A DNA stretch of 62,716 bases, taken from the NCBI RefSeq assembly GCF_014646655.1, contig NZ_BMNR01000010.1:1-62716 (forward strand), read 5' to 3'. The DNA comes from Yeosuana aromativorans. GTDB lineage: Bacteria; Bacteroidota; Bacteroidia; Flavobacteriales; Flavobacteriaceae. The notes under the pieces were generated by a model. That model had not been told where the DNA came from, searched no databases, and worked only from the letters and a program-made list of their open reading frames with translations. The translations under genes and the position numbers were made by a program. Each line of letters begins with the position of its first letter. The stretch's first letter is position 1. Below are positions 1 to 62,716 of this stretch, piece by piece.

Positions 1-1
1 C

Positions 2-796
2 GGCACCTTCAAGCGCTTGCAAGAGCAGGGACATGAAGTGCACGTGGGCTATCAGACATCAGGGAACATAGCGGTGGCAGATGATGAGGCACTGCGCTTT
101 GCAAACTTTGTTTGTGATTACAATGAAAAATTTGGAATCGACAACAAAGAGGCGCAATCAATCTTCAAAAAGGCCAAGACATTCCTCAAGAACAAGAAAT
201 CCAGCGAAATTGATATTCCAGAGGTTAGGTATATCAAAGGACTGATCAGGAAAGGAGAGGCAAAATCAACCTGCCATTATATAGGTGTTCCAGACAGTCA
301 AATCCATTTTATGGAATTGCCGTTTTATGAGACCGGTAGCATTGAAAAGAAACCGTTGGCAGAAAAGGACATACAAATAACAATGGACCTGATAGAGAAG
401 ATCAAGCCCCATCAGATATATGCGGCCGGTGATTTGGCCGATCCCCACGGAACCCATAAGGTGTGCCTTGATGCTGTTCTTGAAGCTGTGAAAAAGCTAA
501 AGCCCAAAAAGTTCATGGACGATTGTTGGCTGTGGCTGTACCGGGGTGCATGGCAGGAATGGGGCATTGATGAGATTGAGATGGCCGTTCCGATGGGACC
601 GGACCAGGTACTTGAAAAGCGCAAGGGCATTTTTAAGCACCAGTCGCAAAAGGATGGGGTTGTTTTCCAAGGCTCGGACAGCAGGGAGTTCTGGCAGCGG
701 GCCGAGGACCGCAACAGGGAGACCGCCGAGCTGTACGACCAATTGGGACTGTCACATTATGCAGCTATGGAGGCTTTTGTGAGGTGGGAGTATTAA
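2..796 (+). CDS. NagB/PIG-L fusion, C-terminal part (glucosamine-6-phosphate deaminase family); cut by left edge
   Basis: The reading frame is open to the first base of the window, so the gene begins upstream; a TTG at 17 is only an internal codon. The visible 264 residues match the C-terminal PIG-L-like (LmbE) half found fused to glucosamine-6-phosphate deaminase in Bacteroidota: GTFKRLQEQGHEVHVGYQT near the start and the AGDLADPHGTH metal-site motif at about residue 145, with late Asp and His residues. Family knowledge: the NagB half converts glucosamine-6-P to fructose-6-P and ammonia; the role of the PIG-L half is not established. It is cytoplasmic. The DNA is visibly richer in G and C than everything up to the relaxase at the other edge, so it is probably backbone. 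No downstream gene lies on the same strand. Confidence 0.85.
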   Translation, partial: GTFKRLQEQGHEVHVGYQTSGNIAVADDEALRFANFVCDYNEKFGIDNKEAQSIFKKAKTFLKNKKSSEIDIPEVRYIKGLIRKGEAKSTCHYIGVPDSQIHFMELPFYETGSIEKKPLAEKDIQITMDLIEKIKPHQIYAAGDLADPHGTHKVCLDAVLEAVKKLKPKKFMDDCWLWLYRGAWQEWGIDEIEMAVPMGPDQVLEKRKGIFKHQSQKDGVVFQGSDSREFWQRAEDRNRETAELYDQLGLSHYAAMEAFVRWEY

Positions 797-820
797 AAAA
801 ACAGAAATGAGTTTTTGAGT

Positions 821-892
821 TAGTTAGTTTTTTGGTTAGGACTACTCGATAGTATTGTTAATGATTATTAATATTCGAGTAGTTCACTAACT
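821..892. repeat. Interrupted inverted repeat downstream of the NagB fusion
   Basis: ACTACTCGA at 841-849 pairs with TCGAGTAGT at 875-883, and AGTTAGT at about 822-828 pairs with ACTAACT at 886-892, with partial pairing in the loop. It lies where base composition drops to AT-rich. It could be a transcription terminator of the upstream gene, although no clean T-run follows, or a recombination scar. Confidence 0.45.
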
Positions 893-996
893 AAAATAGA
901 TTTTGATTTAGAATGGAAACTTTAAAAGGCAACAACTTACCAAACATTAAAATTTACTCAGAAAGCCATTTACAATAACACCAATAATTTGACTGG

Positions 997-1017
997 AACA
1001 CTTATACATAAAGTGTT
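997..1017. terminator. Weak hairpin, possible bidirectional terminator
   Basis: AACACTT (997-1003) pairs with AAGTGTT (1011-1017) across a 7-nt loop and is followed on the plus strand by TGTTTTTAG. It sits between the convergent ends of the NagB fusion and the small gene at 1045-1371. The stem is short and AT-rich, so termination is only a possibility. Confidence 0.3.
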
Positions 1018-1044
1018 TGTTTTTAGAGGTTTGTTGTAATCAAA

Positions 1045-1371
1045 TTATATATTTAACTCTAGTAATTGACTTTTATTTTTCAAATTCAAAGTGCTTTTTG
1101 AATGATATAAAATCCCATCAATCTTTTCTTTAATATAATTCCCTTTTTTTAAGGATTTACTGTAAATTGATATTTTAAATTTAATATCAACATTGTTATT
1201 CTCTTGTTCAGAAATGGTAAAATAGCCTCTTGGAAAATATACTACTAATTCACTTAATTCTTCTTTCAGATACAAATCAAATTCGCCAATTATCCAATTT
1301 ATAAACCGTCTAAAAGCTATCCTATTTTCAAAGCTATCAAATTCTACCCATTCATATAAATTTTTCTTCAT
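1045..1371 (-). CDS. Hypothetical protein, 108 aa
   Basis: I do not recognise this protein. It has 108 residues starting MKKNLYEWVEF, no signal peptide and no membrane segment. It is rich in Lys, Ile and aromatic residues, and its predicted fold would be mixed alpha/beta. It starts 22 bp beyond the stop of the DUF4832 gene at 1394-2671 on the same strand, so it is probably the last gene of that transcript. Base composition matches the AT-rich neighbours. A wrongly called ORF cannot be excluded, but the ATG start, the length and the tight spacing to the upstream gene support a real gene. Confidence 0.5.
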   Translation of the reverse strand: MKKNLYEWVEFDSFENRIAFRRFINWIIGEFDLYLKEELSELVVYFPRGYFTISEQENNNVDIKFKISIYSKSLKKGNYIKEKIDGILYHSKSTLNLKNKSQLLELNI

Positions 1372-1393
1372 TGAAAGTTAAACGGTTTTTGCT

Positions 1394-2671
1394 TTAAAAA
1401 GACCTTTTAAAATCTATCCTTTGTCCTTTTAGTAGCCTATCACAGATTATCTTTAAAGTTTCATTTCCAGTATAATCAATAGTAAAAATTTTCTCTTGAT
1501 TAGGAACTAATGATTTAAGCGATTCGTTGGATTTATTTCCATTAATTGAAAAATAGGCATCGTAATAAATTGGCGCAGTACCTGTATTTTTTACCGTTAA
1601 AAAAGTTTTAGTATTGGATTTTTCTAGCTTAGTAACTTCAAACTTATATCCTGTATGCAAACTGGCTTCTTTTATGCGCTCTGTAGTTTGATATTTGTAT
1701 TGATCATTTCCAATCATGTAAGAAACATGGAATCTGGAAACTGCAGATTCATAGGATTCGCCATGTGGTCCATCTGGTGACAGTACATTTTCCTGATCAA
1801 AAGCAGTATAATAGTTGAATTCACCTCCTATTGGACTGTTTTTATACCTGTTTTCATACCCCAAAAATTTAAACCTTTGCTCATTAACCCTTGCGTGTTC
1901 TTCAGCCATAAATGAATCATCAAACAATCCAAATGACAAGTTTAATAAAGATGGATTTTCACGAAATGGTGTTACTTTCCCATCCTCAACATCAATTGAA
2001 ATGGACCAATGTAAATTAGAAAACAAACTATCCATCTTCTTTAAAAAGATGGTTTGAAATTCTTTTGAAGGAAATGTTTTTCCCAACTCAAAAGGACCAT
2101 CATAAATATGATACTCACCCCACAAACCAAATCCTACTTGTAAAAATGCAAGCCTATTATCGTTGTTATATTTTTCAGCAAAATTCTCATAAAATTGCAA
2201 TGTGAAGTCTTTTAATTCTTGATTGGACCAGTCAGGGAACCATGTTTCTTTGCCCTCGCTGAGCCCTTTAGTCTCATGATAGTCCGGCAAATCCTTAATA
2301 TACTTTGGAACTGTGGTAAGCTGCCCTACATAGGTGTACCGAAAACGAAGAATTGCTTGATGATTTCTTGAAGCTATGGCGTTTAATTTATTCTCAACAA
2401 CAGACCAATCATAAACACCCTTTTTGGATACAACATCATCAAAAAGCATATATGAATACTCTAAGGTATGTGCTCCAGAATTTGCATTTGGGTTTCCATC
2501 CCATACAACTATACCTGTCATGGGCTGTACATTTGTAAAACTAGAAACACCTCCTCCATTTAAAATGGAAGCATTTATTATCTTGTCGTGTTGATCATTT
2601 TTTTTATTCCCACCACATGCCATGATTAGGAGACCTATGGAAAGAGAAATAATTGGTACACTTTTTTTCAT
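1394..2671 (-). CDS. DUF4832/DUF4874-type lipoprotein
   Basis: A 425-residue secreted protein beginning MKKSVPIISLS with lipobox-like LLIMACGG, so it is probably an outer-membrane or periplasmic lipoprotein. The body resembles the DUF4874/DUF4832 pair common in Bacteroidota glycan loci: an N-terminal TIM-barrel-like region (YDWSVVENKLNAI, then AFLQVGFGLWGEYHIY near residue 180) and a C-terminal beta-sandwich (TVKNTGTAPIYYDAYF). The conserved acidic residue in GLWGEYH lies where barrel glycosidases carry the acid/base, but no activity is established for this family as far as I know. It is a paralogue of the protein at 7225-8592, and is the second-last gene of the putative transcript starting at 6011. 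Confidence 0.8.
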   Translation of the reverse strand: MKKSVPIISLSIGLLIMACGGNKKNDQHDKIINASILNGGGVSSFTNVQPMTGIVVWDGNPNANSGAHTLEYSYMLFDDVVSKKGVYDWSVVENKLNAIASRNHQAILRFRYTYVGQLTTVPKYIKDLPDYHETKGLSEGKETWFPDWSNQELKDFTLQFYENFAEKYNNDNRLAFLQVGFGLWGEYHIYDGPFELGKTFPSKEFQTIFLKKMDSLFSNLHWSISIDVEDGKVTPFRENPSLLNLSFGLFDDSFMAEEHARVNEQRFKFLGYENRYKNSPIGGEFNYYTAFDQENVLSPDGPHGESYESAVSRFHVSYMIGNDQYKYQTTERIKEASLHTGYKFEVTKLEKSNTKTFLTVKNTGTAPIYYDAYFSINGNKSNESLKSLVPNQEKIFTIDYTGNETLKIICDRLLKGQRIDFKRSF

Positions 2672-2738
2672 TTTTAATTAGGTTATAAATTTGGAAAACC
2701 AATAAAATTCATAAAATCAACTTTCTTTTCTCTATAAA

Positions 2739-4880
2739 TTATCGTATTATTTTTATCACTTGGGTTCTAAGCGTTGGAACGGTGATGTTTAATTCATCAT
2801 TCTTGACTTTTAATGGCATACCACTTAATACTTCTAATGCTTTAAAGTCCCTTGAGATACCTAACGTCTTTAAGTCAAAAGTTACCGTGCATGAAGCATC
2901 CTTATTTCCGTTATTTCTAATGGTAAAAAAGAGTTCTCCCCTTTCACCAAAACGCTCTATTCTCACAAAATCGATATCACAAACAGCATCGGTGACAGGC
3001 TCCCAACCAGCCGCTGAGATTTGTTTTATAATAGGAATATATTTTTTAAAGAAAGGGCGTCCATTTTCTACTTTTTCCGCATCCATCCAATAAGGGTCAC
3101 TGGAAGCATCAGTACTAAAAAAAGAAGGGAAAAAGCCATAAGCCAAAAGTTTTTCAAAATAGATTTCGTATCCTTTGAATGGAAAATTGGTAAAAGCCTT
3201 GTCATTTAGTCCTTCATTTAAAAGAAAAACAATCGGTTTCTGAGAGGAAATGGCTCTTTTAAAATCTAAAGCTTCTATACCATGATCTCCAGTTGAATAC
3301 CAACTTAATTCTGCTCCAAACAAATCAAGGTTAGCTGCGGCAAATGGATTCCATGCATGTCCATTGCCCATTACCAGTTTTCCTTGGGAGTGCATTTCAT
3401 CTGCAATTTTTTTCATAAACTCAAATTCTGAAACAAAATTCCAAATGGCTGGCCTAGCAACGTTTTTTGAAAATGATAATGGGTAATCTGTATATTTAAA
3501 CTGTTCAATCCTATAATTTAAATCATAATGCCAGTTCCATTCCATCGAATCAAAATAGACACCATCAACATTCATTTTTAGTGCTGGCGCAATTTCAGTT
3601 TGCCTAACATATTGATATCTGTTAAAACCCTCAATATCAGGATTGCAATTGGTGGTAATACTCACTGCCCATCCTGAACTGAACCATGGTGTTTCAAGTC
3701 GACGGGTTTGCCAAAGTCCATTTTTGTCTTCTGTAGCACTATTTTTAAGGTATTGTTGATGCTCCTGTGGCACCATTCTATTTGATACAAGTGTATCATA
3801 GGGAATATTTTTTCTGAGTATTGGCAATTGAATATCCCAAGGTTCTGTATATTGAAAGCTTAAGACACCCGTACCTTTATCAGATACAATACTGGGTATG
3901 CTCTTTCCTTCTTTAACGTCAAAACTATTCCATGACAATTCATGAAAAGCAAACCCAAAGTCCTTCCAATTTTTAATGGATCTAAGTGGTGTGAAAGGAA
4001 GCCAAATTCCCTCTGTTGTAACCCTCTTTTTAAAAGATTCAGGATATATGGAGTAATATTGTTTTAAAGCTGCCCGCATTCCCCAATTGGAATTAAAGTT
4101 AAAATGGCTTAATTTGAAAAAAGCACGATTTGGAAATTTCTCAGTTAATGGACTAGTTGCTATATCAAACTCAGCAATTAATCCTTCATTTTTTTTGGCA
4201 CTTAAACGATAAACTATTGGAAGAGTCATATCAACACCTAAACCTTCTCCAGAATTATCAACACTAACCACTCCCAGAGGATAAAATGACATAGAGCCTT
4301 GCCCAACTGAATCCCCATAACCACCGTCAGATAATGTTTGGCCATTGAAGGCTCCGTCCGGAGGCAGCATGGTAGAAATTTTCTTGGTATCTGAATAGAT
4401 TGAATCTTTACTCATTACATATTCTTTTTCCAACCCACTAAACCATTTCCATTTGTTTCCTTGTAAAGGGATAATAATTCGAAGTGTTATACAAGAATTT
4501 TCATCAGAAAGGTTTTCCAGTTCACCATTTATTTCTGTATAATTCCCCTTGTCAATTTCTTTAAGTACAACTTGGTAAAAGTTATTTTTAAATCGTGTGA
4601 TCTTTGTGCTTTTAGTAAAATTTACATCATATTCAGGAAGCTTAATAAAAGTATTATTAGCCTTACCCATTTCAATATATTCAACATAAATAGAGGTTGC
4701 ATCCTTTTGAGCTTTTAGGGAATTATCCTTTTTTTCTTTAACTTTTTCTTGATAAGCCAATAAAGAATCAGGCCAAACACCATGAGTCTCCCCAAACGTC
4801 TTTAATACAAAATTACCGCTGAAGCACTGTATTGTAGCAAAAAACAAAATAGTTGTTACAAATAAATAGGTTTTCTTCAT
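2739..4880 (-). CDS. Putative secreted TIM-barrel glycoside hydrolase, about 713 aa
   Basis: The ATG at 4880 is chosen because MKKTYLFVTTILFFATIQC makes a good signal peptide; the longer frame would start with GTG at 4907. The N-terminal third is beta-rich (super-sandwich-like). It is followed by a barrel with GVYFDSMEWNWHYDL at about residue 450 and LVMGNGHAWNP further on, a typical place for a catalytic Asp on a beta-strand end, and a small C-terminal beta domain. I recognise the general layout of GH36-like or related glycosidases but cannot assign a family number. It sits between the acyltransferase gene and a DUF4832 gene in a glycan locus. The Cys in IQCFSG could make it a lipoprotein. 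Confidence 0.65.
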   Translation of the reverse strand: MKKTYLFVTTILFFATIQCFSGNFVLKTFGETHGVWPDSLLAYQEKVKEKKDNSLKAQKDATSIYVEYIEMGKANNTFIKLPEYDVNFTKSTKITRFKNNFYQVVLKEIDKGNYTEINGELENLSDENSCITLRIIIPLQGNKWKWFSGLEKEYVMSKDSIYSDTKKISTMLPPDGAFNGQTLSDGGYGDSVGQGSMSFYPLGVVSVDNSGEGLGVDMTLPIVYRLSAKKNEGLIAEFDIATSPLTEKFPNRAFFKLSHFNFNSNWGMRAALKQYYSIYPESFKKRVTTEGIWLPFTPLRSIKNWKDFGFAFHELSWNSFDVKEGKSIPSIVSDKGTGVLSFQYTEPWDIQLPILRKNIPYDTLVSNRMVPQEHQQYLKNSATEDKNGLWQTRRLETPWFSSGWAVSITTNCNPDIEGFNRYQYVRQTEIAPALKMNVDGVYFDSMEWNWHYDLNYRIEQFKYTDYPLSFSKNVARPAIWNFVSEFEFMKKIADEMHSQGKLVMGNGHAWNPFAAANLDLFGAELSWYSTGDHGIEALDFKRAISSQKPIVFLLNEGLNDKAFTNFPFKGYEIYFEKLLAYGFFPSFFSTDASSDPYWMDAEKVENGRPFFKKYIPIIKQISAAGWEPVTDAVCDIDFVRIERFGERGELFFTIRNNGNKDASCTVTFDLKTLGISRDFKALEVLSGMPLKVKNDELNITVPTLRTQVIKIIR

Positions 4881-4913
4881 TCTAATTTTACTTTTTTGGT
4901 TTAACACTAATCT

Positions 4914-6011
4914 TTATATTCTTATGAACAATTTCTTTTTATACATCCAAAAACAAATAAACCATAGAAAAAGAAGCACAACTATACTTAACATTATATT
5001 AGCATTTAATGTCCCTGTCCATCCAAATAAAGCATTGGAAAACGGCAAAAATATTTTCCTAATTAGTTCTGCACCACCTACATGCGCAAACAAATAAATA
5101 AACAATGGATTCATTCCTACAACCGCAAAGAACAGTACTCCTTTTTGGTATTTTTTAATATCTATCACCCAATAGCATAATGCGAGTGCCAACAAGGCCC
5201 AGCCACCGCTAGCAAAAACAAAAGTGCTTGTTGAAATTCGTTTTATGATAGGTGTATAATAACTAAATCCGTAACCAATGATTAGTCCTATAATTCCAGC
5301 TATAAGCAAAAGCTGAATTTTTTTCTTATTTGTTCTTTCGCTTATTAACAACTGACCTGCCATTACACCCCAAATGGTATGCGCAGCAGTAGGAATAGCA
5401 TTAAACATAGCCCAATGCCCTGTGTCTTCATTACCTGAAATCAAAATATTTAACCATGCCCCAAAGTTATGTCCTGGGACAAAGGCTTGATTAAAACCTT
5501 CAACTGGAAAAAATCTATAAATACCTTCGCTTATTAAAATCAATAATAAGGAAAACCCTATTTGAATCATGGGCTTTTTACGAATGATTAAAAATGCAAG
5601 TATATATGTTACACCCAGTTGAGCAAGTACATTTTGAAATCTAAAAACAATTCTTCCTGGATCAATACAATATAAAGCCCATCCTAAAACCAGTAACAAA
5701 AAAGCTCTCCTAAAAGCATGTTTTTGCAATTGTTTAAATGTGTCTCCCTTTGCCATTCTTTTAGAAAAAGAAAATGGCATAGAAACACCCACAATAAACA
5801 TGAAAAAGGGTTGGATTAAATCCCAAAAATGTAAACCTTCCCAATCCACATGATGAAATTGCTCTCCTATAGTATGAATAATACTTCCGTGAAGTTCAGG
5901 AGAAATCATAAATTCAAACAAACTTGAAAATTCAGCAATTAGCAAAAACATGGTAAGCCCTCTGAAAAAATCCAGTGAAAGTAAGCGGTTGTCAGTTTTA
6001 ATTGTATCCAT
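4914..6011 (-). CDS. DUF5009 / NagX-like membrane acyltransferase
   Basis: A 365-residue integral membrane protein with about ten hydrophobic segments. The N-terminal LLSLDFFRGLTMFLLI is the diagnostic start of the heparan-alpha-glucosaminide N-acetyltransferase-like (NagX/DUF5009) family, followed by HFWDLIQPFFMFIVGVSMPFSF. Family knowledge: members move acyl groups onto amino sugars across a membrane; the bacterial substrates are largely untested. It is in the inner membrane. It is the first gene after the hairpin at 6231-6262 and has its own promoter candidate at 6074-6102, so it probably begins a second transcript with the glycosidase and DUF4832 genes. Confidence 0.85.
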   Translation of the reverse strand: MDTIKTDNRLLSLDFFRGLTMFLLIAEFSSLFEFMISPELHGSIIHTIGEQFHHVDWEGLHFWDLIQPFFMFIVGVSMPFSFSKRMAKGDTFKQLQKHAFRRAFLLLVLGWALYCIDPGRIVFRFQNVLAQLGVTYILAFLIIRKKPMIQIGFSLLLILISEGIYRFFPVEGFNQAFVPGHNFGAWLNILISGNEDTGHWAMFNAIPTAAHTIWGVMAGQLLISERTNKKKIQLLLIAGIIGLIIGYGFSYYTPIIKRISTSTFVFASGGWALLALALCYWVIDIKKYQKGVLFFAVVGMNPLFIYLFAHVGGAELIRKIFLPFSNALFGWTGTLNANIMLSIVVLLFLWFICFWMYKKKLFIRI

Positions 6012-6073
6012 TTTTTTAATATTTATTAAAAAACTTTAAATTGTTTGTTGACATCTATATGTTGTTAGCTTTC

Positions 6074-6102
6074 CAAATTTATCATTATCATATTTTAGCC
6101 AA
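6074..6102 (-). promoter_or_regulatory. Promoter candidate for the acyltransferase/glycosidase/DUF4832 genes
   Basis: On the minus strand TAAATTTG (6081-6074) fits the Bacteroidota -7 box TAnnTTTG, with TTG (6102-6100) 18 nt upstream. A second overlapping box TATATTTG lies at 6107-6100. The expected leader before the ATG at 6011 is about 55 nt. The rest of the 270-bp gap 6012-6281 holds only the hairpin listed separately. Confidence 0.45.
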
Positions 6103-6230
6103 ATATAGAGTTGTTTAAGCAAGAAGATATTTACTCATTTCTAAAAATTGGTTAATAGAAATGATTTAATCACATGAAAAATGCCTGAATTCTTGAAACA
6201 GAGCTCTTTGTTAACAACTTAACAGTATTC

Positions 6231-6262
6231 AACCATTCTTACATAAAGTATAAAGAATGGTT
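6231..6262 (-). terminator. Hairpin after the PKD lipoprotein gene
   Basis: A perfect 10-bp inverted repeat, AACCATTCTT (6231-6240) with AAGAATGGTT (6253-6262), lies 20 bp beyond the stop of the gene at 6282. No U-run follows on the minus strand, so it may stabilise the 3' end or attenuate rather than terminate fully. Confidence 0.45.
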
Positions 6263-6281
6263 AAATACATTTGTATAAAAA

Positions 6282-7193
6282 TTATTCGCAAAGACTTGCA
6301 GATTCTATTGGAAGTTCATAACTAATAAAAGCACTAGTTGCAGTTACTTTGGGGAAATCTGCTACAGATGCCCATCCACTGTTCAATTCTGAAATAGCAA
6401 GACCAATAGAGGTGCCTAGCGAACCTAGAGCCGATTTTGGGATCTTGAATTCAATAGCATTAGTTTGCGCATCTATGTTTACCACGCCAGAAGTTGTAAA
6501 ATAACTATCTGCACTGGTTAACCAATTCCATGACCACCCTCCATTAGGATCGTTATGAGCATAAAAATCACCCCAATCGTTGTTTAAAAAAGCCCCTTCA
6601 ACCAAAAAATCTGCGCCTGAACCATTTGGCCATTGCCAGCTTAATAATCCTGTAGATGAATTTCCGTCTGCATTAATGTACATATCGACTACTTCCAATT
6701 TCATGGACGTGTTTCCCTCTAAATAAAAATTGACAAAATCGCCACCTCCCCATATTTTAATTTTTTGCATGGTAGCTCCAGATCCACCTTCATCGTACAC
6801 TACAGGAACATCTGCCCAGTCATCAAAATCACCATCAATGGCAATATTTACATGTAAAACCTCTGGTGCAGTAATTGTTTTTGTAATAGAAGCTTCTTGC
6901 CCAGAATCATTCATAGCTGTAAGGGTTACATCAATTTGTCCTCCTACTTTGGTATATCTATAACTTGGATTTTCTTTTTCGCAATAAAAATATAAATCTC
7001 CAAAATCCCATCTATAGGAAGTAGCTCCTTGTGAAAGGTTCGTAAACCTAAATAAGCTTGCATCATTTTCATCTACCGTATATGAAAAATCAGCTATTAT
7101 ACCTCCATCGGAGGCTGTTCCGTTGTCATCTGTCCCACAACCTGCAAGTAGTGAAACTATGATCAAAAAATAGAAAAAATTTAGTCTTTTCAT
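6282..7193 (-). CDS. PKD-domain lipoprotein with C-terminal CBM9-like domain
   Basis: 303 residues with signal and lipobox (FLIIVSLLAGCGTDD). Residues about 30-110 form a PKD domain: FSYTVDENDASLFRFTNLS, then YRWDFGD, the hallmark WDFGDG-like strand. The rest (VNIAIDGDFDDWADVPVVYD onward, ending in IEFKIPKSALG) resembles the carbohydrate-binding family 9-like fold used in secreted glycan-binding proteins. It is probably displayed on the cell surface, taking the place SusE/SusF-type binding proteins have in other loci. It is the last gene before a hairpin, in line with susC, susD, the oxidoreductase and the DUF4832 gene. Confidence 0.75.
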   Translation of the reverse strand: MKRLNFFYFLIIVSLLAGCGTDDNGTASDGGIIADFSYTVDENDASLFRFTNLSQGATSYRWDFGDLYFYCEKENPSYRYTKVGGQIDVTLTAMNDSGQEASITKTITAPEVLHVNIAIDGDFDDWADVPVVYDEGGSGATMQKIKIWGGGDFVNFYLEGNTSMKLEVVDMYINADGNSSTGLLSWQWPNGSGADFLVEGAFLNNDWGDFYAHNDPNGGWSWNWLTSADSYFTTSGVVNIDAQTNAIEFKIPKSALGSLGTSIGLAISELNSGWASVADFPKVTATSAFISYELPIESASLCE

Positions 7194-7224
7194 GATTAAT
7201 TTATTTAGAGATTAATTGTAGTTT

Positions 7225-8592
7225 TTAGTTTATAGTTAGGGTATGTTGCAAGTTATTGAACCCTTCAGTGGGCTCCCATGTATTGCTATTTGCCAATTGG
7301 ATGGAAAAATCAGGATTATTGGACAATGTACTGTATGCATCCTCAATTTTTAAAAGTAATTGATAATTTCCTTGAGGAATACCAGAAAGGCTTACAGACT
7401 CTTGTAATTCAAAATCTGAGTCTGGTACTACGTGTCTAACATCAAAATCTAAAGCCTTTTTATATATTTCACCATCAGACACAGATCTAAATATTAAATA
7501 TGCCTTTTTTTTGTTGTAAACAGGTGCAAATCCTACATTATCAATAACCACATTTAACATAAAGTTGCCATTAATGCTTACTTCTTTTTTCAAACTTGAA
7601 GTCTTTAATAAAAGCCTATATCCCAATTTTTTTTGAAAATCAGTGAAACAGTTATTGTTTCTCCATTCTTGAAGTACTGGTCCATAATAATCTAGGTTTA
7701 AATAAGTCCATTTTAACAACTTCATTTCGGTTTCCGCTGTGGTGCAACTAGCTATTGGAACATCCGTTGGCGGACAAGTTTCTCCTCCTGTTGGCACAAA
7801 AAGGGCTTCCTTGCTTATGTAGTTTTTTTCTACACTAATGTTTTGGTACGTTCCATAATCGTTTGCACTGGCCAAAAAACAATCATTATGAAATCCTACT
7901 CGGGCAATATCGCTAGTACCATATCCTACTGATGCATCTATTGGCGTAGAATAATTAAAAACCTCTTGTTTATACAATGGTGTCCTTAATTGAATTTTTA
8001 TTTCTTTGGGCAAGACTTCCAATAGTTTATTTACCACGGCCTTTTTATTTTCCAGAGTCGTCAAATTATTGGTGGTATAATACCATTCTCCCCATGAACC
8101 TATAAAGCCTGCTTGAACAAAAGCAATAACATCTGCATTATCATTAAAAAGTGGTTTCAATTGATCTAAATGGGTTTCAATAATATTTAGTGGAGCATCA
8201 GTGTCTTCTGGGTTACTGTTATAAGCAAAACGCAATACACATTTTATACCAGATGTTCTTAATCTTTCAAAATCTGTCTTTATTAAATCCAGTTCGGCAG
8301 TACTTAAGCTTGAGTTTTTAAAAGCATCTAAATAGTAAAGCCGATTTATAATAGTTACGTTTTCATTTTTCAGGTTTTGTAACGTTACCAAGCTTAGTGG
8401 AGTTCCTTCAGAACTAACATTCCATAAGTGCATAAATCCACGCTCTGGATTTGAAATCACTTCGCTAGAAGCCTTGTACGTTATATTGCTTACCGTATCG
8501 TCTATTGGTTCTACAGGATCTTGATCAGTACCATTGCTGCCACAACTTATTATAAAGCTTAGAAACAATCCTAATATAAATTTAAATTTCAT
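7225..8592 (-). CDS. DUF4832/DUF4874-type lipoprotein (second copy)
   Basis: 455 residues, lipobox SFIISCGSN. It carries the family start signature NPERGFMHLWN (about residue 48) and the barrel-like FVQAGFIGSWGEWYY (about 160), parallel to GFGLWGEYHIY in the paralogue at 1394-2671, followed by a beta-sandwich C-terminus. The conserved GEW/GEY acidic residue is suggestive of glycosidase chemistry, but the family has no activity I can vouch for. It lies 22 bp from the oxidoreductase gene and 31 bp from the PKD lipoprotein gene, on the same strand, in the susCD transcript. It is presumably surface or periplasmic. Confidence 0.8.
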   Translation of the reverse strand: MKFKFILGLFLSFIISCGSNGTDQDPVEPIDDTVSNITYKASSEVISNPERGFMHLWNVSSEGTPLSLVTLQNLKNENVTIINRLYYLDAFKNSSLSTAELDLIKTDFERLRTSGIKCVLRFAYNSNPEDTDAPLNIIETHLDQLKPLFNDNADVIAFVQAGFIGSWGEWYYTTNNLTTLENKKAVVNKLLEVLPKEIKIQLRTPLYKQEVFNYSTPIDASVGYGTSDIARVGFHNDCFLASANDYGTYQNISVEKNYISKEALFVPTGGETCPPTDVPIASCTTAETEMKLLKWTYLNLDYYGPVLQEWRNNNCFTDFQKKLGYRLLLKTSSLKKEVSINGNFMLNVVIDNVGFAPVYNKKKAYLIFRSVSDGEIYKKALDFDVRHVVPDSDFELQESVSLSGIPQGNYQLLLKIEDAYSTLSNNPDFSIQLANSNTWEPTEGFNNLQHTLTIN

Positions 8593-8613
8593 TTTTTTTG
8601 GGGTTTAAATCGA

Positions 8614-9993
8614 TTAATAATTGTCTTTAATCCAATTATAGGGTGTTCTTTTCATCCAATTTCCTCTTGTAAAATCCGGGAAATCTTGTGGTTCTCCATT
8701 ATTTTCAATGGAAGCTTCTGATAGCGGTGTTATAGCACTCCATGCTGCCGCATCGTAAGCATCCAAAGGAGGTGCTATATTTAATTTTGCAGACTCTACA
8801 AATGCATGGATAACAAAGAAATCCATACCACCATGTCCTGCTCCATTAGCTTTCTCTCCATATTTTTGCCATAACGGATGATCATATTTCTCCATCCATT
8901 TATCCGCAACATCCCATTCATCAAATTTAGAAACGCCTTCAATATAAATACGATTTCCATCTACCTCCCACAATCCATTTGTCCCTTGAACCCTAAAACC
9001 AAGGGAATACGGTCTTGGTAAATTTGTATCGTGTGTCACTATTATGGTTTCACCATTTGAAGTCTCTATGGTAGATGTAACAACATCTCCTAATTTAAAT
9101 TTCAATTTGGCATTGGGGTGATTTTCACCTGCGGTTTTTACTATGTAGTCATGTAATCCAACTGCTTTTGTCGCATTAGAAGTTAAGGACAAGAAACGGT
9201 TCCCTCTATTAATATCACACATGGTTGCAATAGGTCCAACACCATGGGTTGGATACATATCTGCGTTCCTCATTAATGAGTGCTTGGTTCTCCAGGCGGA
9301 CTCTGATATACCTTTTTCTCCAAATTCTACTCCAGGTCCATAAGCCGTTTTTCCATCATTAAATTTTACATGTCTCAAATCATGTTGGTAACCACATCTA
9401 AAGTGAATTAATTCTCCAAAAACATTTTGTTTTACCATGTTCAGCACAGCTAAAATATCCCTGCGATAACAAACATTTTCCAAAATCATTAAATGTGTTC
9501 CCGTTTGTTCATGAGTATTGACCAAATCCCAGCACTCTTCCATAGTGTTAGCAGCAGATACTTCTACTCCAGTGTACTTACCTGCCTTCATGGCATCTTT
9601 GGCCATACGGGTGTGCCACAACCAAGGTGTGGCAATAACAACAGCATCTACATTATCTAAAGTCAGAAGATTTTTATAATCATATTCGTCTTTACCAAAA
9701 ACCAATGGTTTTTTGTAGCCCTTTTCTGTTATGTTATCAACGGCTATTTTTATTCTTCTTGGGTCAATATCACAAATGGCAGTAATATTTATATCACTTC
9801 TTAATAATAGGTTGTTCAAATGGTTTGTACCTCGCAAACCAACACCTATCATTCCTATTTTTAGTTTTTCGGCATTTGAGCTTGCACCAAAGGTTAAACT
9901 GGGCATTAAAGCTATACCTGTACCTGCTATTGCTGTTTTTTTAATAAAATTTCTTCTGGAGTCCATATTACTACTGTTGTTTTTTATTTTCAT
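8614..9993 (-). CDS. Gfo/Idh/MocA oxidoreductase, GH109-like, Tat-exported
   Basis: The ATG at 9993 (or 9966) is preferred over the TTG at 10023. The SRRNFIKK motif followed by a hydrophobic stretch is a twin-arginine signal. Then comes a Rossmann NAD-binding domain (KIGMIGVGLRGTNHL, AICDIDPRR) and the C-terminal Gfo/Idh/MocA domain with YPTHGVGPIA, HGGMDFF and DFPDFTRG, features I associate with GH109. Family knowledge: GH109 enzymes are NAD-dependent alpha-N-acetylgalactosaminidases that release the sugar by an oxidation, elimination and addition cycle, but many look-alikes are plain oxidoreductases. It follows susD with the same orientation, so it probably acts in the periplasm on the imported glycan. 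Confidence 0.75.
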   Translation of the reverse strand: MKIKNNSSNMDSRRNFIKKTAIAGTGIALMPSLTFGASSNAEKLKIGMIGVGLRGTNHLNNLLLRSDINITAICDIDPRRIKIAVDNITEKGYKKPLVFGKDEYDYKNLLTLDNVDAVVIATPWLWHTRMAKDAMKAGKYTGVEVSAANTMEECWDLVNTHEQTGTHLMILENVCYRRDILAVLNMVKQNVFGELIHFRCGYQHDLRHVKFNDGKTAYGPGVEFGEKGISESAWRTKHSLMRNADMYPTHGVGPIATMCDINRGNRFLSLTSNATKAVGLHDYIVKTAGENHPNAKLKFKLGDVVTSTIETSNGETIIVTHDTNLPRPYSLGFRVQGTNGLWEVDGNRIYIEGVSKFDEWDVADKWMEKYDHPLWQKYGEKANGAGHGGMDFFVIHAFVESAKLNIAPPLDAYDAAAWSAITPLSEASIENNGEPQDFPDFTRGNWMKRTPYNWIKDNY

Positions 9994-10075
9994 TTTAGAG
10001 GTTATTAAAATAAAGGGTTGCAATGATTACACTTTCAAAAAAAACAAGGCAACCCTTACTCAAAACTAAACCAAA

Positions 10076-11554
10076 CTAATTATATCCAGGATTTTGTTTA
10101 AAAGCACCTTTTCCTTCACTTATTCTTTCAAGTGAAAATGGATATAGAACTTTATATGGAGCTGTTTGGCTAGATGCACCATTTAATTCTATGTTATGCT
10201 CACTAAATTTACCATGTCTAATCAAATCTGAACGGTATTGTCCATTTTCACACCAATATTCATGAGACCTCTCTAAAAGAATCATATCATTAAAGCTATC
10301 AATATCAGCATAATCAACCAACTTAATTGGATCTAGATTTGCTCTTTCCCTAATCATATTTACCAAGTCTATGGATTCTTGGTTAGGTGCCCCATTTTTA
10401 TTGGCTATAGCTTCTGCTTTTGACAAAATCACATCAGCATATCTGTATAAAATAATATCAACAGTTGTTAGCGCGGTACTTCTGTCTGCATCAGCTGCAA
10501 TTTTTAATGGAAGTGGCCCCATTTGCATGACATTACTTGGATTAGACCTATTGTAAGTCACTCCGTCTGTACCTGTATATTCAGCTATCAAGTTTGTTTT
10601 TCTAACATCATTACTTTCAAATGAATCATAAAATTGCCAAGAACTTTGAATGGTGGCCCAACCTCCTCGTTCAGGATAATTAGATGGTAAAACCATCATT
10701 TGCCATTGGTTTTCACTTGTTCCGGCATAGTCTGCAGGAACCGCGAACATGACTTCTTTATTATCAGCTTGTGATGCCGTACTGAACATACCTACATAAT
10801 CAGGATTTAATTCATAATAGTTCATTGCCATAATTGCATTGGCCTGTGCTTCAACATCTGCCCATCTTTTTTCATGAAGATATAATCTAATTAACAGCAT
10901 TCTAGCAAAGCCTTGACTGAATCTACCATAAGCAGCTTCTGCCGGGGATGGCAAATCTGCAGCAGCATCCAATAAGTCTTTTTCAATAAAGTTTACCATT
11001 TCTTCATATCCCATTCTTGCTAAAGGCGTTTCAGTTAATGGGTTTTGCAAAACTTCTAATGGCGCAACTACCAAAGGGCCATACATATCAAAAAGTTCAT
11101 AGCATAAAAAACCTCTGGCACACTTAAGTTCTGCAATACCTTTCTTTTTTATATTATCATTGACGCTGGATTTTTCAAGTCTGTCAATACTCAATGTATT
11201 GGAACTTATTTTATTATAAAAACGGTCATAATATCTAGTGACTGATTCATTCGTTGGGTTATAACTATGTAAAGTAGCCAATTGCTGTACACCAAAATTC
11301 CCCTGAAGAATTTCGGTTGAGGCATCATTAATAAACATGATTCCGTTTTCTGATGTTGTATGAATACCATCCCACCAAGACCCTCGCAAAGGATAATAAG
11401 CAGCCACTACCAAAGCCTCAACATCTGCTTCAGATGCAGGAAAGATAGCTGGATTAATTTCATCATAATTTACAGACTCTAATTCTGGGTTACATCCAAA
11501 TGTCAAGGGTATTAACAGCCCTAGCATTATCAGTTTTATTTTTTTCATAATCAT
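10076..11554 (-). CDS. SusD/RagB-family glycan-binding lipoprotein
   Basis: 492 residues with a lipoprotein signal (LLIPLTFGCNPELES). It shows the SusD/RagB pattern: early EADVEALVVAAYYPLR, a TPR-like helical scaffold (RGFLCYELFDMYGPL, ARMLLIRLYLHEKRW), and the C-terminal YRYADVILSKAEAIA and RHGKFSEHN near the end. Family knowledge: the lipoprotein caps the SusC barrel on the cell surface and binds the glycan before import. It starts 9 bp after the stop of the susC homologue, so the two are translationally linked as usual. No SusE/F homologue follows; a PKD lipoprotein may serve instead. Confidence 0.93.
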   Translation of the reverse strand: MIMKKIKLIMLGLLIPLTFGCNPELESVNYDEINPAIFPASEADVEALVVAAYYPLRGSWWDGIHTTSENGIMFINDASTEILQGNFGVQQLATLHSYNPTNESVTRYYDRFYNKISSNTLSIDRLEKSSVNDNIKKKGIAELKCARGFLCYELFDMYGPLVVAPLEVLQNPLTETPLARMGYEEMVNFIEKDLLDAAADLPSPAEAAYGRFSQGFARMLLIRLYLHEKRWADVEAQANAIMAMNYYELNPDYVGMFSTASQADNKEVMFAVPADYAGTSENQWQMMVLPSNYPERGGWATIQSSWQFYDSFESNDVRKTNLIAEYTGTDGVTYNRSNPSNVMQMGPLPLKIAADADRSTALTTVDIILYRYADVILSKAEAIANKNGAPNQESIDLVNMIRERANLDPIKLVDYADIDSFNDMILLERSHEYWCENGQYRSDLIRHGKFSEHNIELNGASSQTAPYKVLYPFSLERISEGKGAFKQNPGYN

Positions 11555-11563
11555 TAGTTTTTT

Positions 11564-14500
11564 TTAAAATTTTAAATCTATTCCTATGGTATACGTCTTA
11601 ATGTTAGGATATGCTGCCACATAGGCATCCGTTTCAGGATCAACACCATTGTAAGGTGTAATAACAAAGAGATTTTGAGCATCAAACCTGACTGTTGCGC
11701 TGTTTAATAATTTCCCCATCCAATTGGAAGGTAAATTATATGCTAACGATAAATTTTGAAGTCTGATAAACCATGCATCTTGTAAGAAAAAATCACCTGA
11801 ACTATATTGAGTATATCCATAGTGTGAAGCCGGTCTACTGTTTGTTGGATTATCTGGTGTCCATCTGTTATAAATACTTCTTAAGGCATTGCGCCCATTT
11901 TGCCAAACACCATCTGCCGAAACGCCTAAAGCAACATCTGTTGGGTCTATAATTTGCCTTCCAAACATACCATTAAAATGAAACTTAAGTTCAAAATTTT
12001 TATAACTGATGCTATTGCTAAAACCTGCAATAAAGTCTGGATCAGTTGACCCTAACATTACAATATCTGCTTCATCTATTTTTCCGTCTGGTTCTCCAGT
12101 TGCTATAAACCTTCCATTTTCATCAACCACAGGATTTCCAGAACCATCTCTTTCAAAACCATTTATATCCTTAATTTTTATTTGACCAGGAAATAAATCC
12201 GGTTGCGCCGGAACCACCTCTCCTATTTGCATCACGCCATCGGATAAGTAAGAATATCGGGCACGTATAGGATCATCCTCTTTCTGATAAATAGCTGGTT
12301 TCCAATCATCTGCTCGTTTTTTCCATCGATCTTTGAATTTAGAAAAAGTTAATGTGCTCTTCCATTTAAAGTTTTCTGTATCTACGTTAACTGTATTTAA
12401 AGTAACTTCAACACCTCTACTTTGTGTACTTCCAATATTGGCCCAAACGGTATTTATCTCATTGTAGGAATTGATAGGTTTTAATTGTAATAAATCTGAA
12501 ATCTCTTTATTGTAAACTTCAACAGATCCTGAAAATACCCCCTTAAAGAATTCAAAATCAAGGCCAATATTAGTCTCTTTTGTTGTTTCCCATTTTAAAT
12601 CTGGGTTTTCCAGTCGAGAGGGAAAAACACCAATTAATATAGACTCATCAGGATTTAAATACGCCGGTTGCGCATAATAAGCCGCAAAAGCATTGGAACC
12701 AATATCGGCATTTCCTGTTTGTCCATATCCTACCCTGAGCTTTAATTGGCCCACATCATCCTGTAATTTTTCCATAAATGGTTCTCCTGCAATATCCCAA
12801 CCAACAGCCACAGATGGAAATATGGCAAATCTATTGTTTTTGGAAAATACACTTGAGCCATCTCGTCTGATGGTAGATGTTAAAATATACCTGCCTTTAT
12901 AAACATAATTTAATCTCCCAAAATAAGATACTAAATTATCTTCATGCTTTGAAGATGCTATCACTTTGGTACCTGCACCTGCATTAATATTGTTCCATAA
13001 AAAGGCATCTGTTATAAAATCACTATTGCCAGAAGATGCACTTTCAGATTCATATGTTTGTCTTGAATACCCAATTAAAAAATTGAAATTATGGTCTTCA
13101 TTAATGATCGTGGAGTAGTTTAAAGTAAAATCAAACAACTTGTCATTTTTCTTCTCATTAGCTATTGTAGCTTTACCGTTCTCCAATGCACCCCATAACG
13201 TTGTTCTTGGTAAATAGGTATTCCTACTTGTGTAGCCTTGGTCTATGCCAGCTTGAAACCTAGCCACTAAACCGTGCAATGGTTTTATTTCGGCAAAGAA
13301 ATTGGTTAATGTTCTATCAATAACACCTTTGTCGGTTATAGTAAGCAGCGAATAAGGGTTAGGCTCCTGAGCATTATCTGGGTTAATGGGATAATTACCA
13401 AACTCATCAATAGCTTGAATATGTGGCCCATATTGCAATGCCGATCTGATAATTCCAGAATTTTCATATTGCCCTGAACCTAACTGGCTATTTTCATTAT
13501 TGATTCTGCTCATAGTAAGATTCATTCCTACACTTAAAAAATCAGTTAGCTTTTGATCCAAATTGAATCGTAGCGAGGCTCTATCAAAGGCCGAATTTTT
13601 CAATATCCCATCTTGTTTATATAAGTTTCCTGATAAATAGTACTTTGTTGATTCTGTTCCTCCTGTTAAAGACAAGTTGTGTTGTTGAGTGCCACCATCC
13701 CTAGTTATTAAACCTAACCAATTGGTACCTTTTCCTGCATTATTTATTTGATCATCCGAATAAAATCTAGTAAATGCAACACCATTAACAGGGTTTGCAA
13801 TAGCCTCTTCTAAAGTTTTATCACTGTATGGATAGACCCTATTTTGGAATGACCAATTTTCAAAAGCAGCTTGGTTTCTTAATTTCATCCACTCTTGCAA
13901 ACTCAATACATCATAACTATCATTATAAGCTTGGTAAGAATATGAACCAGAATAAGCAACCTGTACCTTTCCGGACTTTCCTTTTTTAGTTGTAATCAAA
14001 ATAACACCATTTGCAGCTCTTGCGCCATAAATAGATGTTGCACTGGCGTCTTTTAACACAGAAACAGATTCAATATCATTTGGGTTAAAAGAATTTAAAA
14101 CACTTTGGGTTCCTCCATCATATCTATTACCAGTTCCTGGTTGTTGAAAATCAGTAATAGGAAAACCATCTACTACTATTAAAGGTGCATTTGAAGCATT
14201 AATGGACCCTGCTCCTCTAATTTGAATATCCAAACCACCACCTGGCTGCGCACTATTCTGTGTAATTTGTAGCCCAGACACTGTACCTCTAAGTACATCA
14301 CCAATTGAAGGTGAAGATGATAATACCAAATTTTCGGTTTTCACTGTTGAAATAGCGCCTGCAATATCTTTTTTTCTTTGTGTACCATATCCAACAACAA
14401 CAACTTCATCCAAACTAGTATTATCTGCTAACATTACAACATTAATCAATGACTGCCCATTAATTTCTATTTCTTGTTTAACATATCCTAAATAAGAAAA

Positions 14501-14815
14501 AACCAAAGTTGTTGCTCCATCAGGAATTTCTATACTATAGTCGCCATCAAATGTAGTCACTGTGCCAATTGATGTGTCTTTAACCAATATAGAAGCACCA
14601 GGAAGTGGTATTCCTGCGTCATCAGTAACTTTTCCAGAAACAACGATTTGCTGTGTGTTATTTTTCTCTACTTTGTAAAAAATCTTTGAATTTGATGAAT
14701 ACACATTTGCATTCATTTGAATTAACGAGATTAATAATAATAGAGTTAGCTTCATTTTTAAATCAAATTTTAATTCATTACTCTGTGTATTGAGTAGCCT
14801 AGTGAATTTTTTCAT
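11564..14815 (-). CDS. SusC/RagA-family TonB-dependent glycan transporter
   Basis: 1083 residues. After the signal peptide come a carboxypeptidase-regulatory-like domain (VSGKVTDDAGIPLPGASI, residues about 58-130), the SusC-type TonB box and plug (SLDEVVVVGYGTQRKKD, GSINASNAPLIVVDGFPI, SIYGARAANGVILITTKKG), and a 22-strand barrel ending in YTIGIDLKF, which has the C-terminal Phe typical of outer-membrane proteins. Length is normal for SusC. It energises uptake with TonB/ExbBD, which are not in the window. No extended signal-transducing N-domain is seen, so control by an ECF sigma/anti-sigma pair is unlikely; the nearby LacI-type regulator fits better. Confidence 0.95.
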   Translation of the reverse strand: MKKFTRLLNTQSNELKFDLKMKLTLLLLISLIQMNANVYSSNSKIFYKVEKNNTQQIVVSGKVTDDAGIPLPGASILVKDTSIGTVTTFDGDYSIEIPDGATTLVFSYLGYVKQEIEINGQSLINVVMLADNTSLDEVVVVGYGTQRKKDIAGAISTVKTENLVLSSSPSIGDVLRGTVSGLQITQNSAQPGGGLDIQIRGAGSINASNAPLIVVDGFPITDFQQPGTGNRYDGGTQSVLNSFNPNDIESVSVLKDASATSIYGARAANGVILITTKKGKSGKVQVAYSGSYSYQAYNDSYDVLSLQEWMKLRNQAAFENWSFQNRVYPYSDKTLEEAIANPVNGVAFTRFYSDDQINNAGKGTNWLGLITRDGGTQQHNLSLTGGTESTKYYLSGNLYKQDGILKNSAFDRASLRFNLDQKLTDFLSVGMNLTMSRINNENSQLGSGQYENSGIIRSALQYGPHIQAIDEFGNYPINPDNAQEPNPYSLLTITDKGVIDRTLTNFFAEIKPLHGLVARFQAGIDQGYTSRNTYLPRTTLWGALENGKATIANEKKNDKLFDFTLNYSTIINEDHNFNFLIGYSRQTYESESASSGNSDFITDAFLWNNINAGAGTKVIASSKHEDNLVSYFGRLNYVYKGRYILTSTIRRDGSSVFSKNNRFAIFPSVAVGWDIAGEPFMEKLQDDVGQLKLRVGYGQTGNADIGSNAFAAYYAQPAYLNPDESILIGVFPSRLENPDLKWETTKETNIGLDFEFFKGVFSGSVEVYNKEISDLLQLKPINSYNEINTVWANIGSTQSRGVEVTLNTVNVDTENFKWKSTLTFSKFKDRWKKRADDWKPAIYQKEDDPIRARYSYLSDGVMQIGEVVPAQPDLFPGQIKIKDINGFERDGSGNPVVDENGRFIATGEPDGKIDEADIVMLGSTDPDFIAGFSNSISYKNFELKFHFNGMFGRQIIDPTDVALGVSADGVWQNGRNALRSIYNRWTPDNPTNSRPASHYGYTQYSSGDFFLQDAWFIRLQNLSLAYNLPSNWMGKLLNSATVRFDAQNLFVITPYNGVDPETDAYVAAYPNIKTYTIGIDLKF

Positions 14816-14865
14816 ATTTTTGTTTGTGATTTATTAATTAGAGATTAAATTAAGTCACTTATTAT

Positions 14866-14895
14866 AACCGGAAAATGCTGCAACATTTTTCGGTT
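14866..14895 (-). repeat. Hairpin in the susC leader
   Basis: AACCGGAAAATG (14866-14877) and CATTTTTCGGTT (14884-14895) pair over 11 of 12 positions around a 6-nt loop, about 50 nt before the susC start and after the GHMP kinase stop. On the minus strand it is not followed by a U-run. It may set the relative expression of kinase and transporter, protect mRNA, or terminate weakly. The remainder of 14816-15041 showed no clear TAnnTTTG box to my reading. Confidence 0.45.
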
Positions 14896-15041
14896 TTTAA
14901 GTTAGTGTCAGTAAGGGTAAGAGTCGCTACATAATTCATAAGATGTTTTTAGTTTTAGTTAATAGTTAAATTGTTATTTGACCTGTAATTAAATTGTTCT
15001 TTAAATACCTACTGGATGTTAAGCTTGAAACTATTCAAGAT

Positions 15042-16142
15042 TCACACTTTTATCTCTTTTGATGTTTTAATTATTCTCGCTCCAGAATCTACACTTACCT
15101 CGTAAGCATCAATCCCACCAGCATTTTTTATACCATCAATAATTTGGCTTTCTTTGTTTTTAGGAGCTAATACCACAATACTACCGCCACCGCCAGATCC
15201 AACTATTTTTGCACCGTAAGCTCCAGCATCCAAGGCCCCTTGTATCATATTATCAATTCTTGGAACAGTAATTCCCAAAACATCCTTCAATATTTTATGG
15301 TGTTGATTCATTAGCTCACCTATTTTCTTAAAATCTGGTTGATCCTTTGTAAATTCTGCAAGTGCTTTTTGTGTTATATCGTGATTGGTAATAGCGGCAT
15401 ATAAATAGCTTTGTAGATTATCTGGTACATAATTTAAATACGCTTGTAAATCTTCTTTTTTAGCCTGTTTTATATCAAAATTTGGGATTCCATTTTTTAC
15501 TTTATGTATGGCAAGCCATGTTTTTTCTCGTAATTCGCCCAAGAGACCAACAGTTTCTTTTGGAATACCAGATTCTCCTATTATGATACCATGTATTGGA
15601 GTGTTGATTACTTGGCAAGAAAAATCATCACCTGTCTCTAGATATACTACGTTTCCAACCCCAATACTGTATTGATCCATTTTGCCTCCGGGCGCTCCTT
15701 GCTCAAGAACTTCTGCCTCGTATGAAATTTGCGATATGATTTCTGGAGTTACCTCAACATTTATCCCAAAAGCTTCAATTAAAAAATTGACCCAAGAAAC
15801 CACAACGGCTGAGGAACTTGACGTCCCAGCATTTATAGGTAAGTTTCCTTTTATTTCAATATCATAACCTTTATCTGGTATGCAACCATATCGCTTTAAA
15901 ACCCTAAGGGCAAACAACAAATGATCACCTTTTTCAATATGGACAACCTCATCATCAATATTGATAATTCTTTTTTGGTTTACATCAGGTTTGTTGATTT
16001 TAAAAACCCTTAATCCATTTTCAATTGCTGTTAGTTTAATATTTCTGCTGATGGCACAAGCAATAACAGGTAATCCTAAATAGTCTTGGTGGTCACCAAA
16101 TAAACATGTTCTTCCAGGTGCTAATGATATTATTTTTCTCAT
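15042..16142 (-). CDS. GHMP-family sugar kinase
   Basis: 366 residues with all three GHMP motifs: APGRTCLFGDHQDY at the N-terminus (galactokinase-like sugar-binding motif), LPINAGTSSSSAVVVS near residue 105 (ATP loop), and GAYGAKIVGSGGGGS near 320. Family knowledge: members phosphorylate galactose, N-acetylgalactosamine, fucose, glucuronate or mevalonate using ATP; the exact substrate cannot be read here. Placement upstream of susC and next to a LacI regulator, in a locus with a GH109-like enzyme, makes a hexose or amino sugar the likely substrate. It is cytoplasmic. It may be co-transcribed with susC across the 226-bp gap containing a hairpin. Confidence 0.85.
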   Translation of the reverse strand: MRKIISLAPGRTCLFGDHQDYLGLPVIACAISRNIKLTAIENGLRVFKINKPDVNQKRIINIDDEVVHIEKGDHLLFALRVLKRYGCIPDKGYDIEIKGNLPINAGTSSSSAVVVSWVNFLIEAFGINVEVTPEIISQISYEAEVLEQGAPGGKMDQYSIGVGNVVYLETGDDFSCQVINTPIHGIIIGESGIPKETVGLLGELREKTWLAIHKVKNGIPNFDIKQAKKEDLQAYLNYVPDNLQSYLYAAITNHDITQKALAEFTKDQPDFKKIGELMNQHHKILKDVLGITVPRIDNMIQGALDAGAYGAKIVGSGGGGSIVVLAPKNKESQIIDGIKNAGGIDAYEVSVDSGARIIKTSKEIKV

Positions 16143-16277
16143 TTAATTGGGATCTATTTTTTTGTTTTTTAAAACTAAAACAGTTTACTTTTTGGTTAAA
16201 AAATTGTCAAATTTTGATTAAGTTATAAAGCGAATGTATTTAATTATTTTTTAATAAAAAAGAAAATCAACAAAAAA

Positions 16278-16314
16278 TGTGCTCGAACACATAAAAAAAG
16301 TGTTTTCGAGCACA
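16278..16314. promoter_or_regulatory. Two tandem LacI-type operator candidates
   Basis: TGTGCTCGAACACA (16278-16291) and TGTTTTCGAGCACA (16301-16314) are each near-palindromes centred on TCGA, the CG-centred form typical of LacI-family operators. Their centres are 23 bp apart, about two DNA turns, so two dimers could bind the same face. Together they also form a long imperfect inverted repeat. They lie between the kinase and lacI-like genes, immediately upstream of the regulator's promoter. Confidence 0.65.
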
Positions 16315-16317
16315 TTT

Positions 16318-16350
16318 TTGTAATACCAATCTTAAGTTTTTATATCTTTG
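16318..16350 (+). promoter_or_regulatory. Promoter candidate of the LacI-family gene, implying a near-leaderless mRNA
   Basis: TTG (16318-16320) and TATCTTTG (16343-16350) fit the Bacteroidota -33/-7 consensus with a 22-nt gap. The ATG begins at 16357, only 6 nt after the -7 box, so transcription should start at or next to the start codon. The operator pair ends 3 nt before the -33 element. Confidence 0.55.
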
Positions 16351-16356
16351 CTCATT

Positions 16357-17400
16357 ATGAAAAAATACACCATTAAAGATATTGCTGAATTGGCAGGAGT
16401 TTCAAAAGGGACGGTTGACAGAGTTATACACAACAGAGGAAAAGTGTCTCAAAAGGCCCTGGATAAAGTAACAAAATTACTTGAGGAAATTGATTATCAG
16501 CCCAATCCGATAGCTAGAAGTTTAAAGAACAATAAAATCTATAAAATTTATGTTGTGCTGCCAAATCCGGATGAGGATAGTTTTTGGAAGCCTTGTGTAG
16601 ATGGTGTAAACCAAGCCATTGAAGAATTCAAATCTTTCTTGGTAGATATTAAATTGTTTTATTACAGTCCCCACAGTACGAAATCGTTTCAGAATGTAAA
16701 CAATACCGTAATAAACTTATCCCCTGACGCTGTTTTATTTCCACCTATTTTCTATAAAGAAAGTATTAGTATAGCAAATAGGTATAAATCCGCTGGAATA
16801 ATTGTAAGTATCTTTAACAATCAAATAAATTTAAAAGAAGCTGTAAATTTTGTCGGACAAGACCTGTATCAAAGTGGCAGAGTTGCTGCACGATTAATGG
16901 AAATGATTGTTCCTAAAAAGACCGATATTGTTATTTGTCATTTGGATGAACCTTTTAACAATGCAACTCACATGCAGAAGAAAGAAAAGGGATTTAGAGA
17001 TTACTTTGAGAATTTAGGACATTTTGAATATAATTTATTGACTTTTAATGCTGATAAAGAAAGCCTCCACAAATCACTAAACGACTTTTTAAACATTCAA
17101 AAAAACGTTTCCGGTATATTTGTGACAACATCCAAAGTCTTTAACGTAGTAGAAGTACTCCAAGAAAGAAAACATAAAAATTTGAAAATAATTGGTTATG
17201 ATCTTTTAAATAAAAATGTTAGTTTATTAAAAAGCAACGCCATCTCATTTTTAATACACCAACGATCTAAATCACAAACCTATCTAGGACTAACTTATTT
17301 AGTTGAACATTTTTTGTTTAATAAAGATATTCCGAACCAAAAACTATTGCCTATAGATATAGTAAATTCTGAAAATTTAGATTCATATATAGAAAACTAA
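16357..17400 (+). CDS. LacI-family transcriptional regulator
   Basis: The ATG at 16357 (MKKYTIKDIAEL) is used rather than the TTG at 16348, because it begins right at the classic LacI helix-turn-helix: YTIKDIAELAGVSKGTVDRV, with hinge helix QPNPIARSLK at about residue 50. The remaining 290 residues are a periplasmic-binding-protein-like sensor domain (IYVVLPNPDEDSFWKPCVDGV and so on). Divergent from the GHMP kinase/susC genes and preceded by two operator-like palindromes, it probably represses itself and the glycan locus until a sugar is bound. It ends 1 bp before the convergent gene at 17402. Confidence 0.92.
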   Translation: MKKYTIKDIAELAGVSKGTVDRVIHNRGKVSQKALDKVTKLLEEIDYQPNPIARSLKNNKIYKIYVVLPNPDEDSFWKPCVDGVNQAIEEFKSFLVDIKLFYYSPHSTKSFQNVNNTVINLSPDAVLFPPIFYKESISIANRYKSAGIIVSIFNNQINLKEAVNFVGQDLYQSGRVAARLMEMIVPKKTDIVICHLDEPFNNATHMQKKEKGFRDYFENLGHFEYNLLTFNADKESLHKSLNDFLNIQKNVSGIFVTTSKVFNVVEVLQERKHKNLKIIGYDLLNKNVSLLKSNAISFLIHQRSKSQTYLGLTYLVEHFLFNKDIPNQKLLPIDIVNSENLDSYIEN

Positions 17401-17401
17401 C

Positions 17402-18037
17402 CTACTTTAGTCTTAAAACTCCAAAAGAAGAGGAAATGTGAAAGTTTGGGGTTTCTGTTTGTGGATCAACCCAGGTTAACCAAACCGGTTCATAAGTAGA
17501 ATCTTTTGTTTTATAATATTTTGCCCTATAAATACCAGTTTCTATTTTACCATCCTGAATTAAATTTAATTTTTTTAAAGAAGATATGCTTATTTTACCT
17601 TCAACACAAAATCCCTTTGGGTTTAAAGAAGATTTTACAATCAAATCATTATGGGGCCAATTCCAGTTAAAATCAAAATCTTTATCTGGACATGCTTTGA
17701 AATCCATAATTCTGGGAGTTGGGTCAATTTCTAAACAATAATAAGGATTAAGTGAAGAATCTGGTCGAAAGAACAGCTCTACTCTATCTGAAATATTTAT
17801 ACTATTAAAACTATTGTCTGTTCTATGTATATGAATGTTATTATCAATAACTTCAAATAAAAAAAACAAATAGTCCTCATCCCATAAAGCTTTAAATTTG
17901 GTTTCCGTATTCCTAATCTCTTTCCAAGGAGAATGGAAATCTCTTAAAAAACAAGCCCTTTCCCATAAATTACTGTCAGCTTTTCCTGTAATGATTAATT
18001 GATTTAAAGGAATATTATTCACATTATATACTCTCAC
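17402..18037 (-). CDS. CBM9-like carbohydrate-binding family protein
   Basis: 211 residues starting with GTG at 18037; no nearer ATG exists and there is no signal peptide. The motifs WERACFLRDF, TETKFKALWDEDYLFFLFEV, DRVELFF and YYCLEID are those of the CBM9-like beta-sandwich (carbohydrate-binding family 9-like) proteins common in Bacteroidota glycan loci. Lack of a signal peptide suggests a cytoplasmic location or a missed upstream start, but no alternative is visible. It converges on the LacI gene with a 1-bp gap. The role is presumably in the same sugar pathway. Confidence 0.8.
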   Translation of the reverse strand: MRVYNVNNIPLNQLIITGKADSNLWERACFLRDFHSPWKEIRNTETKFKALWDEDYLFFLFEVIDNNIHIHRTDNSFNSINISDRVELFFRPDSSLNPYYCLEIDPTPRIMDFKACPDKDFDFNWNWPHNDLIVKSSLNPKGFCVEGKISISSLKKLNLIQDGKIETGIYRAKYYKTKDSTYEPVWLTWVDPQTETPNFHISSSFGVLRLK

Positions 18038-18383
18038 CTCTATCTGGAATTATAAAAATTTTGATAAAAATAACCAATAATTTTATTATATAATTGATTA
18101 ACATATACACTAGAGTAAACGAAAAATACTGTCCTATTAATTTGAAATGAGATAAATTTACTCAGTCAACTATAGTCCAGTATTTTACATTGTATAAATT
18201 ACAGAACAAGTATTTTAAACTATTTGCCCGATGCAGAAAGTAACTTTTATTTATTTAAAGGTGTTTAAATGTAAACGATACAAAAACGGTACAATTATTA
18301 TGCAAATAGATTAAAATGATTCAAAATACAAAATTTGTATTTTTGATATTATAAATATGAAAGATTTAAATTTCTAATACAAT
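18038..18383. other. Intergenic region, 346 bp, divergent CBM9-like / Crp-family genes
   Basis: It holds a long-range inverted repeat (AAAATACTG at 18123-18131, CAGTATTTT at 18178-18186), one copy of a direct repeat also found at 37691 (here 18227-18253), and near the end TATTTTTG at 18338-18345, a good -7 box for the Crp-family gene. No open frame or RNA gene was recognised. Confidence 0.5.
18227..18253 (+). repeat. Dispersed direct repeat, copy 1
   Basis: CCCGATGCA, 5 variable bases, GTAACTTT and a T-rich tail, matching 37691-37719 at roughly 24 of 29 positions in the same orientation. The two copies flank the block of genes that carry the shared CRP-like promoter motif. Outside the core the flanks do not resemble one another. 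Confidence 0.45.
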
Positions 18384-18971
18384 TTGAATAATAATCAACA
18401 TATTCAGTTACTCATTAATCACATCAATCAGGATGTTATTCTTGATAACGATGTTATTAAAAAATTGTCCTCCATTATTGTCTTTAATGAATTAAATAAA
18501 AAAGAATTTTTAATTGAACCTGGAGAAACAGCTGATTCTATGAATTTTATTGTTCAAGGTTGTATGCGTAGTTATTATTTAGATGAAAATGCTCAAGAAC
18601 ATACCTTGCAATTAGGAATTGAAGAATGGTGGATCAATGATTTATACAGTTATTTAAGTCGCAAAAAGTCTAGAATGTATGTTCAAGCATTAGAAAAAAC
18701 ATTGCTTATACAATTACCGAGACTTGAACTAGAGAAACTCTATATTGAAGTGCCTGAAATCTCTAATTTCTTTCGTATTAAAATTCAAAATGCCTATGTC
18801 GCTGTTCAAGAACGTGTCATCGACAGTATGAGCGATGATGCCTATGAAAGATATGATAATTTCAGAAAATCGTATCGAAATATTGAACAACGCGTACCTC
18901 AATACATCATTGCTTCTTACCTAGGAGTCACCCCAGAATTTTTAAGTTATTTGCGAAAAAAACACTCTTAA
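18384..18971 (+). CDS. Crp/Fnr-family transcriptional regulator
   Basis: 195 residues. The TTG at 18384 is taken as start: the next ATG is some 50 residues inside the cyclic-nucleotide-binding-like domain, and a -7 box (TATTTTTG, 18338-18345) precedes it. Residues about 30-120 are the beta-roll (FNELNKKEFLIEPGETADSMNFIVQGCMRSYY); residues about 165-193 are the helix-turn-helix (QRVPQYIIASYLGVTPEFLSYLRK). Members of this Bacteroidota group usually lack Fe-S cysteines and their ligand is unknown. It ends 5 bp before a perfect CTTAAG-N4-CTTAAG palindrome in the next promoter, making it the best candidate for binding the four-promoter motif. Confidence 0.88.
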   Translation: MNNNQHIQLLINHINQDVILDNDVIKKLSSIIVFNELNKKEFLIEPGETADSMNFIVQGCMRSYYLDENAQEHTLQLGIEEWWINDLYSYLSRKKSRMYVQALEKTLLIQLPRLELEKLYIEVPEISNFFRIKIQNAYVAVQERVIDSMSDDAYERYDNFRKSYRNIEQRVPQYIIASYLGVTPEFLSYLRKKHS

Positions 18972-18976
18972 TTCCA

Positions 18977-19023
18977 TTCTTAAGATACCTTAAGTTTTTT
19001 CTTTTAGCTTCACTATAATTTTG
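18977..19023 (+). promoter_or_regulatory. CRP-like site plus -7 box, promoter of the 19047-21912 operon (regulon site 1)
   Basis: TTCTTAAGATACCTTAAG (18977-18994) contains the dyad CTTAA-N6-TTAAG, the geometry of CRP/FNR sites. TAATTTTG (19016-19023) fits TAnnTTTG. The motif starts 39 nt before the -7 box, exactly as at the other three sites, which puts the dyad centre near -41, the class II activator position. The expected leader before the ATG at 19047 is about 17 nt. Confidence 0.75.
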
Positions 19024-19046
19024 ACCCATACAATAATAAATGGGTT

Positions 19047-19667
19047 ATGTTACGATATTTAAACTTAACAGTTTTTATCATATTTGAAACACTAGCATCA
19101 AATGCACAAAGTGTTAATTTCTATCCGGAAATGGTTTTAGGAAATCGTTCTACTAGCTATCAGCATGTTATTGGATTTAAAATTAATGACACATGGTCTC
19201 TTAATAATGTATCGCTATTTGATACCGAGTATACTAATGATAGGAATAACATCTTTTTTATTAGAAACACGTTGTCATATAAATTGAATAATCACTTTAA
19301 AGCTAATGCTGCTTTTGGTGTTAAAAACCCAGGAGCATTTGCAACCCTTACTTCACAATACCAATACACCGTTCCAGAATTTAAACTGAGTTATGCTATA
19401 GGTAGTACCTATCAAAATGGATTTACTCTAGAGCAAACTTTATCGATGAATTATACGCCAAGCCTGACTAAAAATATCCAAGCTTATGTAAATCTATTTG
19501 TGGTAGTTAATACCAATTTGAAAGTGTTAGATAGAGGCATTCAACAGCTGCGTATTGGCGTTAAAAAGAAACAACTTATTACAGGAATAGCATTAAATCT
19601 AGACCAATTTATCAAAGCAGAAAAAACTCTTGAAAACTTTGGATTATTTATAAAATATAACTTTTAA
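19047..19667 (+). CDS. Putative outer-membrane beta-barrel protein, 206 aa
   Basis: A signal peptide (FIIFETLASNAQS) is followed by alternating hydrophobic beta-strands (HVIGFKINDTWSLNNVSLF, YKLNNHFKANAAFGVK) and a C-terminal FIKYNF ending in Phe, as in outer-membrane barrels. I cannot name a family. It is the first gene of a tight plus-strand operon with DoxX, DMT, GNAT and nitroreductase genes and is preceded directly by the CRP-like promoter site. The low charge and eight or so strands suggest a small barrel rather than a porin. Confidence 0.6.
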   Translation: MLRYLNLTVFIIFETLASNAQSVNFYPEMVLGNRSTSYQHVIGFKINDTWSLNNVSLFDTEYTNDRNNIFFIRNTLSYKLNNHFKANAAFGVKNPGAFATLTSQYQYTVPEFKLSYAIGSTYQNGFTLEQTLSMNYTPSLTKNIQAYVNLFVVVNTNLKVLDRGIQQLRIGVKKKQLITGIALNLDQFIKAEKTLENFGLFIKYNF

Positions 19668-19678
19668 ACATTAAAATT

Positions 19679-20080
19679 ATGAACACAAAACAACACATTG
19701 GATTATTACTTTTAAGAATAAGTATTGCATTTACAATGCTAATCTATGGGATAAGCAAATTAAACTTTGGTATTGAATATATTAATGGTTTGCTTGAACA
19801 ATACGGCCTTCCTACATTTTTAGGCTATGGCGTTTTTGTTGGCGAATTTATTGCACCTATTCTCATCATTATTGGATATAGAACTAAACTAGCAGGACTT
19901 GCCTTCGCTATTAATTGCTTCGTGGCAATATTAATGGACCGACTTCCAGACGTGTTAAGCTTAAATGATCACGGTGGTTGGTCAATAGGATTAATTTTTA
20001 TCTATATGATGTTTGGCATTGCTATGTTTTTTATGGGTGCTGGCAAGTATGCTCTTTCAACAAATAATAAATGGGATTAA
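19679..20080 (+). CDS. DoxX-family membrane protein
   Basis: 133 residues with four hydrophobic segments. The start HIGLLLLRISIAFTMLIYGISKL and the mid-part GEFIAPILIIIGYRTKLAG are typical of DoxX (DUF4149-like) proteins. Family knowledge: small inner-membrane proteins often linked to thiol or redox stress and quinone handling, with no defined reaction in most bacteria. It lies 11 bp after the barrel protein gene and 10 bp before the DMT transporter gene, so it is in the same CRP-like-controlled operon, alongside a nitroreductase that also suggests redox stress. Confidence 0.88.
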   Translation: MNTKQHIGLLLLRISIAFTMLIYGISKLNFGIEYINGLLEQYGLPTFLGYGVFVGEFIAPILIIIGYRTKLAGLAFAINCFVAILMDRLPDVLSLNDHGGWSIGLIFIYMMFGIAMFFMGAGKYALSTNNKWD

Positions 20081-20090
20081 CAGCATAGCT

Positions 20091-20540
20091 ATGAGACTAT
20101 TTTTTTTATCAGTATTAGGATTAGCAGGAGGTGTTTTTTTAGCAGTCCAAGCCGGATTTAATGCTCAATTGGGCAGCACTTTAAAGCAGCCTATTCTCGC
20201 TGTGATTGCAAGTTCTATAAGTAGTGTAGTATTTGGATGCTTGATTTTATTGTTATTAAGCAAAGAGAGCATTCAAAATATTACAACAACACAAGTACCA
20301 TGGTACTTGTGGTTTATTGGTGGCTTGTTTAGTGTACTAGGTATAGCTATTTACTTCTATAACATTCCAAAAATTGGAATTTCAAAAATGATAGCTCTTG
20401 GGCTTTGTGGACAGCTCATTTTTTCATTAATCGCTGGAAAATATGGCTGGCTCAATTTACCCGTAGAACCTATTACTACCAAAAGACTTGTAGGAACCAT
20501 TGCTATGGTAACAGGTATTATACTTTTCAATATTAAATAA
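20091..20540 (+). CDS. DMT-family transporter (DUF606/YdcZ-like)
   Basis: 149 residues from the ATG at 20091 (MRLFFLSVLGLAGGVFLAVQAG); the longer frame from 20013 would run into the DoxX gene. Five hydrophobic segments, with GLAGGVFLAVQAGFNAQLG as the family signature. Family knowledge: YdcZ/DUF606 proteins are half-sized drug/metabolite transporter units that work as dimers; the substrates are mostly unknown. It is an inner-membrane protein, in the middle of the five-gene plus-strand operon, 6 bp before the acetyltransferase gene. Confidence 0.82.
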   Translation: MRLFFLSVLGLAGGVFLAVQAGFNAQLGSTLKQPILAVIASSISSVVFGCLILLLLSKESIQNITTTQVPWYLWFIGGLFSVLGIAIYFYNIPKIGISKMIALGLCGQLIFSLIAGKYGWLNLPVEPITTKRLVGTIAMVTGIILFNIK

Positions 20541-20546
20541 TAAATT

Positions 20547-21281
20547 ATGGAAACAATACAATCAAATATTACAAACCTAACTTCATTGTGGAAAAATGCA
20601 ACGCAACCTTTCAATACCTATAATGAAGACAAAAATATAGGCTATTGCTTTATACCTAACTCGCAATGGCCTAATAAGATTTGGCTGAAAAAAACCCATG
20701 ACCCTAAAGTTTTAAATGAAATTAAACTTCTTTTAAAATCAGAATTGGATGGTCTCACTTTTTCTCATTTTGATATAGATTTTAGTGAACAGAACAAAAT
20801 TATTTTTGAGAATCATGGCTTTGATGAATCCTCAATACAATTCGGAATGTCTTCAAAAATTAAAGACAAATTAAAGACTTCAAAAAAATTAAATTTAAAA
20901 CTAATCACCAATATTGAAGATTCCAAAAAATGGAGTCAATCATTTCAAAAAGCATTTGGATATCAAATTTCAGAAGAAACCGTTAATAAAACCTATCATC
21001 ATATAAACTACTACCTAATATATGATCAAGAAAATATTGTAGGAACTGTTATTACTCATCAAACACTTGCTACAATTGGCATACATAGTCTTGGCATATT
21101 ACCTAATATGCGAGGTAAGGGGTATGCTACACAAATAATGTACAGGGTACTTAACAAAGGATTAGAACAAGGATGCAACCTCGCAACCTTGCAGGCCTCA
21201 AAAATGGCAAAAAACATGTATGAAAAAATGGGATTTACAACAGAATTTATAATGAGAAACTACAAATTAAAAACACAATAA
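20547..21281 (+). CDS. GNAT-family N-acetyltransferase
   Basis: 244 residues. The C-terminal 120 residues hold the GNAT fold: GIHSLGILPNMRGKGYATQIM is the acetyl-CoA motif A (R/Q-x-x-G-x-G/A), followed by ASKMAKNMYEKMGF, the usual last helix and strand. The N-terminal half is a second, degenerate alpha/beta region. Family knowledge: transfers acetyl from acetyl-CoA to an amine; the acceptor is not predictable. It is cytoplasmic. It has 6 bp to the DMT gene before it and 1 bp to the nitroreductase gene after it, so is plainly co-transcribed. Confidence 0.88.
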   Translation: METIQSNITNLTSLWKNATQPFNTYNEDKNIGYCFIPNSQWPNKIWLKKTHDPKVLNEIKLLLKSELDGLTFSHFDIDFSEQNKIIFENHGFDESSIQFGMSSKIKDKLKTSKKLNLKLITNIEDSKKWSQSFQKAFGYQISEETVNKTYHHINYYLIYDQENIVGTVITHQTLATIGIHSLGILPNMRGKGYATQIMYRVLNKGLEQGCNLATLQASKMAKNMYEKMGFTTEFIMRNYKLKTQ

Positions 21282-21282
21282 A

Positions 21283-21912
21283 ATGGAACTATTAAAAAAT
21301 TTAAAATGGCGATATGCCACCAAAAAATTCGATACTACGAAAAAAGTCTCATCAGATGATCTTGAAAAATTAAAAGAAGCGGTTCAATTATCAGTTTCGT
21401 CTTATGGATTACAACTGTATAAAGTTTTAATCATTGAAAATATAGAAATTAGAGAGCAATTGAAACCAGTATCTTGGAATCAAAGTCAGATTACGGATTC
21501 CTCTCATTTGTTCGTTTTCTGTAATTACATAGATGTATCTGATAATGCTATTGACGACTTTATTAAACAAACAGCAGAAATAAGGGGCTTGGATCTAGAA
21601 CGATTAAATGGTTATGGGGATTTTATAAAAACTAAACTAGCTGAAAAATCTCAAGAAGAAAAAACAAGTTGGTTAAAATCGCAAATCTATATTGCACTTG
21701 GAAATCTTTTAAATGCTTGTGCCGAATTAAAAATAGATGCTTGCCCTATGGAGGGTTTTGAACCAGAAGCTTATAACAAAATTTTAAATCTTGAAGCCCA
21801 AGGTCTCAATGCTGTTGTTATTGCTCCGGTAGGTTACAGACACCAGGAGGACCATACTATAGGCGCAAAAAAAGTTAGAAAACCATTCAACTTATTGTTT
21901 CAAGAAATTTAA
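21283..21912 (+). CDS. NAD(P)H-dependent nitroreductase-family oxidoreductase
   Basis: 209 residues. The start LKNLKWRYATKKFDTTKKVS is the FMN-binding signature of the NfsB-like nitroreductase family. SSYGLQLYKVLIIEN, AGNLLNACAELKID-like helices and PVGYRHQEDH near the end complete the pattern. Family knowledge: a homodimeric FMN enzyme reducing quinones, nitro compounds or electrophiles with NAD(P)H; it often belongs to stress regulons. It is the last gene of the operon and is followed by a strong terminator hairpin at 21917-21953. Confidence 0.9.
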   Translation: MELLKNLKWRYATKKFDTTKKVSSDDLEKLKEAVQLSVSSYGLQLYKVLIIENIEIREQLKPVSWNQSQITDSSHLFVFCNYIDVSDNAIDDFIKQTAEIRGLDLERLNGYGDFIKTKLAEKSQEEKTSWLKSQIYIALGNLLNACAELKIDACPMEGFEPEAYNKILNLEAQGLNAVVIAPVGYRHQEDHTIGAKKVRKPFNLLFQEI

Positions 21913-21916
21913 AATC

Positions 21917-21953
21917 AATGAGATTCTTCACTCCTTAAGGAATCTCATTTTTT
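21917..21953 (+). terminator. Rho-independent terminator
   Basis: AATGAGATTC (21917-21926) pairs perfectly with GAATCTCATT (21940-21949) and a run of six T follows (21948-21953). It sits 4 bp after the nitroreductase stop and closes the 19047-21912 operon. The loop contains CCTTAAGG but not the full CRP-like dyad. Confidence 0.85.
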
Positions 21954-21981
21954 GAATAGCATTATAATAAATTGAAGAATT

Positions 21982-23202
21982 ATGCAGGTCATTGATTCAA
22001 AAAACTCTTTTCACATTATTTATTTAATAAGTTTTTCACATCTTATTAATGATTTGATACAGGGAATAATACCTTCAATATTTCCTTTGTTAAAAGAAAG
22101 CTTTCAACTTTCTTTTGGGCAAATTGGATTCATAACCTTTGCATTTCAATTTAGTGCTTCTATTTTACAACCTTTGGTAGGCTATTATACAGATAAAAAC
22201 CCTAAAGTTTATGCACAAATTTATGGATTGGTCCTAACAATATCTGGAGTCATATTGTTGTCTTATGCCTTCAGTTTTGCTTACTTAGTTGTATCCTGCA
22301 TTCTAATAGGAATAGGATCAGCGATCTTTCATCCTGAATCCAGTCGTATTGCTAATTTGGCTTCAGGAGGAAAGATTGGAGTGGCACAATCGATATTTCA
22401 AATAGGTGGTAACTTAGGAACAGCTCTTGCTCCCATATTAGTAACAATTTTGGTTCTACCTAACTCAAAACAATATGTAAACATCTTTATACTTCCTTTG
22501 ATAATCGGTCTTTTTCTTCTAAAAAAAATCACAGCTTGGTATAAAAAGCATTTAGAAACCAAGATTTCTTATAGGTTTAACGAACATTCAATGACAAGTA
22601 TCTCGTTTTCTAAGAGAAAATTAAAAATTATAATTGGAATATTATTATTAATAATTTTCTCAAAATTTATTTATGCCGCAAGCCTTTCAAATTATTATAG
22701 TTTCTACTTAATCGAGAAGTTTAATCTGACCATTGAACAATCGCAAACACATCTTTTTATTTATTTATTTTCATACATGTTGGGGACTATTCTTGGGGGA
22801 CCATTAGGTGACAAATTCGGCCGTTTATATGTTATATGGTTTTCTGTTTTTGGTGCGACACCATTTATACTGTGCTTACCTTATGCAAATTTGTTTTATA
22901 CAGATGTCCTAATGGTAATTATTGGATTAATAATGGCATCGGCCTTTCCTGCAATTATGTCCTATGCCCAAGAATTATTGCCTCAAAAGCTAGGTGTGAT
23001 ATCGGGGTTGTTTTATGGGTTTGCTTTTGGAGTTGCTGCCATAGGATCAGCGCTCATTGGACTATTGGCAGACTTTAAGTCCATTGGTTATGTGTATCAA
23101 TTATGTTCATTTCTTCCCTTAATTGGAGTTGTTTGTTTCTTGCTGCCAAACATAAACCCAAAAAACAATACTGCAGTCAAGGACCGTTGTTTGTTAACAT
23201 AA
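21982..23202 (+). CDS. MFS transporter, fosmidomycin-resistance-like
   Basis: 406 residues, twelve hydrophobic segments. SHLINDLIQGIIPSIFPLLK and FAFQFSASILQPLVGYYTDK are the typical first two helices of the Fsr-like group of MFS exporters, and GGPLGDKFGRLYVI is the mid-protein MFS signature between helices 8 and 9. Family knowledge: proton-driven export of small drugs or metabolites at the inner membrane. It is separated from the upstream operon by a terminator and followed, 35 bp later, by a Crp/Fnr-type gene that may control it. Confidence 0.87.
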   Translation: MQVIDSKNSFHIIYLISFSHLINDLIQGIIPSIFPLLKESFQLSFGQIGFITFAFQFSASILQPLVGYYTDKNPKVYAQIYGLVLTISGVILLSYAFSFAYLVVSCILIGIGSAIFHPESSRIANLASGGKIGVAQSIFQIGGNLGTALAPILVTILVLPNSKQYVNIFILPLIIGLFLLKKITAWYKKHLETKISYRFNEHSMTSISFSKRKLKIIIGILLLIIFSKFIYAASLSNYYSFYLIEKFNLTIEQSQTHLFIYLFSYMLGTILGGPLGDKFGRLYVIWFSVFGATPFILCLPYANLFYTDVLMVIIGLIMASAFPAIMSYAQELLPQKLGVISGLFYGFAFGVAAIGSALIGLLADFKSIGYVYQLCSFLPLIGVVCFLLPNINPKNNTAVKDRCLLT

Positions 23203-23237
23203 CATTTGCTAACTTGGTCCAGGCTAATAGGTATTCA

Positions 23238-23813
23238 ATGCAAAATGAAATCGTAAAATTAATCTCTAGATATCTTGAACTTTCAGATGAAGAGGCTTTT
23301 GCTTTTTCTGAATGTATTCCAATTAAAGAATTTAAAAAAGGTATTATTCTCTTAAGGGAAGGACAGATTTCCAGAGATTCATATTTTGTTATTCAAGGAT
23401 GTGTTAGAAAATATTATATCATTGATGGTGAAGAACGAACCACCGAGTTTTATGTAGAAGATGAATCTATTTCATCATTGCAAAGTTATAAAAACAAGAC
23501 ACCTGCCAATCATTATTTTGAATGTATTGAAGATTGTAGATTAGCGGTTTTAAATTATGACAAGGAGCAAGAATTATTTGAGCGCGTTCCGAAATATGAA
23601 TCTTTATGCAGAATGTCAATGGAAGATGATTTTGGCGAACAACAAGATGCATTAGCAAAATTTATTATTTCTAGCCCAGAAACTCGTTATAAAAATCTAC
23701 TAAAAACCAGACCCGATCTAATACAACGTGTTCCACAATACCATCTTGCAAGCTATCTAGGCATAAAACCCGAATCACTGAGCAGGATCAGAAAACGTGT
23801 GGCTAAAAAATAA
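23238..23813 (+). CDS. Crp/Fnr-family transcriptional regulator (second copy)
   Basis: 191 residues from the ATG at 23238 (MQNEIVKLISRYLELSDEE); longer frames overlap the MFS gene. Cyclic-nucleotide-binding-like beta-roll (KKGIILLREGQISRDSYFVIQGCVRKYY) and C-terminal helix-turn-helix (QRVPQYHLASYLGIKPESLSRIRKR). It is a clear relative of the protein at 18384-18971, with the same VPQY-ASYLG core in the recognition region, so the two may bind related sites. It is probably in an operon with the MFS gene. It ends 29 bp from the convergent PfkB kinase gene with no obvious terminator between them. Confidence 0.88.
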   Translation: MQNEIVKLISRYLELSDEEAFAFSECIPIKEFKKGIILLREGQISRDSYFVIQGCVRKYYIIDGEERTTEFYVEDESISSLQSYKNKTPANHYFECIEDCRLAVLNYDKEQELFERVPKYESLCRMSMEDDFGEQQDALAKFIISSPETRYKNLLKTRPDLIQRVPQYHLASYLGIKPESLSRIRKRVAKK

Positions 23814-23842
23814 GCTGCTCGAATATCCTAAGAATTGTTATA

Positions 23843-24748
23843 TCATATCTGATAGTATTCTAGGTAAATTGTTTCGAGTTTTCTTTTGTTTAAATTTTCA
23901 GAAACAAGTTCATTTGTATTAACACACAAGGCCCCGGCAATAGTTGCATATTTCATACATTCATGTATTGTTTTACCTTGCGAATAGGCAAATAGAAACC
24001 CAGAGAAAAAACTATCACCAGCACCGTTACTATTTACGAATTCAAAATCTAGTAGAGCAGGTTCATAAATCCACTCTTTTTTTTGGGTATATGCTGTTGC
24101 TCCATTGTTAGCATGAGTACAAACAACAAGTTTTTTCCCCGCTTGAATCATTTGTACCATAAATAATTTATAGTCTTTAATATTTTCAGAACTAAAAAAA
24201 ATATAATCAGATGCATCTATAAAATCTTGATGATATATGTTAATTCCATCATAATCATGTAAATCCGTCCAAATATCTTTATTTAATGCTTTACAAACAG
24301 GTATAAAATTTCTGCAGTAATTTGAAATATTAATCACAACTAAATCAGATGATTTAATCCTTCTTTTATATTGTTCATAATCAATTATTGGGTTTTCAGA
24401 GTTTGGATTGGTAAATATAGAAATACGCTCCCCTTTTGAATTTAATAAATTTAAATGTCTTTCTGTTCCTTTAGGGTCAACCTCATAAACAACCTCAAGA
24501 TTTGGTTGGTTTAAATATGACTTCACTTTATTTCCGTAATCATCTGCCCCTATTAAGGTATGCAAAAGAGTCTCAAAACCCAATTTAGAAAGTGACAAGG
24601 CTTTCCCGGCTCCTGTATTACCTATGGTTTCATTATACTCGCAAAAATGAATAGTTTGAGGCTTTGGCTTGAAAAACTCTGGCAAGGTAATTACTGCATT
24701 GTAAGAAACTCCCCCACAAACAAATATTTTTTTACTTTTGACTCCCAT
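23843..24748 (-). CDS. PfkB-family carbohydrate or nucleoside kinase
   Basis: 301 residues. N-terminal FVCGGVSYNAVITLPEFF, the substrate-site ETIGNTGAGKALSLSKLG (the family's GG-K-G-N-A segment), and C-terminal VNSNGAGDSFFSGFLFAY, the PfkB signature 2 with the catalytic Asp of GAGD. Family knowledge: transfers phosphate from ATP to a sugar such as fructose, ribose, adenosine or a 2-keto-sugar acid; the substrate here is not readable. It is a single gene between the Crp-family gene and a hairpin, possibly reached by read-through from the lipoprotein gene at 24855. Confidence 0.85.
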   Translation of the reverse strand: MGVKSKKIFVCGGVSYNAVITLPEFFKPKPQTIHFCEYNETIGNTGAGKALSLSKLGFETLLHTLIGADDYGNKVKSYLNQPNLEVVYEVDPKGTERHLNLLNSKGERISIFTNPNSENPIIDYEQYKRRIKSSDLVVINISNYCRNFIPVCKALNKDIWTDLHDYDGINIYHQDFIDASDYIFFSSENIKDYKLFMVQMIQAGKKLVVCTHANNGATAYTQKKEWIYEPALLDFEFVNSNGAGDSFFSGFLFAYSQGKTIHECMKYATIAGALCVNTNELVSENLNKRKLETIYLEYYQI

Positions 24749-24794
24749 ACCATATATCTTACGTATATATGTCTTTTCTTTAAATTTTATTTTG

Positions 24795-24830
24795 AGAAGA
24801 GTGCTCTAGAAAAAAATTCCAGAGCATCTC
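24795..24830 (-). terminator. Hairpin between lipoprotein and PfkB genes
   Basis: TGCTCTAGAA (24802-24811) pairs with TTCCAGAGCA (24817-24826) with one mismatch, and flanking GAGA/TCTC add to the stem. It lies 25 bp past the stop of the small lipoprotein gene. The minus-strand side continues into an A/T-rich stretch without a pure U-run, so termination is likely partial. Confidence 0.45.
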
Positions 24831-24854
24831 AATAGTTGCTATTAATCAAGGATA

Positions 24855-25187
24855 CTACTCTTCTCTTTTAATTACTTTTACAGTTTTATGATCTACCATT
24901 CCTAATGAAAGGATTCGAAGCCATAAACTAGACTTTGTTTCTATGGTATACTTTTCAGCATCCAATTCGCTAACAAGTGCTTCCACATTACTTTCTTTTA
25001 CATTGATGCCAAGTAAGTGCAAATCACTTGTTTTTTTAAAGGTTAATTCCTTTGTTTTTTCTCCAAACACTTTTCCACCATTTTCAAATGGTTGTGTTTC
25101 TGTGTTAACTGGAAACTGTTGAACAGAACAGGATGAAATTGACACGAAAACTAACATCCCAAGTAATACTTTTTTAATATTCATCAT
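24855..25187 (-). CDS. Small lipoprotein, about 110 aa
   Basis: The ATG at 25187 (or 25184) is chosen over 25208 because the -7 box of its promoter covers 25206-25213, so RNA cannot include the longer start. MMNIKKVLLGMLVFVSISSCS is a lipoprotein signal with lipobox ISSC. The mature 90 residues (KTKELTFKKTSDLHLLGINVKESN, then WLRILSLGMVDHKTVKVIKR) match no family I know. It is probably anchored in the periplasm or outer membrane. It has its own CRP-like promoter (site 2) and a hairpin downstream, so it is a single-gene unit of the shared regulon. Confidence 0.7.
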   Translation of the reverse strand: MMNIKKVLLGMLVFVSISSCSVQQFPVNTETQPFENGGKVFGEKTKELTFKKTSDLHLLGINVKESNVEALVSELDAEKYTIETKSSLWLRILSLGMVDHKTVKVIKREE

Positions 25188-25205
25188 TTTATTTTTATTA
25201 TGACG

Positions 25206-25252
25206 CAAAAGTATTATGGGATTAAAATTTATTCATTGACTTTAGTTAAGAA
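25206..25252 (-). promoter_or_regulatory. CRP-like site plus -7 box, promoter of the small lipoprotein gene (regulon site 2)
   Basis: On the minus strand TTCTTAACTAAAGTCAAT (25252-25235) precedes TACTTTTG (25213-25206). The start-to-start distance is 39 nt, the same as in the other three promoters. The dyad is CTTAA-N6-TCAAT, a less symmetric version of site 1. The leader would be about 12 nt. Confidence 0.7.
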
Positions 25253-25267
25253 CCATTCTATATTCAA

Positions 25268-25927
25268 CTACCATTTTCTAACCTTACCTTGATGCCAGAA
25301 CTTTCCAGTTTCTACTTCATTGTTTAATAAATTTAAAATATCAGCTGCTACATCCTTAGGCAATCGAGGAGCTACTTTTCCTCCCATATCGGTCTGGGTC
25401 CAACCAGGATCTAAAGATGACACGGTTATATCCTGATTCTCTAATCGTTTTGCTAATAATTTTGTGTACATATTTAATGCTGCTTTAGACATTTTATAAT
25501 GCGGTTGAAAAGCATCAAAATTCTGTTCACTAAAAGAACCCCAATCTGAAGTTATATTAATGATATGTGCTTTAGAATTTAATCTTGGAAGGAGTTTTTC
25601 AGTTAGTTCAATAGTACCAAATACATTTGTGGCAAAGGTTTGTTTTAACTGTTTCATATTAATTGCTGAAGCATCCCATTTTTCAAGTAAAATTCCAGCA
25701 TTGTTGACTATAAAATCTAATTCTACATCTCCTAAATTCTCTACAAATTTGATAATGGAATCACTATTGGATAAATCGAGTTTTAAACATTGAAAGTTTG
25801 GTCGATTTAACGTGTGGTTCCCAGAAGTAGAAGTTCCAATAACTTTAGTATTTGAATTGCTTGTTAACAATTCAGCCGTTGCTAAACCAATACCTCTACT
25901 GCTACCTGTAACTATTCCGTGTTTCAT
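25268..25927 (-). CDS. SDR-family oxidoreductase
   Basis: 219 residues. All classical short-chain dehydrogenase motifs are present: TGSSRGIG near the N-terminus (NAD(P) binding), NNAG at about residue 75, the serine in ITSDWGS, and the YKMSK active-site Tyr/Lys pair. Family knowledge: NAD(P)-dependent oxidation or reduction of a carbonyl or alcohol; this small size with the C-terminal HQGKVRKW resembles csgA-like/YdfG-like members. It overlaps the preceding esterase-like gene by 4 bp (ATGA) and is the last gene of the long hydrolase operon. Confidence 0.9.
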   Translation of the reverse strand: MKHGIVTGSSRGIGLATAELLTSNSNTKVIGTSTSGNHTLNRPNFQCLKLDLSNSDSIIKFVENLGDVELDFIVNNAGILLEKWDASAINMKQLKQTFATNVFGTIELTEKLLPRLNSKAHIINITSDWGSFSEQNFDAFQPHYKMSKAALNMYTKLLAKRLENQDITVSSLDPGWTQTDMGGKVAPRLPKDVAADILNLLNNEVETGKFWHQGKVRKW

Positions 25928-27168
25928 AATATTCTTTTTAGTTCTGTAATAAACTTTTCTAGTTCTGGTTCATTATTCATTCGAGCAATTTGCACTGCTT
26001 TCTTATACCATTTCCTTGTATCTTTCATTCTTCCAATAGCCTTAAAATAATTTCCTTTTGCAAAATGCAAAATCGAAGCGTCAGGAAATTTATCAAGTCC
26101 TAATTCTAAAATTTCAAGAGCATCTTCTAATTTATTATTCTCAAGATAAAAGCTAGCAAAATTATTGAACCACCTAGCTTGTCTATAATAATTTTTAATA
26201 AAATCTTTCCCATCAATTTCCCTCATTAACTCTTCAAAAATTACAAGATTATTTTCTTTATGGGCTTGTAATAAAAGATAGTGTTTTGTGTCAGGGTGAA
26301 TCTCTTCTGAAACTTGATATTTTTTACCTCTTACTTGATAATGCTTTTTAAGGCTTTCAATACCGCCAAAGTCTAAAAACTCTTTAATTGAATAAAACCG
26401 GATTGGTCCATAGTAATTAAAAAACAGTTTTAACCCTTCATTTATAGTAGTCAATGGAGTTGTATAATGATTCTCTTTATCTGAAAGATTGTATTTCCAT
26501 TCTATTTTTTTTGATGGATAACTTTGAAAAATAGAATCTAAGGAAGACATAGATTCTATTGCCCAATTTTCAAAACTTCCTAATGCCACATATAGTTTTA
26601 AATTATGTTGTGTGTTGTTTTTTAACATTCCGCTTACCATTTCTAAGCGGTCCTTTGAAATATGTGTAGGACTTGCCAAAAGAAAACCATTAAAAAGAGT
26701 AGGCTTGTTTGTAAATATCTCAACACCGAGTCCTGCTGCCATTTCCCAACCAAAATAAATTCTCTCATCGATTGTTCTATATTTTACGTTTATTTCAGGA
26801 ATCAATTCTTCTTCCAGAAATTGAATAAATTTTGAAGACTCCTTATTGAACAGATTACGTCTTTTTTCGGAGTCTGTATTAATTCCAACAACAATAAATT
26901 CTGGTGTGATTTCTTGCCAAGTAAGATTTTGCTGAAATACAATGCCGTTCAAAAAATAGCGTTGGGCATCTATTACATAAAGAACTGGATATTTTTTTAA
27001 ACTTTTATAGTAATTAGATGGTAAAAAAATTTGGATGTCTCGTTCCTCTTGTAAAATATTGGATTTTAGAATTATTGAATTACAAAATTCTTTTCTTTCA
27101 TTTAAATTTTGAGATACCACTTGGCTTATCATTAAAAGTAGAATTATTATGTAATGGATTTTTGTCAT
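25924..27168 (-). CDS. Secreted alpha/beta-hydrolase-fold protein with TPR C-terminus; nucleophile Ser missing
   Basis: The ATG at 27168 gives a clean signal peptide (MTKIHYIIILLLMISQVVS); an ATG at 27204 is possible. Residues about 30-280 resemble the esterase (IroE/Fes-like) family: RDIQIFLPSNYY, YPVLYVIDAQRYF, EFIVVGINTDSEKRR. The nucleophile elbow, normally G-H-S-x-G-G, reads G-W-E-M-A-A, so the serine is Glu. The C-terminal 120 residues form TPR-like helices (LEDALEILELGLDKFPDASILHFAKG). It is a paralogue of the protein at 34072-35217, which has the same change. It is probably a periplasmic binding or scaffold protein rather than an esterase. It overlaps the SDR gene by 4 bp. Confidence 0.75.
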   Translation of the reverse strand: MTKIHYIIILLLMISQVVSQNLNERKEFCNSIILKSNILQEERDIQIFLPSNYYKSLKKYPVLYVIDAQRYFLNGIVFQQNLTWQEITPEFIVVGINTDSEKRRNLFNKESSKFIQFLEEELIPEINVKYRTIDERIYFGWEMAAGLGVEIFTNKPTLFNGFLLASPTHISKDRLEMVSGMLKNNTQHNLKLYVALGSFENWAIESMSSLDSIFQSYPSKKIEWKYNLSDKENHYTTPLTTINEGLKLFFNYYGPIRFYSIKEFLDFGGIESLKKHYQVRGKKYQVSEEIHPDTKHYLLLQAHKENNLVIFEELMREIDGKDFIKNYYRQARWFNNFASFYLENNKLEDALEILELGLDKFPDASILHFAKGNYFKAIGRMKDTRKWYKKAVQIARMNNEPELEKFITELKRIL

Positions 27169-27208
27169 ATTATTTTCGAAATTGCTATAAAGGCTACTCT
27201 TCATAAAA

Positions 27209-28408
27209 TTATATACTACTGATTTTTTTATAAATCCCTTGAGTTATAATAGTAGACCACCAGCCCTTGTTTTCCAAAATTGGCGACAGGCCCAATAGTT
27301 CCCCACTAGGTGACCAATTAAATTTTATATAGTCATTGGACGTCGATCCTTTAAAGTCGAATGTGTCTTTAGAGATGGGTTTCAGTTCAAAATAAAAGGC
27401 ACCTTTCTGTATTGCAAATAGTTTTCCATCTTTAAGAACAATTTCAATCACCTTCCCATCTGTTAATTTGTAAACCCCAACATAAGCCATCAGTTCATTA
27501 TTTGTCAATTGATAACCTTTGCTAAAATCTACCTCCAACAATTCTTGAATTTGATATTTTAAATAAGGTCCTAAAATTGGATAGGCCTCTAAATCCCTGA
27601 CAATAGCATTGAGTTCAACATCCATGGACATTTCCTCTGCCTTTAATCCTGTTTCATATAGCTGGCCTACACGTTTGGCAAATTTGGTGTAAATCTCTTT
27701 ATTTGCAATCAGTTGTTTTTTGCTGCCAAAATAGAAATGAGGATTTTTGGACGTATTTCCTGAAACTATGATGGTATTTTCGTCACTCAATGAAATTGCC
27801 TTATTTATTCCTGTCACAACACCTTCCAATCCATTCGGGCCAGTATAGGTTAGCCAATTAGTCCTAAAACCATCACTCATAAACAACACATTGCTTTTTT
27901 CTAAATGAACATCAATATGATCAAGGGTATGTGAGGGTGTATGGTATGCCGTAACCACCTCATCACCTATAGGAATAGATATAGAATCCTTAAAAAGGAC
28001 GTCGTAATAAGCTCGTGAATACTTCATATTGTAATGCGAAACTATAGTGGCACCTTTATTTGCAAAATAGGCATTGGCATGATGGTTATATGGATCTGAA
28101 TCGCTATTGATGACATAGGTTATCGGGAAATCTGTAATTTTCCGGATTTCTTGTTCCAAAGCTGTTGCACTATTTAACATCATGACATTAATAAGCAACA
28201 CTTGATCTTTGCCTATGACCACGCCTAAATTAACATTGGCATTGCCTTGCCATAGTTGCGTTAAAATATAGACGTTCTCATTTACTTTTTTAACATCATA
28301 TTTAGCTTGTGCAAAAAGTGGAGTCGTCCAAAAAACAGCACATAGGCATATTACACTTATGAATTTAATAACTTTCAATACTTTTTTATTTAGCCTAAAA
28401 GACTGCAT
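27209..28408 (-). CDS. Secreted metallo-beta-lactamase-fold protein with altered metal site
   Basis: About 399 residues. The ATG at 28408, 1 nt after the upstream stop, begins MQSFRLNKK and a signal peptide (CLCAVFWTTPLFAQA). The fold is recognisable: NVYILTQLWQGNANVNLGVVIG, ITYVIN, VTAYHTPSHTLDHIDVHL and VLFMSDGF. However, the H-x-H-x-D-H zinc motif is replaced by D-S-D-P-Y-N at the same place after VIN, and the late G-H-G His is also absent (SGNTS). The third His and the bridging Asp remain. It is therefore probably not a standard dizinc hydrolase. A C-terminal 100-residue beta domain follows. It is in the middle of the hydrolase operon. Confidence 0.75.
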   Translation of the reverse strand: MQSFRLNKKVLKVIKFISVICLCAVFWTTPLFAQAKYDVKKVNENVYILTQLWQGNANVNLGVVIGKDQVLLINVMMLNSATALEQEIRKITDFPITYVINSDSDPYNHHANAYFANKGATIVSHYNMKYSRAYYDVLFKDSISIPIGDEVVTAYHTPSHTLDHIDVHLEKSNVLFMSDGFRTNWLTYTGPNGLEGVVTGINKAISLSDENTIIVSGNTSKNPHFYFGSKKQLIANKEIYTKFAKRVGQLYETGLKAEEMSMDVELNAIVRDLEAYPILGPYLKYQIQELLEVDFSKGYQLTNNELMAYVGVYKLTDGKVIEIVLKDGKLFAIQKGAFYFELKPISKDTFDFKGSTSNDYIKFNWSPSGELLGLSPILENKGWWSTIITQGIYKKISSI

Positions 28409-28409
28409 T

Positions 28410-28874
28410 CTACCAATACTCTTTAATCCTAAAAATCTTTCCATTCTTAAACTCGAAAAGTGCCATTTGTTCGTCACCTTCAACCATTTTACCATTTTCT
28501 TTTGTGATGAAGCGTTTGCTTACTGTAATGGCATTTAAGCCATAAATGGTATTTTCGATTTTTATATCTACAACACTTCCATCATAACCTCCATTGTCTT
28601 GATTGCGTTTATACCCATTATATAAATCCTCTCTTGCATAAACCCCTCCATATTTTGGGTGTACATAGGTAAAATCGTCGGTGAACAGTTCAAAGATGTT
28701 ATCGATGTCTTTTAAGGTGGAGTTTTTTTGAAATACCTTTAGGTTTAACTTGTAATATTGATTTAACACATGGTTTAGCGAATCTTTATGTGTAGTCAAT
28801 TTATTTTCCTGTGCTTGTGCCAAGTTAAGGCCGCTAAACAATAGTGTTATTAGAATGATAAATTTTAGTTTCAT
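28410..28874 (-). CDS. Secreted NTF2-like (SnoaL/DUF4440) protein
   Basis: The start at 28874 (MKLKFIILITLLFSGLNLAQAQ) gives an ideal signal peptide; a start at 28895 is possible. The mature 130 residues follow the nuclear-transport-factor-2-like cone fold: LNHVLNQYYKLNL, IDNIFELFTDDFTYVHPKYGG, and a final sheet EQMALFEFKNGKIFRIKEYW. Family knowledge: a versatile pocket protein, enzyme or binding partner; no activity can be read. Its stop is 1 nt before the start of the metallo-beta-lactamase-fold gene, a coupling that suggests the two products act together. Confidence 0.75.
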   Translation of the reverse strand: MKLKFIILITLLFSGLNLAQAQENKLTTHKDSLNHVLNQYYKLNLKVFQKNSTLKDIDNIFELFTDDFTYVHPKYGGVYAREDLYNGYKRNQDNGGYDGSVVDIKIENTIYGLNAITVSKRFITKENGKMVEGDEQMALFEFKNGKIFRIKEYW

Positions 28875-28900
28875 GATTTTAATTTTTAATTCCATTTAAA

Positions 28901-29992
28901 TTAGTTCTCAAGAATCCAAGATGAAATCTCATTTAAGAAACCCTCTACAAATTTCTTTTCAAGTGTTGCATATTCACTTCTTTTCCCCGTTTTTGCTTTT
29001 TGGAAAAAATGATTCGCATTATCAAATGTGATGAAATGATAATCTGTCCCTGATTTTAGAAGGGCGTTTTCCATTCGATCCTTATTCTGCTCAAGAGGAA
29101 CCTGAAAATCTAAACCTCCAAATAGGCCTAGTACTGGGACTTTTAATTGTTCTAAATCTTTTGAAGGGTCGTGGTAAAGAAACGACGTAAGTGATGGCAA
29201 CCCATAAATAATTTTGAATTCATTTGCTTTAGAGGTTGCTTCCTGTTTCATTTTTAAACTATCAACCATTCCCTCGGTAGACGACATTTTATATAAAATA
29301 GATTCCGTAGTATCTTTGAATAAACGGTAAGCTTTATTTATATTTTTATCATCTTCTATAGCTCTCATCAATTTATTGTGTGCTGATACATCCGCTTCAA
29401 TCAATGATTTAGGAATAGTAGTCTCCTCATATTCCTGCCTTACTTGATACAAAACAACTTCTAACAGCGGAACTGCAGGAGCAGCCATCAAAATCACTTT
29501 TTTTACTGACTTATTGTTTACAGCAACTTTTCCAGCAAGAATACCTCCTTGACTATGTCCAAACAATATAAAATCATGAAAGGTATGCTCTTTGCTAGTT
29601 TTAAAATAGTTCATTATGTTTTCCAAGTCCTTTAAATGGTCTTCAATGGTACTGTTTACAAAATCCCCTGTGCTTTCACCTACACCTCTGTCGTCATAAC
29701 GAAAAGATGCGATTCCTTGAGAAGCTAGATGTTCGGCGATAACTTTCATTATTTTAAAGCCTTCTAATGTTTCGTCTCTATCCTGGTCTCCACTTCCTGA
29801 AAGCATTATAACTAGGGATGACGTTTTAAGATTTGTTGGTATAGTAAGGGTACCGCCTATTTGGACCTCTTTTGTTTTAATAATTAAGTCAATTATCTCT
29901 AAGTTCTTGTTTTGAAAACTGTTATTTGCCAAACAAGAAAAAGTAATTGTAAAAATTCCGATTATCCCAAATAATTTTATAATGTCTTTCAT
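28901..29992 (-). CDS. Secreted alpha/beta hydrolase (serine aminopeptidase S33-like)
   Basis: 363 residues from the ATG at 29992 (MKDIIKLFGIIGIFTITFSC), which looks like a lipoprotein or signal peptide. Intact catalytic features: oxyanion HG-equivalent MLSGSGDQDRD, FRYDDRGVGES, nucleophile elbow LFGHSQGG (Ser), and C-terminal FGGLDFQVP (Asp) and DNANHFF (His). Family knowledge: this YfhR/S33-like group cleaves esters or peptides. Unlike the two paralogues nearby it keeps a full triad. It is 2 bp from the permease/peptidase gene start side of the operon and 27 bp from the NTF2-like gene. Confidence 0.85.
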   Translation of the reverse strand: MKDIIKLFGIIGIFTITFSCLANNSFQNKNLEIIDLIIKTKEVQIGGTLTIPTNLKTSSLVIMLSGSGDQDRDETLEGFKIMKVIAEHLASQGIASFRYDDRGVGESTGDFVNSTIEDHLKDLENIMNYFKTSKEHTFHDFILFGHSQGGILAGKVAVNNKSVKKVILMAAPAVPLLEVVLYQVRQEYEETTIPKSLIEADVSAHNKLMRAIEDDKNINKAYRLFKDTTESILYKMSSTEGMVDSLKMKQEATSKANEFKIIYGLPSLTSFLYHDPSKDLEQLKVPVLGLFGGLDFQVPLEQNKDRMENALLKSGTDYHFITFDNANHFFQKAKTGKRSEYATLEKKFVEGFLNEISSWILEN

Positions 29993-30029
29993 GTCATGTG
30001 ATTTTTGTTTTAGGTAATTAATCTTCATT

Positions 30030-33000
30030 TTAAATTTCTTTAAATAAAGTTTCTATTTTAGACTTTAAGTTATCATTAGGAACTACCTTATAAAATTCCT
30101 CAAGCAAATCCAAAGTGGTTGGCTTTTTAGGATATTGATTATTCAAAAGGAAATTTTTAAGTGCCATATTAACATAGTCTTCTCCTATTAACTCAGTTAA
30201 TTTCACAATAACTATTGCTCCTTTAGAATAGGCAATATGTGAATTCCCATAAGCGACTTTGTATAGCGGCTGATTTTCACTTAGTCCTTTCTCATTCTCA
30301 TAAATTTGCTGATGAATTTTTAATCGTTCCATCATTTTCCCCTTACCATACATCTTTTTGTACAGCATCATTTCAGTGTACATTGCTAAGGTCTCAGTAA
30401 GCATAGACGCCCCTTCTCTATCATCTGGGTTGATTTGACTATTGCCCCACCAAAGATGTGAAAGCTCATGTCCTGCCAATTCATTAATAACATCTTGCTT
30501 TTTATCGCCTTCAAGATTAGTATGAAAAATCATATCTTCAGTCATGAAAATAGCTGATGGGTATGCTGTTGCAGCAAACCCCCTGGTAAAAGAGGAAACT
30601 TCTACAAAATTGATGCTCTTAAAAGGATATTTACCAAAATTATCGGTACAATAATCCAACGTTAGTTTAGCATTATCTAGCAAATGGTCTACATTTTCAA
30701 AATGATTTTTGGTGTAAAAAACATTGATTTCTATATTTTTATGTTGAACTTCTTTATGTTCATATACTGCTGATGAAACTGCAAATCGAAAAGGAATATA
30801 TTCAGCTTTATAGTTGAAATAATTTCTATTAGCATCAGACCACTGTTTTGCTAAATCTCCTGTTCCAATGGCTGTTTGTGAAGCTTCTGTAGAAACTGTC
30901 ATATTCAAATTTATAAAGTCGTTTTTGAAAACCTCTGGTGCTTCCAATTTCTTTATTTCAGAAGCTTTTCCTAATTGAAATTCTTCCCGCTTAAGTTCTT
31001 CTTCAATTTCTCTATCCTTTTGATATCCGATAGATGGGAAGTAATTGCTAATTCGCATAAAGGAACCATTTTCAATAATGGCATTAAATGATTGATGGCC
31101 GTTTACAGCAAACCATTTATAGGATAAGTTAAAACTTAAAGTAGCTCTTTCGTAAGGTTCCAATGGTTTTTGCAGTTTTATTTCAGTAACATATTCTTCC
31201 AGTTTTAAACTGTTGCCATTACTTTTAAATAATGCATCGTCAACTTTTAAATCGGGGTGAAAATTTATCAATATATTCTCAATTGGCTTTTCAGTTTGAT
31301 TAGTTAAAACATAATCTCCGTGAATTTGATAAGCATTTTTCGAAGGATAAAGCTGAATATCTGTATTTACTTCATTTATAGTGGGTTGAGGCAGCATTTC
31401 ATATTTGCGGTAATTCTGTTCATAATGAATTGCATCTAAAATAGATTTTTCTTCATTCTTCGGAATGTAGCCTTCCATAAAAAGAGTCGCACTAAAAGCT
31501 CCTAAAATCAATACTGTTGAAACGAAAATGGTCTTTCTAATAGTCCACGCCTTTGTTTTCATAAATTCGTTTATAAACCAAAGCAGCACAATTAAACTAA
31601 CCCCGAACAATAGACGTTGAGAGAAGGCAGAAATATAAATTCCATAACCATTAAATTCGCTAAAACTACCCTTAAAGCTTGAAAATATTTGCACTAATGG
31701 ATAGGGAAAAATCATATTAGATAATGGCGTTGCTAAAGCAAAAACCGCTACTGTAGAAACTCCTAAAGCTACAAATCGATTCTTGAAGATATCGTTTATT
31801 AGTAATAGAAAGGCCGCAAACAATATTAAAGGTATTGTATTAAAGGTGATAACGCCTAAATATGCATACCAATCAATTTTAAAGTAATTATAGCTAAACT
31901 GAAATATGAGTCCTTCAGCAATTAGCAAAAAGGTGAAAAAAAACACCAACAGGCTCACTGACATAAAATGTCCCAATAACTTACTACTAGAGAAAAAAGT
32001 ACTTCTTTCAATCAAATCAAAGCCAGAAGTATGACTTCTCCAATACAAATCATTAATGAAATAGACTAAAATCAATAATCCAAATAAATGAAAGTTTTCA
32101 GAAATCGAGGTAGCTAACAGACCTGAACTGGCAAATTTTTCAGGCAATCGAATACCTTTATCTATGTCTGCAAACATTTCCATTCCTACATAAAATATTA
32201 ATAGTATAGAGACGGCAACTATAGACACGCTTTTAAATAGATAGATTACATCTATTTTCGCAAAAGAAAATACTGATTTAATACCTGTTAAATTTCCAAA
32301 GTACAGTTGTGTTGTTTTAATTTCTTTTAGCTTAACAAAGGAATAAGTTTTAACTATTTCTGTTTTCTTATGGGCTTTATTTACTTTTCTTTTAGAAAAA
32401 GAAAACAAACGGTAACTCAGCCATAAAAAGAATCCTGATAGGGTAACTACGATTAAGCGGTTTATTAATAGTATTCCTGATAAGGGTACAATCAATTCAT
32501 TTTTTTGATGCACAGAAAATGTTCTTGCTTCAAAAAAGTAAGCCGATAAGCCAAAGGGATCTAAAAAAGCTGATAGTTGTTGCGCCTCTATAGATTGTGG
32601 TAGACTACTTGACATAAATGGTGAGTTAGAAAACACTAAAAGCACCATATAAAGTACATACAGTAATAAGCCAGCAACAACAACTAATAACTTCTTATGT
32701 GTTGAATATGCAACGAAAAATAAAAAACTACAAACAAAAAAACAGTTTAGTAATCCAAAAACTAAAAGCGGGTACAAGTAATGCCATATACTAAAGCTAG
32801 TTTGCATTTCAGGGCCAATTCGCAAATTCTGACCAATGATAAAACCTAAAATTATCAGTACAAAACTTAAAGCTGTTTTAAAGAAAAGAAACCAAAATTT
32901 CCCTTTTAAATAAGTCGTTTTGCTTAAAGGCAGGGAGAAAAACATAATATCAAACTTAGCATCCCATTCTTTAAAAAGTATTTGACATGAATATAAAATG

Positions 33001-33200
33001 GCGAAAAATATAATCGACAAACTCAGCATTCCCATCATAAAACCGATGGTGTATGGTGAATTAAGATATATACCTTCTCCTGCAGTAAGATTAAATTTAT
33101 TGCCACAGAAAACTCCAATAAATATCATAATTAAAACAAATAGACTCATCGTCCAAAGTTTTGGGTTTTGTCTTAATTCAAATTTAAATATAGAATTCAT
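30030..33200 (-). CDS. ABC transporter permease fused to M1-family aminopeptidase
   Basis: 1056 residues. The first 550 hold two ABC-2-type permease units, each with six or so hydrophobic segments. The last 450 are a gluzincin peptidase with HELSH (about residues 909-913) and a downstream MLTETLAMY Glu. The usual GAMEN loop is replaced by FAATAYPSAIF, as in other members of this fusion family to my knowledge. The peptidase would face the periplasm. It overlaps the ATPase gene by 4 bp, so the ATPase is its partner. Function is unproven: export, or processing of a peptide at the membrane, is an inference. Confidence 0.9.
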   Translation of the reverse strand: MNSIFKFELRQNPKLWTMSLFVLIMIFIGVFCGNKFNLTAGEGIYLNSPYTIGFMMGMLSLSIIFFAILYSCQILFKEWDAKFDIMFFSLPLSKTTYLKGKFWFLFFKTALSFVLIILGFIIGQNLRIGPEMQTSFSIWHYLYPLLVFGLLNCFFVCSFLFFVAYSTHKKLLVVVAGLLLYVLYMVLLVFSNSPFMSSSLPQSIEAQQLSAFLDPFGLSAYFFEARTFSVHQKNELIVPLSGILLINRLIVVTLSGFFLWLSYRLFSFSKRKVNKAHKKTEIVKTYSFVKLKEIKTTQLYFGNLTGIKSVFSFAKIDVIYLFKSVSIVAVSILLIFYVGMEMFADIDKGIRLPEKFASSGLLATSISENFHLFGLLILVYFINDLYWRSHTSGFDLIERSTFFSSSKLLGHFMSVSLLVFFFTFLLIAEGLIFQFSYNYFKIDWYAYLGVITFNTIPLILFAAFLLLINDIFKNRFVALGVSTVAVFALATPLSNMIFPYPLVQIFSSFKGSFSEFNGYGIYISAFSQRLLFGVSLIVLLWFINEFMKTKAWTIRKTIFVSTVLILGAFSATLFMEGYIPKNEEKSILDAIHYEQNYRKYEMLPQPTINEVNTDIQLYPSKNAYQIHGDYVLTNQTEKPIENILINFHPDLKVDDALFKSNGNSLKLEEYVTEIKLQKPLEPYERATLSFNLSYKWFAVNGHQSFNAIIENGSFMRISNYFPSIGYQKDREIEEELKREEFQLGKASEIKKLEAPEVFKNDFINLNMTVSTEASQTAIGTGDLAKQWSDANRNYFNYKAEYIPFRFAVSSAVYEHKEVQHKNIEINVFYTKNHFENVDHLLDNAKLTLDYCTDNFGKYPFKSINFVEVSSFTRGFAATAYPSAIFMTEDMIFHTNLEGDKKQDVINELAGHELSHLWWGNSQINPDDREGASMLTETLAMYTEMMLYKKMYGKGKMMERLKIHQQIYENEKGLSENQPLYKVAYGNSHIAYSKGAIVIVKLTELIGEDYVNMALKNFLLNNQYPKKPTTLDLLEEFYKVVPNDNLKSKIETLFKEI

Positions 33201-34075
33201 GACCTGTTTGTTTGAGTTAGTGCATAAAAATAAACGTGTTCCAACAAAGGTGTCGTAGCTTCAAAATCACTTGGTTGATTTTCTGAGTATACTGTGATAT
33301 ATAATTCTCTCTCGATTAATTGTTGACTAATAACATTATAATTGTTTATATAGGATTCCAAATCACCTGTTTTGATTGATTTAGACCAAATCTTGTTTTC
33401 TAATTCAGAAATCAGGTCTTTAGGTGTACCGGTTTTTAAAATTTGGCCTTTGTTCATAATGGTCATTTTTGAACACAGATTCTTAACATCTTCCACTAAG
33501 TGAGTGGATAGAATTACAATAACTTCAGTACTAATATCATTTAATAAAGTATTGAAACGATTGCGTTCTTCTGGGTCTAGTCCAGCAGTGGGCTCATCCA
33601 CAATAATTATTTTCGGCTTTCCTAATAAAGCTTGTGCCACACCAAAGCGTTGTTTCATTCCACCTGAAAACGTATGTACTTCTTTGTTCTTAAAACCCCA
33701 AAGATTAACTTTCTCTAACAAATGTTGAATTTGGTTTTTGCGTTCTGTAGCATCTTTTACACCTTTTAAAATGGCAATATGATCTAATAGATTATAAGCA
33801 CTAACTTTAGGATATACACCAAAATCCTGAGGTAAAAACCCTAGGTGTTTTTTAATGTCGTCAGGATTTTTAACAATGTTAACATCGTTAAAAAGGATTT
33901 CACCTGAAGTGGGCTTTTGAAATCCAACAATTGTTTTCATTAAAGAGGATTTTCCTGCACCATTTGGACCTAATAAACCAAACATCCCATTCTCTATTTC
34001 TAAAGAAATATTTCTAATTGCTTGATGTCCGTTTTTATAAGTCAGCTCTAGATTATCAATTTTTAAAGTGTTCAT
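33197..34075 (-). CDS. ABC transporter ATP-binding protein
   Basis: 292 residues with Walker A GPNGAGKSS (about residue 38), Q-loop LPQDFGVYP, signature FSGGMKQRFG, Walker B IIIVDEPTAGLDPEER and the switch His in ILSTHLVED. The C-terminal 70 residues are a small extra domain. Family knowledge: energises an ABC-2 (CcmA/NatA-like) exporter. It overlaps both the permease/peptidase gene (33197-33200) and the esterase-like gene (34072-34075) by 4 bp, so the three are translationally coupled. Confidence 0.94.
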   Translation of the reverse strand: MNTLKIDNLELTYKNGHQAIRNISLEIENGMFGLLGPNGAGKSSLMKTIVGFQKPTSGEILFNDVNIVKNPDDIKKHLGFLPQDFGVYPKVSAYNLLDHIAILKGVKDATERKNQIQHLLEKVNLWGFKNKEVHTFSGGMKQRFGVAQALLGKPKIIIVDEPTAGLDPEERNRFNTLLNDISTEVIVILSTHLVEDVKNLCSKMTIMNKGQILKTGTPKDLISELENKIWSKSIKTGDLESYINNYNVISQQLIERELYITVYSENQPSDFEATTPLLEHVYFYALTQTNRS

Positions 34076-35217
34076 GATTTAATCTTTTTAATGGTGTTAA
34101 TCGTTCTTGTCTTTCGTTGTAATAGCTTTTTGGAATCTGGATATTTTTTCAACAAAAGATTGTATAGCTGAACTGCTTCTATAAATTGATTATTCTTTTC
34201 ATAAAATGCTGCAAAATGAGAAAGTGCATAATCTAAATTGCTATCAGCTAATTCATTTATTAACTCTTGTTTGTTTAATGAATTCAATAGTGTTTCAAAG
34301 TGATAAAAATCTCTTTCTCTCATGGCGCTTCTAATAATGGTAAATTTTGACCACAAAGAAAGTTCAGGAACAAAACCGTGCCTGTTGGCTCTTTCTTTTA
34401 CATATTTATAGGCATAATCCAAACCACCTTCATTAATAAATTTTTGAAGGTTATCGACTTCAAATTCTTGATAGTATTTATAATAATTTCGAATTCCATG
34501 ATATAGGGTTGGATACCCTGTTGAGCGGTGTTGCTCTATATCAAGTTTTAAGAAGGCCCATTGCAGACCATCTATATTTTTTTGAGCCAACAGGGAATCC
34601 AACTTAACTGCAGTGTGTTTTACATCATATTCATCCGGACTTACAGAAAAATATAGGTTAGTATGTAATGTTGAAACATCATTTAACTTATCTATGGCAT
34701 CGAGTATTGGGTAACCACTTGCCATAATATGTGCATCAAACAATGTTGGGGTTGATAACATGGTATTAAACACCACACTTGCACCATATTCCCAGCCAAA
34801 AATTAGGTTTTCATCATTAGTTCTAAAATTTATATTTATATATGCTGTAAGTTCCTTTTCAAGAAACTCAATAAACCTTTCTTTGCCATCTCCTAAATCT
34901 TGAAACCGCTTTGGATAGTCTGTTTTAACACCAACAACAATAAAGTCTGGAGTTAATTGAAACTGATTGAAAGATTGACTTAAACTAACAGCGTACAAAA
35001 AAAATCGTTGCCCATCTAATACATAAAGTACAGGGTATTTTTCTTTTGAATCTTTATAATTTGGAGGAAGATAGATTTGTATCTGACGTTCCTCGTTTAA
35101 TACCTTTGATTTAATAAAGTGATTGGTACCTACAATATTTTCTAATGCTCTATTTTGTGCAGCAAATTGTTGTACCCCGATAAAAAGTGTAAGTATGAAG
35201 AGAACTATTTTTTTCAC
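34072..35217 (-). CDS. Secreted alpha/beta-hydrolase-fold protein with TPR C-terminus; nucleophile Ser missing (second copy)
   Basis: 381 residues with signal peptide MKKIVLFILTLFIGVQQFAAQ. Esterase-like core: ERQIQIYLPPNYKDSKEKYP, YVLDGQRFFLYAV, FIVVGVKTDYPKR. The nucleophile elbow is G-W-E-Y-G-A instead of G-H-S-x-G-G. The C-terminal repeats (NNQFIEAVQLYNLLLKKYPDS) are TPR-like. It is a paralogue of 25924-27168 with the same layout and the same Ser-to-Glu change, so loss of classical esterase function predates the duplication. It is coupled to the ABC ATPase gene by a 4-bp overlap, which hints at a periplasmic partner of the transporter. Confidence 0.78.
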   Translation of the reverse strand: MKKIVLFILTLFIGVQQFAAQNRALENIVGTNHFIKSKVLNEERQIQIYLPPNYKDSKEKYPVLYVLDGQRFFLYAVSLSQSFNQFQLTPDFIVVGVKTDYPKRFQDLGDGKERFIEFLEKELTAYININFRTNDENLIFGWEYGASVVFNTMLSTPTLFDAHIMASGYPILDAIDKLNDVSTLHTNLYFSVSPDEYDVKHTAVKLDSLLAQKNIDGLQWAFLKLDIEQHRSTGYPTLYHGIRNYYKYYQEFEVDNLQKFINEGGLDYAYKYVKERANRHGFVPELSLWSKFTIIRSAMRERDFYHFETLLNSLNKQELINELADSNLDYALSHFAAFYEKNNQFIEAVQLYNLLLKKYPDSKKLLQRKTRTINTIKKIKS

Positions 35218-35233
35218 AATTTAAGTTTATTTT

Positions 35234-35578
35234 TTAGACATTATCTTTATTACAATAAGTCGCTTTCTCAAAATCCCTTATGTTAATAGAAATAATAGGT
35301 ACTTCAGGAAACATTGCTTTAAGTTCTGTTACAATTTGTTTAGAGAGGTTCGCTTTCTGTTCTGTATTTCGGCCTTGCATGATATTGGCAAATACATGGA
35401 TGAAGTTATCGCTTGTATTTCCAGTCGTATAGTATTGGTATGGATTAATTCTTACTTTTATTTCCTCGGGAAGAAACAATCCGGTCGATTCTGCAGTATT
35501 ATATACGTTTTGTATAATTTCTTGTGGTGATTTTAATTTTATGATCTGTTCGGAACAGTCTATTACAAAATGTGGCAT
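35234..35578 (-). CDS. 5-carboxymethyl-2-hydroxymuconate isomerase-like tautomerase
   Basis: 114 residues starting MPHFVIDCSEQI. The Pro right after the initiator Met is the catalytic residue of the tautomerase superfamily, and the HFVIDCSE start is characteristic of the CHMI (HpaF) family, as is FANIMQGRNTEQKANLSKQIV in the middle. Family knowledge: ketonisation or isomerisation of muconate-type intermediates in homoprotocatechuate breakdown. No other aromatic-degradation gene lies nearby, so a general tautomerase role is more likely. It is in the hydrolase operon, 16 bp before the esterase-like gene. Confidence 0.85.
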   Translation of the reverse strand: MPHFVIDCSEQIIKLKSPQEIIQNVYNTAESTGLFLPEEIKVRINPYQYYTTGNTSDNFIHVFANIMQGRNTEQKANLSKQIVTELKAMFPEVPIISINIRDFEKATYCNKDNV

Positions 35579-35592
35579 AGTTTAAGTTTTAA

Positions 35593-36684
35593 TTAATAAT
35601 TATTGAAATTTTCTATTACTAAATCTGTTATGTCTCTAGCCAATTTGGTAGGTGAGTTACAGTCACAATTGCTAAAACCTATAACATAAATATCTAAACT
35701 TGGCACATAAACTCCCATTGATTTAAACCCAAAAATGCTTCCGCCATGTTCTCTTGTTGGTATGCCATTAATATCTTTCAAATGCCAGCCATAGCCATAG
35801 TTAATATGTTCTCCTTTATTTAAAGTATAGTTAGTAAACACTTTTTTCTTTGATACTTCAGTTATTAATGAATTGGTATTAATTGCTTCTTGCCATTTCA
35901 ACATATCATCAACCGTTGACATTAAGGAGCCAGAAGCATACGGGATACTTAAACTGACTTGCATTTTGTTTGTAAACTCACCTCTATTGTGATAGCCATA
36001 GGCTCTATTCTTTACAATCTCTTTATCACTTGCATAACGGGAATTGTTCATCCCAAGCTTTTCGAAAATGCTTTTTTCTATAAAGTCTTCATAGGTCTTT
36101 CCAGTTACTAATTCTATAATATATCCTAATACGACATAACCAGAATTGCAATAGTCAAATTTTTCACCTGGTTTAAAATCAACTGGTTCATTTTTAAAAA
36201 AGTCAACTAGCTCCTCTGGTGACATATCTTTTTTTGCAATACCCATAATCGATTTCATTTTAGTATAGTCTTTTATACCTGACGTATGCGTCAATAAATG
36301 ATGAATGGTGATATTGTTTCCGTTAGGATAATCTGGAATGTATTTTGAAATAGCATCATTTACGTTTAATTTTCCTTGTTCTTGGAGCATCATGATAGCA
36401 ATGGCAGTAAATTGTTTGGTCATCGAACCTATTTGAAACACGTTTTCGGGTTTCATTTCAACATCTAATTCAATGTTAGCTTGACCAAATGCTTTTCGAT
36501 AAATAGGTTTTCCATCTTTGGTTACTAAAAATACTGCTCCAGGTTCATCCGCCTCTTTAAATACTGTGGTCAAAATACTATCAATCTGTGTTTCTAAAGA
36601 TTGAGAATATGTAGCTTGCATCGCCAAAATGACAATCATAAAAAGCTTGATTTGTTTTAAATATTCTAATTTCATTATGTTCAT
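35593..36684 (-). CDS. Secreted class C beta-lactamase-like serine hydrolase
   Basis: 363 residues; signal peptide FMIVILAMQATYSQS. The penicillin-binding fold motifs are intact: S-x-x-K as GSMTK (Ser87, Lys90), Y-x-N as DYCNSGY at about residue 178, and HGG in REHGGSIFGF near 315. Family knowledge: the beta-lactamase/D-alanyl-D-alanine carboxypeptidase/esterase group; Bacteroidota encode many with unknown targets. It is the first gene of the long minus-strand operon and is preceded by CRP-like promoter site 3 at 36721-36767. The expected leader is about 30 nt. Confidence 0.9.
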   Translation of the reverse strand: MNIMKLEYLKQIKLFMIVILAMQATYSQSLETQIDSILTTVFKEADEPGAVFLVTKDGKPIYRKAFGQANIELDVEMKPENVFQIGSMTKQFTAIAIMMLQEQGKLNVNDAISKYIPDYPNGNNITIHHLLTHTSGIKDYTKMKSIMGIAKKDMSPEELVDFFKNEPVDFKPGEKFDYCNSGYVVLGYIIELVTGKTYEDFIEKSIFEKLGMNNSRYASDKEIVKNRAYGYHNRGEFTNKMQVSLSIPYASGSLMSTVDDMLKWQEAINTNSLITEVSKKKVFTNYTLNKGEHINYGYGWHLKDINGIPTREHGGSIFGFKSMGVYVPSLDIYVIGFSNCDCNSPTKLARDITDLVIENFNNY

Positions 36685-36720
36685 TTTTTAATTGATAATA
36701 TTTTTGATGTTTAATTAAAT

Positions 36721-36767
36721 CAAACTTAGCTGGTTAATTAACTAATAATCTTAAGGTATCTTAAGAA
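36721..36767 (-). promoter_or_regulatory. CRP-like site plus -7 box, promoter of the hydrolase operon (regulon site 3)
   Basis: On the minus strand the 18-mer TTCTTAAGATACCTTAAG (36767-36750) is identical to regulon site 1, and TAAGTTTG (36728-36721) is the -7 box; the spacing is again 39 nt. The spacer sequence between them is unrelated to site 1, so the match is not a simple duplication. It would drive the genes from 36684 to 25268. Confidence 0.75.
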
Positions 36768-36810
36768 AATCCAACAGTTTTAAATTAAGACTGAAAACAC
36801 AGACTTTAGG

Positions 36811-37503
36811 TTACATTATTTTTGAAATTGCTAGTGACCTCTGCTTTTTAAACCCTTTAATCAATAGCCAAACGGAAAATGAGAACTCGCCAATTACAGA
36901 AGGCATAATAACTATAACTTCGAAAACATCTTTATAATCACTATAATTAGACATAAATAGTTTTGCCATACCATCTACTATATAACCTATTGCAGCTAGT
37001 ATTAATAGTAAGCCTAAAACTTTTGGTATATATGTTGATCTGATAGCCAGATAACCCAGAACGATTAAATGAATCCCAAAAAATATCAATCCAACAGTCC
37101 AAAGTGTATCAAAATCAATTAACAGCTCTGATACACTATTTTGTAAGTTTGTAGAATTACTTGTCTTAAATGTGATCTGATAGATTTCCGATAACTTGAA
37201 TAAAGCAAAACCAAATAATAAAGCGTGCAATAGTCTAAAAAAGGATGCTATATAAGATGTGGTTATGTTTATTGATTTTGTCAAACCAAATAATGACCAA
37301 ACCAATACTAGATCAAAAACCAACATAACTAGAAACCCAAGTAATCCATTTCCGAATAGTGAATGATTATTAATGAAGTTTGCAGTAGTAATTGATGGGT
37401 TGCTACTATCTATTAGACTTTCAAGTACCACAAAGTTGGCGTAAAAACCAGCTAAAAAAATCATTACATAAGCGATTCCCGATATTTTTCCTAATTGTTT
37501 CAT
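36811..37503 (-). CDS. DUF4386-family membrane protein
   Basis: 230 residues with six hydrophobic segments. The start LGKISGIAYVMIFLAGFYANFV and FRLLHALLFGFALF followed by LGYLAIRSTYIPKVLGLLLILAAIGYIVDG is the DUF4386 pattern. No function is known to me. It is in the inner membrane. Monocistronic: its own CRP-like promoter (site 4, 37527-37573) lies 24 bp upstream, and the next gene starts from promoter site 3. Membership in the shared regulon is the only functional clue. Confidence 0.85.
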   Translation of the reverse strand: MKQLGKISGIAYVMIFLAGFYANFVVLESLIDSSNPSITTANFINNHSLFGNGLLGFLVMLVFDLVLVWSLFGLTKSINITTSYIASFFRLLHALLFGFALFKLSEIYQITFKTSNSTNLQNSVSELLIDFDTLWTVGLIFFGIHLIVLGYLAIRSTYIPKVLGLLLILAAIGYIVDGMAKLFMSNYSDYKDVFEVIVIMPSVIGEFSFSVWLLIKGFKKQRSLAISKIM

Positions 37504-37526
37504 AATTCTGCATATTAAATTTTATA

Positions 37527-37573
37527 CAAAATTATTGACTCACAAAAAGGATTTCATTGACTTTGGTTAAGAA
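37527..37573 (-). promoter_or_regulatory. CRP-like site plus -7 box, promoter of the DUF4386 gene (regulon site 4)
   Basis: On the minus strand TTCTTAACCAAAGTCAAT (37573-37556) differs from site 2 by one base. TAATTTTG (37534-37527) follows at the same 39-nt start-to-start distance. The sequence between motif and -7 box is unrelated to site 2. The leader would be about 17 nt. Confidence 0.7.
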
Positions 37574-37690
37574 AAATCTGTTCCAATTGAAACCAAATTA
37601 TTTGACAATACTACAATATCTCTATTTTAGCCAAATACTAATTTTTAAAACCTATAACAAGTTTTGAGTTAGATTTGGATGTAGTTACTT

Positions 37691-37719
37691 CCCGATGCAA
37701 TATGTAACTTTCCTTTATT
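37691..37719 (+). repeat. Dispersed direct repeat, copy 2
   Basis: CCCGATGCA, 5 variable bases, GTAACTTT and a CTTTATT tail, the partner of 18227-18253. It lies about 120 bp upstream of regulon site 4 and about 100 bp from the end of the defence operon. Confidence 0.45.
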
Positions 37720-37817
37720 CATGGGCACTCACAGGCCTAGAGGTACAAATGGGAGACAAATTTTCAAACTGTTTTAAAAGGGTTTTAATGTTTTTTTCCT
37801 TTATTCTGGTCATCACT

Positions 37818-38519
37818 TTAAAATATCATAATTAAGGAAAAATTGTCCAAGGCCCTTTTGAGTAAGAAATCATTTATTTCAGAGAGTTTGTTCAATTCTT
37901 TCTTTTCTGAATTTATAATATCCAACAATTGATTGTTACTCAAAACATCTGTCACTCCATCCGAAGCTAAAATGATATAATCACCTTGTTCAAAATCTTC
38001 AATACGTTTGTAATCTATTTTTGCTTTTTTAATATCATTTTGAATAGCTCTGGTTACAATGTGATTGTACTTTTTTGCACTGTTGGCCTCAACAAAGACC
38101 TTATTTTCAATTAATTCATTTTTTAAATTGTGCTCGATTGATTCAAAACCTATTTGTCCATTTTTTATGTGCCAAATTTTTACATCACCTATCCAAAAAC
38201 AGTGTAAATCTCCATTATCTTGAATTACACCTCCTAAAGTTGCCCCCATTTTAGACTCTTGTTTTTCATTTTCAAGTGCCAGTGCTTTTGTCACTTTATC
38301 CACTTCAGCTTGGATGCTATCCGCGTCAAAATTTTCAATGGTATTTAAGCCTTGATAAAGGTGTACAACGATAAAGTTTGCTGCATACCCTCCGTTCTTG
38401 TAGCCACCCATACCATCTGCCAATAAGAAAACCTTATTATCCTCATCCAGATTCTTTATGAACACTACATCCTGATTAGACTTACGTGTCCCTTTATTTG
38501 TAATGAACTTACTATTCAT
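37818..38519 (-). CDS. PP2C-family protein phosphatase, last gene of the defence operon
   Basis: 233 residues from the ATG at 38519 (MNSKFITNKGTRKSNQD), which overlaps the preceding gene by 8 bp. PP2C motifs: TRKSNQDVV (usual R-x-x-N-E/Q-D), LLADGMGGYKNGG (metal-binding DGMGG), GDVKIWHI, LASDGVTDVLS and a terminal DNFSLI. All metal-binding Asp positions are present, so it should be an active Mn/Mg-dependent Ser/Thr phosphatase. Translational overlap with the ATPase gene and a Ser/Thr kinase gene three genes upstream make the kinase or its targets the likely substrates. I do not recall a phosphatase in the described MADS gene set. Confidence 0.88.
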   Translation of the reverse strand: MNSKFITNKGTRKSNQDVVFIKNLDEDNKVFLLADGMGGYKNGGYAANFIVVHLYQGLNTIENFDADSIQAEVDKVTKALALENEKQESKMGATLGGVIQDNGDLHCFWIGDVKIWHIKNGQIGFESIEHNLKNELIENKVFVEANSAKKYNHIVTRAIQNDIKKAKIDYKRIEDFEQGDYIILASDGVTDVLSNNQLLDIINSEKKELNKLSEINDFLLKRALDNFSLIMIF

Positions 38520-41500
38520 CCTTTTTAACCGCATTAATTGTTGCTCCTCCATGTTTCGTTACTCTTGGTCTTGTTATTATTTTTACTGGTTGATTAGTTA
38601 CCCTTTTTTCGTTTGCTTTAGAAGCCCATAAAAATCCTTCTCCTGGTTTTAAAATACTCATATCTGCTGGTGTCAATGTTGCCAGTTGTGTAATGGATTT
38701 TTGAATGTGTCTTAACCATTGCGGGCTATTAAACTTATGCAATAATACTATTGAGCTTAATTCAATAATTTCATTAGGTAAACTTGGTGGGTCTTGACTA
38801 GCAATTAATATGCTCACCCCTTTGTGTCTCATTTCTCTAATGGCCGTAACAATATTTCCAGTCAACTCTTTATTATCCATGTATTTATGTGCTTCATCAA
38901 AAACAATAAACTTATTAAATTGATTTTCTGAACTGTTTGTTGCAGAAAAAATATCTAATGCTGTTACAAATAAGCCTAATGCCTGATCTTTATGGATAAA
39001 CTCATCTCTCATATCAATAATTATGAGTTTTGATGGTTGCAAATAATTGGCTAAATGATTGACATCCTTTACGTATTTTGAGGCAAACCTAATTCTACGG
39101 GTGGCTAATGTTTTATCTCTTTTAGACAAAAGTTCACTATCACTTATTGCTTGATTTAATGTTGCTACATTTAAGTTATTGGTATCAAATAACTCTTCTA
39201 AAATGAAATTGATTTCGTTAATATAATCTGACGTATTACCCACTGCATTCATTAAAAACTGCCAATCCTTTATTGATAATTCATTAGGATTAAACAATAA
39301 CGGCGCCACCTCAACAGATGGAAATTGATTTCTACGTTCTTCCACTTTACGTTCAGGACATAGGATTATGGTATCATCTATACTATCCGGCTCTACATTA
39401 TAAACTTCCTTTAAAATCCTCAATTCGTTAGGCTGGTCGTTAGGCAGAATCATTGATGTAAACTCTGGTTCGTAATCCATACTCTCACTGTAATGGAATA
39501 TTACTCCCGCAAGTGGTGATGGCAACTTATTCACATTACTGAATTGCTTTAATACCATTTCAGTTAAGGTTCCGATGGAATAACTTTTTCCGCCACCTTG
39601 TACTCCAAATAGACTCATTGTATTAACCCCACTTAAATCAATAGCGATTTTTTTGTTTTGATGCGCTGTTTCACCCAAAATCCCATATTGTGAAGATGGT
39701 TTAGAGTTACCTATAAATATTTCAAAATTTGGTTCTGAATATGGTTTTTCTGTACTTTTTATTTTACTATCGCTAGGTGTAACAATAGGTTCTTGAGGCT
39801 CATTCACTTTTTCTTGTTCTTGAATCGAATCGTTTGACCGAATCGATTTTCCTTCAGGCTTTATATCTACTACTTCAGACTTGTTAGCTTGCTCTTCTTG
39901 TGGTATATTTTCCGGTTCAATGCGTGATGGTGCTTTTTTAAGCTTTTGAATAAATGTTTTCATTTTATTGTCAACACCTAAAGCTTCTACTAACTCACTG
40001 CCCAAGTCATCTCCTTCCAATCGAATGGTATTTAAATCGGAATCTGGATCTAAAATATCTTCGATTAAATCTTTGCCCATGGTAAACATGGTTATATCGC
40101 CATCAACTATTTCTTTGAGATGTTTTTTTGATGTAGAAAAATCGTAAATAACACCTACTTTATTGAACTTTAAACTATAGCCTAAATCTAAATCCAATAA
40201 GAAGTCGTTATAATTATCATATACCAAATCACTCAAATAGTTATAACGATTTGACCTATTTATATAAAAGCCAAGTAATCCACGTAGCTCTTTATTTTTT
40301 ATTTCCCTATCCAACCTATCGTTAGAGAGATTGTATTGGGGGTCGAAATGGAATCTTAAAACCTCTATAGTGTTTTCAATCTGTTCCTTCATTTTCATTT
40401 TCAGGTCTTCACGTTCTGTTTCATTAAGCGCCTTCCTGCACTTAATTTCTATAACAGTAATAAGAATTTCCCTTTTCTCTGGGTCTAGAGATACCAACAA
40501 ACTATCTGCCCTACTTTTACTTTCAAAACTATTGTGGTTAAATAAATTTTGATGTAAATCGATAGGTATTAAAATGCCGTTTTCTAAAAATCCTTTCTTT
40601 TCCAACACCCTCTTTGTAAAAGCAGAACCAATTACCTCGAATGCCTTGTTTTTAGATGAGTTGAGTTGTAGTACCAAAGAGCTACTTAAAGCCCTTAAAT
40701 CTTCCAAAAGGGATTTAATTTTTACTTGATGTTCTTCATTGTGAATATCCAAGTCAAACTCCTTAAAATGAGGTCCTATTAAACCGAGTACTTCTGATGT
40801 TGGCCTTGTAGTCAGATAAGATGATATTCCTGAAACTTCTTCACCAGGTACATAATCCAATAAAAATGGAATATCCTCACCATTTGAGGGTTGGTCATAT
40901 ACCTCTGGCCCCATATTCTTATCAAATGTTACCACCCAGTCTGAATAATCATGTAAGTGGGTTATTAACACTTTATCCCTTTCATTCAATACCATTTGTG
41001 TTGATGGAATTGCCTCTGTATATTCTAATTTTAGAGCACAACTTGTAAAGGATTGCATGTTCTCAAATAATTGAATACCCAATTGGCCAAGATTACTATA
41101 AACTATTGGTAAGTTATTACCCTTAATAAACCTGTTCCACTTAAATCTATTGTCATCGTTCTCAACATTGACTGTATAATCCGTAACAATGCCATTTACA
41201 TAGAAATTTCTAGTTTCTAAATCTGGTTTTACCAATTCAATTTTTATTGGAAATGGGCTTATTAAAAAACTGATATGCGCATTGAACTTCAAGGGATTCT
41301 TTAAATAATCTGAAATATTATTTATTGAAAATCTTAATTTAGGAAACAATCTGTTTTTGGATGGCTGCGAAAATGCTTCAGCTTCTTCAGAAATGGTTGA
41401 TTGTGGATTCAATAGGCTTTTAAGTGCGTCTCCATGCTCTATGATTTTATCACTATCCTTAAATAATCTTATCTCATATTTTATAGCACTAAATTCATTT

Positions 41501-43941
41501 TCTTTTTCCAATTCAATTAGTGCATCAGAAAAGACATTGGCATCTCCTGCATTTACCAAATTCAAAATTAATTTGTCTACATAAGGATGCTGTTTTAAGT
41601 AATTCTTAATGTGGTTAATTACTAGTTTCTTACTAATATCTGTATCGATATAGTTTTCTTTTGTGATATTAAAAAGCCCTCTGAAATAATGAAGCAACTG
41701 CCTAGATATTGATGTAAAAGACTTGCTCTCTTTATTGTCTACACCTTCTAAATACAAGCCCCAACCATGTGATAATTCACCTGAATAATTGTAATTTTTT
41801 AAAGACTGATTGCCAACAATAACCAATGGATTATTGGAATAGCTAAATTCATTGTTAAAAAGCATTTCTAAATTATTTGACCATGCTTCTTTGTATTTTG
41901 AAAAGCCTAATGTTTCTTGTTCCCATTTAAAAAACACATCCAATAGCTGAAGTGTCCAAGTTAATCTTAAAGGATGTAAAGGCGATAAAAGCAATGCTTC
42001 TATTTTTTTGCCATCAGGTAGTTTGGTGTCTAGTTTAACAACATCCAAAAATTGTAATTCACTTACCAAATCTACCAAAATAGCTTTGTCTTCCTCTGAA
42101 ATTTCAGTATTGGAAATTTGATTTTGAAGTTCAGAAGTCCATGCTGTATATGCTGAAATATAATTTGAAATATCTTCTTTGAAATTAAATATATCTGCTG
42201 TTTCGAAAACACCATCATTGTTTTCATTAGATTCCTGGATACGTCTGAAAACTTTAGAACGCAAGCTCAATACTGTTTCTGGTGCATTTAAGGTTAGCTT
42301 ACTCTCTATAAATTTGCAATCATTAAAATTTGTAAATGACGCATTGTTATTAATATCCACTTTAACATAACCCAAAATCTCTGCATTTTCCAGAAACTCA
42401 TTTTCAATGGTTCTTAATTTAGATGATAAGAGTATTTGATAATTATGGTTTTGCGAATAGTTTATATGAAATATAGAGGTATGACTTACTTTTTTATCAT
42501 CTAACCAACAATTTGATGGCTCTACTGGCTCTGGTATAACAGGTTCATTTTCATGTTTTAGGTCGTAAATTCTATGATTTAAAAACGCTTGAAGCACACT
42601 TTTAACCTTGTCTTTTCTTTGGTTGTCTTCACGGTCGATGGTATCATCAACTACAAAATCAAAATCTTCGGAATCACAGGTTAACTTGTACTGAAAATCG
42701 TCTTTTAAAGCTGTTGGGTTACTCTTCAATTCTTCTTCCCAAGCCTGTTGAATTTTTATTTCCTTAAAATCATCGTTATTGTTTAATATATCTCCAAACT
42801 CATTTTCTGCCAATACTTTTATAAAATAGGCACCATCATCAATATGGTTGGGATGTAACTCGACTTCGGCATCTCGGTATGCGCGATTGGATGTTGAATT
42901 TTTTAGTTTTCGCAACACCGTAATTTCTTCCCCTCTACCACCATCGACCGCCATAAGAACTATCCGGAAATATTTTAATTCCGATATTTGACTTGGGTTT
43001 GGTGTTGTTGAAAACCTTACTTTAATCTTTGAAGGACTATTTGGATTCGCATATAATTTTTTTATATCGTCTTCTATTTTAAAATCACTTGATTTAATAT
43101 CATCAACAGATAGTTTTACTTCATTAAAATCTATTTCTAAATCGGATATCTTCCAGTTTGAAAAGTTTAGATTTTGGTATTTTTTGAAGATGGTTTCTGC
43201 TATTTCCTGCTTTGTGCTTAAATGGTCTTCATTTTTAATAAAGTTTACAATTTCCCCTTGCAGCGTATTCGATTCAATAGGGATATCTGCTATACGGTCT
43301 GCCATTGGTTTATCAAACGTTGACAGTACCTCAACACAATCTGAATTGAATTTTATTCTGGACCTTATTTTATTGCTATCCTCCAGTAATTTGGTGTCTG
43401 GTATTAAATTAAGATTATATAAATGGTTACCTATGCTATTATTACTAAAGCCAACTTCTTTAAGGTTTATCAGAAAGTTTATAATTTGAGTATTCTTGAG
43501 ATTATCCCGACCTATGAAATTTATTATATCCTCAATAATCAAGTTTTTAAACTCTACAGGAATTTCATCAATCAACTTGTTGATTAATTTAGTTTCCACA
43601 CCTTCTAAACTCAACTCCTTAAAGGTTGCGTTACCATAAGAATCTTCTGCTGCCGTTCTACTGTTGGATGGGATTAAAATTAAAAGCGGTTTAGATTGGT
43701 TATTCCTCAATTCAATCAGTTTGGTGGCACTAATACATTTTTCATTCGTATTCACCTCTGATATAATGTAGGTATCTATTTCTGGAAATAGTTCATTTAT
43801 TTTATCGCATAAGACATTTAATTCTTTAAAAGCTAAACCTGCAATTTTCATACAATGGCCAGGTTTTGCACTTTGCAGTTCTTCTTGATGCAAATCAATA
43901 ACTAACTCAATTATTTCCTTATAATATGTATTTATCATCAT
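38512..43941 (-). CDS. mad8: MAD8-like giant ATP-binding protein (HerA-type ATPase with internal nuclease-like motif)
   Basis: 1809 residues. C-terminal P-loop ATPase of HerA/FtsK type: Walker A FGVQGGGKSYS (about 1444-1453), Walker B FIVFDEAHKYM (about 1681), and ILIASQDPPSLP afterwards. Around residues 1130-1200, SRADSLLVSLD and ITVIEIKCRK form a PD-(D/E)xK-like pattern (Asp, then E-I-K). The long N-terminal half has no motif I can name. Family knowledge: position after MAD7 and the kinase matches the ATP-binding protein MAD8 of the methylation-associated defence system. It is inferred to act on invading DNA by translocation and cutting. It is 9 bp from the preceding gene and overlaps the phosphatase gene by 8 bp. 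Confidence 0.75.
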   Translation of the reverse strand: MMINTYYKEIIELVIDLHQEELQSAKPGHCMKIAGLAFKELNVLCDKINELFPEIDTYIISEVNTNEKCISATKLIELRNNQSKPLLILIPSNSRTAAEDSYGNATFKELSLEGVETKLINKLIDEIPVEFKNLIIEDIINFIGRDNLKNTQIINFLINLKEVGFSNNSIGNHLYNLNLIPDTKLLEDSNKIRSRIKFNSDCVEVLSTFDKPMADRIADIPIESNTLQGEIVNFIKNEDHLSTKQEIAETIFKKYQNLNFSNWKISDLEIDFNEVKLSVDDIKSSDFKIEDDIKKLYANPNSPSKIKVRFSTTPNPSQISELKYFRIVLMAVDGGRGEEITVLRKLKNSTSNRAYRDAEVELHPNHIDDGAYFIKVLAENEFGDILNNNDDFKEIKIQQAWEEELKSNPTALKDDFQYKLTCDSEDFDFVVDDTIDREDNQRKDKVKSVLQAFLNHRIYDLKHENEPVIPEPVEPSNCWLDDKKVSHTSIFHINYSQNHNYQILLSSKLRTIENEFLENAEILGYVKVDINNNASFTNFNDCKFIESKLTLNAPETVLSLRSKVFRRIQESNENNDGVFETADIFNFKEDISNYISAYTAWTSELQNQISNTEISEEDKAILVDLVSELQFLDVVKLDTKLPDGKKIEALLLSPLHPLRLTWTLQLLDVFFKWEQETLGFSKYKEAWSNNLEMLFNNEFSYSNNPLVIVGNQSLKNYNYSGELSHGWGLYLEGVDNKESKSFTSISRQLLHYFRGLFNITKENYIDTDISKKLVINHIKNYLKQHPYVDKLILNLVNAGDANVFSDALIELEKENEFSAIKYEIRLFKDSDKIIEHGDALKSLLNPQSTISEEAEAFSQPSKNRLFPKLRFSINNISDYLKNPLKFNAHISFLISPFPIKIELVKPDLETRNFYVNGIVTDYTVNVENDDNRFKWNRFIKGNNLPIVYSNLGQLGIQLFENMQSFTSCALKLEYTEAIPSTQMVLNERDKVLITHLHDYSDWVVTFDKNMGPEVYDQPSNGEDIPFLLDYVPGEEVSGISSYLTTRPTSEVLGLIGPHFKEFDLDIHNEEHQVKIKSLLEDLRALSSSLVLQLNSSKNKAFEVIGSAFTKRVLEKKGFLENGILIPIDLHQNLFNHNSFESKSRADSLLVSLDPEKREILITVIEIKCRKALNETEREDLKMKMKEQIENTIEVLRFHFDPQYNLSNDRLDREIKNKELRGLLGFYINRSNRYNYLSDLVYDNYNDFLLDLDLGYSLKFNKVGVIYDFSTSKKHLKEIVDGDITMFTMGKDLIEDILDPDSDLNTIRLEGDDLGSELVEALGVDNKMKTFIQKLKKAPSRIEPENIPQEEQANKSEVVDIKPEGKSIRSNDSIQEQEKVNEPQEPIVTPSDSKIKSTEKPYSEPNFEIFIGNSKPSSQYGILGETAHQNKKIAIDLSGVNTMSLFGVQGGGKSYSIGTLTEMVLKQFSNVNKLPSPLAGVIFHYSESMDYEPEFTSMILPNDQPNELRILKEVYNVEPDSIDDTIILCPERKVEERRNQFPSVEVAPLLFNPNELSIKDWQFLMNAVGNTSDYINEINFILEELFDTNNLNVATLNQAISDSELLSKRDKTLATRRIRFASKYVKDVNHLANYLQPSKLIIIDMRDEFIHKDQALGLFVTALDIFSATNSSENQFNKFIVFDEAHKYMDNKELTGNIVTAIREMRHKGVSILIASQDPPSLPNEIIELSSIVLLHKFNSPQWLRHIQKSITQLATLTPADMSILKPGEGFLWASKANEKRVTNQPVKIITRPRVTKHGGATINAVKKDE

Positions 43942-43950
43942 CGGTTCTTT

Positions 43951-45516
43951 CTATTGTTGGTTCAATTGGTATCTTGGTCTTACTTTTTGCAGAATGTATG
44001 CATCACTTAAATCGTCGTAAAACCCTATTTGACGTAATTTTTGTTTAAAAGCCTCCACATTTTCCTTGAATGCTAAATGTGTATTTACATTGGCATCTCT
44101 AAATCTTGGCTCTGTAATTCCATTGATTATTAAACCATATCGCTCCCTAATTCTATTCATTAATTCTTCAATAGATAAGCTACGGGTTATAAAATGGTCG
44201 TCTTGACTTTCCAAAACCATTATCTGCACCAAGGTTTCCAATAATCGTGTTCCCATAACAAACCTTCTGGGGTGCCTTTTACTTCTCCCTTGAGCCATAA
44301 ACCCTCTATCTGAATTGTTTTGACTTAAATTAGCTAACATCCCCTTATATTCTTTAAGCTGTCTTTTTGATTTAGTATTTAATATTAATGCTAAATATTT
44401 ATCAAAATAGGTTTCTTCATATTTAGTAATATCATCAACTAAGAGCTTATCTTCTTCATCCAAATCTTTATATAGACCATTATATTTTACTCTAAAGTAA
44501 ATCTCTTTTTCTGCACTATTTTTTTTGAGCTCTTTTAATACTTTCTCCAAATTATCTGAATTATCTCTGTTTAAATCCAGATATTCTAAAGTCATGTTAA
44601 TTTTAAAGGTGGCTACAATGTAATTATGAATAGAATTATATAATTTATCCGCATCCTCAATAGCAAATTCCGATACTTTACTTTCAAAATCATCTGTGGT
44701 GTCTATTACAATATTCCAACCATCTTCTACATCAGTGGTACCCTTAGCAATCATTTCAGGTAAAAAATGAACTAATTTTTGAATATATAAGGACAAGTGA
44801 AACGAAATAATTGTCTTTAAATAATCTACCAAAACAGTTCTCGGAATCTCATCTTTATAGACTAATAAACGCCTAATATCATCACAAAATAATTCGGCTT
44901 GTTGACTTAATAAAGGTTCAATTCTGTCTAAGGTATTTGGAGAATCTAATACAAACCGTGGAGATATTTTCGGTATTAAATTTAACATCCCTAAACTGTC
45001 AATATCAAGACTATCAGTATTTGTCAAAGAGTCGGTTGTTAAATCCCATCCAGATATCAAAAATTGTTTCAGGTCATTCCTAACTTTAGAATTTCCTTTC
45101 AACATAAGATATATTTGCTCTGCGGAAAAATAATCTCTTGCTATACTTGCATTGCGTACTCTATAACTTTCTAAATGCACAGGTCGTAATGAAGCTAATT
45201 TTTCTTTATCAATTCTTCCCCGAAACGCCATGTCAACAAAATTATTTCGTATCCAAGGCTCAATAGCTTCAATATTTTCTGAATAGCCTATAACTTTATT
45301 TTCTCTCTCTAAAACGCCCAAGGCATTGCTTATATGGCTAATCTCAATTTGCGTTACACCCCTTCCTCTCGACAACTGTCTAGGTCTATGTCCATTATAC
45401 CTTAACAACATAAATAAATTAACGAGTGTATACTCAATTTTTATTGACTTCGCATTTATGGTACATATGAGTTCATTGCGGAACACACTTTCATCTTTAT
45501 TCATTTTAATCGCCAT
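43951..45516 (-). CDS. mad7: MAD7-like defence protein of unknown function
   Basis: 521 residues, cytoplasmic, largely alpha-helical and charged; no catalytic motif recognised. The N-terminal 90 residues (IEYTLVNLFMLLRYNGHRP, IEISHISNALGVLERENKVIGYS) look like a winged-helix DNA-binding fold. Near the C-terminus GTRLLETLVQIMVLESQ and SLSIEELMNRIRERYG suggest a second helical domain of the same kind. Identification as MAD7 rests mostly on its place between the NERD kinase and the giant ATPase, and is from memory of the system's gene order. Only 2 bp separate it from the kinase gene. Confidence 0.6.
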   Translation of the reverse strand: MAIKMNKDESVFRNELICTINAKSIKIEYTLVNLFMLLRYNGHRPRQLSRGRGVTQIEISHISNALGVLERENKVIGYSENIEAIEPWIRNNFVDMAFRGRIDKEKLASLRPVHLESYRVRNASIARDYFSAEQIYLMLKGNSKVRNDLKQFLISGWDLTTDSLTNTDSLDIDSLGMLNLIPKISPRFVLDSPNTLDRIEPLLSQQAELFCDDIRRLLVYKDEIPRTVLVDYLKTIISFHLSLYIQKLVHFLPEMIAKGTTDVEDGWNIVIDTTDDFESKVSEFAIEDADKLYNSIHNYIVATFKINMTLEYLDLNRDNSDNLEKVLKELKKNSAEKEIYFRVKYNGLYKDLDEEDKLLVDDITKYEETYFDKYLALILNTKSKRQLKEYKGMLANLSQNNSDRGFMAQGRSKRHPRRFVMGTRLLETLVQIMVLESQDDHFITRSLSIEELMNRIRERYGLIINGITEPRFRDANVNTHLAFKENVEAFKQKLRQIGFYDDLSDAYILQKVRPRYQLNQQ

Positions 45517-45518
45517 AC

Positions 45519-48500
45519 TTAAAAGTTTATTGGTTCGATTACTATTCTATTTTGATTGTCTTTTTTAATACTGAAATAATCGGCATCGTCTCTTGTTACG
45601 ACCACTTCGTTATAGTTTAAGTTCTTGAGTAGATTTTTGAAAATAATTAGCTCTACATACTTTCCTCTAATATCATTAAGTGATGGACTAAAACCCTGCT
45701 GAATGAAATACAACATTTCATACAAGTCTAGTGATATGGTTAACTTAATATGCCGGTGTTTCACATTTTTGTGTCTAAACATGAAACTATCCGGTTCGTA
45801 TTCCAGATATTTCACAAGATGTTCCGTATTGTTCACCTTGAGTTCAAAATCATTGAGATTGAACAGCCTAAAGGATTTGCTAAATGGGTCTTTTACCTCT
45901 GTAGCCGCCAAAACCAAACTTTTTTGGTCAATATTGGTGTTATCACAACCCTCATTCAATGCTATGGCTCTGGAAATACTTTGTATGGTTTCTTTGCCAG
46001 TACTCTTGTCTTGAAGCAATTGTACAAATTTGAATACCGAATGGTACGGTAGCCTTAACATAAAGGATGGCATTCCATTGCCTTTTTGGTTTTCACTCTT
46101 TATTAAAGTGGATTTCCCTTCATAATAATGGTGTCTGATATAGGATTTTTGAACGCTTCTTATGCGCTCTAGAATTTCATTTGTCTTTTCATGAACCGGC
46201 AAACGTAATTCTTCATCCTTTACCTTATTAAAAAGATCTATTAAGTCTATCTCTCGTTCTGAAAACTCAATAAATTCCTTAGGCTGATGCTTATCAAAAA
46301 ATAAGTTTCTATCAGTTTCTGGAATTGGTACTTCACCAATATCTGTTTCCCTTAACAACTTAATCAATCTGTCTTGGTTGCCTGAATCATCCAAAGCTGG
46401 ATTGGTAATATTAAAGTAATAGTATTGCCAATAGTTTTCAGGTTTAACAGCAGCTGCTTCATACAATTTATTGATGTCTTCACATTCATGGTCTCTAGTC
46501 AAGGTATAGGCTATAAAAGAGCGCAAATCTCTCATGGTAATATGCAACTCTCGTTTTAAACTTACGGTACGTAAGAGCCACTCCATTCTAGTGATTACCT
46601 CATCTCCTGCTGCGGAATCGTTTAAGGATTCTACATTATATTTAATGAAACATTTATTTGCTAGTGAACAGCCTTCACATTTTGTCCATAGTGCTTTATT
46701 GGTCAGTTTCTTTACTTGCTTTCTGAATAAGCTGCCTCCATTTTCGGTGTCTGCCACCACAGAGCGCAGGTTTAGATTAATAATCATGACTCCTTCAGGC
46801 AACTTAAAATGACCTTCGTTATAGAAATATTGGTCTATTAAATTATAAAGGTCTTTATGTTTTGATGTGGTCATTAAGAAATCTACCAAACGCCCTTCAT
46901 TAATAGCAATGATGCGTCCCTCTTTGGCGCGACTGAAATCCTTGATATTTTCAAAAGGTTCAAAAAAGGTTTCCAAAACGTCATTATTGGCGTTGTCCTC
47001 TTGGTCTTGTGACCCATCGTAATTGCTTTCGTATGGTGTTCCTTTTATTTGGAAACGAGCGCCATTTTTATGCTGAAAACTCTCCAAGTTCTTAACCGCT
47101 TGGTTTTGTTCAATCTCTTTAATAAACGCTGTTTTACCATCACCTGCGTTTCCTGTAATGATTAATAACTTGTATCTGTCGTCTAGGATATCAGGAATTA
47201 ATTTTTGGTCCAATAATGATGGTGAATACGTTAATTTATCAAACTGATTAGCTGTTTGACTTGCTCTAGTTCCGAAGTTTCCTTGTTTAGACTGACTATA
47301 CAACGAATTGATGTATTCTACAATGTTAAGACCTTCAACATCTATCTTAAAGCGCTTTATTTTGTCCTTATTCTTCTCAACCGTTTCTATTAAACTTTGA
47401 TAGACCCTTTCTACATTTCCTTCAGTAAAGGTTTTTGCGCCGCCGTTCCAAAATACCTCACTTACAATAGGCTCACTATCTACCTTAACACTTATTTTAA
47501 TCTTATTATCAAGGTTTATTGAGTTTTTAAATTTCTTAAGGTTTTCCTTAAATTTACTTAAGGCTTCATCTATACTTTCCTTTAGAATAACAAACCTTTG
47601 CATTTTATTAATCAACTTGAACTCGACATCAGGCCTATATTGATTAATAATTATTTCAATATGATATAAGCGTTCTGTATTTGGTAATTCTGTACCCGCA
47701 TCTTCTTTCTCTGCCAACAAATTATCTTCTCCAATAGCCTCTAGAGCTTCTAACATTTCTTTTGCCGACTTAAAACGCTCCTCTTTTTTAGTACTGATGG
47801 CTCTTGATAGAAAATCTGCAAAGTTTTGTGAAATGGCTTCATTTAACTTTTTAGGCTCATTTGATGGCTTATGCATCATGGGTATCTTATGTGGTGCCCA
47901 TGGGTATTGTTTACACACCAATTGGAATAAGGTGACACCCAATGAAAACACATCTGCTGATGTATCCCAATTGACATTATTGCTATCTGTTACTAAATCT
48001 GGTGCGAGGTATGGATTTGTACCCACAAAATCGGTATTATCTTCGGCAAAAGAGGCCACATTAAAATCGATTAACACAAAGCGTTCCTGGTTGTCCCAAA
48101 TAATATTTTGAGGTTTAATATCGCGATGGTACATGGGTGGATTTTGTGATTGCATAGACACCAATGCCGACAGGATATCTGTTGCCAATTGATAAATTCT
48201 ATGCATTGGCAATCGGGCATCGGTGCGCACATAAGTACTTAAATTATCGCCATCCAGCAACTCGGTTAAGGTGTAAAATTGCCCTGATGGTGTGGTCCCA
48301 TTCCAAACAAATCGTACAATATTAGGGTGACTTAACTTGCTTAATGCTGCATATTCGTCCTTTACAGATGCATCATTCACACTGGTATTAAACAGTTTCA
48401 TGGCATATTCCGTACCCTGAATAGAGTGCTTAACTTTAAATACTTTAGAATAACCTCCTTTACCTAATTCATTATAGATTGTGTAATCACCAATACGGTC

Positions 48501-50006
48501 GCCTTCTTTTATTTCATCTAACTCCTTATCAGAAACATCTGCATCTTCTTTTTTAGGGTCTTGTGTTTCTTTTTTAATTGTACTTTCAACTTCTTGCGAC
48601 GTTCCTTTTTTAATGATGGCTTCTAATTCCTCTACGCTATCAATACGCTGAAACTCATCAACCAAAATGGTTTTATTACAGATGTCGTCAATCCACTTTG
48701 GTAAGGTTGGTTTTACTTTAGATGGCCATTTGTTTTCCGGTAATCTTCCATTTAGGTTATTCAATTCGTAAGGCGATTTAATTGGTTCTTCTCCTACAAA
48801 TAACCAATAGGTTAGAATACCAAAAGAATATAAATCGGATGCTCTACTGGCTTCTCCTACGGTTAGCTCTAACGCATGATATGGTGTTGCGTTTTGCTCA
48901 TTTATAGTAGCCTGAACCGTGTAACCTTCTTCATTGTGGTAGGTAAAATAGGCTTTCCCGAAATTACCTAGCATCGCATAGCCACCTCTATAATAAATAT
49001 TATCTGGATTGATATCGCGATGGAATACATTATGCTCGTGAGCTGCTTTTAAGGCTGACGCAATGTTTTTTAAAATATCTATTTTTTCTGAAAAGGTGAA
49101 TTCGCTTGTTTTTGTTTTTAATTTATTACGTAATGAATCTTCCTCTAGAAAATCTGTGATTTCATAAAAAAGATGGTTTTCTTCATCTAATTCATATTGA
49201 ACATTAGTAATAAAGGGGTTACTCTTGATATGTTCTAAAGCCTTAAACCCATTTTTAATTTTAAGTTCGCGTTGTTTGAGTTCTTCTGGTGACAAGCCTT
49301 TTACCTGAAGCGTATATTCCTTAATGCGTTTGCGGATGGATGAGGTAACACCTTTAGGTTTGGCAAGATATTCTGTATAATAATTTTCTTGGTCTACGAT
49401 TTCCAGAATCTCGTGGCTGTAGAGTTCTTTTTTGTCTTCGGTTTTCTTTTCACTGAAACGCCCAACTAAATAATCTACTATTTTATCCTGTATATCGGCA
49501 ATGGAATTTTCATATCTATCGCTTGCTGGATTTGCAATAAAGTTGATTAAACGTTGGTCTAACTGAAAACTCACCTTACCTGCTTCTTGAACAATATAAG
49601 GCTCTATACCGTTGGGATACGATAAGGTTACAATATTGACTATATAGGCTTTCCCTAACTCGTAATCGAACTCTTTGAGTTTAGAGGCTAAAATGGCGGT
49701 TTTAATACGCCCTGTTTTTAGCGGATTGGGTTTTTGACGGTCGTTAACATACCAGTAATTGTCATCGCCTTCTATACGTCCTTTCCAGTCTTTGTTTTCT
49801 ATGTTGTAAATGGCGTGTGGTGTGACCACAATAAGGTCGTACTCCCAATATTGTGTTTGGTTGTTACGTGGGTTAGTCGCTGCTAATTCTATATTAGGGA
49901 TCAACGTAAAACTATCTGGAAGGTTAACTTCCAGAAAATCTATTAAACGTTGTTCTCCTGCATTAACAACAGTCTCGAAATAAGGTGGTTTTATGATTCT
50001 TGCCAT
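45519..50006 (-). CDS. mad6: MAD6-like giant NERD/tandem-kinase/P-loop protein
   Basis: 1495 residues. N-terminal NERD nuclease-like domain (1-150) with Asp57, Glu70 and Lys72 in YDLIV and IENKDWKG. First kinase-like domain (about 240-420): HRDINPDN is kept, but DFG is NFG (348-350). Second kinase (506-770): GKGGYSKVF, Lys537, HRDIKPQN (627 on) and DFN (647-649), so it should be active. P-loop ATPase with GNAGDGKT (about 951-958), and a C-x2-C-x5-C cluster near 1105 that may bind zinc. The layout recalls PglW of BREX-like systems and the MADS kinase MAD6. It overlaps the specificity-subunit gene by 16 bp. Confidence 0.82.
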   Translation of the reverse strand: MARIIKPPYFETVVNAGEQRLIDFLEVNLPDSFTLIPNIELAATNPRNNQTQYWEYDLIVVTPHAIYNIENKDWKGRIEGDDNYWYVNDRQKPNPLKTGRIKTAILASKLKEFDYELGKAYIVNIVTLSYPNGIEPYIVQEAGKVSFQLDQRLINFIANPASDRYENSIADIQDKIVDYLVGRFSEKKTEDKKELYSHEILEIVDQENYYTEYLAKPKGVTSSIRKRIKEYTLQVKGLSPEELKQRELKIKNGFKALEHIKSNPFITNVQYELDEENHLFYEITDFLEEDSLRNKLKTKTSEFTFSEKIDILKNIASALKAAHEHNVFHRDINPDNIYYRGGYAMLGNFGKAYFTYHNEEGYTVQATINEQNATPYHALELTVGEASRASDLYSFGILTYWLFVGEEPIKSPYELNNLNGRLPENKWPSKVKPTLPKWIDDICNKTILVDEFQRIDSVEELEAIIKKGTSQEVESTIKKETQDPKKEDADVSDKELDEIKEGDRIGDYTIYNELGKGGYSKVFKVKHSIQGTEYAMKLFNTSVNDASVKDEYAALSKLSHPNIVRFVWNGTTPSGQFYTLTELLDGDNLSTYVRTDARLPMHRIYQLATDILSALVSMQSQNPPMYHRDIKPQNIIWDNQERFVLIDFNVASFAEDNTDFVGTNPYLAPDLVTDSNNVNWDTSADVFSLGVTLFQLVCKQYPWAPHKIPMMHKPSNEPKKLNEAISQNFADFLSRAISTKKEERFKSAKEMLEALEAIGEDNLLAEKEDAGTELPNTERLYHIEIIINQYRPDVEFKLINKMQRFVILKESIDEALSKFKENLKKFKNSINLDNKIKISVKVDSEPIVSEVFWNGGAKTFTEGNVERVYQSLIETVEKNKDKIKRFKIDVEGLNIVEYINSLYSQSKQGNFGTRASQTANQFDKLTYSPSLLDQKLIPDILDDRYKLLIITGNAGDGKTAFIKEIEQNQAVKNLESFQHKNGARFQIKGTPYESNYDGSQDQEDNANNDVLETFFEPFENIKDFSRAKEGRIIAINEGRLVDFLMTTSKHKDLYNLIDQYFYNEGHFKLPEGVMIINLNLRSVVADTENGGSLFRKQVKKLTNKALWTKCEGCSLANKCFIKYNVESLNDSAAGDEVITRMEWLLRTVSLKRELHITMRDLRSFIAYTLTRDHECEDINKLYEAAAVKPENYWQYYYFNITNPALDDSGNQDRLIKLLRETDIGEVPIPETDRNLFFDKHQPKEFIEFSEREIDLIDLFNKVKDEELRLPVHEKTNEILERIRSVQKSYIRHHYYEGKSTLIKSENQKGNGMPSFMLRLPYHSVFKFVQLLQDKSTGKETIQSISRAIALNEGCDNTNIDQKSLVLAATEVKDPFSKSFRLFNLNDFELKVNNTEHLVKYLEYEPDSFMFRHKNVKHRHIKLTISLDLYEMLYFIQQGFSPSLNDIRGKYVELIIFKNLLKNLNYNEVVVTRDDADYFSIKKDNQNRIVIEPINF

Positions 50007-51406
50007 TGTTCTATTTCCTTTTCTATTAGGTTGATTGCTTCCGTGTCTTTTTTTCTTGATAATTCAAATTTATCTAATGCCAAGTTTGTCCTTTTATGTA
50101 TACTCTTCATAAAATCATCATCAAATATTGGAACTGGAATTTCCTCAATAAAAACCTCAATTGGACGAATTAGAGTCGTACCGGTACCATAACTTCTTAA
50201 GAATCGAAAAACATACTCAGAATTTAACCAACTAAATAAATACCCATAAGGTATTTTTTTTGCATTCATTCTCAAAAATTCACCAGCCAAAACTTTTCCT
50301 TCAACACTATCTTTAACTAATATAACTTTACAAAATGCATCACCTTCACCCATCGAGCCTACTCCCGATATAAGTATTTCATTACGTATTGCATAATCCT
50401 TTTTTTTAGGGTACATTCTCGAAATCCTCTTACCTTGAATCTTATATTTAAAAATATCCTTTTGACTAAGTAATTCAACTCCTTTTTCAACTTCGACTCT
50501 CTTAAATGCAGATGAATGATATATACCTTTATTATCAATCGCTTCTTTTAGACTAATTGTATTAACATTCATCATCAATTTTTCCCTAATTTGATTAAGG
50601 CTTTTACTATGATTAAATGCTTTTAATGAAATTGATAATTTATTTGTTTTCTTCACTCCAAAGGCTCTGGCGGTTCTCTTCGGTGAATGATATCCATAAT
50701 ATTCATAGTCTTCTAAAGACAGTTGTTCTAAACCACATTTTTTTCTTAAGTCGTTCTGCACTTCTTTCATGATTTTATTAGACTCTACACGTAATGTAGC
50801 AGCATCTAAAATCAGTTTATGAATCTTATCTTGTTCAGGATCTGGAAGTATTGGGACTTTAATATTTTCAACGTGATGTGGTTCTATATGCTTTACAACA
50901 CCACCATAACCCGATTGAGTTAATAAACCATACCCATATTTAGATGATAAATAAGCATACAGATAACCTCGTTTAATTTGATTTTCGGCAGGTTTAATAC
51001 GTACTAAATCATCAGTACCAATCTTACCATCATAATCTTCAGTCACATATACCACTTTACCAAGAGTACCTGAACGAGTCACTAAAATCCAATCTTTCTT
51101 TAGTTCTAACTCTTCTAAATATGGTGAGTATTTTTTTGAAATATATCTACCCGAATCAACATCTGACTTAAACATATCAGATGCAGTAAAAAACATATTA
51201 CCATATTCGGCTGAGCCTATATAAACTCTTTTGTGAATATTCCCTTTAAAAAGTTCATTTGCTTCGTCCCTTAAAGTTGTTGTTGGATAAGGACAATGCT
51301 TTTCAATTATTCTTTTGGTGTTAACGCCATCACTTAAATGAAAAGAGGCATCTAAACGTAAATCGGATTCTGAAAACCAACTATGTTTTACTGTTACTGT
51401 TTTCAT
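49991..51406 (-). CDS. mad5: Type I restriction specificity subunit (HsdS-like, MAD5 position)
   Basis: 471 residues with the two-fold layout of HsdS: a first target-recognition domain (to about residue 190, ending with HHVENIKVPILPDPEQDKIHKLI), a helical spacer, then a second (to GTTLIRPIEVFIEEIPVPIFDDDFM) and a final helix. Family knowledge: reads the two halves of a split DNA target and directs the methyltransferase to it. Its start overlaps the methyltransferase stop by 4 bp (ATGA) and its end overlaps the kinase gene by 16 bp. It could equally be called HsdS; MAD5 is assigned by context. Confidence 0.85.
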   Translation of the reverse strand: MKTVTVKHSWFSESDLRLDASFHLSDGVNTKRIIEKHCPYPTTTLRDEANELFKGNIHKRVYIGSAEYGNMFFTASDMFKSDVDSGRYISKKYSPYLEELELKKDWILVTRSGTLGKVVYVTEDYDGKIGTDDLVRIKPAENQIKRGYLYAYLSSKYGYGLLTQSGYGGVVKHIEPHHVENIKVPILPDPEQDKIHKLILDAATLRVESNKIMKEVQNDLRKKCGLEQLSLEDYEYYGYHSPKRTARAFGVKKTNKLSISLKAFNHSKSLNQIREKLMMNVNTISLKEAIDNKGIYHSSAFKRVEVEKGVELLSQKDIFKYKIQGKRISRMYPKKKDYAIRNEILISGVGSMGEGDAFCKVILVKDSVEGKVLAGEFLRMNAKKIPYGYLFSWLNSEYVFRFLRSYGTGTTLIRPIEVFIEEIPVPIFDDDFMKSIHKRTNLALDKFELSRKKDTEAINLIEKEIEQWQES

Positions 51407-53451
51407 TTCAAAATTTTGTTTAAAAATTTATCATAAGCCTCTGTAATCTTTGGTAAATCATCATCCAGTTTTTTTACTTTCTCCACTCTGGTTTTTACCT
51501 GTGGTGAACTACCATCCTTTTTTTGTACGAGGTATTCTTTTTCTACTCTAAACACCAGTTCTGCACCATCCTCATCACGTAAATAAATAGGGTTACCACG
51601 CCTGTCTTTCCCCAATTTTTCGGCAATTGCCATAAATACATCATAATCTTCATCTTTATCTTGTGCCAGTTGGCGTTGCAGGTCGCTTTTTCGTTCTAAA
51701 AACAATAAGGATGCCTGTACACCTACTTGTGGTAAAAAGGCCTCTACTGCTAAATCTATAGAGGCTAAAATTTTAAATTTATCGAGTATCCACTCCCGAA
51801 CGCTTTGTGTATTTGGATTTCCTAAAATACCATCTGGTAATACAATAGCCATTTTACCACCTGGTTTTAAAAAGTTGTAGCAGGCTTCTATAAACAATAC
51901 TTCTGGCGCATTGCTGTAAGCTCCTAACTCGTAACGTAAGGAACCATCTTCTTTATAAATAATACTGGCATCTACCTTTACTTTAGCGCCAAATGGCGGG
52001 TTGGTAAATACCATATCGAACTTTTCTCTGGCATCAAAACCATAGGCATTGCTTTCTTCGTCCATTGCCAAAAGGCTTTGTTTAATACTGGCTTCTATTT
52101 TTTCAATCTCGGTAGGGTGCTCCCAATTTGGGTATGCCAAGGAATTGACGTGAAATATATTGGCGTGACCATCACCAGCCATTACCATATTCATACGTGC
52201 TGCTTTCTTCAAATCAGGGTCAAAGTCAAAACCAAAGATGTTGTTTTCGGCATATTGTTTAACGAGTTCATTTACTTGAGGACTATTGTACTGCGCTTCC
52301 AATAAAGGTCCTGATAAGTCTGGAAATAATTCTTGGGTAATTTGCTTACGTACATGGTCTAACACCATCACCAAGAAACCACCCGAACCACAAGCTGGGT
52401 CTAATACCCGATGGTTTTCTTTAGGGTCTAGCATTTCTACCATCGCCTTAATAATGTTACGTGGTGTAAAAAACTGACCTGCTTCTTGTTTTAAGGTGTT
52501 ACTTACAATAGTTTCATAAGCCATACCCTTAACATCTACCGAAGCATCTAAAAAAGAATATTTTGCCAGTTCACCAGCGATAAAAGCTAATCCTTTGTTT
52601 GTAAGGTCGATGGATTCGTTTCCAGAAAACACTTCAGAGAACACTTCATCATCTTTTAATTCCTGAAATAAGCCTTTAATACGTTGTGCCACCGCTTCAC
52701 GACCAGCATCTGTATTTTGTTCTTTAACACCCACCCAAAATTTTCGTCTGTAGGTTGACCCATCATCATTTGCAGAAAAGCGACGTTTTTCATCATAGAG
52801 TTTACAGAAAATAAGATTTAAGAGTTGCCAGAAGGCATCCTTTTTACGTCCTTCATTTCCATAGATGTAATCGTGCGAGCGTTTAAATACCTTGATTAAG
52901 GAATCGTTAGCCGGTTTTCTACTAAAAGAACGGTCGTTACGGTCTAAATCTTCCAGTGTTTCGCCTTCACCAGGGAAATCGGATAAGTCTGTGAATTGGA
53001 AATCTAAACCAATGTCATCTTCCTCTTTTTGTAGAAAGTGATAACTTGAACCGTTTGCCCATAAACCAAACTCGCAATCATCGGCTGCTCCCATGGCATT
53101 TTCCAATGTAGCTGTAAGGCCTTTTTTCTTATCGGTTACTTTCACCTTATCATCTTGCACCACCACCATACGGATGATATTTTCCTGTACATGTTCTTTA
53201 CCGTTGGCAAAGACCACCAATTCCAACTTCTGCTTTTTGGATTTATCGGTTTCTGGGTCGGTATAGATAATGGTAAAATCACGTTCCATATCATCTAAAT
53301 CAAACCCATACTCTTCATTGAGCATTAAGATTACCGATTGTAGGTTGTTTTCTTTGGCGCTAATTTTTTTAGCTTGATTGGTTAATACGCAGAGTAATTG
53401 ATTATCCTCTAATACTGTACTATCCTTTTTTTCTTTTATTTCTGTTGCCAT
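51403..53451 (-). CDS. mad2: N6-adenine DNA methyltransferase (HsdM-like, MAD2 position)
   Basis: 682 residues. Motif I VLDPACGSGGFLV (about residue 349) binds S-adenosylmethionine; motif IV NPPFGAKV (about 485) is the N6-adenine catalytic loop. The upstream helical region (AGQFFTPRNIIKAMVEML just before motif I) is HsdM_N-like. The N-terminal 190 residues are an extra domain beyond a normal HsdM. Family knowledge: methylates host DNA at the site chosen by the S subunit, marking self. No HsdR-type gene is present; nuclease action may come from the NERD kinase or the giant ATPase. It lies 7 bp after the nucleotidyltransferase gene. Confidence 0.92.
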   Translation of the reverse strand: MATEIKEKKDSTVLEDNQLLCVLTNQAKKISAKENNLQSVILMLNEEYGFDLDDMERDFTIIYTDPETDKSKKQKLELVVFANGKEHVQENIIRMVVVQDDKVKVTDKKKGLTATLENAMGAADDCEFGLWANGSSYHFLQKEEDDIGLDFQFTDLSDFPGEGETLEDLDRNDRSFSRKPANDSLIKVFKRSHDYIYGNEGRKKDAFWQLLNLIFCKLYDEKRRFSANDDGSTYRRKFWVGVKEQNTDAGREAVAQRIKGLFQELKDDEVFSEVFSGNESIDLTNKGLAFIAGELAKYSFLDASVDVKGMAYETIVSNTLKQEAGQFFTPRNIIKAMVEMLDPKENHRVLDPACGSGGFLVMVLDHVRKQITQELFPDLSGPLLEAQYNSPQVNELVKQYAENNIFGFDFDPDLKKAARMNMVMAGDGHANIFHVNSLAYPNWEHPTEIEKIEASIKQSLLAMDEESNAYGFDAREKFDMVFTNPPFGAKVKVDASIIYKEDGSLRYELGAYSNAPEVLFIEACYNFLKPGGKMAIVLPDGILGNPNTQSVREWILDKFKILASIDLAVEAFLPQVGVQASLLFLERKSDLQRQLAQDKDEDYDVFMAIAEKLGKDRRGNPIYLRDEDGAELVFRVEKEYLVQKKDGSSPQVKTRVEKVKKLDDDLPKITEAYDKFLNKILK

Positions 53452-53458
53452 TGATTGA

Positions 53459-54301
53459 CTATAATTTTATTTGGTTGTTTATATTCTCTATGCTGTTTAA
53501 AACCTCATCGTAGCTTAAGACTTTATGGGTTTCCAATATTTGATTAATGAGTCTGCTTTCTTCTTTTTGTTCTATTTCCGCAGTTAAAATTTCTTTAATG
53601 CTTTGTTTAGCCTCTGGATAAGCTACCAATAATTGATTGATATGAATACCTAATAAGGTTGCACCTCCTTTAACTATGGTATGGTCGTCTGTATAGACAG
53701 CTTCAAAATGTTCTAGCGATTCGTCTCGATGGATTTCCAGATAGTTTTGCAGGATAAAAGCGATATCATCCGCATCCTTATTGGTTTTATGGTTGCGATC
53801 TCTCCAGGCTACTATTTTCAAAAGCCCTATACCTGCCAAGGATGCGATTTGAATGTCGATATCCTCATCGATACTTACCTTTAATGACGCATCGTTTACC
53901 GCAGGAAAACCAAGGACTGACATCGCGAATTCCTCTTCTGGCGGCCAAAAGATTTTATCGTCTTCCTTCATGATATTACCGAAAGGCACGATATCTAAAT
54001 CGAACTTTCCCAAATATTGGAAACGTTGCTTTTGGTCTGGGTCTTTAGTAAAATTAGGTAGTTGTGTAATGCCTTCTTCTACCGTTTTGTATTGTTCCCA
54101 ATCGTTGATGGTGATGGCTATATCCAAATCGTGCGTTAAACGTCCGGAACTTTCATCATGCAACTCCATAATAATATCGCGAGCTGTCGCCCCAATGACA
54201 AAAAAGGAAATACCCGCATCTTTGAAATAGTCGGTTAATTCCTGAAGAATAGGCTTTAATAGCGGATGGTTAAATTTTTTACTGGATATGCTGTAACTCA
54301 T
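53459..54301 (-). CDS. AbiEii-like nucleotidyltransferase
   Basis: 280 residues from the ATG at 54301 (MSYSISSKKFNHPLL), inside the end of the upstream gene. The nucleotidyltransferase core reads FFVIGATARDIIM, then RLTHDLDIAITI with the two metal-binding Asp residues of the DLD motif; the third acidic position may be LDIVPFG. Further helices (AGIGLLKIVAWRDR) are like AbiEii/DUF6036 proteins. Family knowledge: AbiEii toxins add nucleotides to RNA or otherwise inactivate translation, paired with an AbiEi antitoxin/repressor. Here the pair leads the methylation-associated operon, so it may be a built-in abortive module or may have lost toxicity. Confidence 0.78.
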   Translation of the reverse strand: MSYSISSKKFNHPLLKPILQELTDYFKDAGISFFVIGATARDIIMELHDESSGRLTHDLDIAITINDWEQYKTVEEGITQLPNFTKDPDQKQRFQYLGKFDLDIVPFGNIMKEDDKIFWPPEEEFAMSVLGFPAVNDASLKVSIDEDIDIQIASLAGIGLLKIVAWRDRNHKTNKDADDIAFILQNYLEIHRDESLEHFEAVYTDDHTIVKGGATLLGIHINQLLVAYPEAKQSIKEILTAEIEQKEESRLINQILETHKVLSYDEVLNSIENINNQIKL

Positions 54302-55283
54302 TTTCAAATATTTGGTTAGCGATTTCCACGTTTCGACCATAGCCGCTATTCATTAAATCGGTATAAATCAATAAGGCTGGCACCGTGTTTTTATTCCAGT
54401 TGTTGTTTTGCCAAAATTTTTGGCGTACTTCTACATTACCCGTTTTATCAGGAACTAAACGCAATGTTTTTGCAATTTCAGGTAATTCCAGATTGCTATA
54501 GATGGTAAATTCTTGCGGTCTTAAATTCTCGGTTAGGATGGCTCCCGCAGGTTCACCTCCCAAAAGGATTTCACCACCTGTTTGATTTAAAAGTGTGTAA
54601 CGCCAATTTTGAGCCATATCAGAATCTATGAACTTCATTCGGCTTCTTATAATTCGAGGTTTTAAAACGGTGTTGAACTCCACTAACCATCGTTCCAAAA
54701 GCTCTTCCTTATTTTTAAGTACTCTTTTGTCTTTGGTTTTAATCAAATAATTTAATTCTTCCAGTTCAGCCATCACATTACTTACAGAACCTAGAGATAC
54801 TCCAACTTTTTCTGCAATAGTTCTGTATGAATCCTGTAAGTTTTCGGGTTCGCTTAACAGATGGAAGATTATTTTAACCCCAGCCTCTTGAAAGGCTCGA
54901 GATTGATTGGTTAAGGTAGCCGTTCTTCTCTTCTGGCCTTCAATAAAAATTATCAAGTCGTCTTTTTTAACAAAAGCGTTACCTGCAATATCTATATAAT
55001 TAAACTCCCTCTCCTTTAGATGATTTGCCGCTTCTTTAGATATATATTGTGCAATTAATATAATTGGCTTATTGCTTCGATTTCTAATTTCTTCAAGCTG
55101 TGACAATACCAATCCCTGATTAGAGGTTCTCATAGCTGATTTTGCTTCTACTACAAACTGTATGTTTTTGATGTTTAAAATAGCATCATAATTAGCTCTT
55201 GATGTTTCAATATCAATTGGAATATCAATTAATTTTTCAAGGTTAGTAACAGCTTCGTATATAAAATCCTGATTTCGATACAT
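54279..55283 (-). CDS. AbiEi-like helix-turn-helix protein, probable operon repressor
   Basis: 334 residues. Residues about 1-120 resemble a restriction-nuclease-like fold (YDAILNIKNIQFVVEAKSAM and EREFNYIDIAGNAFVK). Residues about 150-185 are a winged helix-turn-helix (YRTIAEKVGVSLGSVSNVMAEL). The C-terminal part has GGEPAGAILTENLRPQEFTIYS, as in AbiEi/COG4861-type proteins. Family knowledge: AbiEi antitoxins bind inverted repeats in their own promoter. It is the first gene of the 17-kb operon, 8 bp downstream of a symmetric TGTTCA/TGAACA array, and overlaps the nucleotidyltransferase gene by 23 bp. It may occupy the place of the HTH protein MAD1, but I cannot confirm this. Confidence 0.75.
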   Translation of the reverse strand: MYRNQDFIYEAVTNLEKLIDIPIDIETSRANYDAILNIKNIQFVVEAKSAMRTSNQGLVLSQLEEIRNRSNKPIILIAQYISKEAANHLKEREFNYIDIAGNAFVKKDDLIIFIEGQKRRTATLTNQSRAFQEAGVKIIFHLLSEPENLQDSYRTIAEKVGVSLGSVSNVMAELEELNYLIKTKDKRVLKNKEELLERWLVEFNTVLKPRIIRSRMKFIDSDMAQNWRYTLLNQTGGEILLGGEPAGAILTENLRPQEFTIYSNLELPEIAKTLRLVPDKTGNVEVRQKFWQNNNWNKNTVPALLIYTDLMNSGYGRNVEIANQIFENELQHIQ

Positions 55284-55290
55284 AGTCTTT

Positions 55291-55359
55291 TGTTCATTAT
55301 TTTTAAGTGTTCAGTGACAATGAACATTCAAATATATTGAACATTAGATTAAAAAACAA
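55291..55359 (-). promoter_or_regulatory. Defence-operon promoter embedded in a symmetric four-half-site operator
   Basis: Half-sites TGTTCA at 55291-55296 and 55308-55313 and TGAACA at 55321-55326 and 55338-55343 are spaced 17, 13 and 17 bp apart, so the whole array is mirror-symmetric about 55317. The minus-strand -7 box TATATTTG (55336-55329) lies between the last two half-sites, with TTG (55359-55357) 20 nt upstream. Bound protein would cover the start of transcription, giving autorepression. The remainder of the 283-bp gap to 55566 shows nothing recognisable. Confidence 0.7.
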
Positions 55360-55566
55360 GTAAAAAGTAAATAAAAGCAAACAGGATTACATTTCATTAC
55401 GGAAAAGCTTAAATACGTATTTAGGGAAATAAACATATCTCCTTTTGAAAAGACATATTTGATCATAGTTAATCATTTCTAATATTAGTTGCTTATCGAA
55501 GTAAAATACTTATAAAAATAATAGAAAAGAAAATCTAATTAATAGCAATTAAAAAAAACAAACATT

Positions 55567-55785
55567 CTAATCATTATATAGTTTTAAATTTTTACATACT
55601 TCCTTCAATAAGTCACCTGGTTCAACGTCAATAGCCAAAGCGATTAAATAAAGTTCATCAGCACGGAGTCTAGTAGATTCGTTAGAGCTCAATTGAGAAA
55701 GTCTAGCCTGACTTATTCCAGTACGTCTTGAAACCATTGCTCTATTCACTGATTTTTTTGTGAGATACAATCCAAGGAAAGTCAT
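55567..55785 (-). CDS. Small XRE-family HTH regulator
   Basis: 72 residues, almost entirely a Cro/CI-type helix-turn-helix: VNRAMVSRRTGISQARLSQLS, then ELYLIALAIDVEPGDLLKEV. Family knowledge: such single-domain repressors on mobile elements control a divergent promoter. It is divergent from the HEPN gene at 55938 with a 152-bp gap holding that gene's promoter and several copies of TTCTAAAG- or AATCTAAAG-like sequence that may be its binding sites. It is separated from the defence operon by that operon's own promoter. Confidence 0.8.
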   Translation of the reverse strand: MTFLGLYLTKKSVNRAMVSRRTGISQARLSQLSSNESTRLRADELYLIALAIDVEPGDLLKEVCKNLKLYND

Positions 55786-55855
55786 AAATATTTCGATTTT
55801 TAATAGATAAATATACTTTGAATATAGAAAAATACAGAAATTCTAAAGTTTTATT

Positions 55856-55885
55856 TTGAATTTAAATAGATTATATATAGATTTG
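55856..55885 (+). promoter_or_regulatory. Promoter candidate of the HEPN gene
   Basis: TTG (55856-55858) and TAGATTTG (55878-55885) are separated by 19 nt, a good Bacteroidota promoter. AGATTT (55879-55884) and AAATCT (about 55892-55897) form a small palindrome over the start region, a possible XRE operator. The leader is about 45 nt. Confidence 0.55.
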
Positions 55886-55937
55886 TTTAGAAAATCTAAA
55901 GAATCATTAAGGATTCTAATATTCAAAAACAGTAGAT

Positions 55938-57101
55938 ATGGACGACAAAATTCACACGGAAAAAAAACTTATTATAAACAAACTAAAATCGTTTTTGGAA
56001 ATTAAGTATGTTTATGAATCAAGAGTTGATACAGAGGACTTATTCAATTCTTTTCTAATTATAATACTTCAAGGAAACTGTTCTTCATTAACCAAAGAAT
56101 TGTCTTCCATGGTGGCCAAAATATTTCAGGAAGAAACGGACTTTCTATACCGGATATTTTCTTTTGAATATGCCCAGCAACAGCTAAAAGAAGACAATTT
56201 GTTTTTTGTCCATGGTTGTAGATGGGAGAATGTGATTTATCATAATCCAAATGCAGAATTAGACATGTTTCATGAATATCAAATATCCGAAAAAACATTA
56301 AATAACATTAAATCTGCTTTTGAAAAGGAGCATATTAAAATTACAGCATTTTTGGATGGTGCTTCTTTTTTTATCGAAAAAAATAATCTTTCACACGCCG
56401 CTTATATGCTTCACCAATATTTGGAATTATGGTTTAGATATGCTGGGCTTTTTATTATGGGCAAGGAACGTAAAAGCCATAGTATTAAAGAACTTCAAAC
56501 CTATATTAAATCATTTGCTCCTGAACTAGGCAATTTATTTAACACGGAAATTGAGCAAGAACAATTCCTTTTAAAATTATTGGATGATGCTTATGTAACT
56601 ACAAGATATGAAAACAATTACCACATTAATTCAGTTCAAATCAATAAGATACTTGATAAAGCTAATAAAATTCAATCTACAGTTGCCTCATTATTTAATA
56701 ACAAACTTAAGTCATGCACAAAACAATCAATCCACGCAAAAAATATAGGCCTTTCTAACAAAGAGCCTGAAGATCAAAAAGAAAGTGACCTATCAAAGCT
56801 CATTAAATCCTTATCCGAAAAAGATTTTTCAGCCTTAGAACCGTATCCCTTTAAAAAAGGATATTATACCATTGGAATAGTTACGGAAGGCTATCAAGAC
56901 CTTTCCTTTATAATCTCAAATCTATTGAAAGTATGCATACTTGCTATGGATGCAGAGTACTTCCCTACTCGTTCAATACCCCAACCAGAACACAATATCA
57001 AAGAGGTTTTGGGACATGTCTTGGATATGATACCCCATGAGGAAATGGAACTGCTTGATGTCATCAGGGATTTAGCATTAGAGTCAGAAATCAACAGCTA
57101 G
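55938..57101 (+). CDS. HEPN-domain protein with degenerate nucleotidyltransferase-like N-terminus
   Basis: 387 residues. Residues about 140-240 are a HEPN helical bundle: AAYMLHQYLELWFRYAGLF and the R-x5-H motif RYENNYH (Arg223, His229), the RNase signature. The N-terminal 130 residues have the strand-helix pattern of a minimal nucleotidyltransferase but no metal-binding acids. The C-terminal 100 residues (YQDLSFIISNLLKVCILAM, MIPHEEMELLDVIRDLA) recur in the next gene. Family knowledge: HEPN RNases act in toxin-antitoxin and abortive defence; similar genes sit near transfer genes of Bacteroidota integrative elements. The stop overlaps the next gene's GTG by 1 bp. Confidence 0.78.
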   Translation: MDDKIHTEKKLIINKLKSFLEIKYVYESRVDTEDLFNSFLIIILQGNCSSLTKELSSMVAKIFQEETDFLYRIFSFEYAQQQLKEDNLFFVHGCRWENVIYHNPNAELDMFHEYQISEKTLNNIKSAFEKEHIKITAFLDGASFFIEKNNLSHAAYMLHQYLELWFRYAGLFIMGKERKSHSIKELQTYIKSFAPELGNLFNTEIEQEQFLLKLLDDAYVTTRYENNYHINSVQINKILDKANKIQSTVASLFNNKLKSCTKQSIHAKNIGLSNKEPEDQKESDLSKLIKSLSEKDFSALEPYPFKKGYYTIGIVTEGYQDLSFIISNLLKVCILAMDAEYFPTRSIPQPEHNIKEVLGHVLDMIPHEEMELLDVIRDLALESEINS

Positions 57102-57466
57102 TGAAAGAAAAAAAGAAACATAAAGAAGTATTGAAGAGAATTCAAAAGTCATTGTCAAATAGAGACGGATTGTTAAGACCTTCTGGATATTCATGTAACA
57201 ATAAACCTATGATGAAAGGAGAATTTTCAATATGTGATAATGACGAACTTTTATTCAACATATCTTGCTTACTGAAAACCTGTGTATTAGCACTTGAGGG
57301 AGACGCTACCTTTTCATCATCTGCCCATTCAAATGCTGACCCTAAAGCCAATGTTATAGTATCATTGGAATTCATTATCAATTTATTACCAAGAGAACAG
57401 ATGGTCACATTAGATGATATTACAAGAATACTATCTAAAATAGAGTTAGAAAAAGACCAATTATAA
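57101..57466 (+). CDS. Small protein repeating the C-terminal domain of the HEPN protein
   Basis: 121 residues. GTG start at 57101 overlaps the previous stop by one base (TAGTG). FNISCLLKTCVLALEGDATFSS and IINLLPREQMVTLDDITRIL line up with ISNLLKVCILAMDAEYFPT and VLDMIPHEEMELLDVIRDLA of the HEPN protein. It therefore looks like a stand-alone duplicate of that domain. It might compete with or cap the HEPN protein, as an antitoxin or assembly partner. Family not known to me. It is convergent with the Gabija genes, 110 bp from them. Confidence 0.65.
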   Translation: MKEKKKHKEVLKRIQKSLSNRDGLLRPSGYSCNNKPMMKGEFSICDNDELLFNISCLLKTCVLALEGDATFSSSAHSNADPKANVIVSLEFIINLLPREQMVTLDDITRILSKIELEKDQL

Positions 57467-57576
57467 AACTAAAATTATAATAAAAGCAAAAAAAAGACCC
57501 TAAAAAGGTGAATGAAATCGGCTCAAATTCAATTGGTAATTTACAGTCAACAGAATCTTTCTTCATATAATCTCAT

Positions 57577-59571
57577 TTACAAAACAACTATTCTCCATCC
57601 ATTATCCTGTAATTGCTGTCTCATTTTATCATCTACCCTGCCAGAATGAGCAGCATAGCATAACAAAATTGTTGGTCTTGATAAACCCACATACATCATT
57701 TTTGCAGATTCTTTTGTTCTTACCCCATCGTTAGCCTTTATTCTTCGACCAAGTAGTTGCTGCTTTGATTTATCTGTTTCATGCTGGTAATAACAAGTTT
57801 CAAGATATAGAGTTGCACTATGAGTTTCTCCCTTAACAGAATGAATACTACCAAGTTCTACTTCAATATTATTTAGCTTAAAAACATTAGCTATTTCTTG
57901 ATTATTCTCTGCTTTATGAGCTAATTCTATATCAGCACTATTTAAAAATGTATTCGTAACATCCAATAACTGGTTTTTCTCAAATACATCAGTTAACATT
58001 TTTCTAAAAAAAGTAGCACAATTGTTTCTAACGCCATTACTATTAGCATTAATTAACGCCATAGACCAATTGTAGATATTCAAATTAAGTTCTTCGTATA
58101 TGGAAAAATAATTATCGCGTAAATGATCCAATAGTTTTCTCTTTGTATATGGTCTATCCTCAACTTGTAAATTTTCCAATCTAAGCACTTTTAAAAAAGC
58201 GTTCAAAACGTTTTTCCTAATCGGCTCTAATGTTTTCTTAGTCTTGTCAAAATTTAACAGGTATGAAATTAGATTCTGATAATCTAATTTCTGACCAACA
58301 TTAACCTTACTATAATTTGGGTGATAATCAGTTATTCCCAATTTATTAGCAGTATCATGAGAAGAATTCCAACCAATTGCTTTTATTGGATTTTTATCAT
58401 CGTTAAACGCACCCGAATTTTTGTATTCCTCAATGACTTCTATGAATCGCGTTAATACTTGTCCTTTAGTATTATTTTCAAACAAAATCATAATGGGAGG
58501 AATATTTCGATTCTCATTTCTTCCAGCCATTTCAATGAAATTTAAGCCAAAATGTTTTACGACATTAGCAATCTGAGGCGATAACCGCTGACTACCTGTT
58601 AGCTTCATCATTTTTTCTCTATCTGACCATACATTATCAATTTTTATGTTTCCGGAGAATATAGCTTGATTTTTATCTCCAATTCTTTGAAAAACATGAT
58701 TTTTAATGCATTTAGAATAGAAAAGTTTGTCTAATAAATTGTACTGATGAGAATCCATGTCTTGCATTTCATCTACAAAAACTTGTTTGAACCTGTTTTG
58801 AACTATTTTCTTGATTTCTGGGATTTTTTTAATGTACGATTCAGCTAGAAAGTATGCGTCATCAAAACATAATACTCCAGTAGATAAAATTGTTTTTTTT
58901 AATTCGTGTAAATAAGTAATAACCTGTTGTTTTTCCTCTGGGGTATAATCAATATAATTTTGAGGTCTTGTATTTCCTCTTGGTTTATTTATTTCTAATT
59001 CATCTCCTCCAATCGTTTTTACTAATCTAACATGACCATTTTCATTAAACCCATATCTGTATGAATATATAAGTGAAGGATTAGAATTATATATGTGTTT
59101 AACTTTGTTGAAAGTTTGAAATGTTTGCCCTGTCAAACAACGTTGTAAAAAGAATTCCAATCTTTCATTATATATTTCATTGTCAATTCTGTAATGTCCC
59201 TTTTTTCTGATTTTATTGTAAAATGGAATTGCTAAAAATTGGTCAACAAAACTTTGAATTGTTCCCACAAAATTCGGATATGAAAATAGCTTTGGGCAAT
59301 GCTTGCCTATTTTTTCTTTTATTTCATCAACTGCCGTGTTTGTATGAGAGATAACTAATATCCCGGAATTATCTGAAAAAGGAAGATGCTGTTCAAGAAT
59401 TAGAAGTTTAGCAAGTAATGCTGTGGTTTTTCCACTCCCAGGTACAGCTTGCAAATCAATAGTATCCATGTTTTTTATAAAATCAATTCGTTCTCGGTCA
59501 AACACTTTGATTTTGCCAAAAAGAATTTTTTCAGCATATCTAATTTCGCTATTAGTTATTACCGGAAGCAT
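57577..59571 (-). CDS. gajB: Gabija UvrD-like helicase GajB
   Basis: 664 residues. Superfamily 1 helicase motifs: Walker A QAVPGSGKTTALLAK (about 41-55), motif Ia VISHTNTAVDEI, motif II VFVDEMQDMD (about 265), GDKNQAIFSG (motif III), SVKGETH (motif V) and MYVGLSRPTILL (motif VI). Family knowledge: GajB binds the GajA nuclease assembly and is needed for anti-phage activity, acting as an NTPase/helicase that responds to DNA ends. It overlaps gajA by 20 bp, the usual gene pair arrangement. Length is larger than the short GajB forms but within the family's range to my knowledge. Confidence 0.88.
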   Translation of the reverse strand: MLPVITNSEIRYAEKILFGKIKVFDRERIDFIKNMDTIDLQAVPGSGKTTALLAKLLILEQHLPFSDNSGILVISHTNTAVDEIKEKIGKHCPKLFSYPNFVGTIQSFVDQFLAIPFYNKIRKKGHYRIDNEIYNERLEFFLQRCLTGQTFQTFNKVKHIYNSNPSLIYSYRYGFNENGHVRLVKTIGGDELEINKPRGNTRPQNYIDYTPEEKQQVITYLHELKKTILSTGVLCFDDAYFLAESYIKKIPEIKKIVQNRFKQVFVDEMQDMDSHQYNLLDKLFYSKCIKNHVFQRIGDKNQAIFSGNIKIDNVWSDREKMMKLTGSQRLSPQIANVVKHFGLNFIEMAGRNENRNIPPIMILFENNTKGQVLTRFIEVIEEYKNSGAFNDDKNPIKAIGWNSSHDTANKLGITDYHPNYSKVNVGQKLDYQNLISYLLNFDKTKKTLEPIRKNVLNAFLKVLRLENLQVEDRPYTKRKLLDHLRDNYFSIYEELNLNIYNWSMALINANSNGVRNNCATFFRKMLTDVFEKNQLLDVTNTFLNSADIELAHKAENNQEIANVFKLNNIEVELGSIHSVKGETHSATLYLETCYYQHETDKSKQQLLGRRIKANDGVRTKESAKMMYVGLSRPTILLCYAAHSGRVDDKMRQQLQDNGWRIVVL

Positions 59572-61396
59572 ATTTTATAGCATCAATTAAATATTTAATT
59601 TCTTGATCTGCTTCAATCTGTTCTTTAGTAATCGTAGCATTTTTTAACTGCTCTGAAAAATGTTGTGCTATGATTGATTTTGAAATCTTTTTACCAAGTA
59701 CATAATTATTATAAATGGAAAAAGCAATATCGAGTTGAGCATCTCCCCAATTATTGAATTTGGTATCTATATTTGCAATCTCCGTATTATATGAAGTTAA
59801 ATCTTGAACCCCTTCATCTTCTTTCTGCTCTTTTAAAGCATTCAACACAGCAGCAAAAAATGGCTTTCTGATTATTTCGGATAGCGATAGGCAATATTCT
59901 AGAGTCCAATGGGGTGAGACAAATGTTTTAACATTATGCCCGTTGTATTTATTTTCCTTAGCAGAGATTTTATCAGCCATTACAACATCCTCTTCGGTTT
60001 CGGTATCAGCTATTATATTTTTATATGCGTCTGGCTTTACATCTACATCAGTTATTATAGCAACAGGTAATTCGAGATGTGGTTCTTTTTCACGTTTAAA
60101 TATTCTGCTATATCTTAAAAAAGCTGTATTGCCTAAGTTAACAATAGAAACTCCTTTTTCTGTAAGATTTATTCCTATTTTCGATGCAAGTGCAGGTAAA
60201 AACAATTCTTCCGCCCATCCTTCAACTAAAATTACTCCTTTAGCAAAAAATAAATTAGACTTTGTTACATCTAAAAATCTTTCTAAAAAAGTGTAATCTG
60301 TTGCTCTTAGCTTTGTATATTCATTTCCCATTGGGTATGCGTTTCCATTACAACACATTATGAGTTTTTCTAAGCTAATCTTCGATGCAATATTTGGACT
60401 GTGTGTAGTAAAAATCAATTGAATATCTTCATACTCTTGTAACTTTTCAACAACTTGTAACTGTATTTGAGGGTGCAGATGTGCTTCAATTTCTTCAATT
60501 AAACCTAATCGAATTCCTGACCAATCCTTTTTGTTAAGATGCAATAATTCTGAAGATATAAATAAAAGATTATGACTGCCTAATCCTAGATTCATATCAT
60601 TTTCAAAGAGTAACCATAAGCTTTCTAATATGCTTTTTAGATTACCGCCTGAGACCTCGAATTGAGTTGATTTATTAGCAAAAGACTTTAGGTATTTATC
60701 AATCTCATTTTTTAATTCTTTACCTTTTAACTCCTTTTCTTGGAGATCATTTCCATCTTTATCTTTCCCGTCAAAATAATTTTTAATGTGGTAATTAAGT
60801 TCTAAAATTCTTTCAACCAAAAGGTGGTCATTTTCTCTATTCTTGAATGCCTCATGTCCCGCAAAAATTTGTGATAATCTAGAATTTTTTCTTGGTATTA
60901 ATTCAGCATTGGCATTTCTCAGTGGTTTTAGATATGTTGCTTTTAAATATTCTCTAGCTTCAGCGGTTAATTGATGTCCATATTCATCTACGCCAGCACG
61001 TATATCAAATGGTAAAATCCTATCGAATCTTCTGCTTACTTCTAAAATTACTCTTAAGTATGGTTGTACACTACCTTCTTCTCCATACCAACCCAGCCAT
61101 TCAGTAAAATGACTTGCTTCTTTTGGAGTTAACTCAATAAATTTCAATTCTATTCTAAGCTTTTGGGTATCCTTGAAAAAATCTTCATGCTCAATTCTAA
61201 TCCAATCTGCACTATGCGTTTTCAGGACTATTTTTATTGCATCGACAATAGCTGTTTTACCAGAATCATTTTCACCAATAAGAATATTTACACCTTTCTT
61301 AAAAGGAACTACCAAATCTGGCGTGTCAGGATTCAAATCATTTGAACCAGATCCAAATTTTCTAAAGTTCCATATTTTTAGTTCAGATAAATACAT
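59552..61396 (-). CDS. gajA: Gabija OLD-family nuclease GajA (ATPase-TOPRIM)
   Basis: 614 residues. ABC-type ATPase with Walker A GENDSGKTA (41-49) and Walker B GLIEEIEAHLHP (about 299), with ILESLWLLFENDMNLG and SSELLHLNK as signature region. Then a TOPRIM nuclease domain with LVEGWAEELFL (acidic Glu, about 390) and IITDVDVKPD (the DxD, about 450). Family knowledge: GajA is a sequence-specific DNA-nicking enzyme inhibited by nucleotides and activated when phage replication depletes them. ATG start at 61396 (MYLSELKIWNFRKFG). It shares its transcript with gajB and lies next to mobilisation genes. Confidence 0.9.
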   Translation of the reverse strand: MYLSELKIWNFRKFGSGSNDLNPDTPDLVVPFKKGVNILIGENDSGKTAIVDAIKIVLKTHSADWIRIEHEDFFKDTQKLRIELKFIELTPKEASHFTEWLGWYGEEGSVQPYLRVILEVSRRFDRILPFDIRAGVDEYGHQLTAEAREYLKATYLKPLRNANAELIPRKNSRLSQIFAGHEAFKNRENDHLLVERILELNYHIKNYFDGKDKDGNDLQEKELKGKELKNEIDKYLKSFANKSTQFEVSGGNLKSILESLWLLFENDMNLGLGSHNLLFISSELLHLNKKDWSGIRLGLIEEIEAHLHPQIQLQVVEKLQEYEDIQLIFTTHSPNIASKISLEKLIMCCNGNAYPMGNEYTKLRATDYTFLERFLDVTKSNLFFAKGVILVEGWAEELFLPALASKIGINLTEKGVSIVNLGNTAFLRYSRIFKREKEPHLELPVAIITDVDVKPDAYKNIIADTETEEDVVMADKISAKENKYNGHNVKTFVSPHWTLEYCLSLSEIIRKPFFAAVLNALKEQKEDEGVQDLTSYNTEIANIDTKFNNWGDAQLDIAFSIYNNYVLGKKISKSIIAQHFSEQLKNATITKEQIEADQEIKYLIDAIKYASGNN

Positions 61397-61477
61397 GTTA
61401 ATTTTTTATCATTTACTTTTAAAGCTTATTTATCATTTAGATAATTATAGATACAGAACCTTAACTAATGTTTGTTA

Positions 61478-61499
61478 TATTCATTAATTTTAATGAATA
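61478..61499. repeat. Near-perfect palindrome upstream of gajA
   Basis: TATTCATTAA (61478-61487) and TTAATGAATA (61490-61499) form 10-bp arms around a 2-nt centre, in the 209-bp gap between gajA and the small membrane-protein gene. It is about 80 bp upstream of gajA and could be an operator or part of the transfer-origin region. No clean TAnnTTTG box was found beside it. Confidence 0.4.
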
Positions 61500-61605
61500 A
61501 TACGGCTCAAAAGGTCGCTATTATCAATCAATTTCAGGGAGACTTTAAAGTTAAAAAAGAAAATGAACTTTTATGTATTTTACTGAAATTTCTGTCGAAA
61601 ATATA

Positions 61606-61920
61606 TTATTTCAAAAACATATAGGATATTAGTACTATAGTAACTACTATACAAACTATAAATAACACAACAGCCCAATTAGGATAAATCTTAGCTTTAT
61701 TAATTTTATCATTAAATCGACTTTCAAAGCCCTCAATAGCTTTTATGTGAGATGCCATTTGTTTCTGGTGTTCCTCGATAATGGTTTTGTATTCCGATAC
61801 ATCCATCCTGATCTTTGCGTCCTTTAATCGGTCATTGAAGTTGTCCAGTTTCTCGACACCATTCTTAAAGTCATTTATTTCATTGACCAAAAGAGCTGTC
61901 AGTTCCTCAAGTTTTGTCAT
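61606..61920 (-). CDS. Small coiled-coil membrane protein next to the relaxase
   Basis: 104 residues. The first 75 are charged and helical with a heptad-like pattern (VEKLDNFNDRLKDAKI, EEHQKQMASHIKAIEGFESRF); residues about 79-102 (WAVVLFIVCIVVTIVLISYMFL) are one membrane span, leaving the bulk in the cytoplasm. Similar short proteins follow MobB-type relaxase genes in flavobacterial elements, as I recall (DUF6730-like), so it may be an accessory mobilisation protein. It lies 16 bp after the relaxase gene on the same strand. Confidence 0.6.
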   Translation of the reverse strand: MTKLEELTALLVNEINDFKNGVEKLDNFNDRLKDAKIRMDVSEYKTIIEEHQKQMASHIKAIEGFESRFNDKINKAKIYPNWAVVLFIVCIVVTIVLISYMFLK

Positions 61921-61936
61921 GACTGTTATGTTTTAT

Positions 61937-62716
61937 TTAATATCCGATTCCCATTCCTCTATCGATTGCCTTTTTAATGATGAACTTGGTGATCTTTATG
62001 GCCAGGTTTGGCGTTAGGTCAACCGTTTTTCCTGCCAGTTTGATACTTACATTGTTGTCCCTTAAAATACTTCTCCCATGGATCATTGACATCTCCTTTC
62101 CGATGTTGCCCATGGACATGTTCCGATGCACCTCGCTCCCCTTTAGATTATGGCCATCGAACCCAAAGCGGAAGCCCTGCAGTTTGTTCTGTTTGTTGAT
62201 AGTCGGAATGACCTTGACCCCATTGGCCTCCATAGCCTTTACATAGGCGCCAAAGGATTTGGGCTGGAACTGTTTCATGGTCAGGTCATGCCTTCGCTTG
62301 ATCTCAGTCCGGATTTCCCTTAGGTTGAATTCCTTTTCAAATTGGATCTGCTTGACGGTGGTAAGTCCCATATGCTCCGCCGTTCTCTCCGCTGCCAGCT
62401 GGCTGCGCTTGCCTATAAAGCTGTCGTTATAAGCAACACCTTTAAAATCAATGCGGTTGGCATACAAATGGATGTGCTTATGTTCTTTGTCCCGGTGCAC
62501 AAAGGCTATGGCCTGCCGTTCCCCAAGTTTCATTTCATGCATGAAGTGTTTGGTAATGGCATGCAGTTCATCTTTATCCAAATGCCTGCCATCTTCTATG
62601 GTTGGGCTTATTACAAATGACAGGGTGTTTTTTGTACAGTTATGGTTTTGGTCCTGGAGCATCTTGAACTCTTTGGTGATCTCTGCAGGTGAGTCGCCAT
62701 GCAGAAATTCCTTGAG
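61937..62716 (-). CDS. Relaxase/mobilisation nuclease (MobB-like), cut by right edge
   Basis: The frame is open through the last base, so the gene starts outside; the ATG at 62662 is internal. About 259 residues are visible. The metal-binding relaxase motif is HRDKEHKHIHLYANR (H-x-H-x3-N type), preceded by helix KHFMHEMKLGERQAIAFVH. The C-terminal part includes LQGFRFGFDGHNLKGSEVHR and a hydrophobic tail. Family knowledge: nicks the transfer origin and leads the DNA strand into the recipient. The base composition is richer in G and C than the neighbouring defence genes. It marks the defence cluster as part of, or adjoining, a mobilisable element. Confidence 0.88.
   Translation of the reverse strand, partial: LKEFLHGDSPAEITKEFKMLQDQNHNCTKNTLSFVISPTIEDGRHLDKDELHAITKHFMHEMKLGERQAIAFVHRDKEHKHIHLYANRIDFKGVAYNDSFIGKRSQLAAERTAEHMGLTTVKQIQFEKEFNLREIRTEIKRRHDLTMKQFQPKSFGAYVKAMEANGVKVIPTINKQNKLQGFRFGFDGHNLKGSEVHRNMSMGNIGKEMSMIHGRSILRDNNVSIKLAGKTVDLTPNLAIKITKFIIKKAIDRGMGIGY

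Follow-up and report, generated by a model that had tools for sequence, protein, structure and literature searches.

The window, a stretch of 62,716 nucleotides of the Yeosuana aromativorans genome, contains two genes for Crp/Fnr-type regulators on the forward strand, Crp1 (18384..18971, 195 aa, recognition helix VTPEFLSYLRKK) and Crp2 (23238..23813, 191 aa, recognition helix IKPESLSRIRKR). Both proteins exceed the cut-off for PF00027, the N-terminal cyclic-nucleotide-binding-type domain (35.4 bits for Crp1, with a cut-off of 27.5), which upholds the sequence-only reading on the presence of two Crp/Fnr genes in the block. Among 57 aligned proteins, all match PF00027 at E ≤ 0.01 and only 20 match Pfam HTH_Crp_2, Crp1 not being one of these. 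In FNR proper, an N-terminal cysteine cluster carries the iron-sulfur centre; Crp1 has a single Cys and thus no FNR-type cluster, and the Cys of Crp2 are not clustered N-terminally. The CRP-specific NCBIfam model scores far below its cut-off in both (18.4 bits for Crp1 and 15.8 for Crp2, of 266). The AlphaFold2 model of Crp1 (pLDDT 95.7) predicts the C-terminal winged helix-turn-helix with recognition helix that characterizes Crp/Fnr proteins, and a fold search with it returned 3dn7 first, followed by FNR and CRP structures (TMq 0.85 for full-length FNR). By alignment, Crp2 matches 3dn7 across its whole length.

Directly behind Crp1, whose stop lies at 18971, 5 bp ahead of the dyad as the sequence-only reading had said, is the first of four sites (18977..19023, forward strand), made of the dyad TTCTTAAGATACCTTAAG (18977-18994) and the -7 box TAATTTTG (19016-19023). 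It is followed on the same strand by genes for a 206-aa protein with no Pfam match and for DoxX, DMT_YdcZ, GNAT and nitroreductase proteins (19047..21912), in the same run as an MFS transporter (21982..23202) and, as its last gene, Crp2. Between 19040 and 23240 the only same-strand TAnnTTTG is at 20801, within the GNAT gene, and a separate Crp2 promoter of this type, which would break a cascade from Crp1, was rejected, as no further box occurs between 20801 and 23240. There is no such site directly behind Crp2, the nearest being 1.4 kb away.

The other three sites are on the reverse strand. Site 2 (36721..36767, dyad TTCTTAAGATACCTTAAG, box TAAGTTTG) precedes a ten-gene unit (25268..36684) that codes for a serine hydrolase of the beta-lactamase family, a CHMI-like protein, an esterase, an ABC ATPase, an ABC-2 permease with an M1 domain, an alpha/beta hydrolase, a SnoaL-like protein, a DUF3471 protein, a further esterase and an SDR. 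Site 3 (25206..25252, dyad TTCTTAACTAAAGTCAATGAA, box TACTTTTG) precedes a small lipoprotein-like protein (24855..25187) that had no match in the Pfam scan; its ATG is at 25187, and the list of open reading frames begins it at a TTG at 25208. Site 4 (37527..37573, dyad TTCTTAACCAAAGTCAATGAA, box TAATTTTG) precedes a DUF4386 membrane protein (36811..37503, PF14329, 156 bits).

At all four sites, whose dyads start at 18977 (+), 36767 (-), 25252 (-) and 37573 (-), the distance to TAnnTTTG, the -7 box of the Bacteroidota primary sigma promoter, is exactly 39 nt from first base to first base, as originally claimed. The spacers, unrelated according to the sequence-only reading, have 29-48% pairwise identity. 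The four dyads, taken at first for one shared element, turn out to be two related operators in two near-identical pairs: sites 1 and 2 have CTTAAG-N4-CTTAAG, sites 3 and 4 have CTTAACYAAAGTCAATGAA, and TTCTTAA is common to all. Their two-fold symmetry next to a promoter makes all four candidate Crp/Fnr operators. The -33 TTG of the primary sigma promoter is found 17-23 nt upstream; it is missing at all four sites and present at 1 of 38 related sites, which is weak evidence since it is rare at other boxes too (20 of 192, 10%). The promoter map of F. psychrophilum, a flavobacterium, places the TAnnTTTG box at -12 to -5 (PMC9723704). With the 39-nt spacing, this puts the predicted dyad centre at -41.5, which is the class II activator position.

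The sequence-only reading had suggested a genome-wide search as a check. In the genome (3.76 Mb), the pattern TTCTTAA-N6-TNAA-N22-TANNTTTG has four exact matches, the four sites and no others. No match has one mismatch; 39 have two, and these look like noise given that the reversed control pattern has 44 at up to two mismatches. When the spacer is allowed to vary from 12 to 32, six matches are found (three for the control): the four sites, all at 22, and two others at different spacings. The Crp2-type core CTTAACNNAAGTCAAT without the box has two exact matches, both in the window, and 54 at up to two mismatches versus 123 for the control. For the Crp1-type core TCTTAAG-N4-CTTAAG there are four exact matches, two of them within the window, and 15 at up to one mismatch versus 14 for the control. 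Hence, this core together with its box is distinctive, and by itself it is unremarkable. Chance, or the recent copying of one promoter, might explain why the dyads form two near-identical pairs, but the spacers differ, four exact matches stand against none with one mismatch, and like sites are found in other genera; we regard this explanation as extremely improbable.

The conservation expected at orthologous loci is indeed observed. In all 14 named records, the Crp1-type dyad lies directly behind the Crp1 relative and exactly 39 nt ahead of TAnnTTTG; at least two of these assemblies also belong to our first genome set. The same holds for 4/4 close orthologues and for 3/7 at 45-55% identity. 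Gaetbulibacter and Lutibacter strains are among the named records that have both regulators. The gene order of the site-1 unit is kept in nine of the 14 named loci (L263-L271) and in L250, L251, L256, and L257, with the MFS transporter in the run in two of the 14 (L264 and L271). A site like site 3 precedes the same lipoprotein in L252, L256, L266, and L268, L250 and L251 have a Crp1-type site ahead of the serine hydrolase known from the site-2 unit, and a Crp2-type site precedes DUF4386 in L250, L251, L253, L255, L257, L269, and L270.

The type of operator tracks the regulator present at the locus, TTAA-type with Crp1 and GTCAA-type with Crp2. For example, in G129, where a search for both regulators found a Crp1 relative but no Crp2, all four sites of the locus are TTAA-type. 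One of them precedes DUF4386, for which genomes with Crp2 have a Crp2-type site. G129 has one further site on another contig, which is TCAA-type and has a single mismatch. Reciprocally, the sole site at the Crp2 locus of G083 (88% complete), where no Crp1 orthologue was found, is GTCAA-type. Exact full matches occur in 0/12 genomes where neither regulator was found, in 9/12 of another genome set and in 8/13 of the Crp2 group. Within this group, TTCTTAACTWAAGTCAATG is near the Crp2 relative in five of the 13 genomes (G083, G077, G102, G153, and G121), and the other eight have no exact Crp2-type match near Crp2; at three of nine named loci with Crp2, no Crp2-type site lies within the stretch covered. 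Exact TTAA-type matches occur in G077 and G133 without a clear Crp1, and in G141 and G021 behind other Crp-like genes. The counterpart of site 3 in G209 has GTTAA in its right half instead of GTCAA.

These data bear on whether one regulator binds all four sites. Such a protein could read the related half-sites, and TTCTTAA and the 39-nt spacing are common to all of them, but the operator type follows the regulator at the locus, and the recognition helices of Crp1 and Crp2 differ, in our alignment, at the residue aligned with Arg185 of CRP. A single shared regulon, as proposed in the sequence-only reading, was therefore rejected, there being two operator types and two regulators, and we consider it unlikely; its class II Crp/Fnr control is supported by the geometry, the conservation and the co-occurrence of operator and regulator. 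Even less plausible is that the upstream element is a -35-like part of an alternative sigma factor promoter. One would then expect the fixed spacing to the -7 box, but the element is a dyad that serves both directions in G129, where one palindrome lies between two divergent promoters with either box at 39, and its type changes with the neighbouring Crp-like protein.

The 39-nt spacing is not peculiar to this block; across the family, it is seen downstream of many Crp-like genes. Behind 147 such genes there are 37 full dyads near TAnnTTTG, 33 of them at exactly 39. Chance was rejected on this family peak and on the genome-unique spacing. Elsewhere in the same 147 loci, 8/27 full dyads are also at 39; these eight are GTCAA-type sites or similar, near Crp genes. 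In 54/145 loci, among them that of Crp2 in the window, the search behind the Crp gene gave no site of this kind. Another group of loci has tandem dyads 23 nt apart. If [ACG]AnnTTTG boxes are allowed, the site is at 39 in 49 loci and at 52 in 30, and the spacing between paired dyads peaks at 23 (57 loci), beside 13 (47 loci) and 33 (31 loci). We read the peak at 52 and the spacings of 13 and 33 as putative overlapping half-sites inside tandem arrays. In a non-random phylum sample of the 27 best-scoring loci, two of them already in the family set, the site is present in 11, and in 5/21 outside the family.

The dyads could also be operators at which a repressor blocks the promoter, since they occupy the place of the -33 element and Crp/Fnr proteins can repress. 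A repressor would hardly need a distance that stays exact to the base in genes so divergent, though, and the absence of the -33 TTG would suit activation better, as would the tandem arrays, in which the -7 box is weakened; repression thus seems improbable to us.

The type of half-site was compared with the residue that follows the Ser of the recognition helix, which is Tyr189 in Crp1 and Arg183 in Crp2, counted against dyad base 14 in 79 strict sites (the better-scoring dyad was taken at tandem loci; 91 loci had a site, and the 12 that lacked a dyad of 8 of 8 were dropped). Arg goes with C in 25 cases and with T in four, other residues with T in 46 and with C in four (Fisher p 1.7e-12), i.e., eight exceptions in 79. 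On a quick-method tree the residue changed about four times, too few for the independent-pairs test to have any power (p 1), so that this is an association at the level of clades. The same arrangement behind many related regulator genes suggests that many of them keep their own binding site adjacent. On balance, we lean towards a large family of little-studied Bacteroidota Crp/Fnr paralogues that is self-labelled: many genes would end right before their own operator, which would lie at -41.5 relative to the promoter that comes next and would often be duplicated 23 nt further upstream, and the residue aligned with Arg185 of CRP would set the half-site (TTGA for Arg, TTAA for others). If so, the targets and specificity of many regulators could be read from sequence.

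In the window, Crp1 and Crp2 are probably paralogous local class II activators with their own operators, arranged here as a cascade. Bound to the CTTAAG-N4-CTTAAG dyads of sites 1 and 2, Crp1 would turn on the ten-gene hydrolase/ABC unit as well as the DoxX/DMT/GNAT/nitroreductase run; the lipoprotein and DUF4386 genes would be turned on by Crp2, bound to CTTAACYAAAGTCAATGAA at their sites 3 and 4. Since the centre is at -41.5, in place of the missing -33 TTG, the bound dimer, with whatever ligand it may carry, is predicted to touch the RNA polymerase holding the TAnnTTTG box. Because the run that Crp1 would activate ends with Crp2, a cascade from Crp1 to Crp2 is likely in this genome. It is not general, since in L257, L269, and L270 (L257 and L270 being one assembly) the Crp2 gene precedes that of Crp1 and is not part of the run. 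In Bacteroidota, targets are known for few transcription factors, and the standard rules for promoters do not hold. With a rule exact to one base that joins regulator gene, operator and -7 box, many anonymous Crp-like genes become testable regulator-operator pairs. The rule would also offer natural pairs on which to test how a recognition helix reads DNA, and a compact two-step cascade.

This arrangement is not described in the titles or abstract openings of the open-licence papers that our searches returned, and crp and fnr are absent from the main text of the flavobacterial promoter map (PMC9723704). One article treats another Crp-like protein (PMC13277301). CrpPg of Porphyromonas gingivalis, a Bacteroidota Crp homologue, is reported as cAMP-independent, and the passages on it give no operator dyad (PMC12040651). 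The nearest solved relative of both Crp1 (E 5.5e-38) and Crp2 (E 2.5e-36) is 3DN7, a cyclic nucleotide binding regulatory protein of Cytophaga hutchinsonii whose PDB entry names neither operator nor target gene. The class II promoters of CRP and FNR in Escherichia coli share with ours the Crp/Fnr fold, a dyad at -41.5 and the absence of an upstream core element, whereas here there is a TAnnTTTG -7 box, the half-sites are TTAA or TTGA, and the regulator gene is beside the operator; Crp1, with its one Cys, also differs from FNR in lacking the cluster. The HcpR/DNR/NssR regulators (PMC1274295) resemble our system by their TTGAC-N4-GTCAA operators, the co-evolution of helix and operator, and their local targets. 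No hcp or denitrification genes were recognized among the scanned genes of the block. According to that work, these operators occur where residue 180 is Ser or Pro, and specificity is tied to positions 180 and 181, whereas in our reading of the helix Crp1 and Crp2 both have Pro and Glu at 180/181, the difference between them being at the position that aligns with 185.

The four promoters carry their dyads as the sequence-only reading had claimed, each starting exactly 39 nt ahead of a TAnnTTTG box (the -7 box), but the one dyad that it had them share is in fact two operators. Sites 1 and 2 (18977, + strand, and 36767, - strand) are the symmetric CTTAAG-ATAC-CTTAAG, whereas sites 3 and 4 (25252 and 37573, both - strand) are CTTAACYAAAGTCAATGAA, with TTAA as left half and TTGA as right half (other-strand reading). 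Two Crp/Fnr-type proteins are encoded in the same block, Crp1 (18384-18971) and Crp2 (23238-23813), with recognition helices ending in PEFLSYLRKK and PESLSRIRKR, respectively. At E 0.001 the cyclic-nucleotide-binding domain has 13 matches in the genome, 12 of them above the cut-off, and both proteins are among these 13; the DNA-binding domain is detected by Pfam in just 20 of 57 Crp-like proteins. The AlphaFold2 model of Crp1 (pLDDT 95.7, built with 57 sequences) is matched by 3dn7 (Cytophaga) and by full-length FNR and CRP structures.

The genome-wide motif search that had been called for, with dyad and box combined, covered 3.76 Mb in 34 contigs (the window lies on contig 10) and returned four exact matches, the four sites themselves. 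There are no matches with one mismatch and 39 with two, which is the level of a reversed control pattern (44 at up to two mismatches). With the spacer freed from 12 to 32, the genome gives six matches, and only the four sites have a spacer length in common; their spacers, noted as unrelated, are 29-48% identical. Because the Crp1-type core, searched for on its own at one mismatch, is not commoner in the genome than its control, the claim depends on the dyad plus the box.

Relatives of Crp1 were sought in 249 genomes of Flavobacteriaceae. All four of the closest (78-87% identity) have the dyad 3' of the stop codon, with TAnnTTTG following at 39 nt, as do three of the seven at 45-55% identity. 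At the same level of identity, the box is CAnnTTTG in L061 and L060, where the dyad lies at the stop codon and 97 nt past it, respectively, again 39 nt before the box, and no dyad was found in L057 and L059 under the rules used. A separate scan found the dyad behind Crp1 in 14/14 named records (Gaetbulibacter, Pontimicrobium, Aequorivita, Psychroserpens, Lutibacter, Winogradskyella, Seonamhaeicola, Muricauda, three Myroides, and three MAGs), at least two of which are assemblies already in the 249-genome set. Crp1 and its site travel together.

The gene 3' of Crp2 is on the opposite strand, so the sites of Crp2 do not lie immediately 3' of it. Where relatives have kept the locus, a GTCAA-type site precedes the DUF4386 gene (L250, L251, L253, L255, L257) or the lipoprotein gene (L252, L256). 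Among the hydrolase genes, a further Crp2-type site stands at the head of the esterase/SnoaL/SDR portion in genome G200 (L251) and in L263; targets therefore shift among relatives. In the more distant Crp2 relatives of G153 and G121, TTCTTAACTTAAGTCAATGA lies immediately 3' of the gene. An exact Crp2-type match is near the Crp2 gene in 5 of the 13 genomes of the Crp2 group, and among named loci such sites occur in 6/9 holding Crp2 and in 0/5 without Crp2 in the stretch examined.

Two genomes serve as natural knock-outs. Genome G129 has a Crp1 relative, and Crp2 was not found in it. At its locus, TTAA-type dyads precede the DoxX unit, DMT/nitroreductase unit, and DUF4386 gene alike; a shared palindrome between the DUF4386 and DMT genes (L254:10654-10727) serves divergent promoters, with a -7 box exactly 39 nt away on either side. 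Outside the locus there is a single TCAA-type match, with one mismatch. In G083 (88% complete), where Crp2 is present and a Crp1 orthologue was not found, the GTCAA type is the only one shown at the Crp2 locus. Exact full matches occur in 0/12 genomes with neither regulator found, versus 9/12 and 8/13 in the groups with one or both. Some matches do not fit this pattern: that of G002 looks like chance, TTAA-type sites occur without a clear Crp1 in G077 and G133, and the TTAA-type sites of G141 and G021 stand 3' of other Crp-like genes.

The spacing is a rule across the family, examined at 147 Crp-like genes from 140 fetched loci (the window's two included) and seven own-genome paralogues; the own genes L044 and L049 were left out, as they did not match the queries. 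From 40 nt before to 160 nt after the stop, 68 TAnnTTTG boxes occur in 63 loci. Of the 37 full dyads (TTRA-N6-TYAA) that have such a box 24-59 nt downstream, 33 are at exactly 39, other distances having at most one each; elsewhere in the same loci, 8/27 are at 39. Removing two hand-picked loci leaves 32 dyads at 39, from 12 protein clusters (50% identity). When [ACG]AnnTTTG is accepted as well and the dyad definition is relaxed slightly, a site at 39 is present in 91/145 loci and lacking in 54. Outside the family, a site at 39 occurs in 5/21 loci. A conserved group (helix ITKEFLSKIK), whose box mostly lacks the first T, has two dyads spaced by 23 nt, of which the proximal one is 39 nt from the box. 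Its member L042 (own genome, contig 7, 76420-76989) is followed by such an array, the nearer dyad lying 39 nt before GAACTTTG, and similar arrays lie behind many relatives of this group.

Two further own-genome loci may be mentioned. In L043 (contig 2, 113560-113606) a likely operator, CACTTAACATATATCAATGAA, lies within the end of the Crp-like coding sequence itself, with TAATTTTG 39 nt after it at the stop codon. In L048 (contig 7) a different near-perfect palindrome, ACTGCTACTTAAGTAGTAGTT, stands 39 nt before TATATTTG (box at 2136 of the locus), 3' of a Crp-like gene of another type.

The units behind the four sites encode DoxX, DMT, and MFS membrane proteins, GNAT, nitroreductase, esterases and other hydrolases, SDR, DUF4386, and an ABC system that includes a fused M1 peptidase domain. 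The 1056-aa protein with this domain (30030-33200), adjoining the ABC ATPase gene, has a weak ABC-2 permease match, below the cut-off. Our guess is that an outside compound elicits a protective or modifying response. A 1809-aa open reading frame (38512-43941) has no Pfam match at E 0.001.

Crp2 is the last gene of the run starting at site 1, and the window has no same-strand TAnnTTTG between 20801 and the start of Crp2; hence Crp1 probably raises Crp2 through this run, and the raised Crp2 would then probably act on sites 3 and 4. This gene order recurs in L250, L251, and L256 and in 7/14 named loci (L263-L268, L271); in L257, L269, and L270, Crp2 is instead upstream of Crp1.

In F. psychrophilum the box occupies -12 to -5, according to PMC9723704; on this numbering a dyad starting 39 nt upstream centers on -41.5, as in class II activation, and in tandem arrays the second dyad centers at -64.5. 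A -33 TTG is present at 0/4 sites and 1/38 related sites, versus 20/192 other boxes. Given the class II geometry and this scarcity, activation seems more likely than repression.

A rule that pairs TCAA with Arg at the position after the helix Ser, and TTAA with all other residues there, fits 71 of 79 strict sites, the changes on the tree being too few for a formal test. In CRP itself, residues 180, 181, and 185 contact DNA, and 180 and 181 are tied to operator bases, according to PMC1274295. By our reading of the helix, the residue after the Ser aligns with CRP 185.
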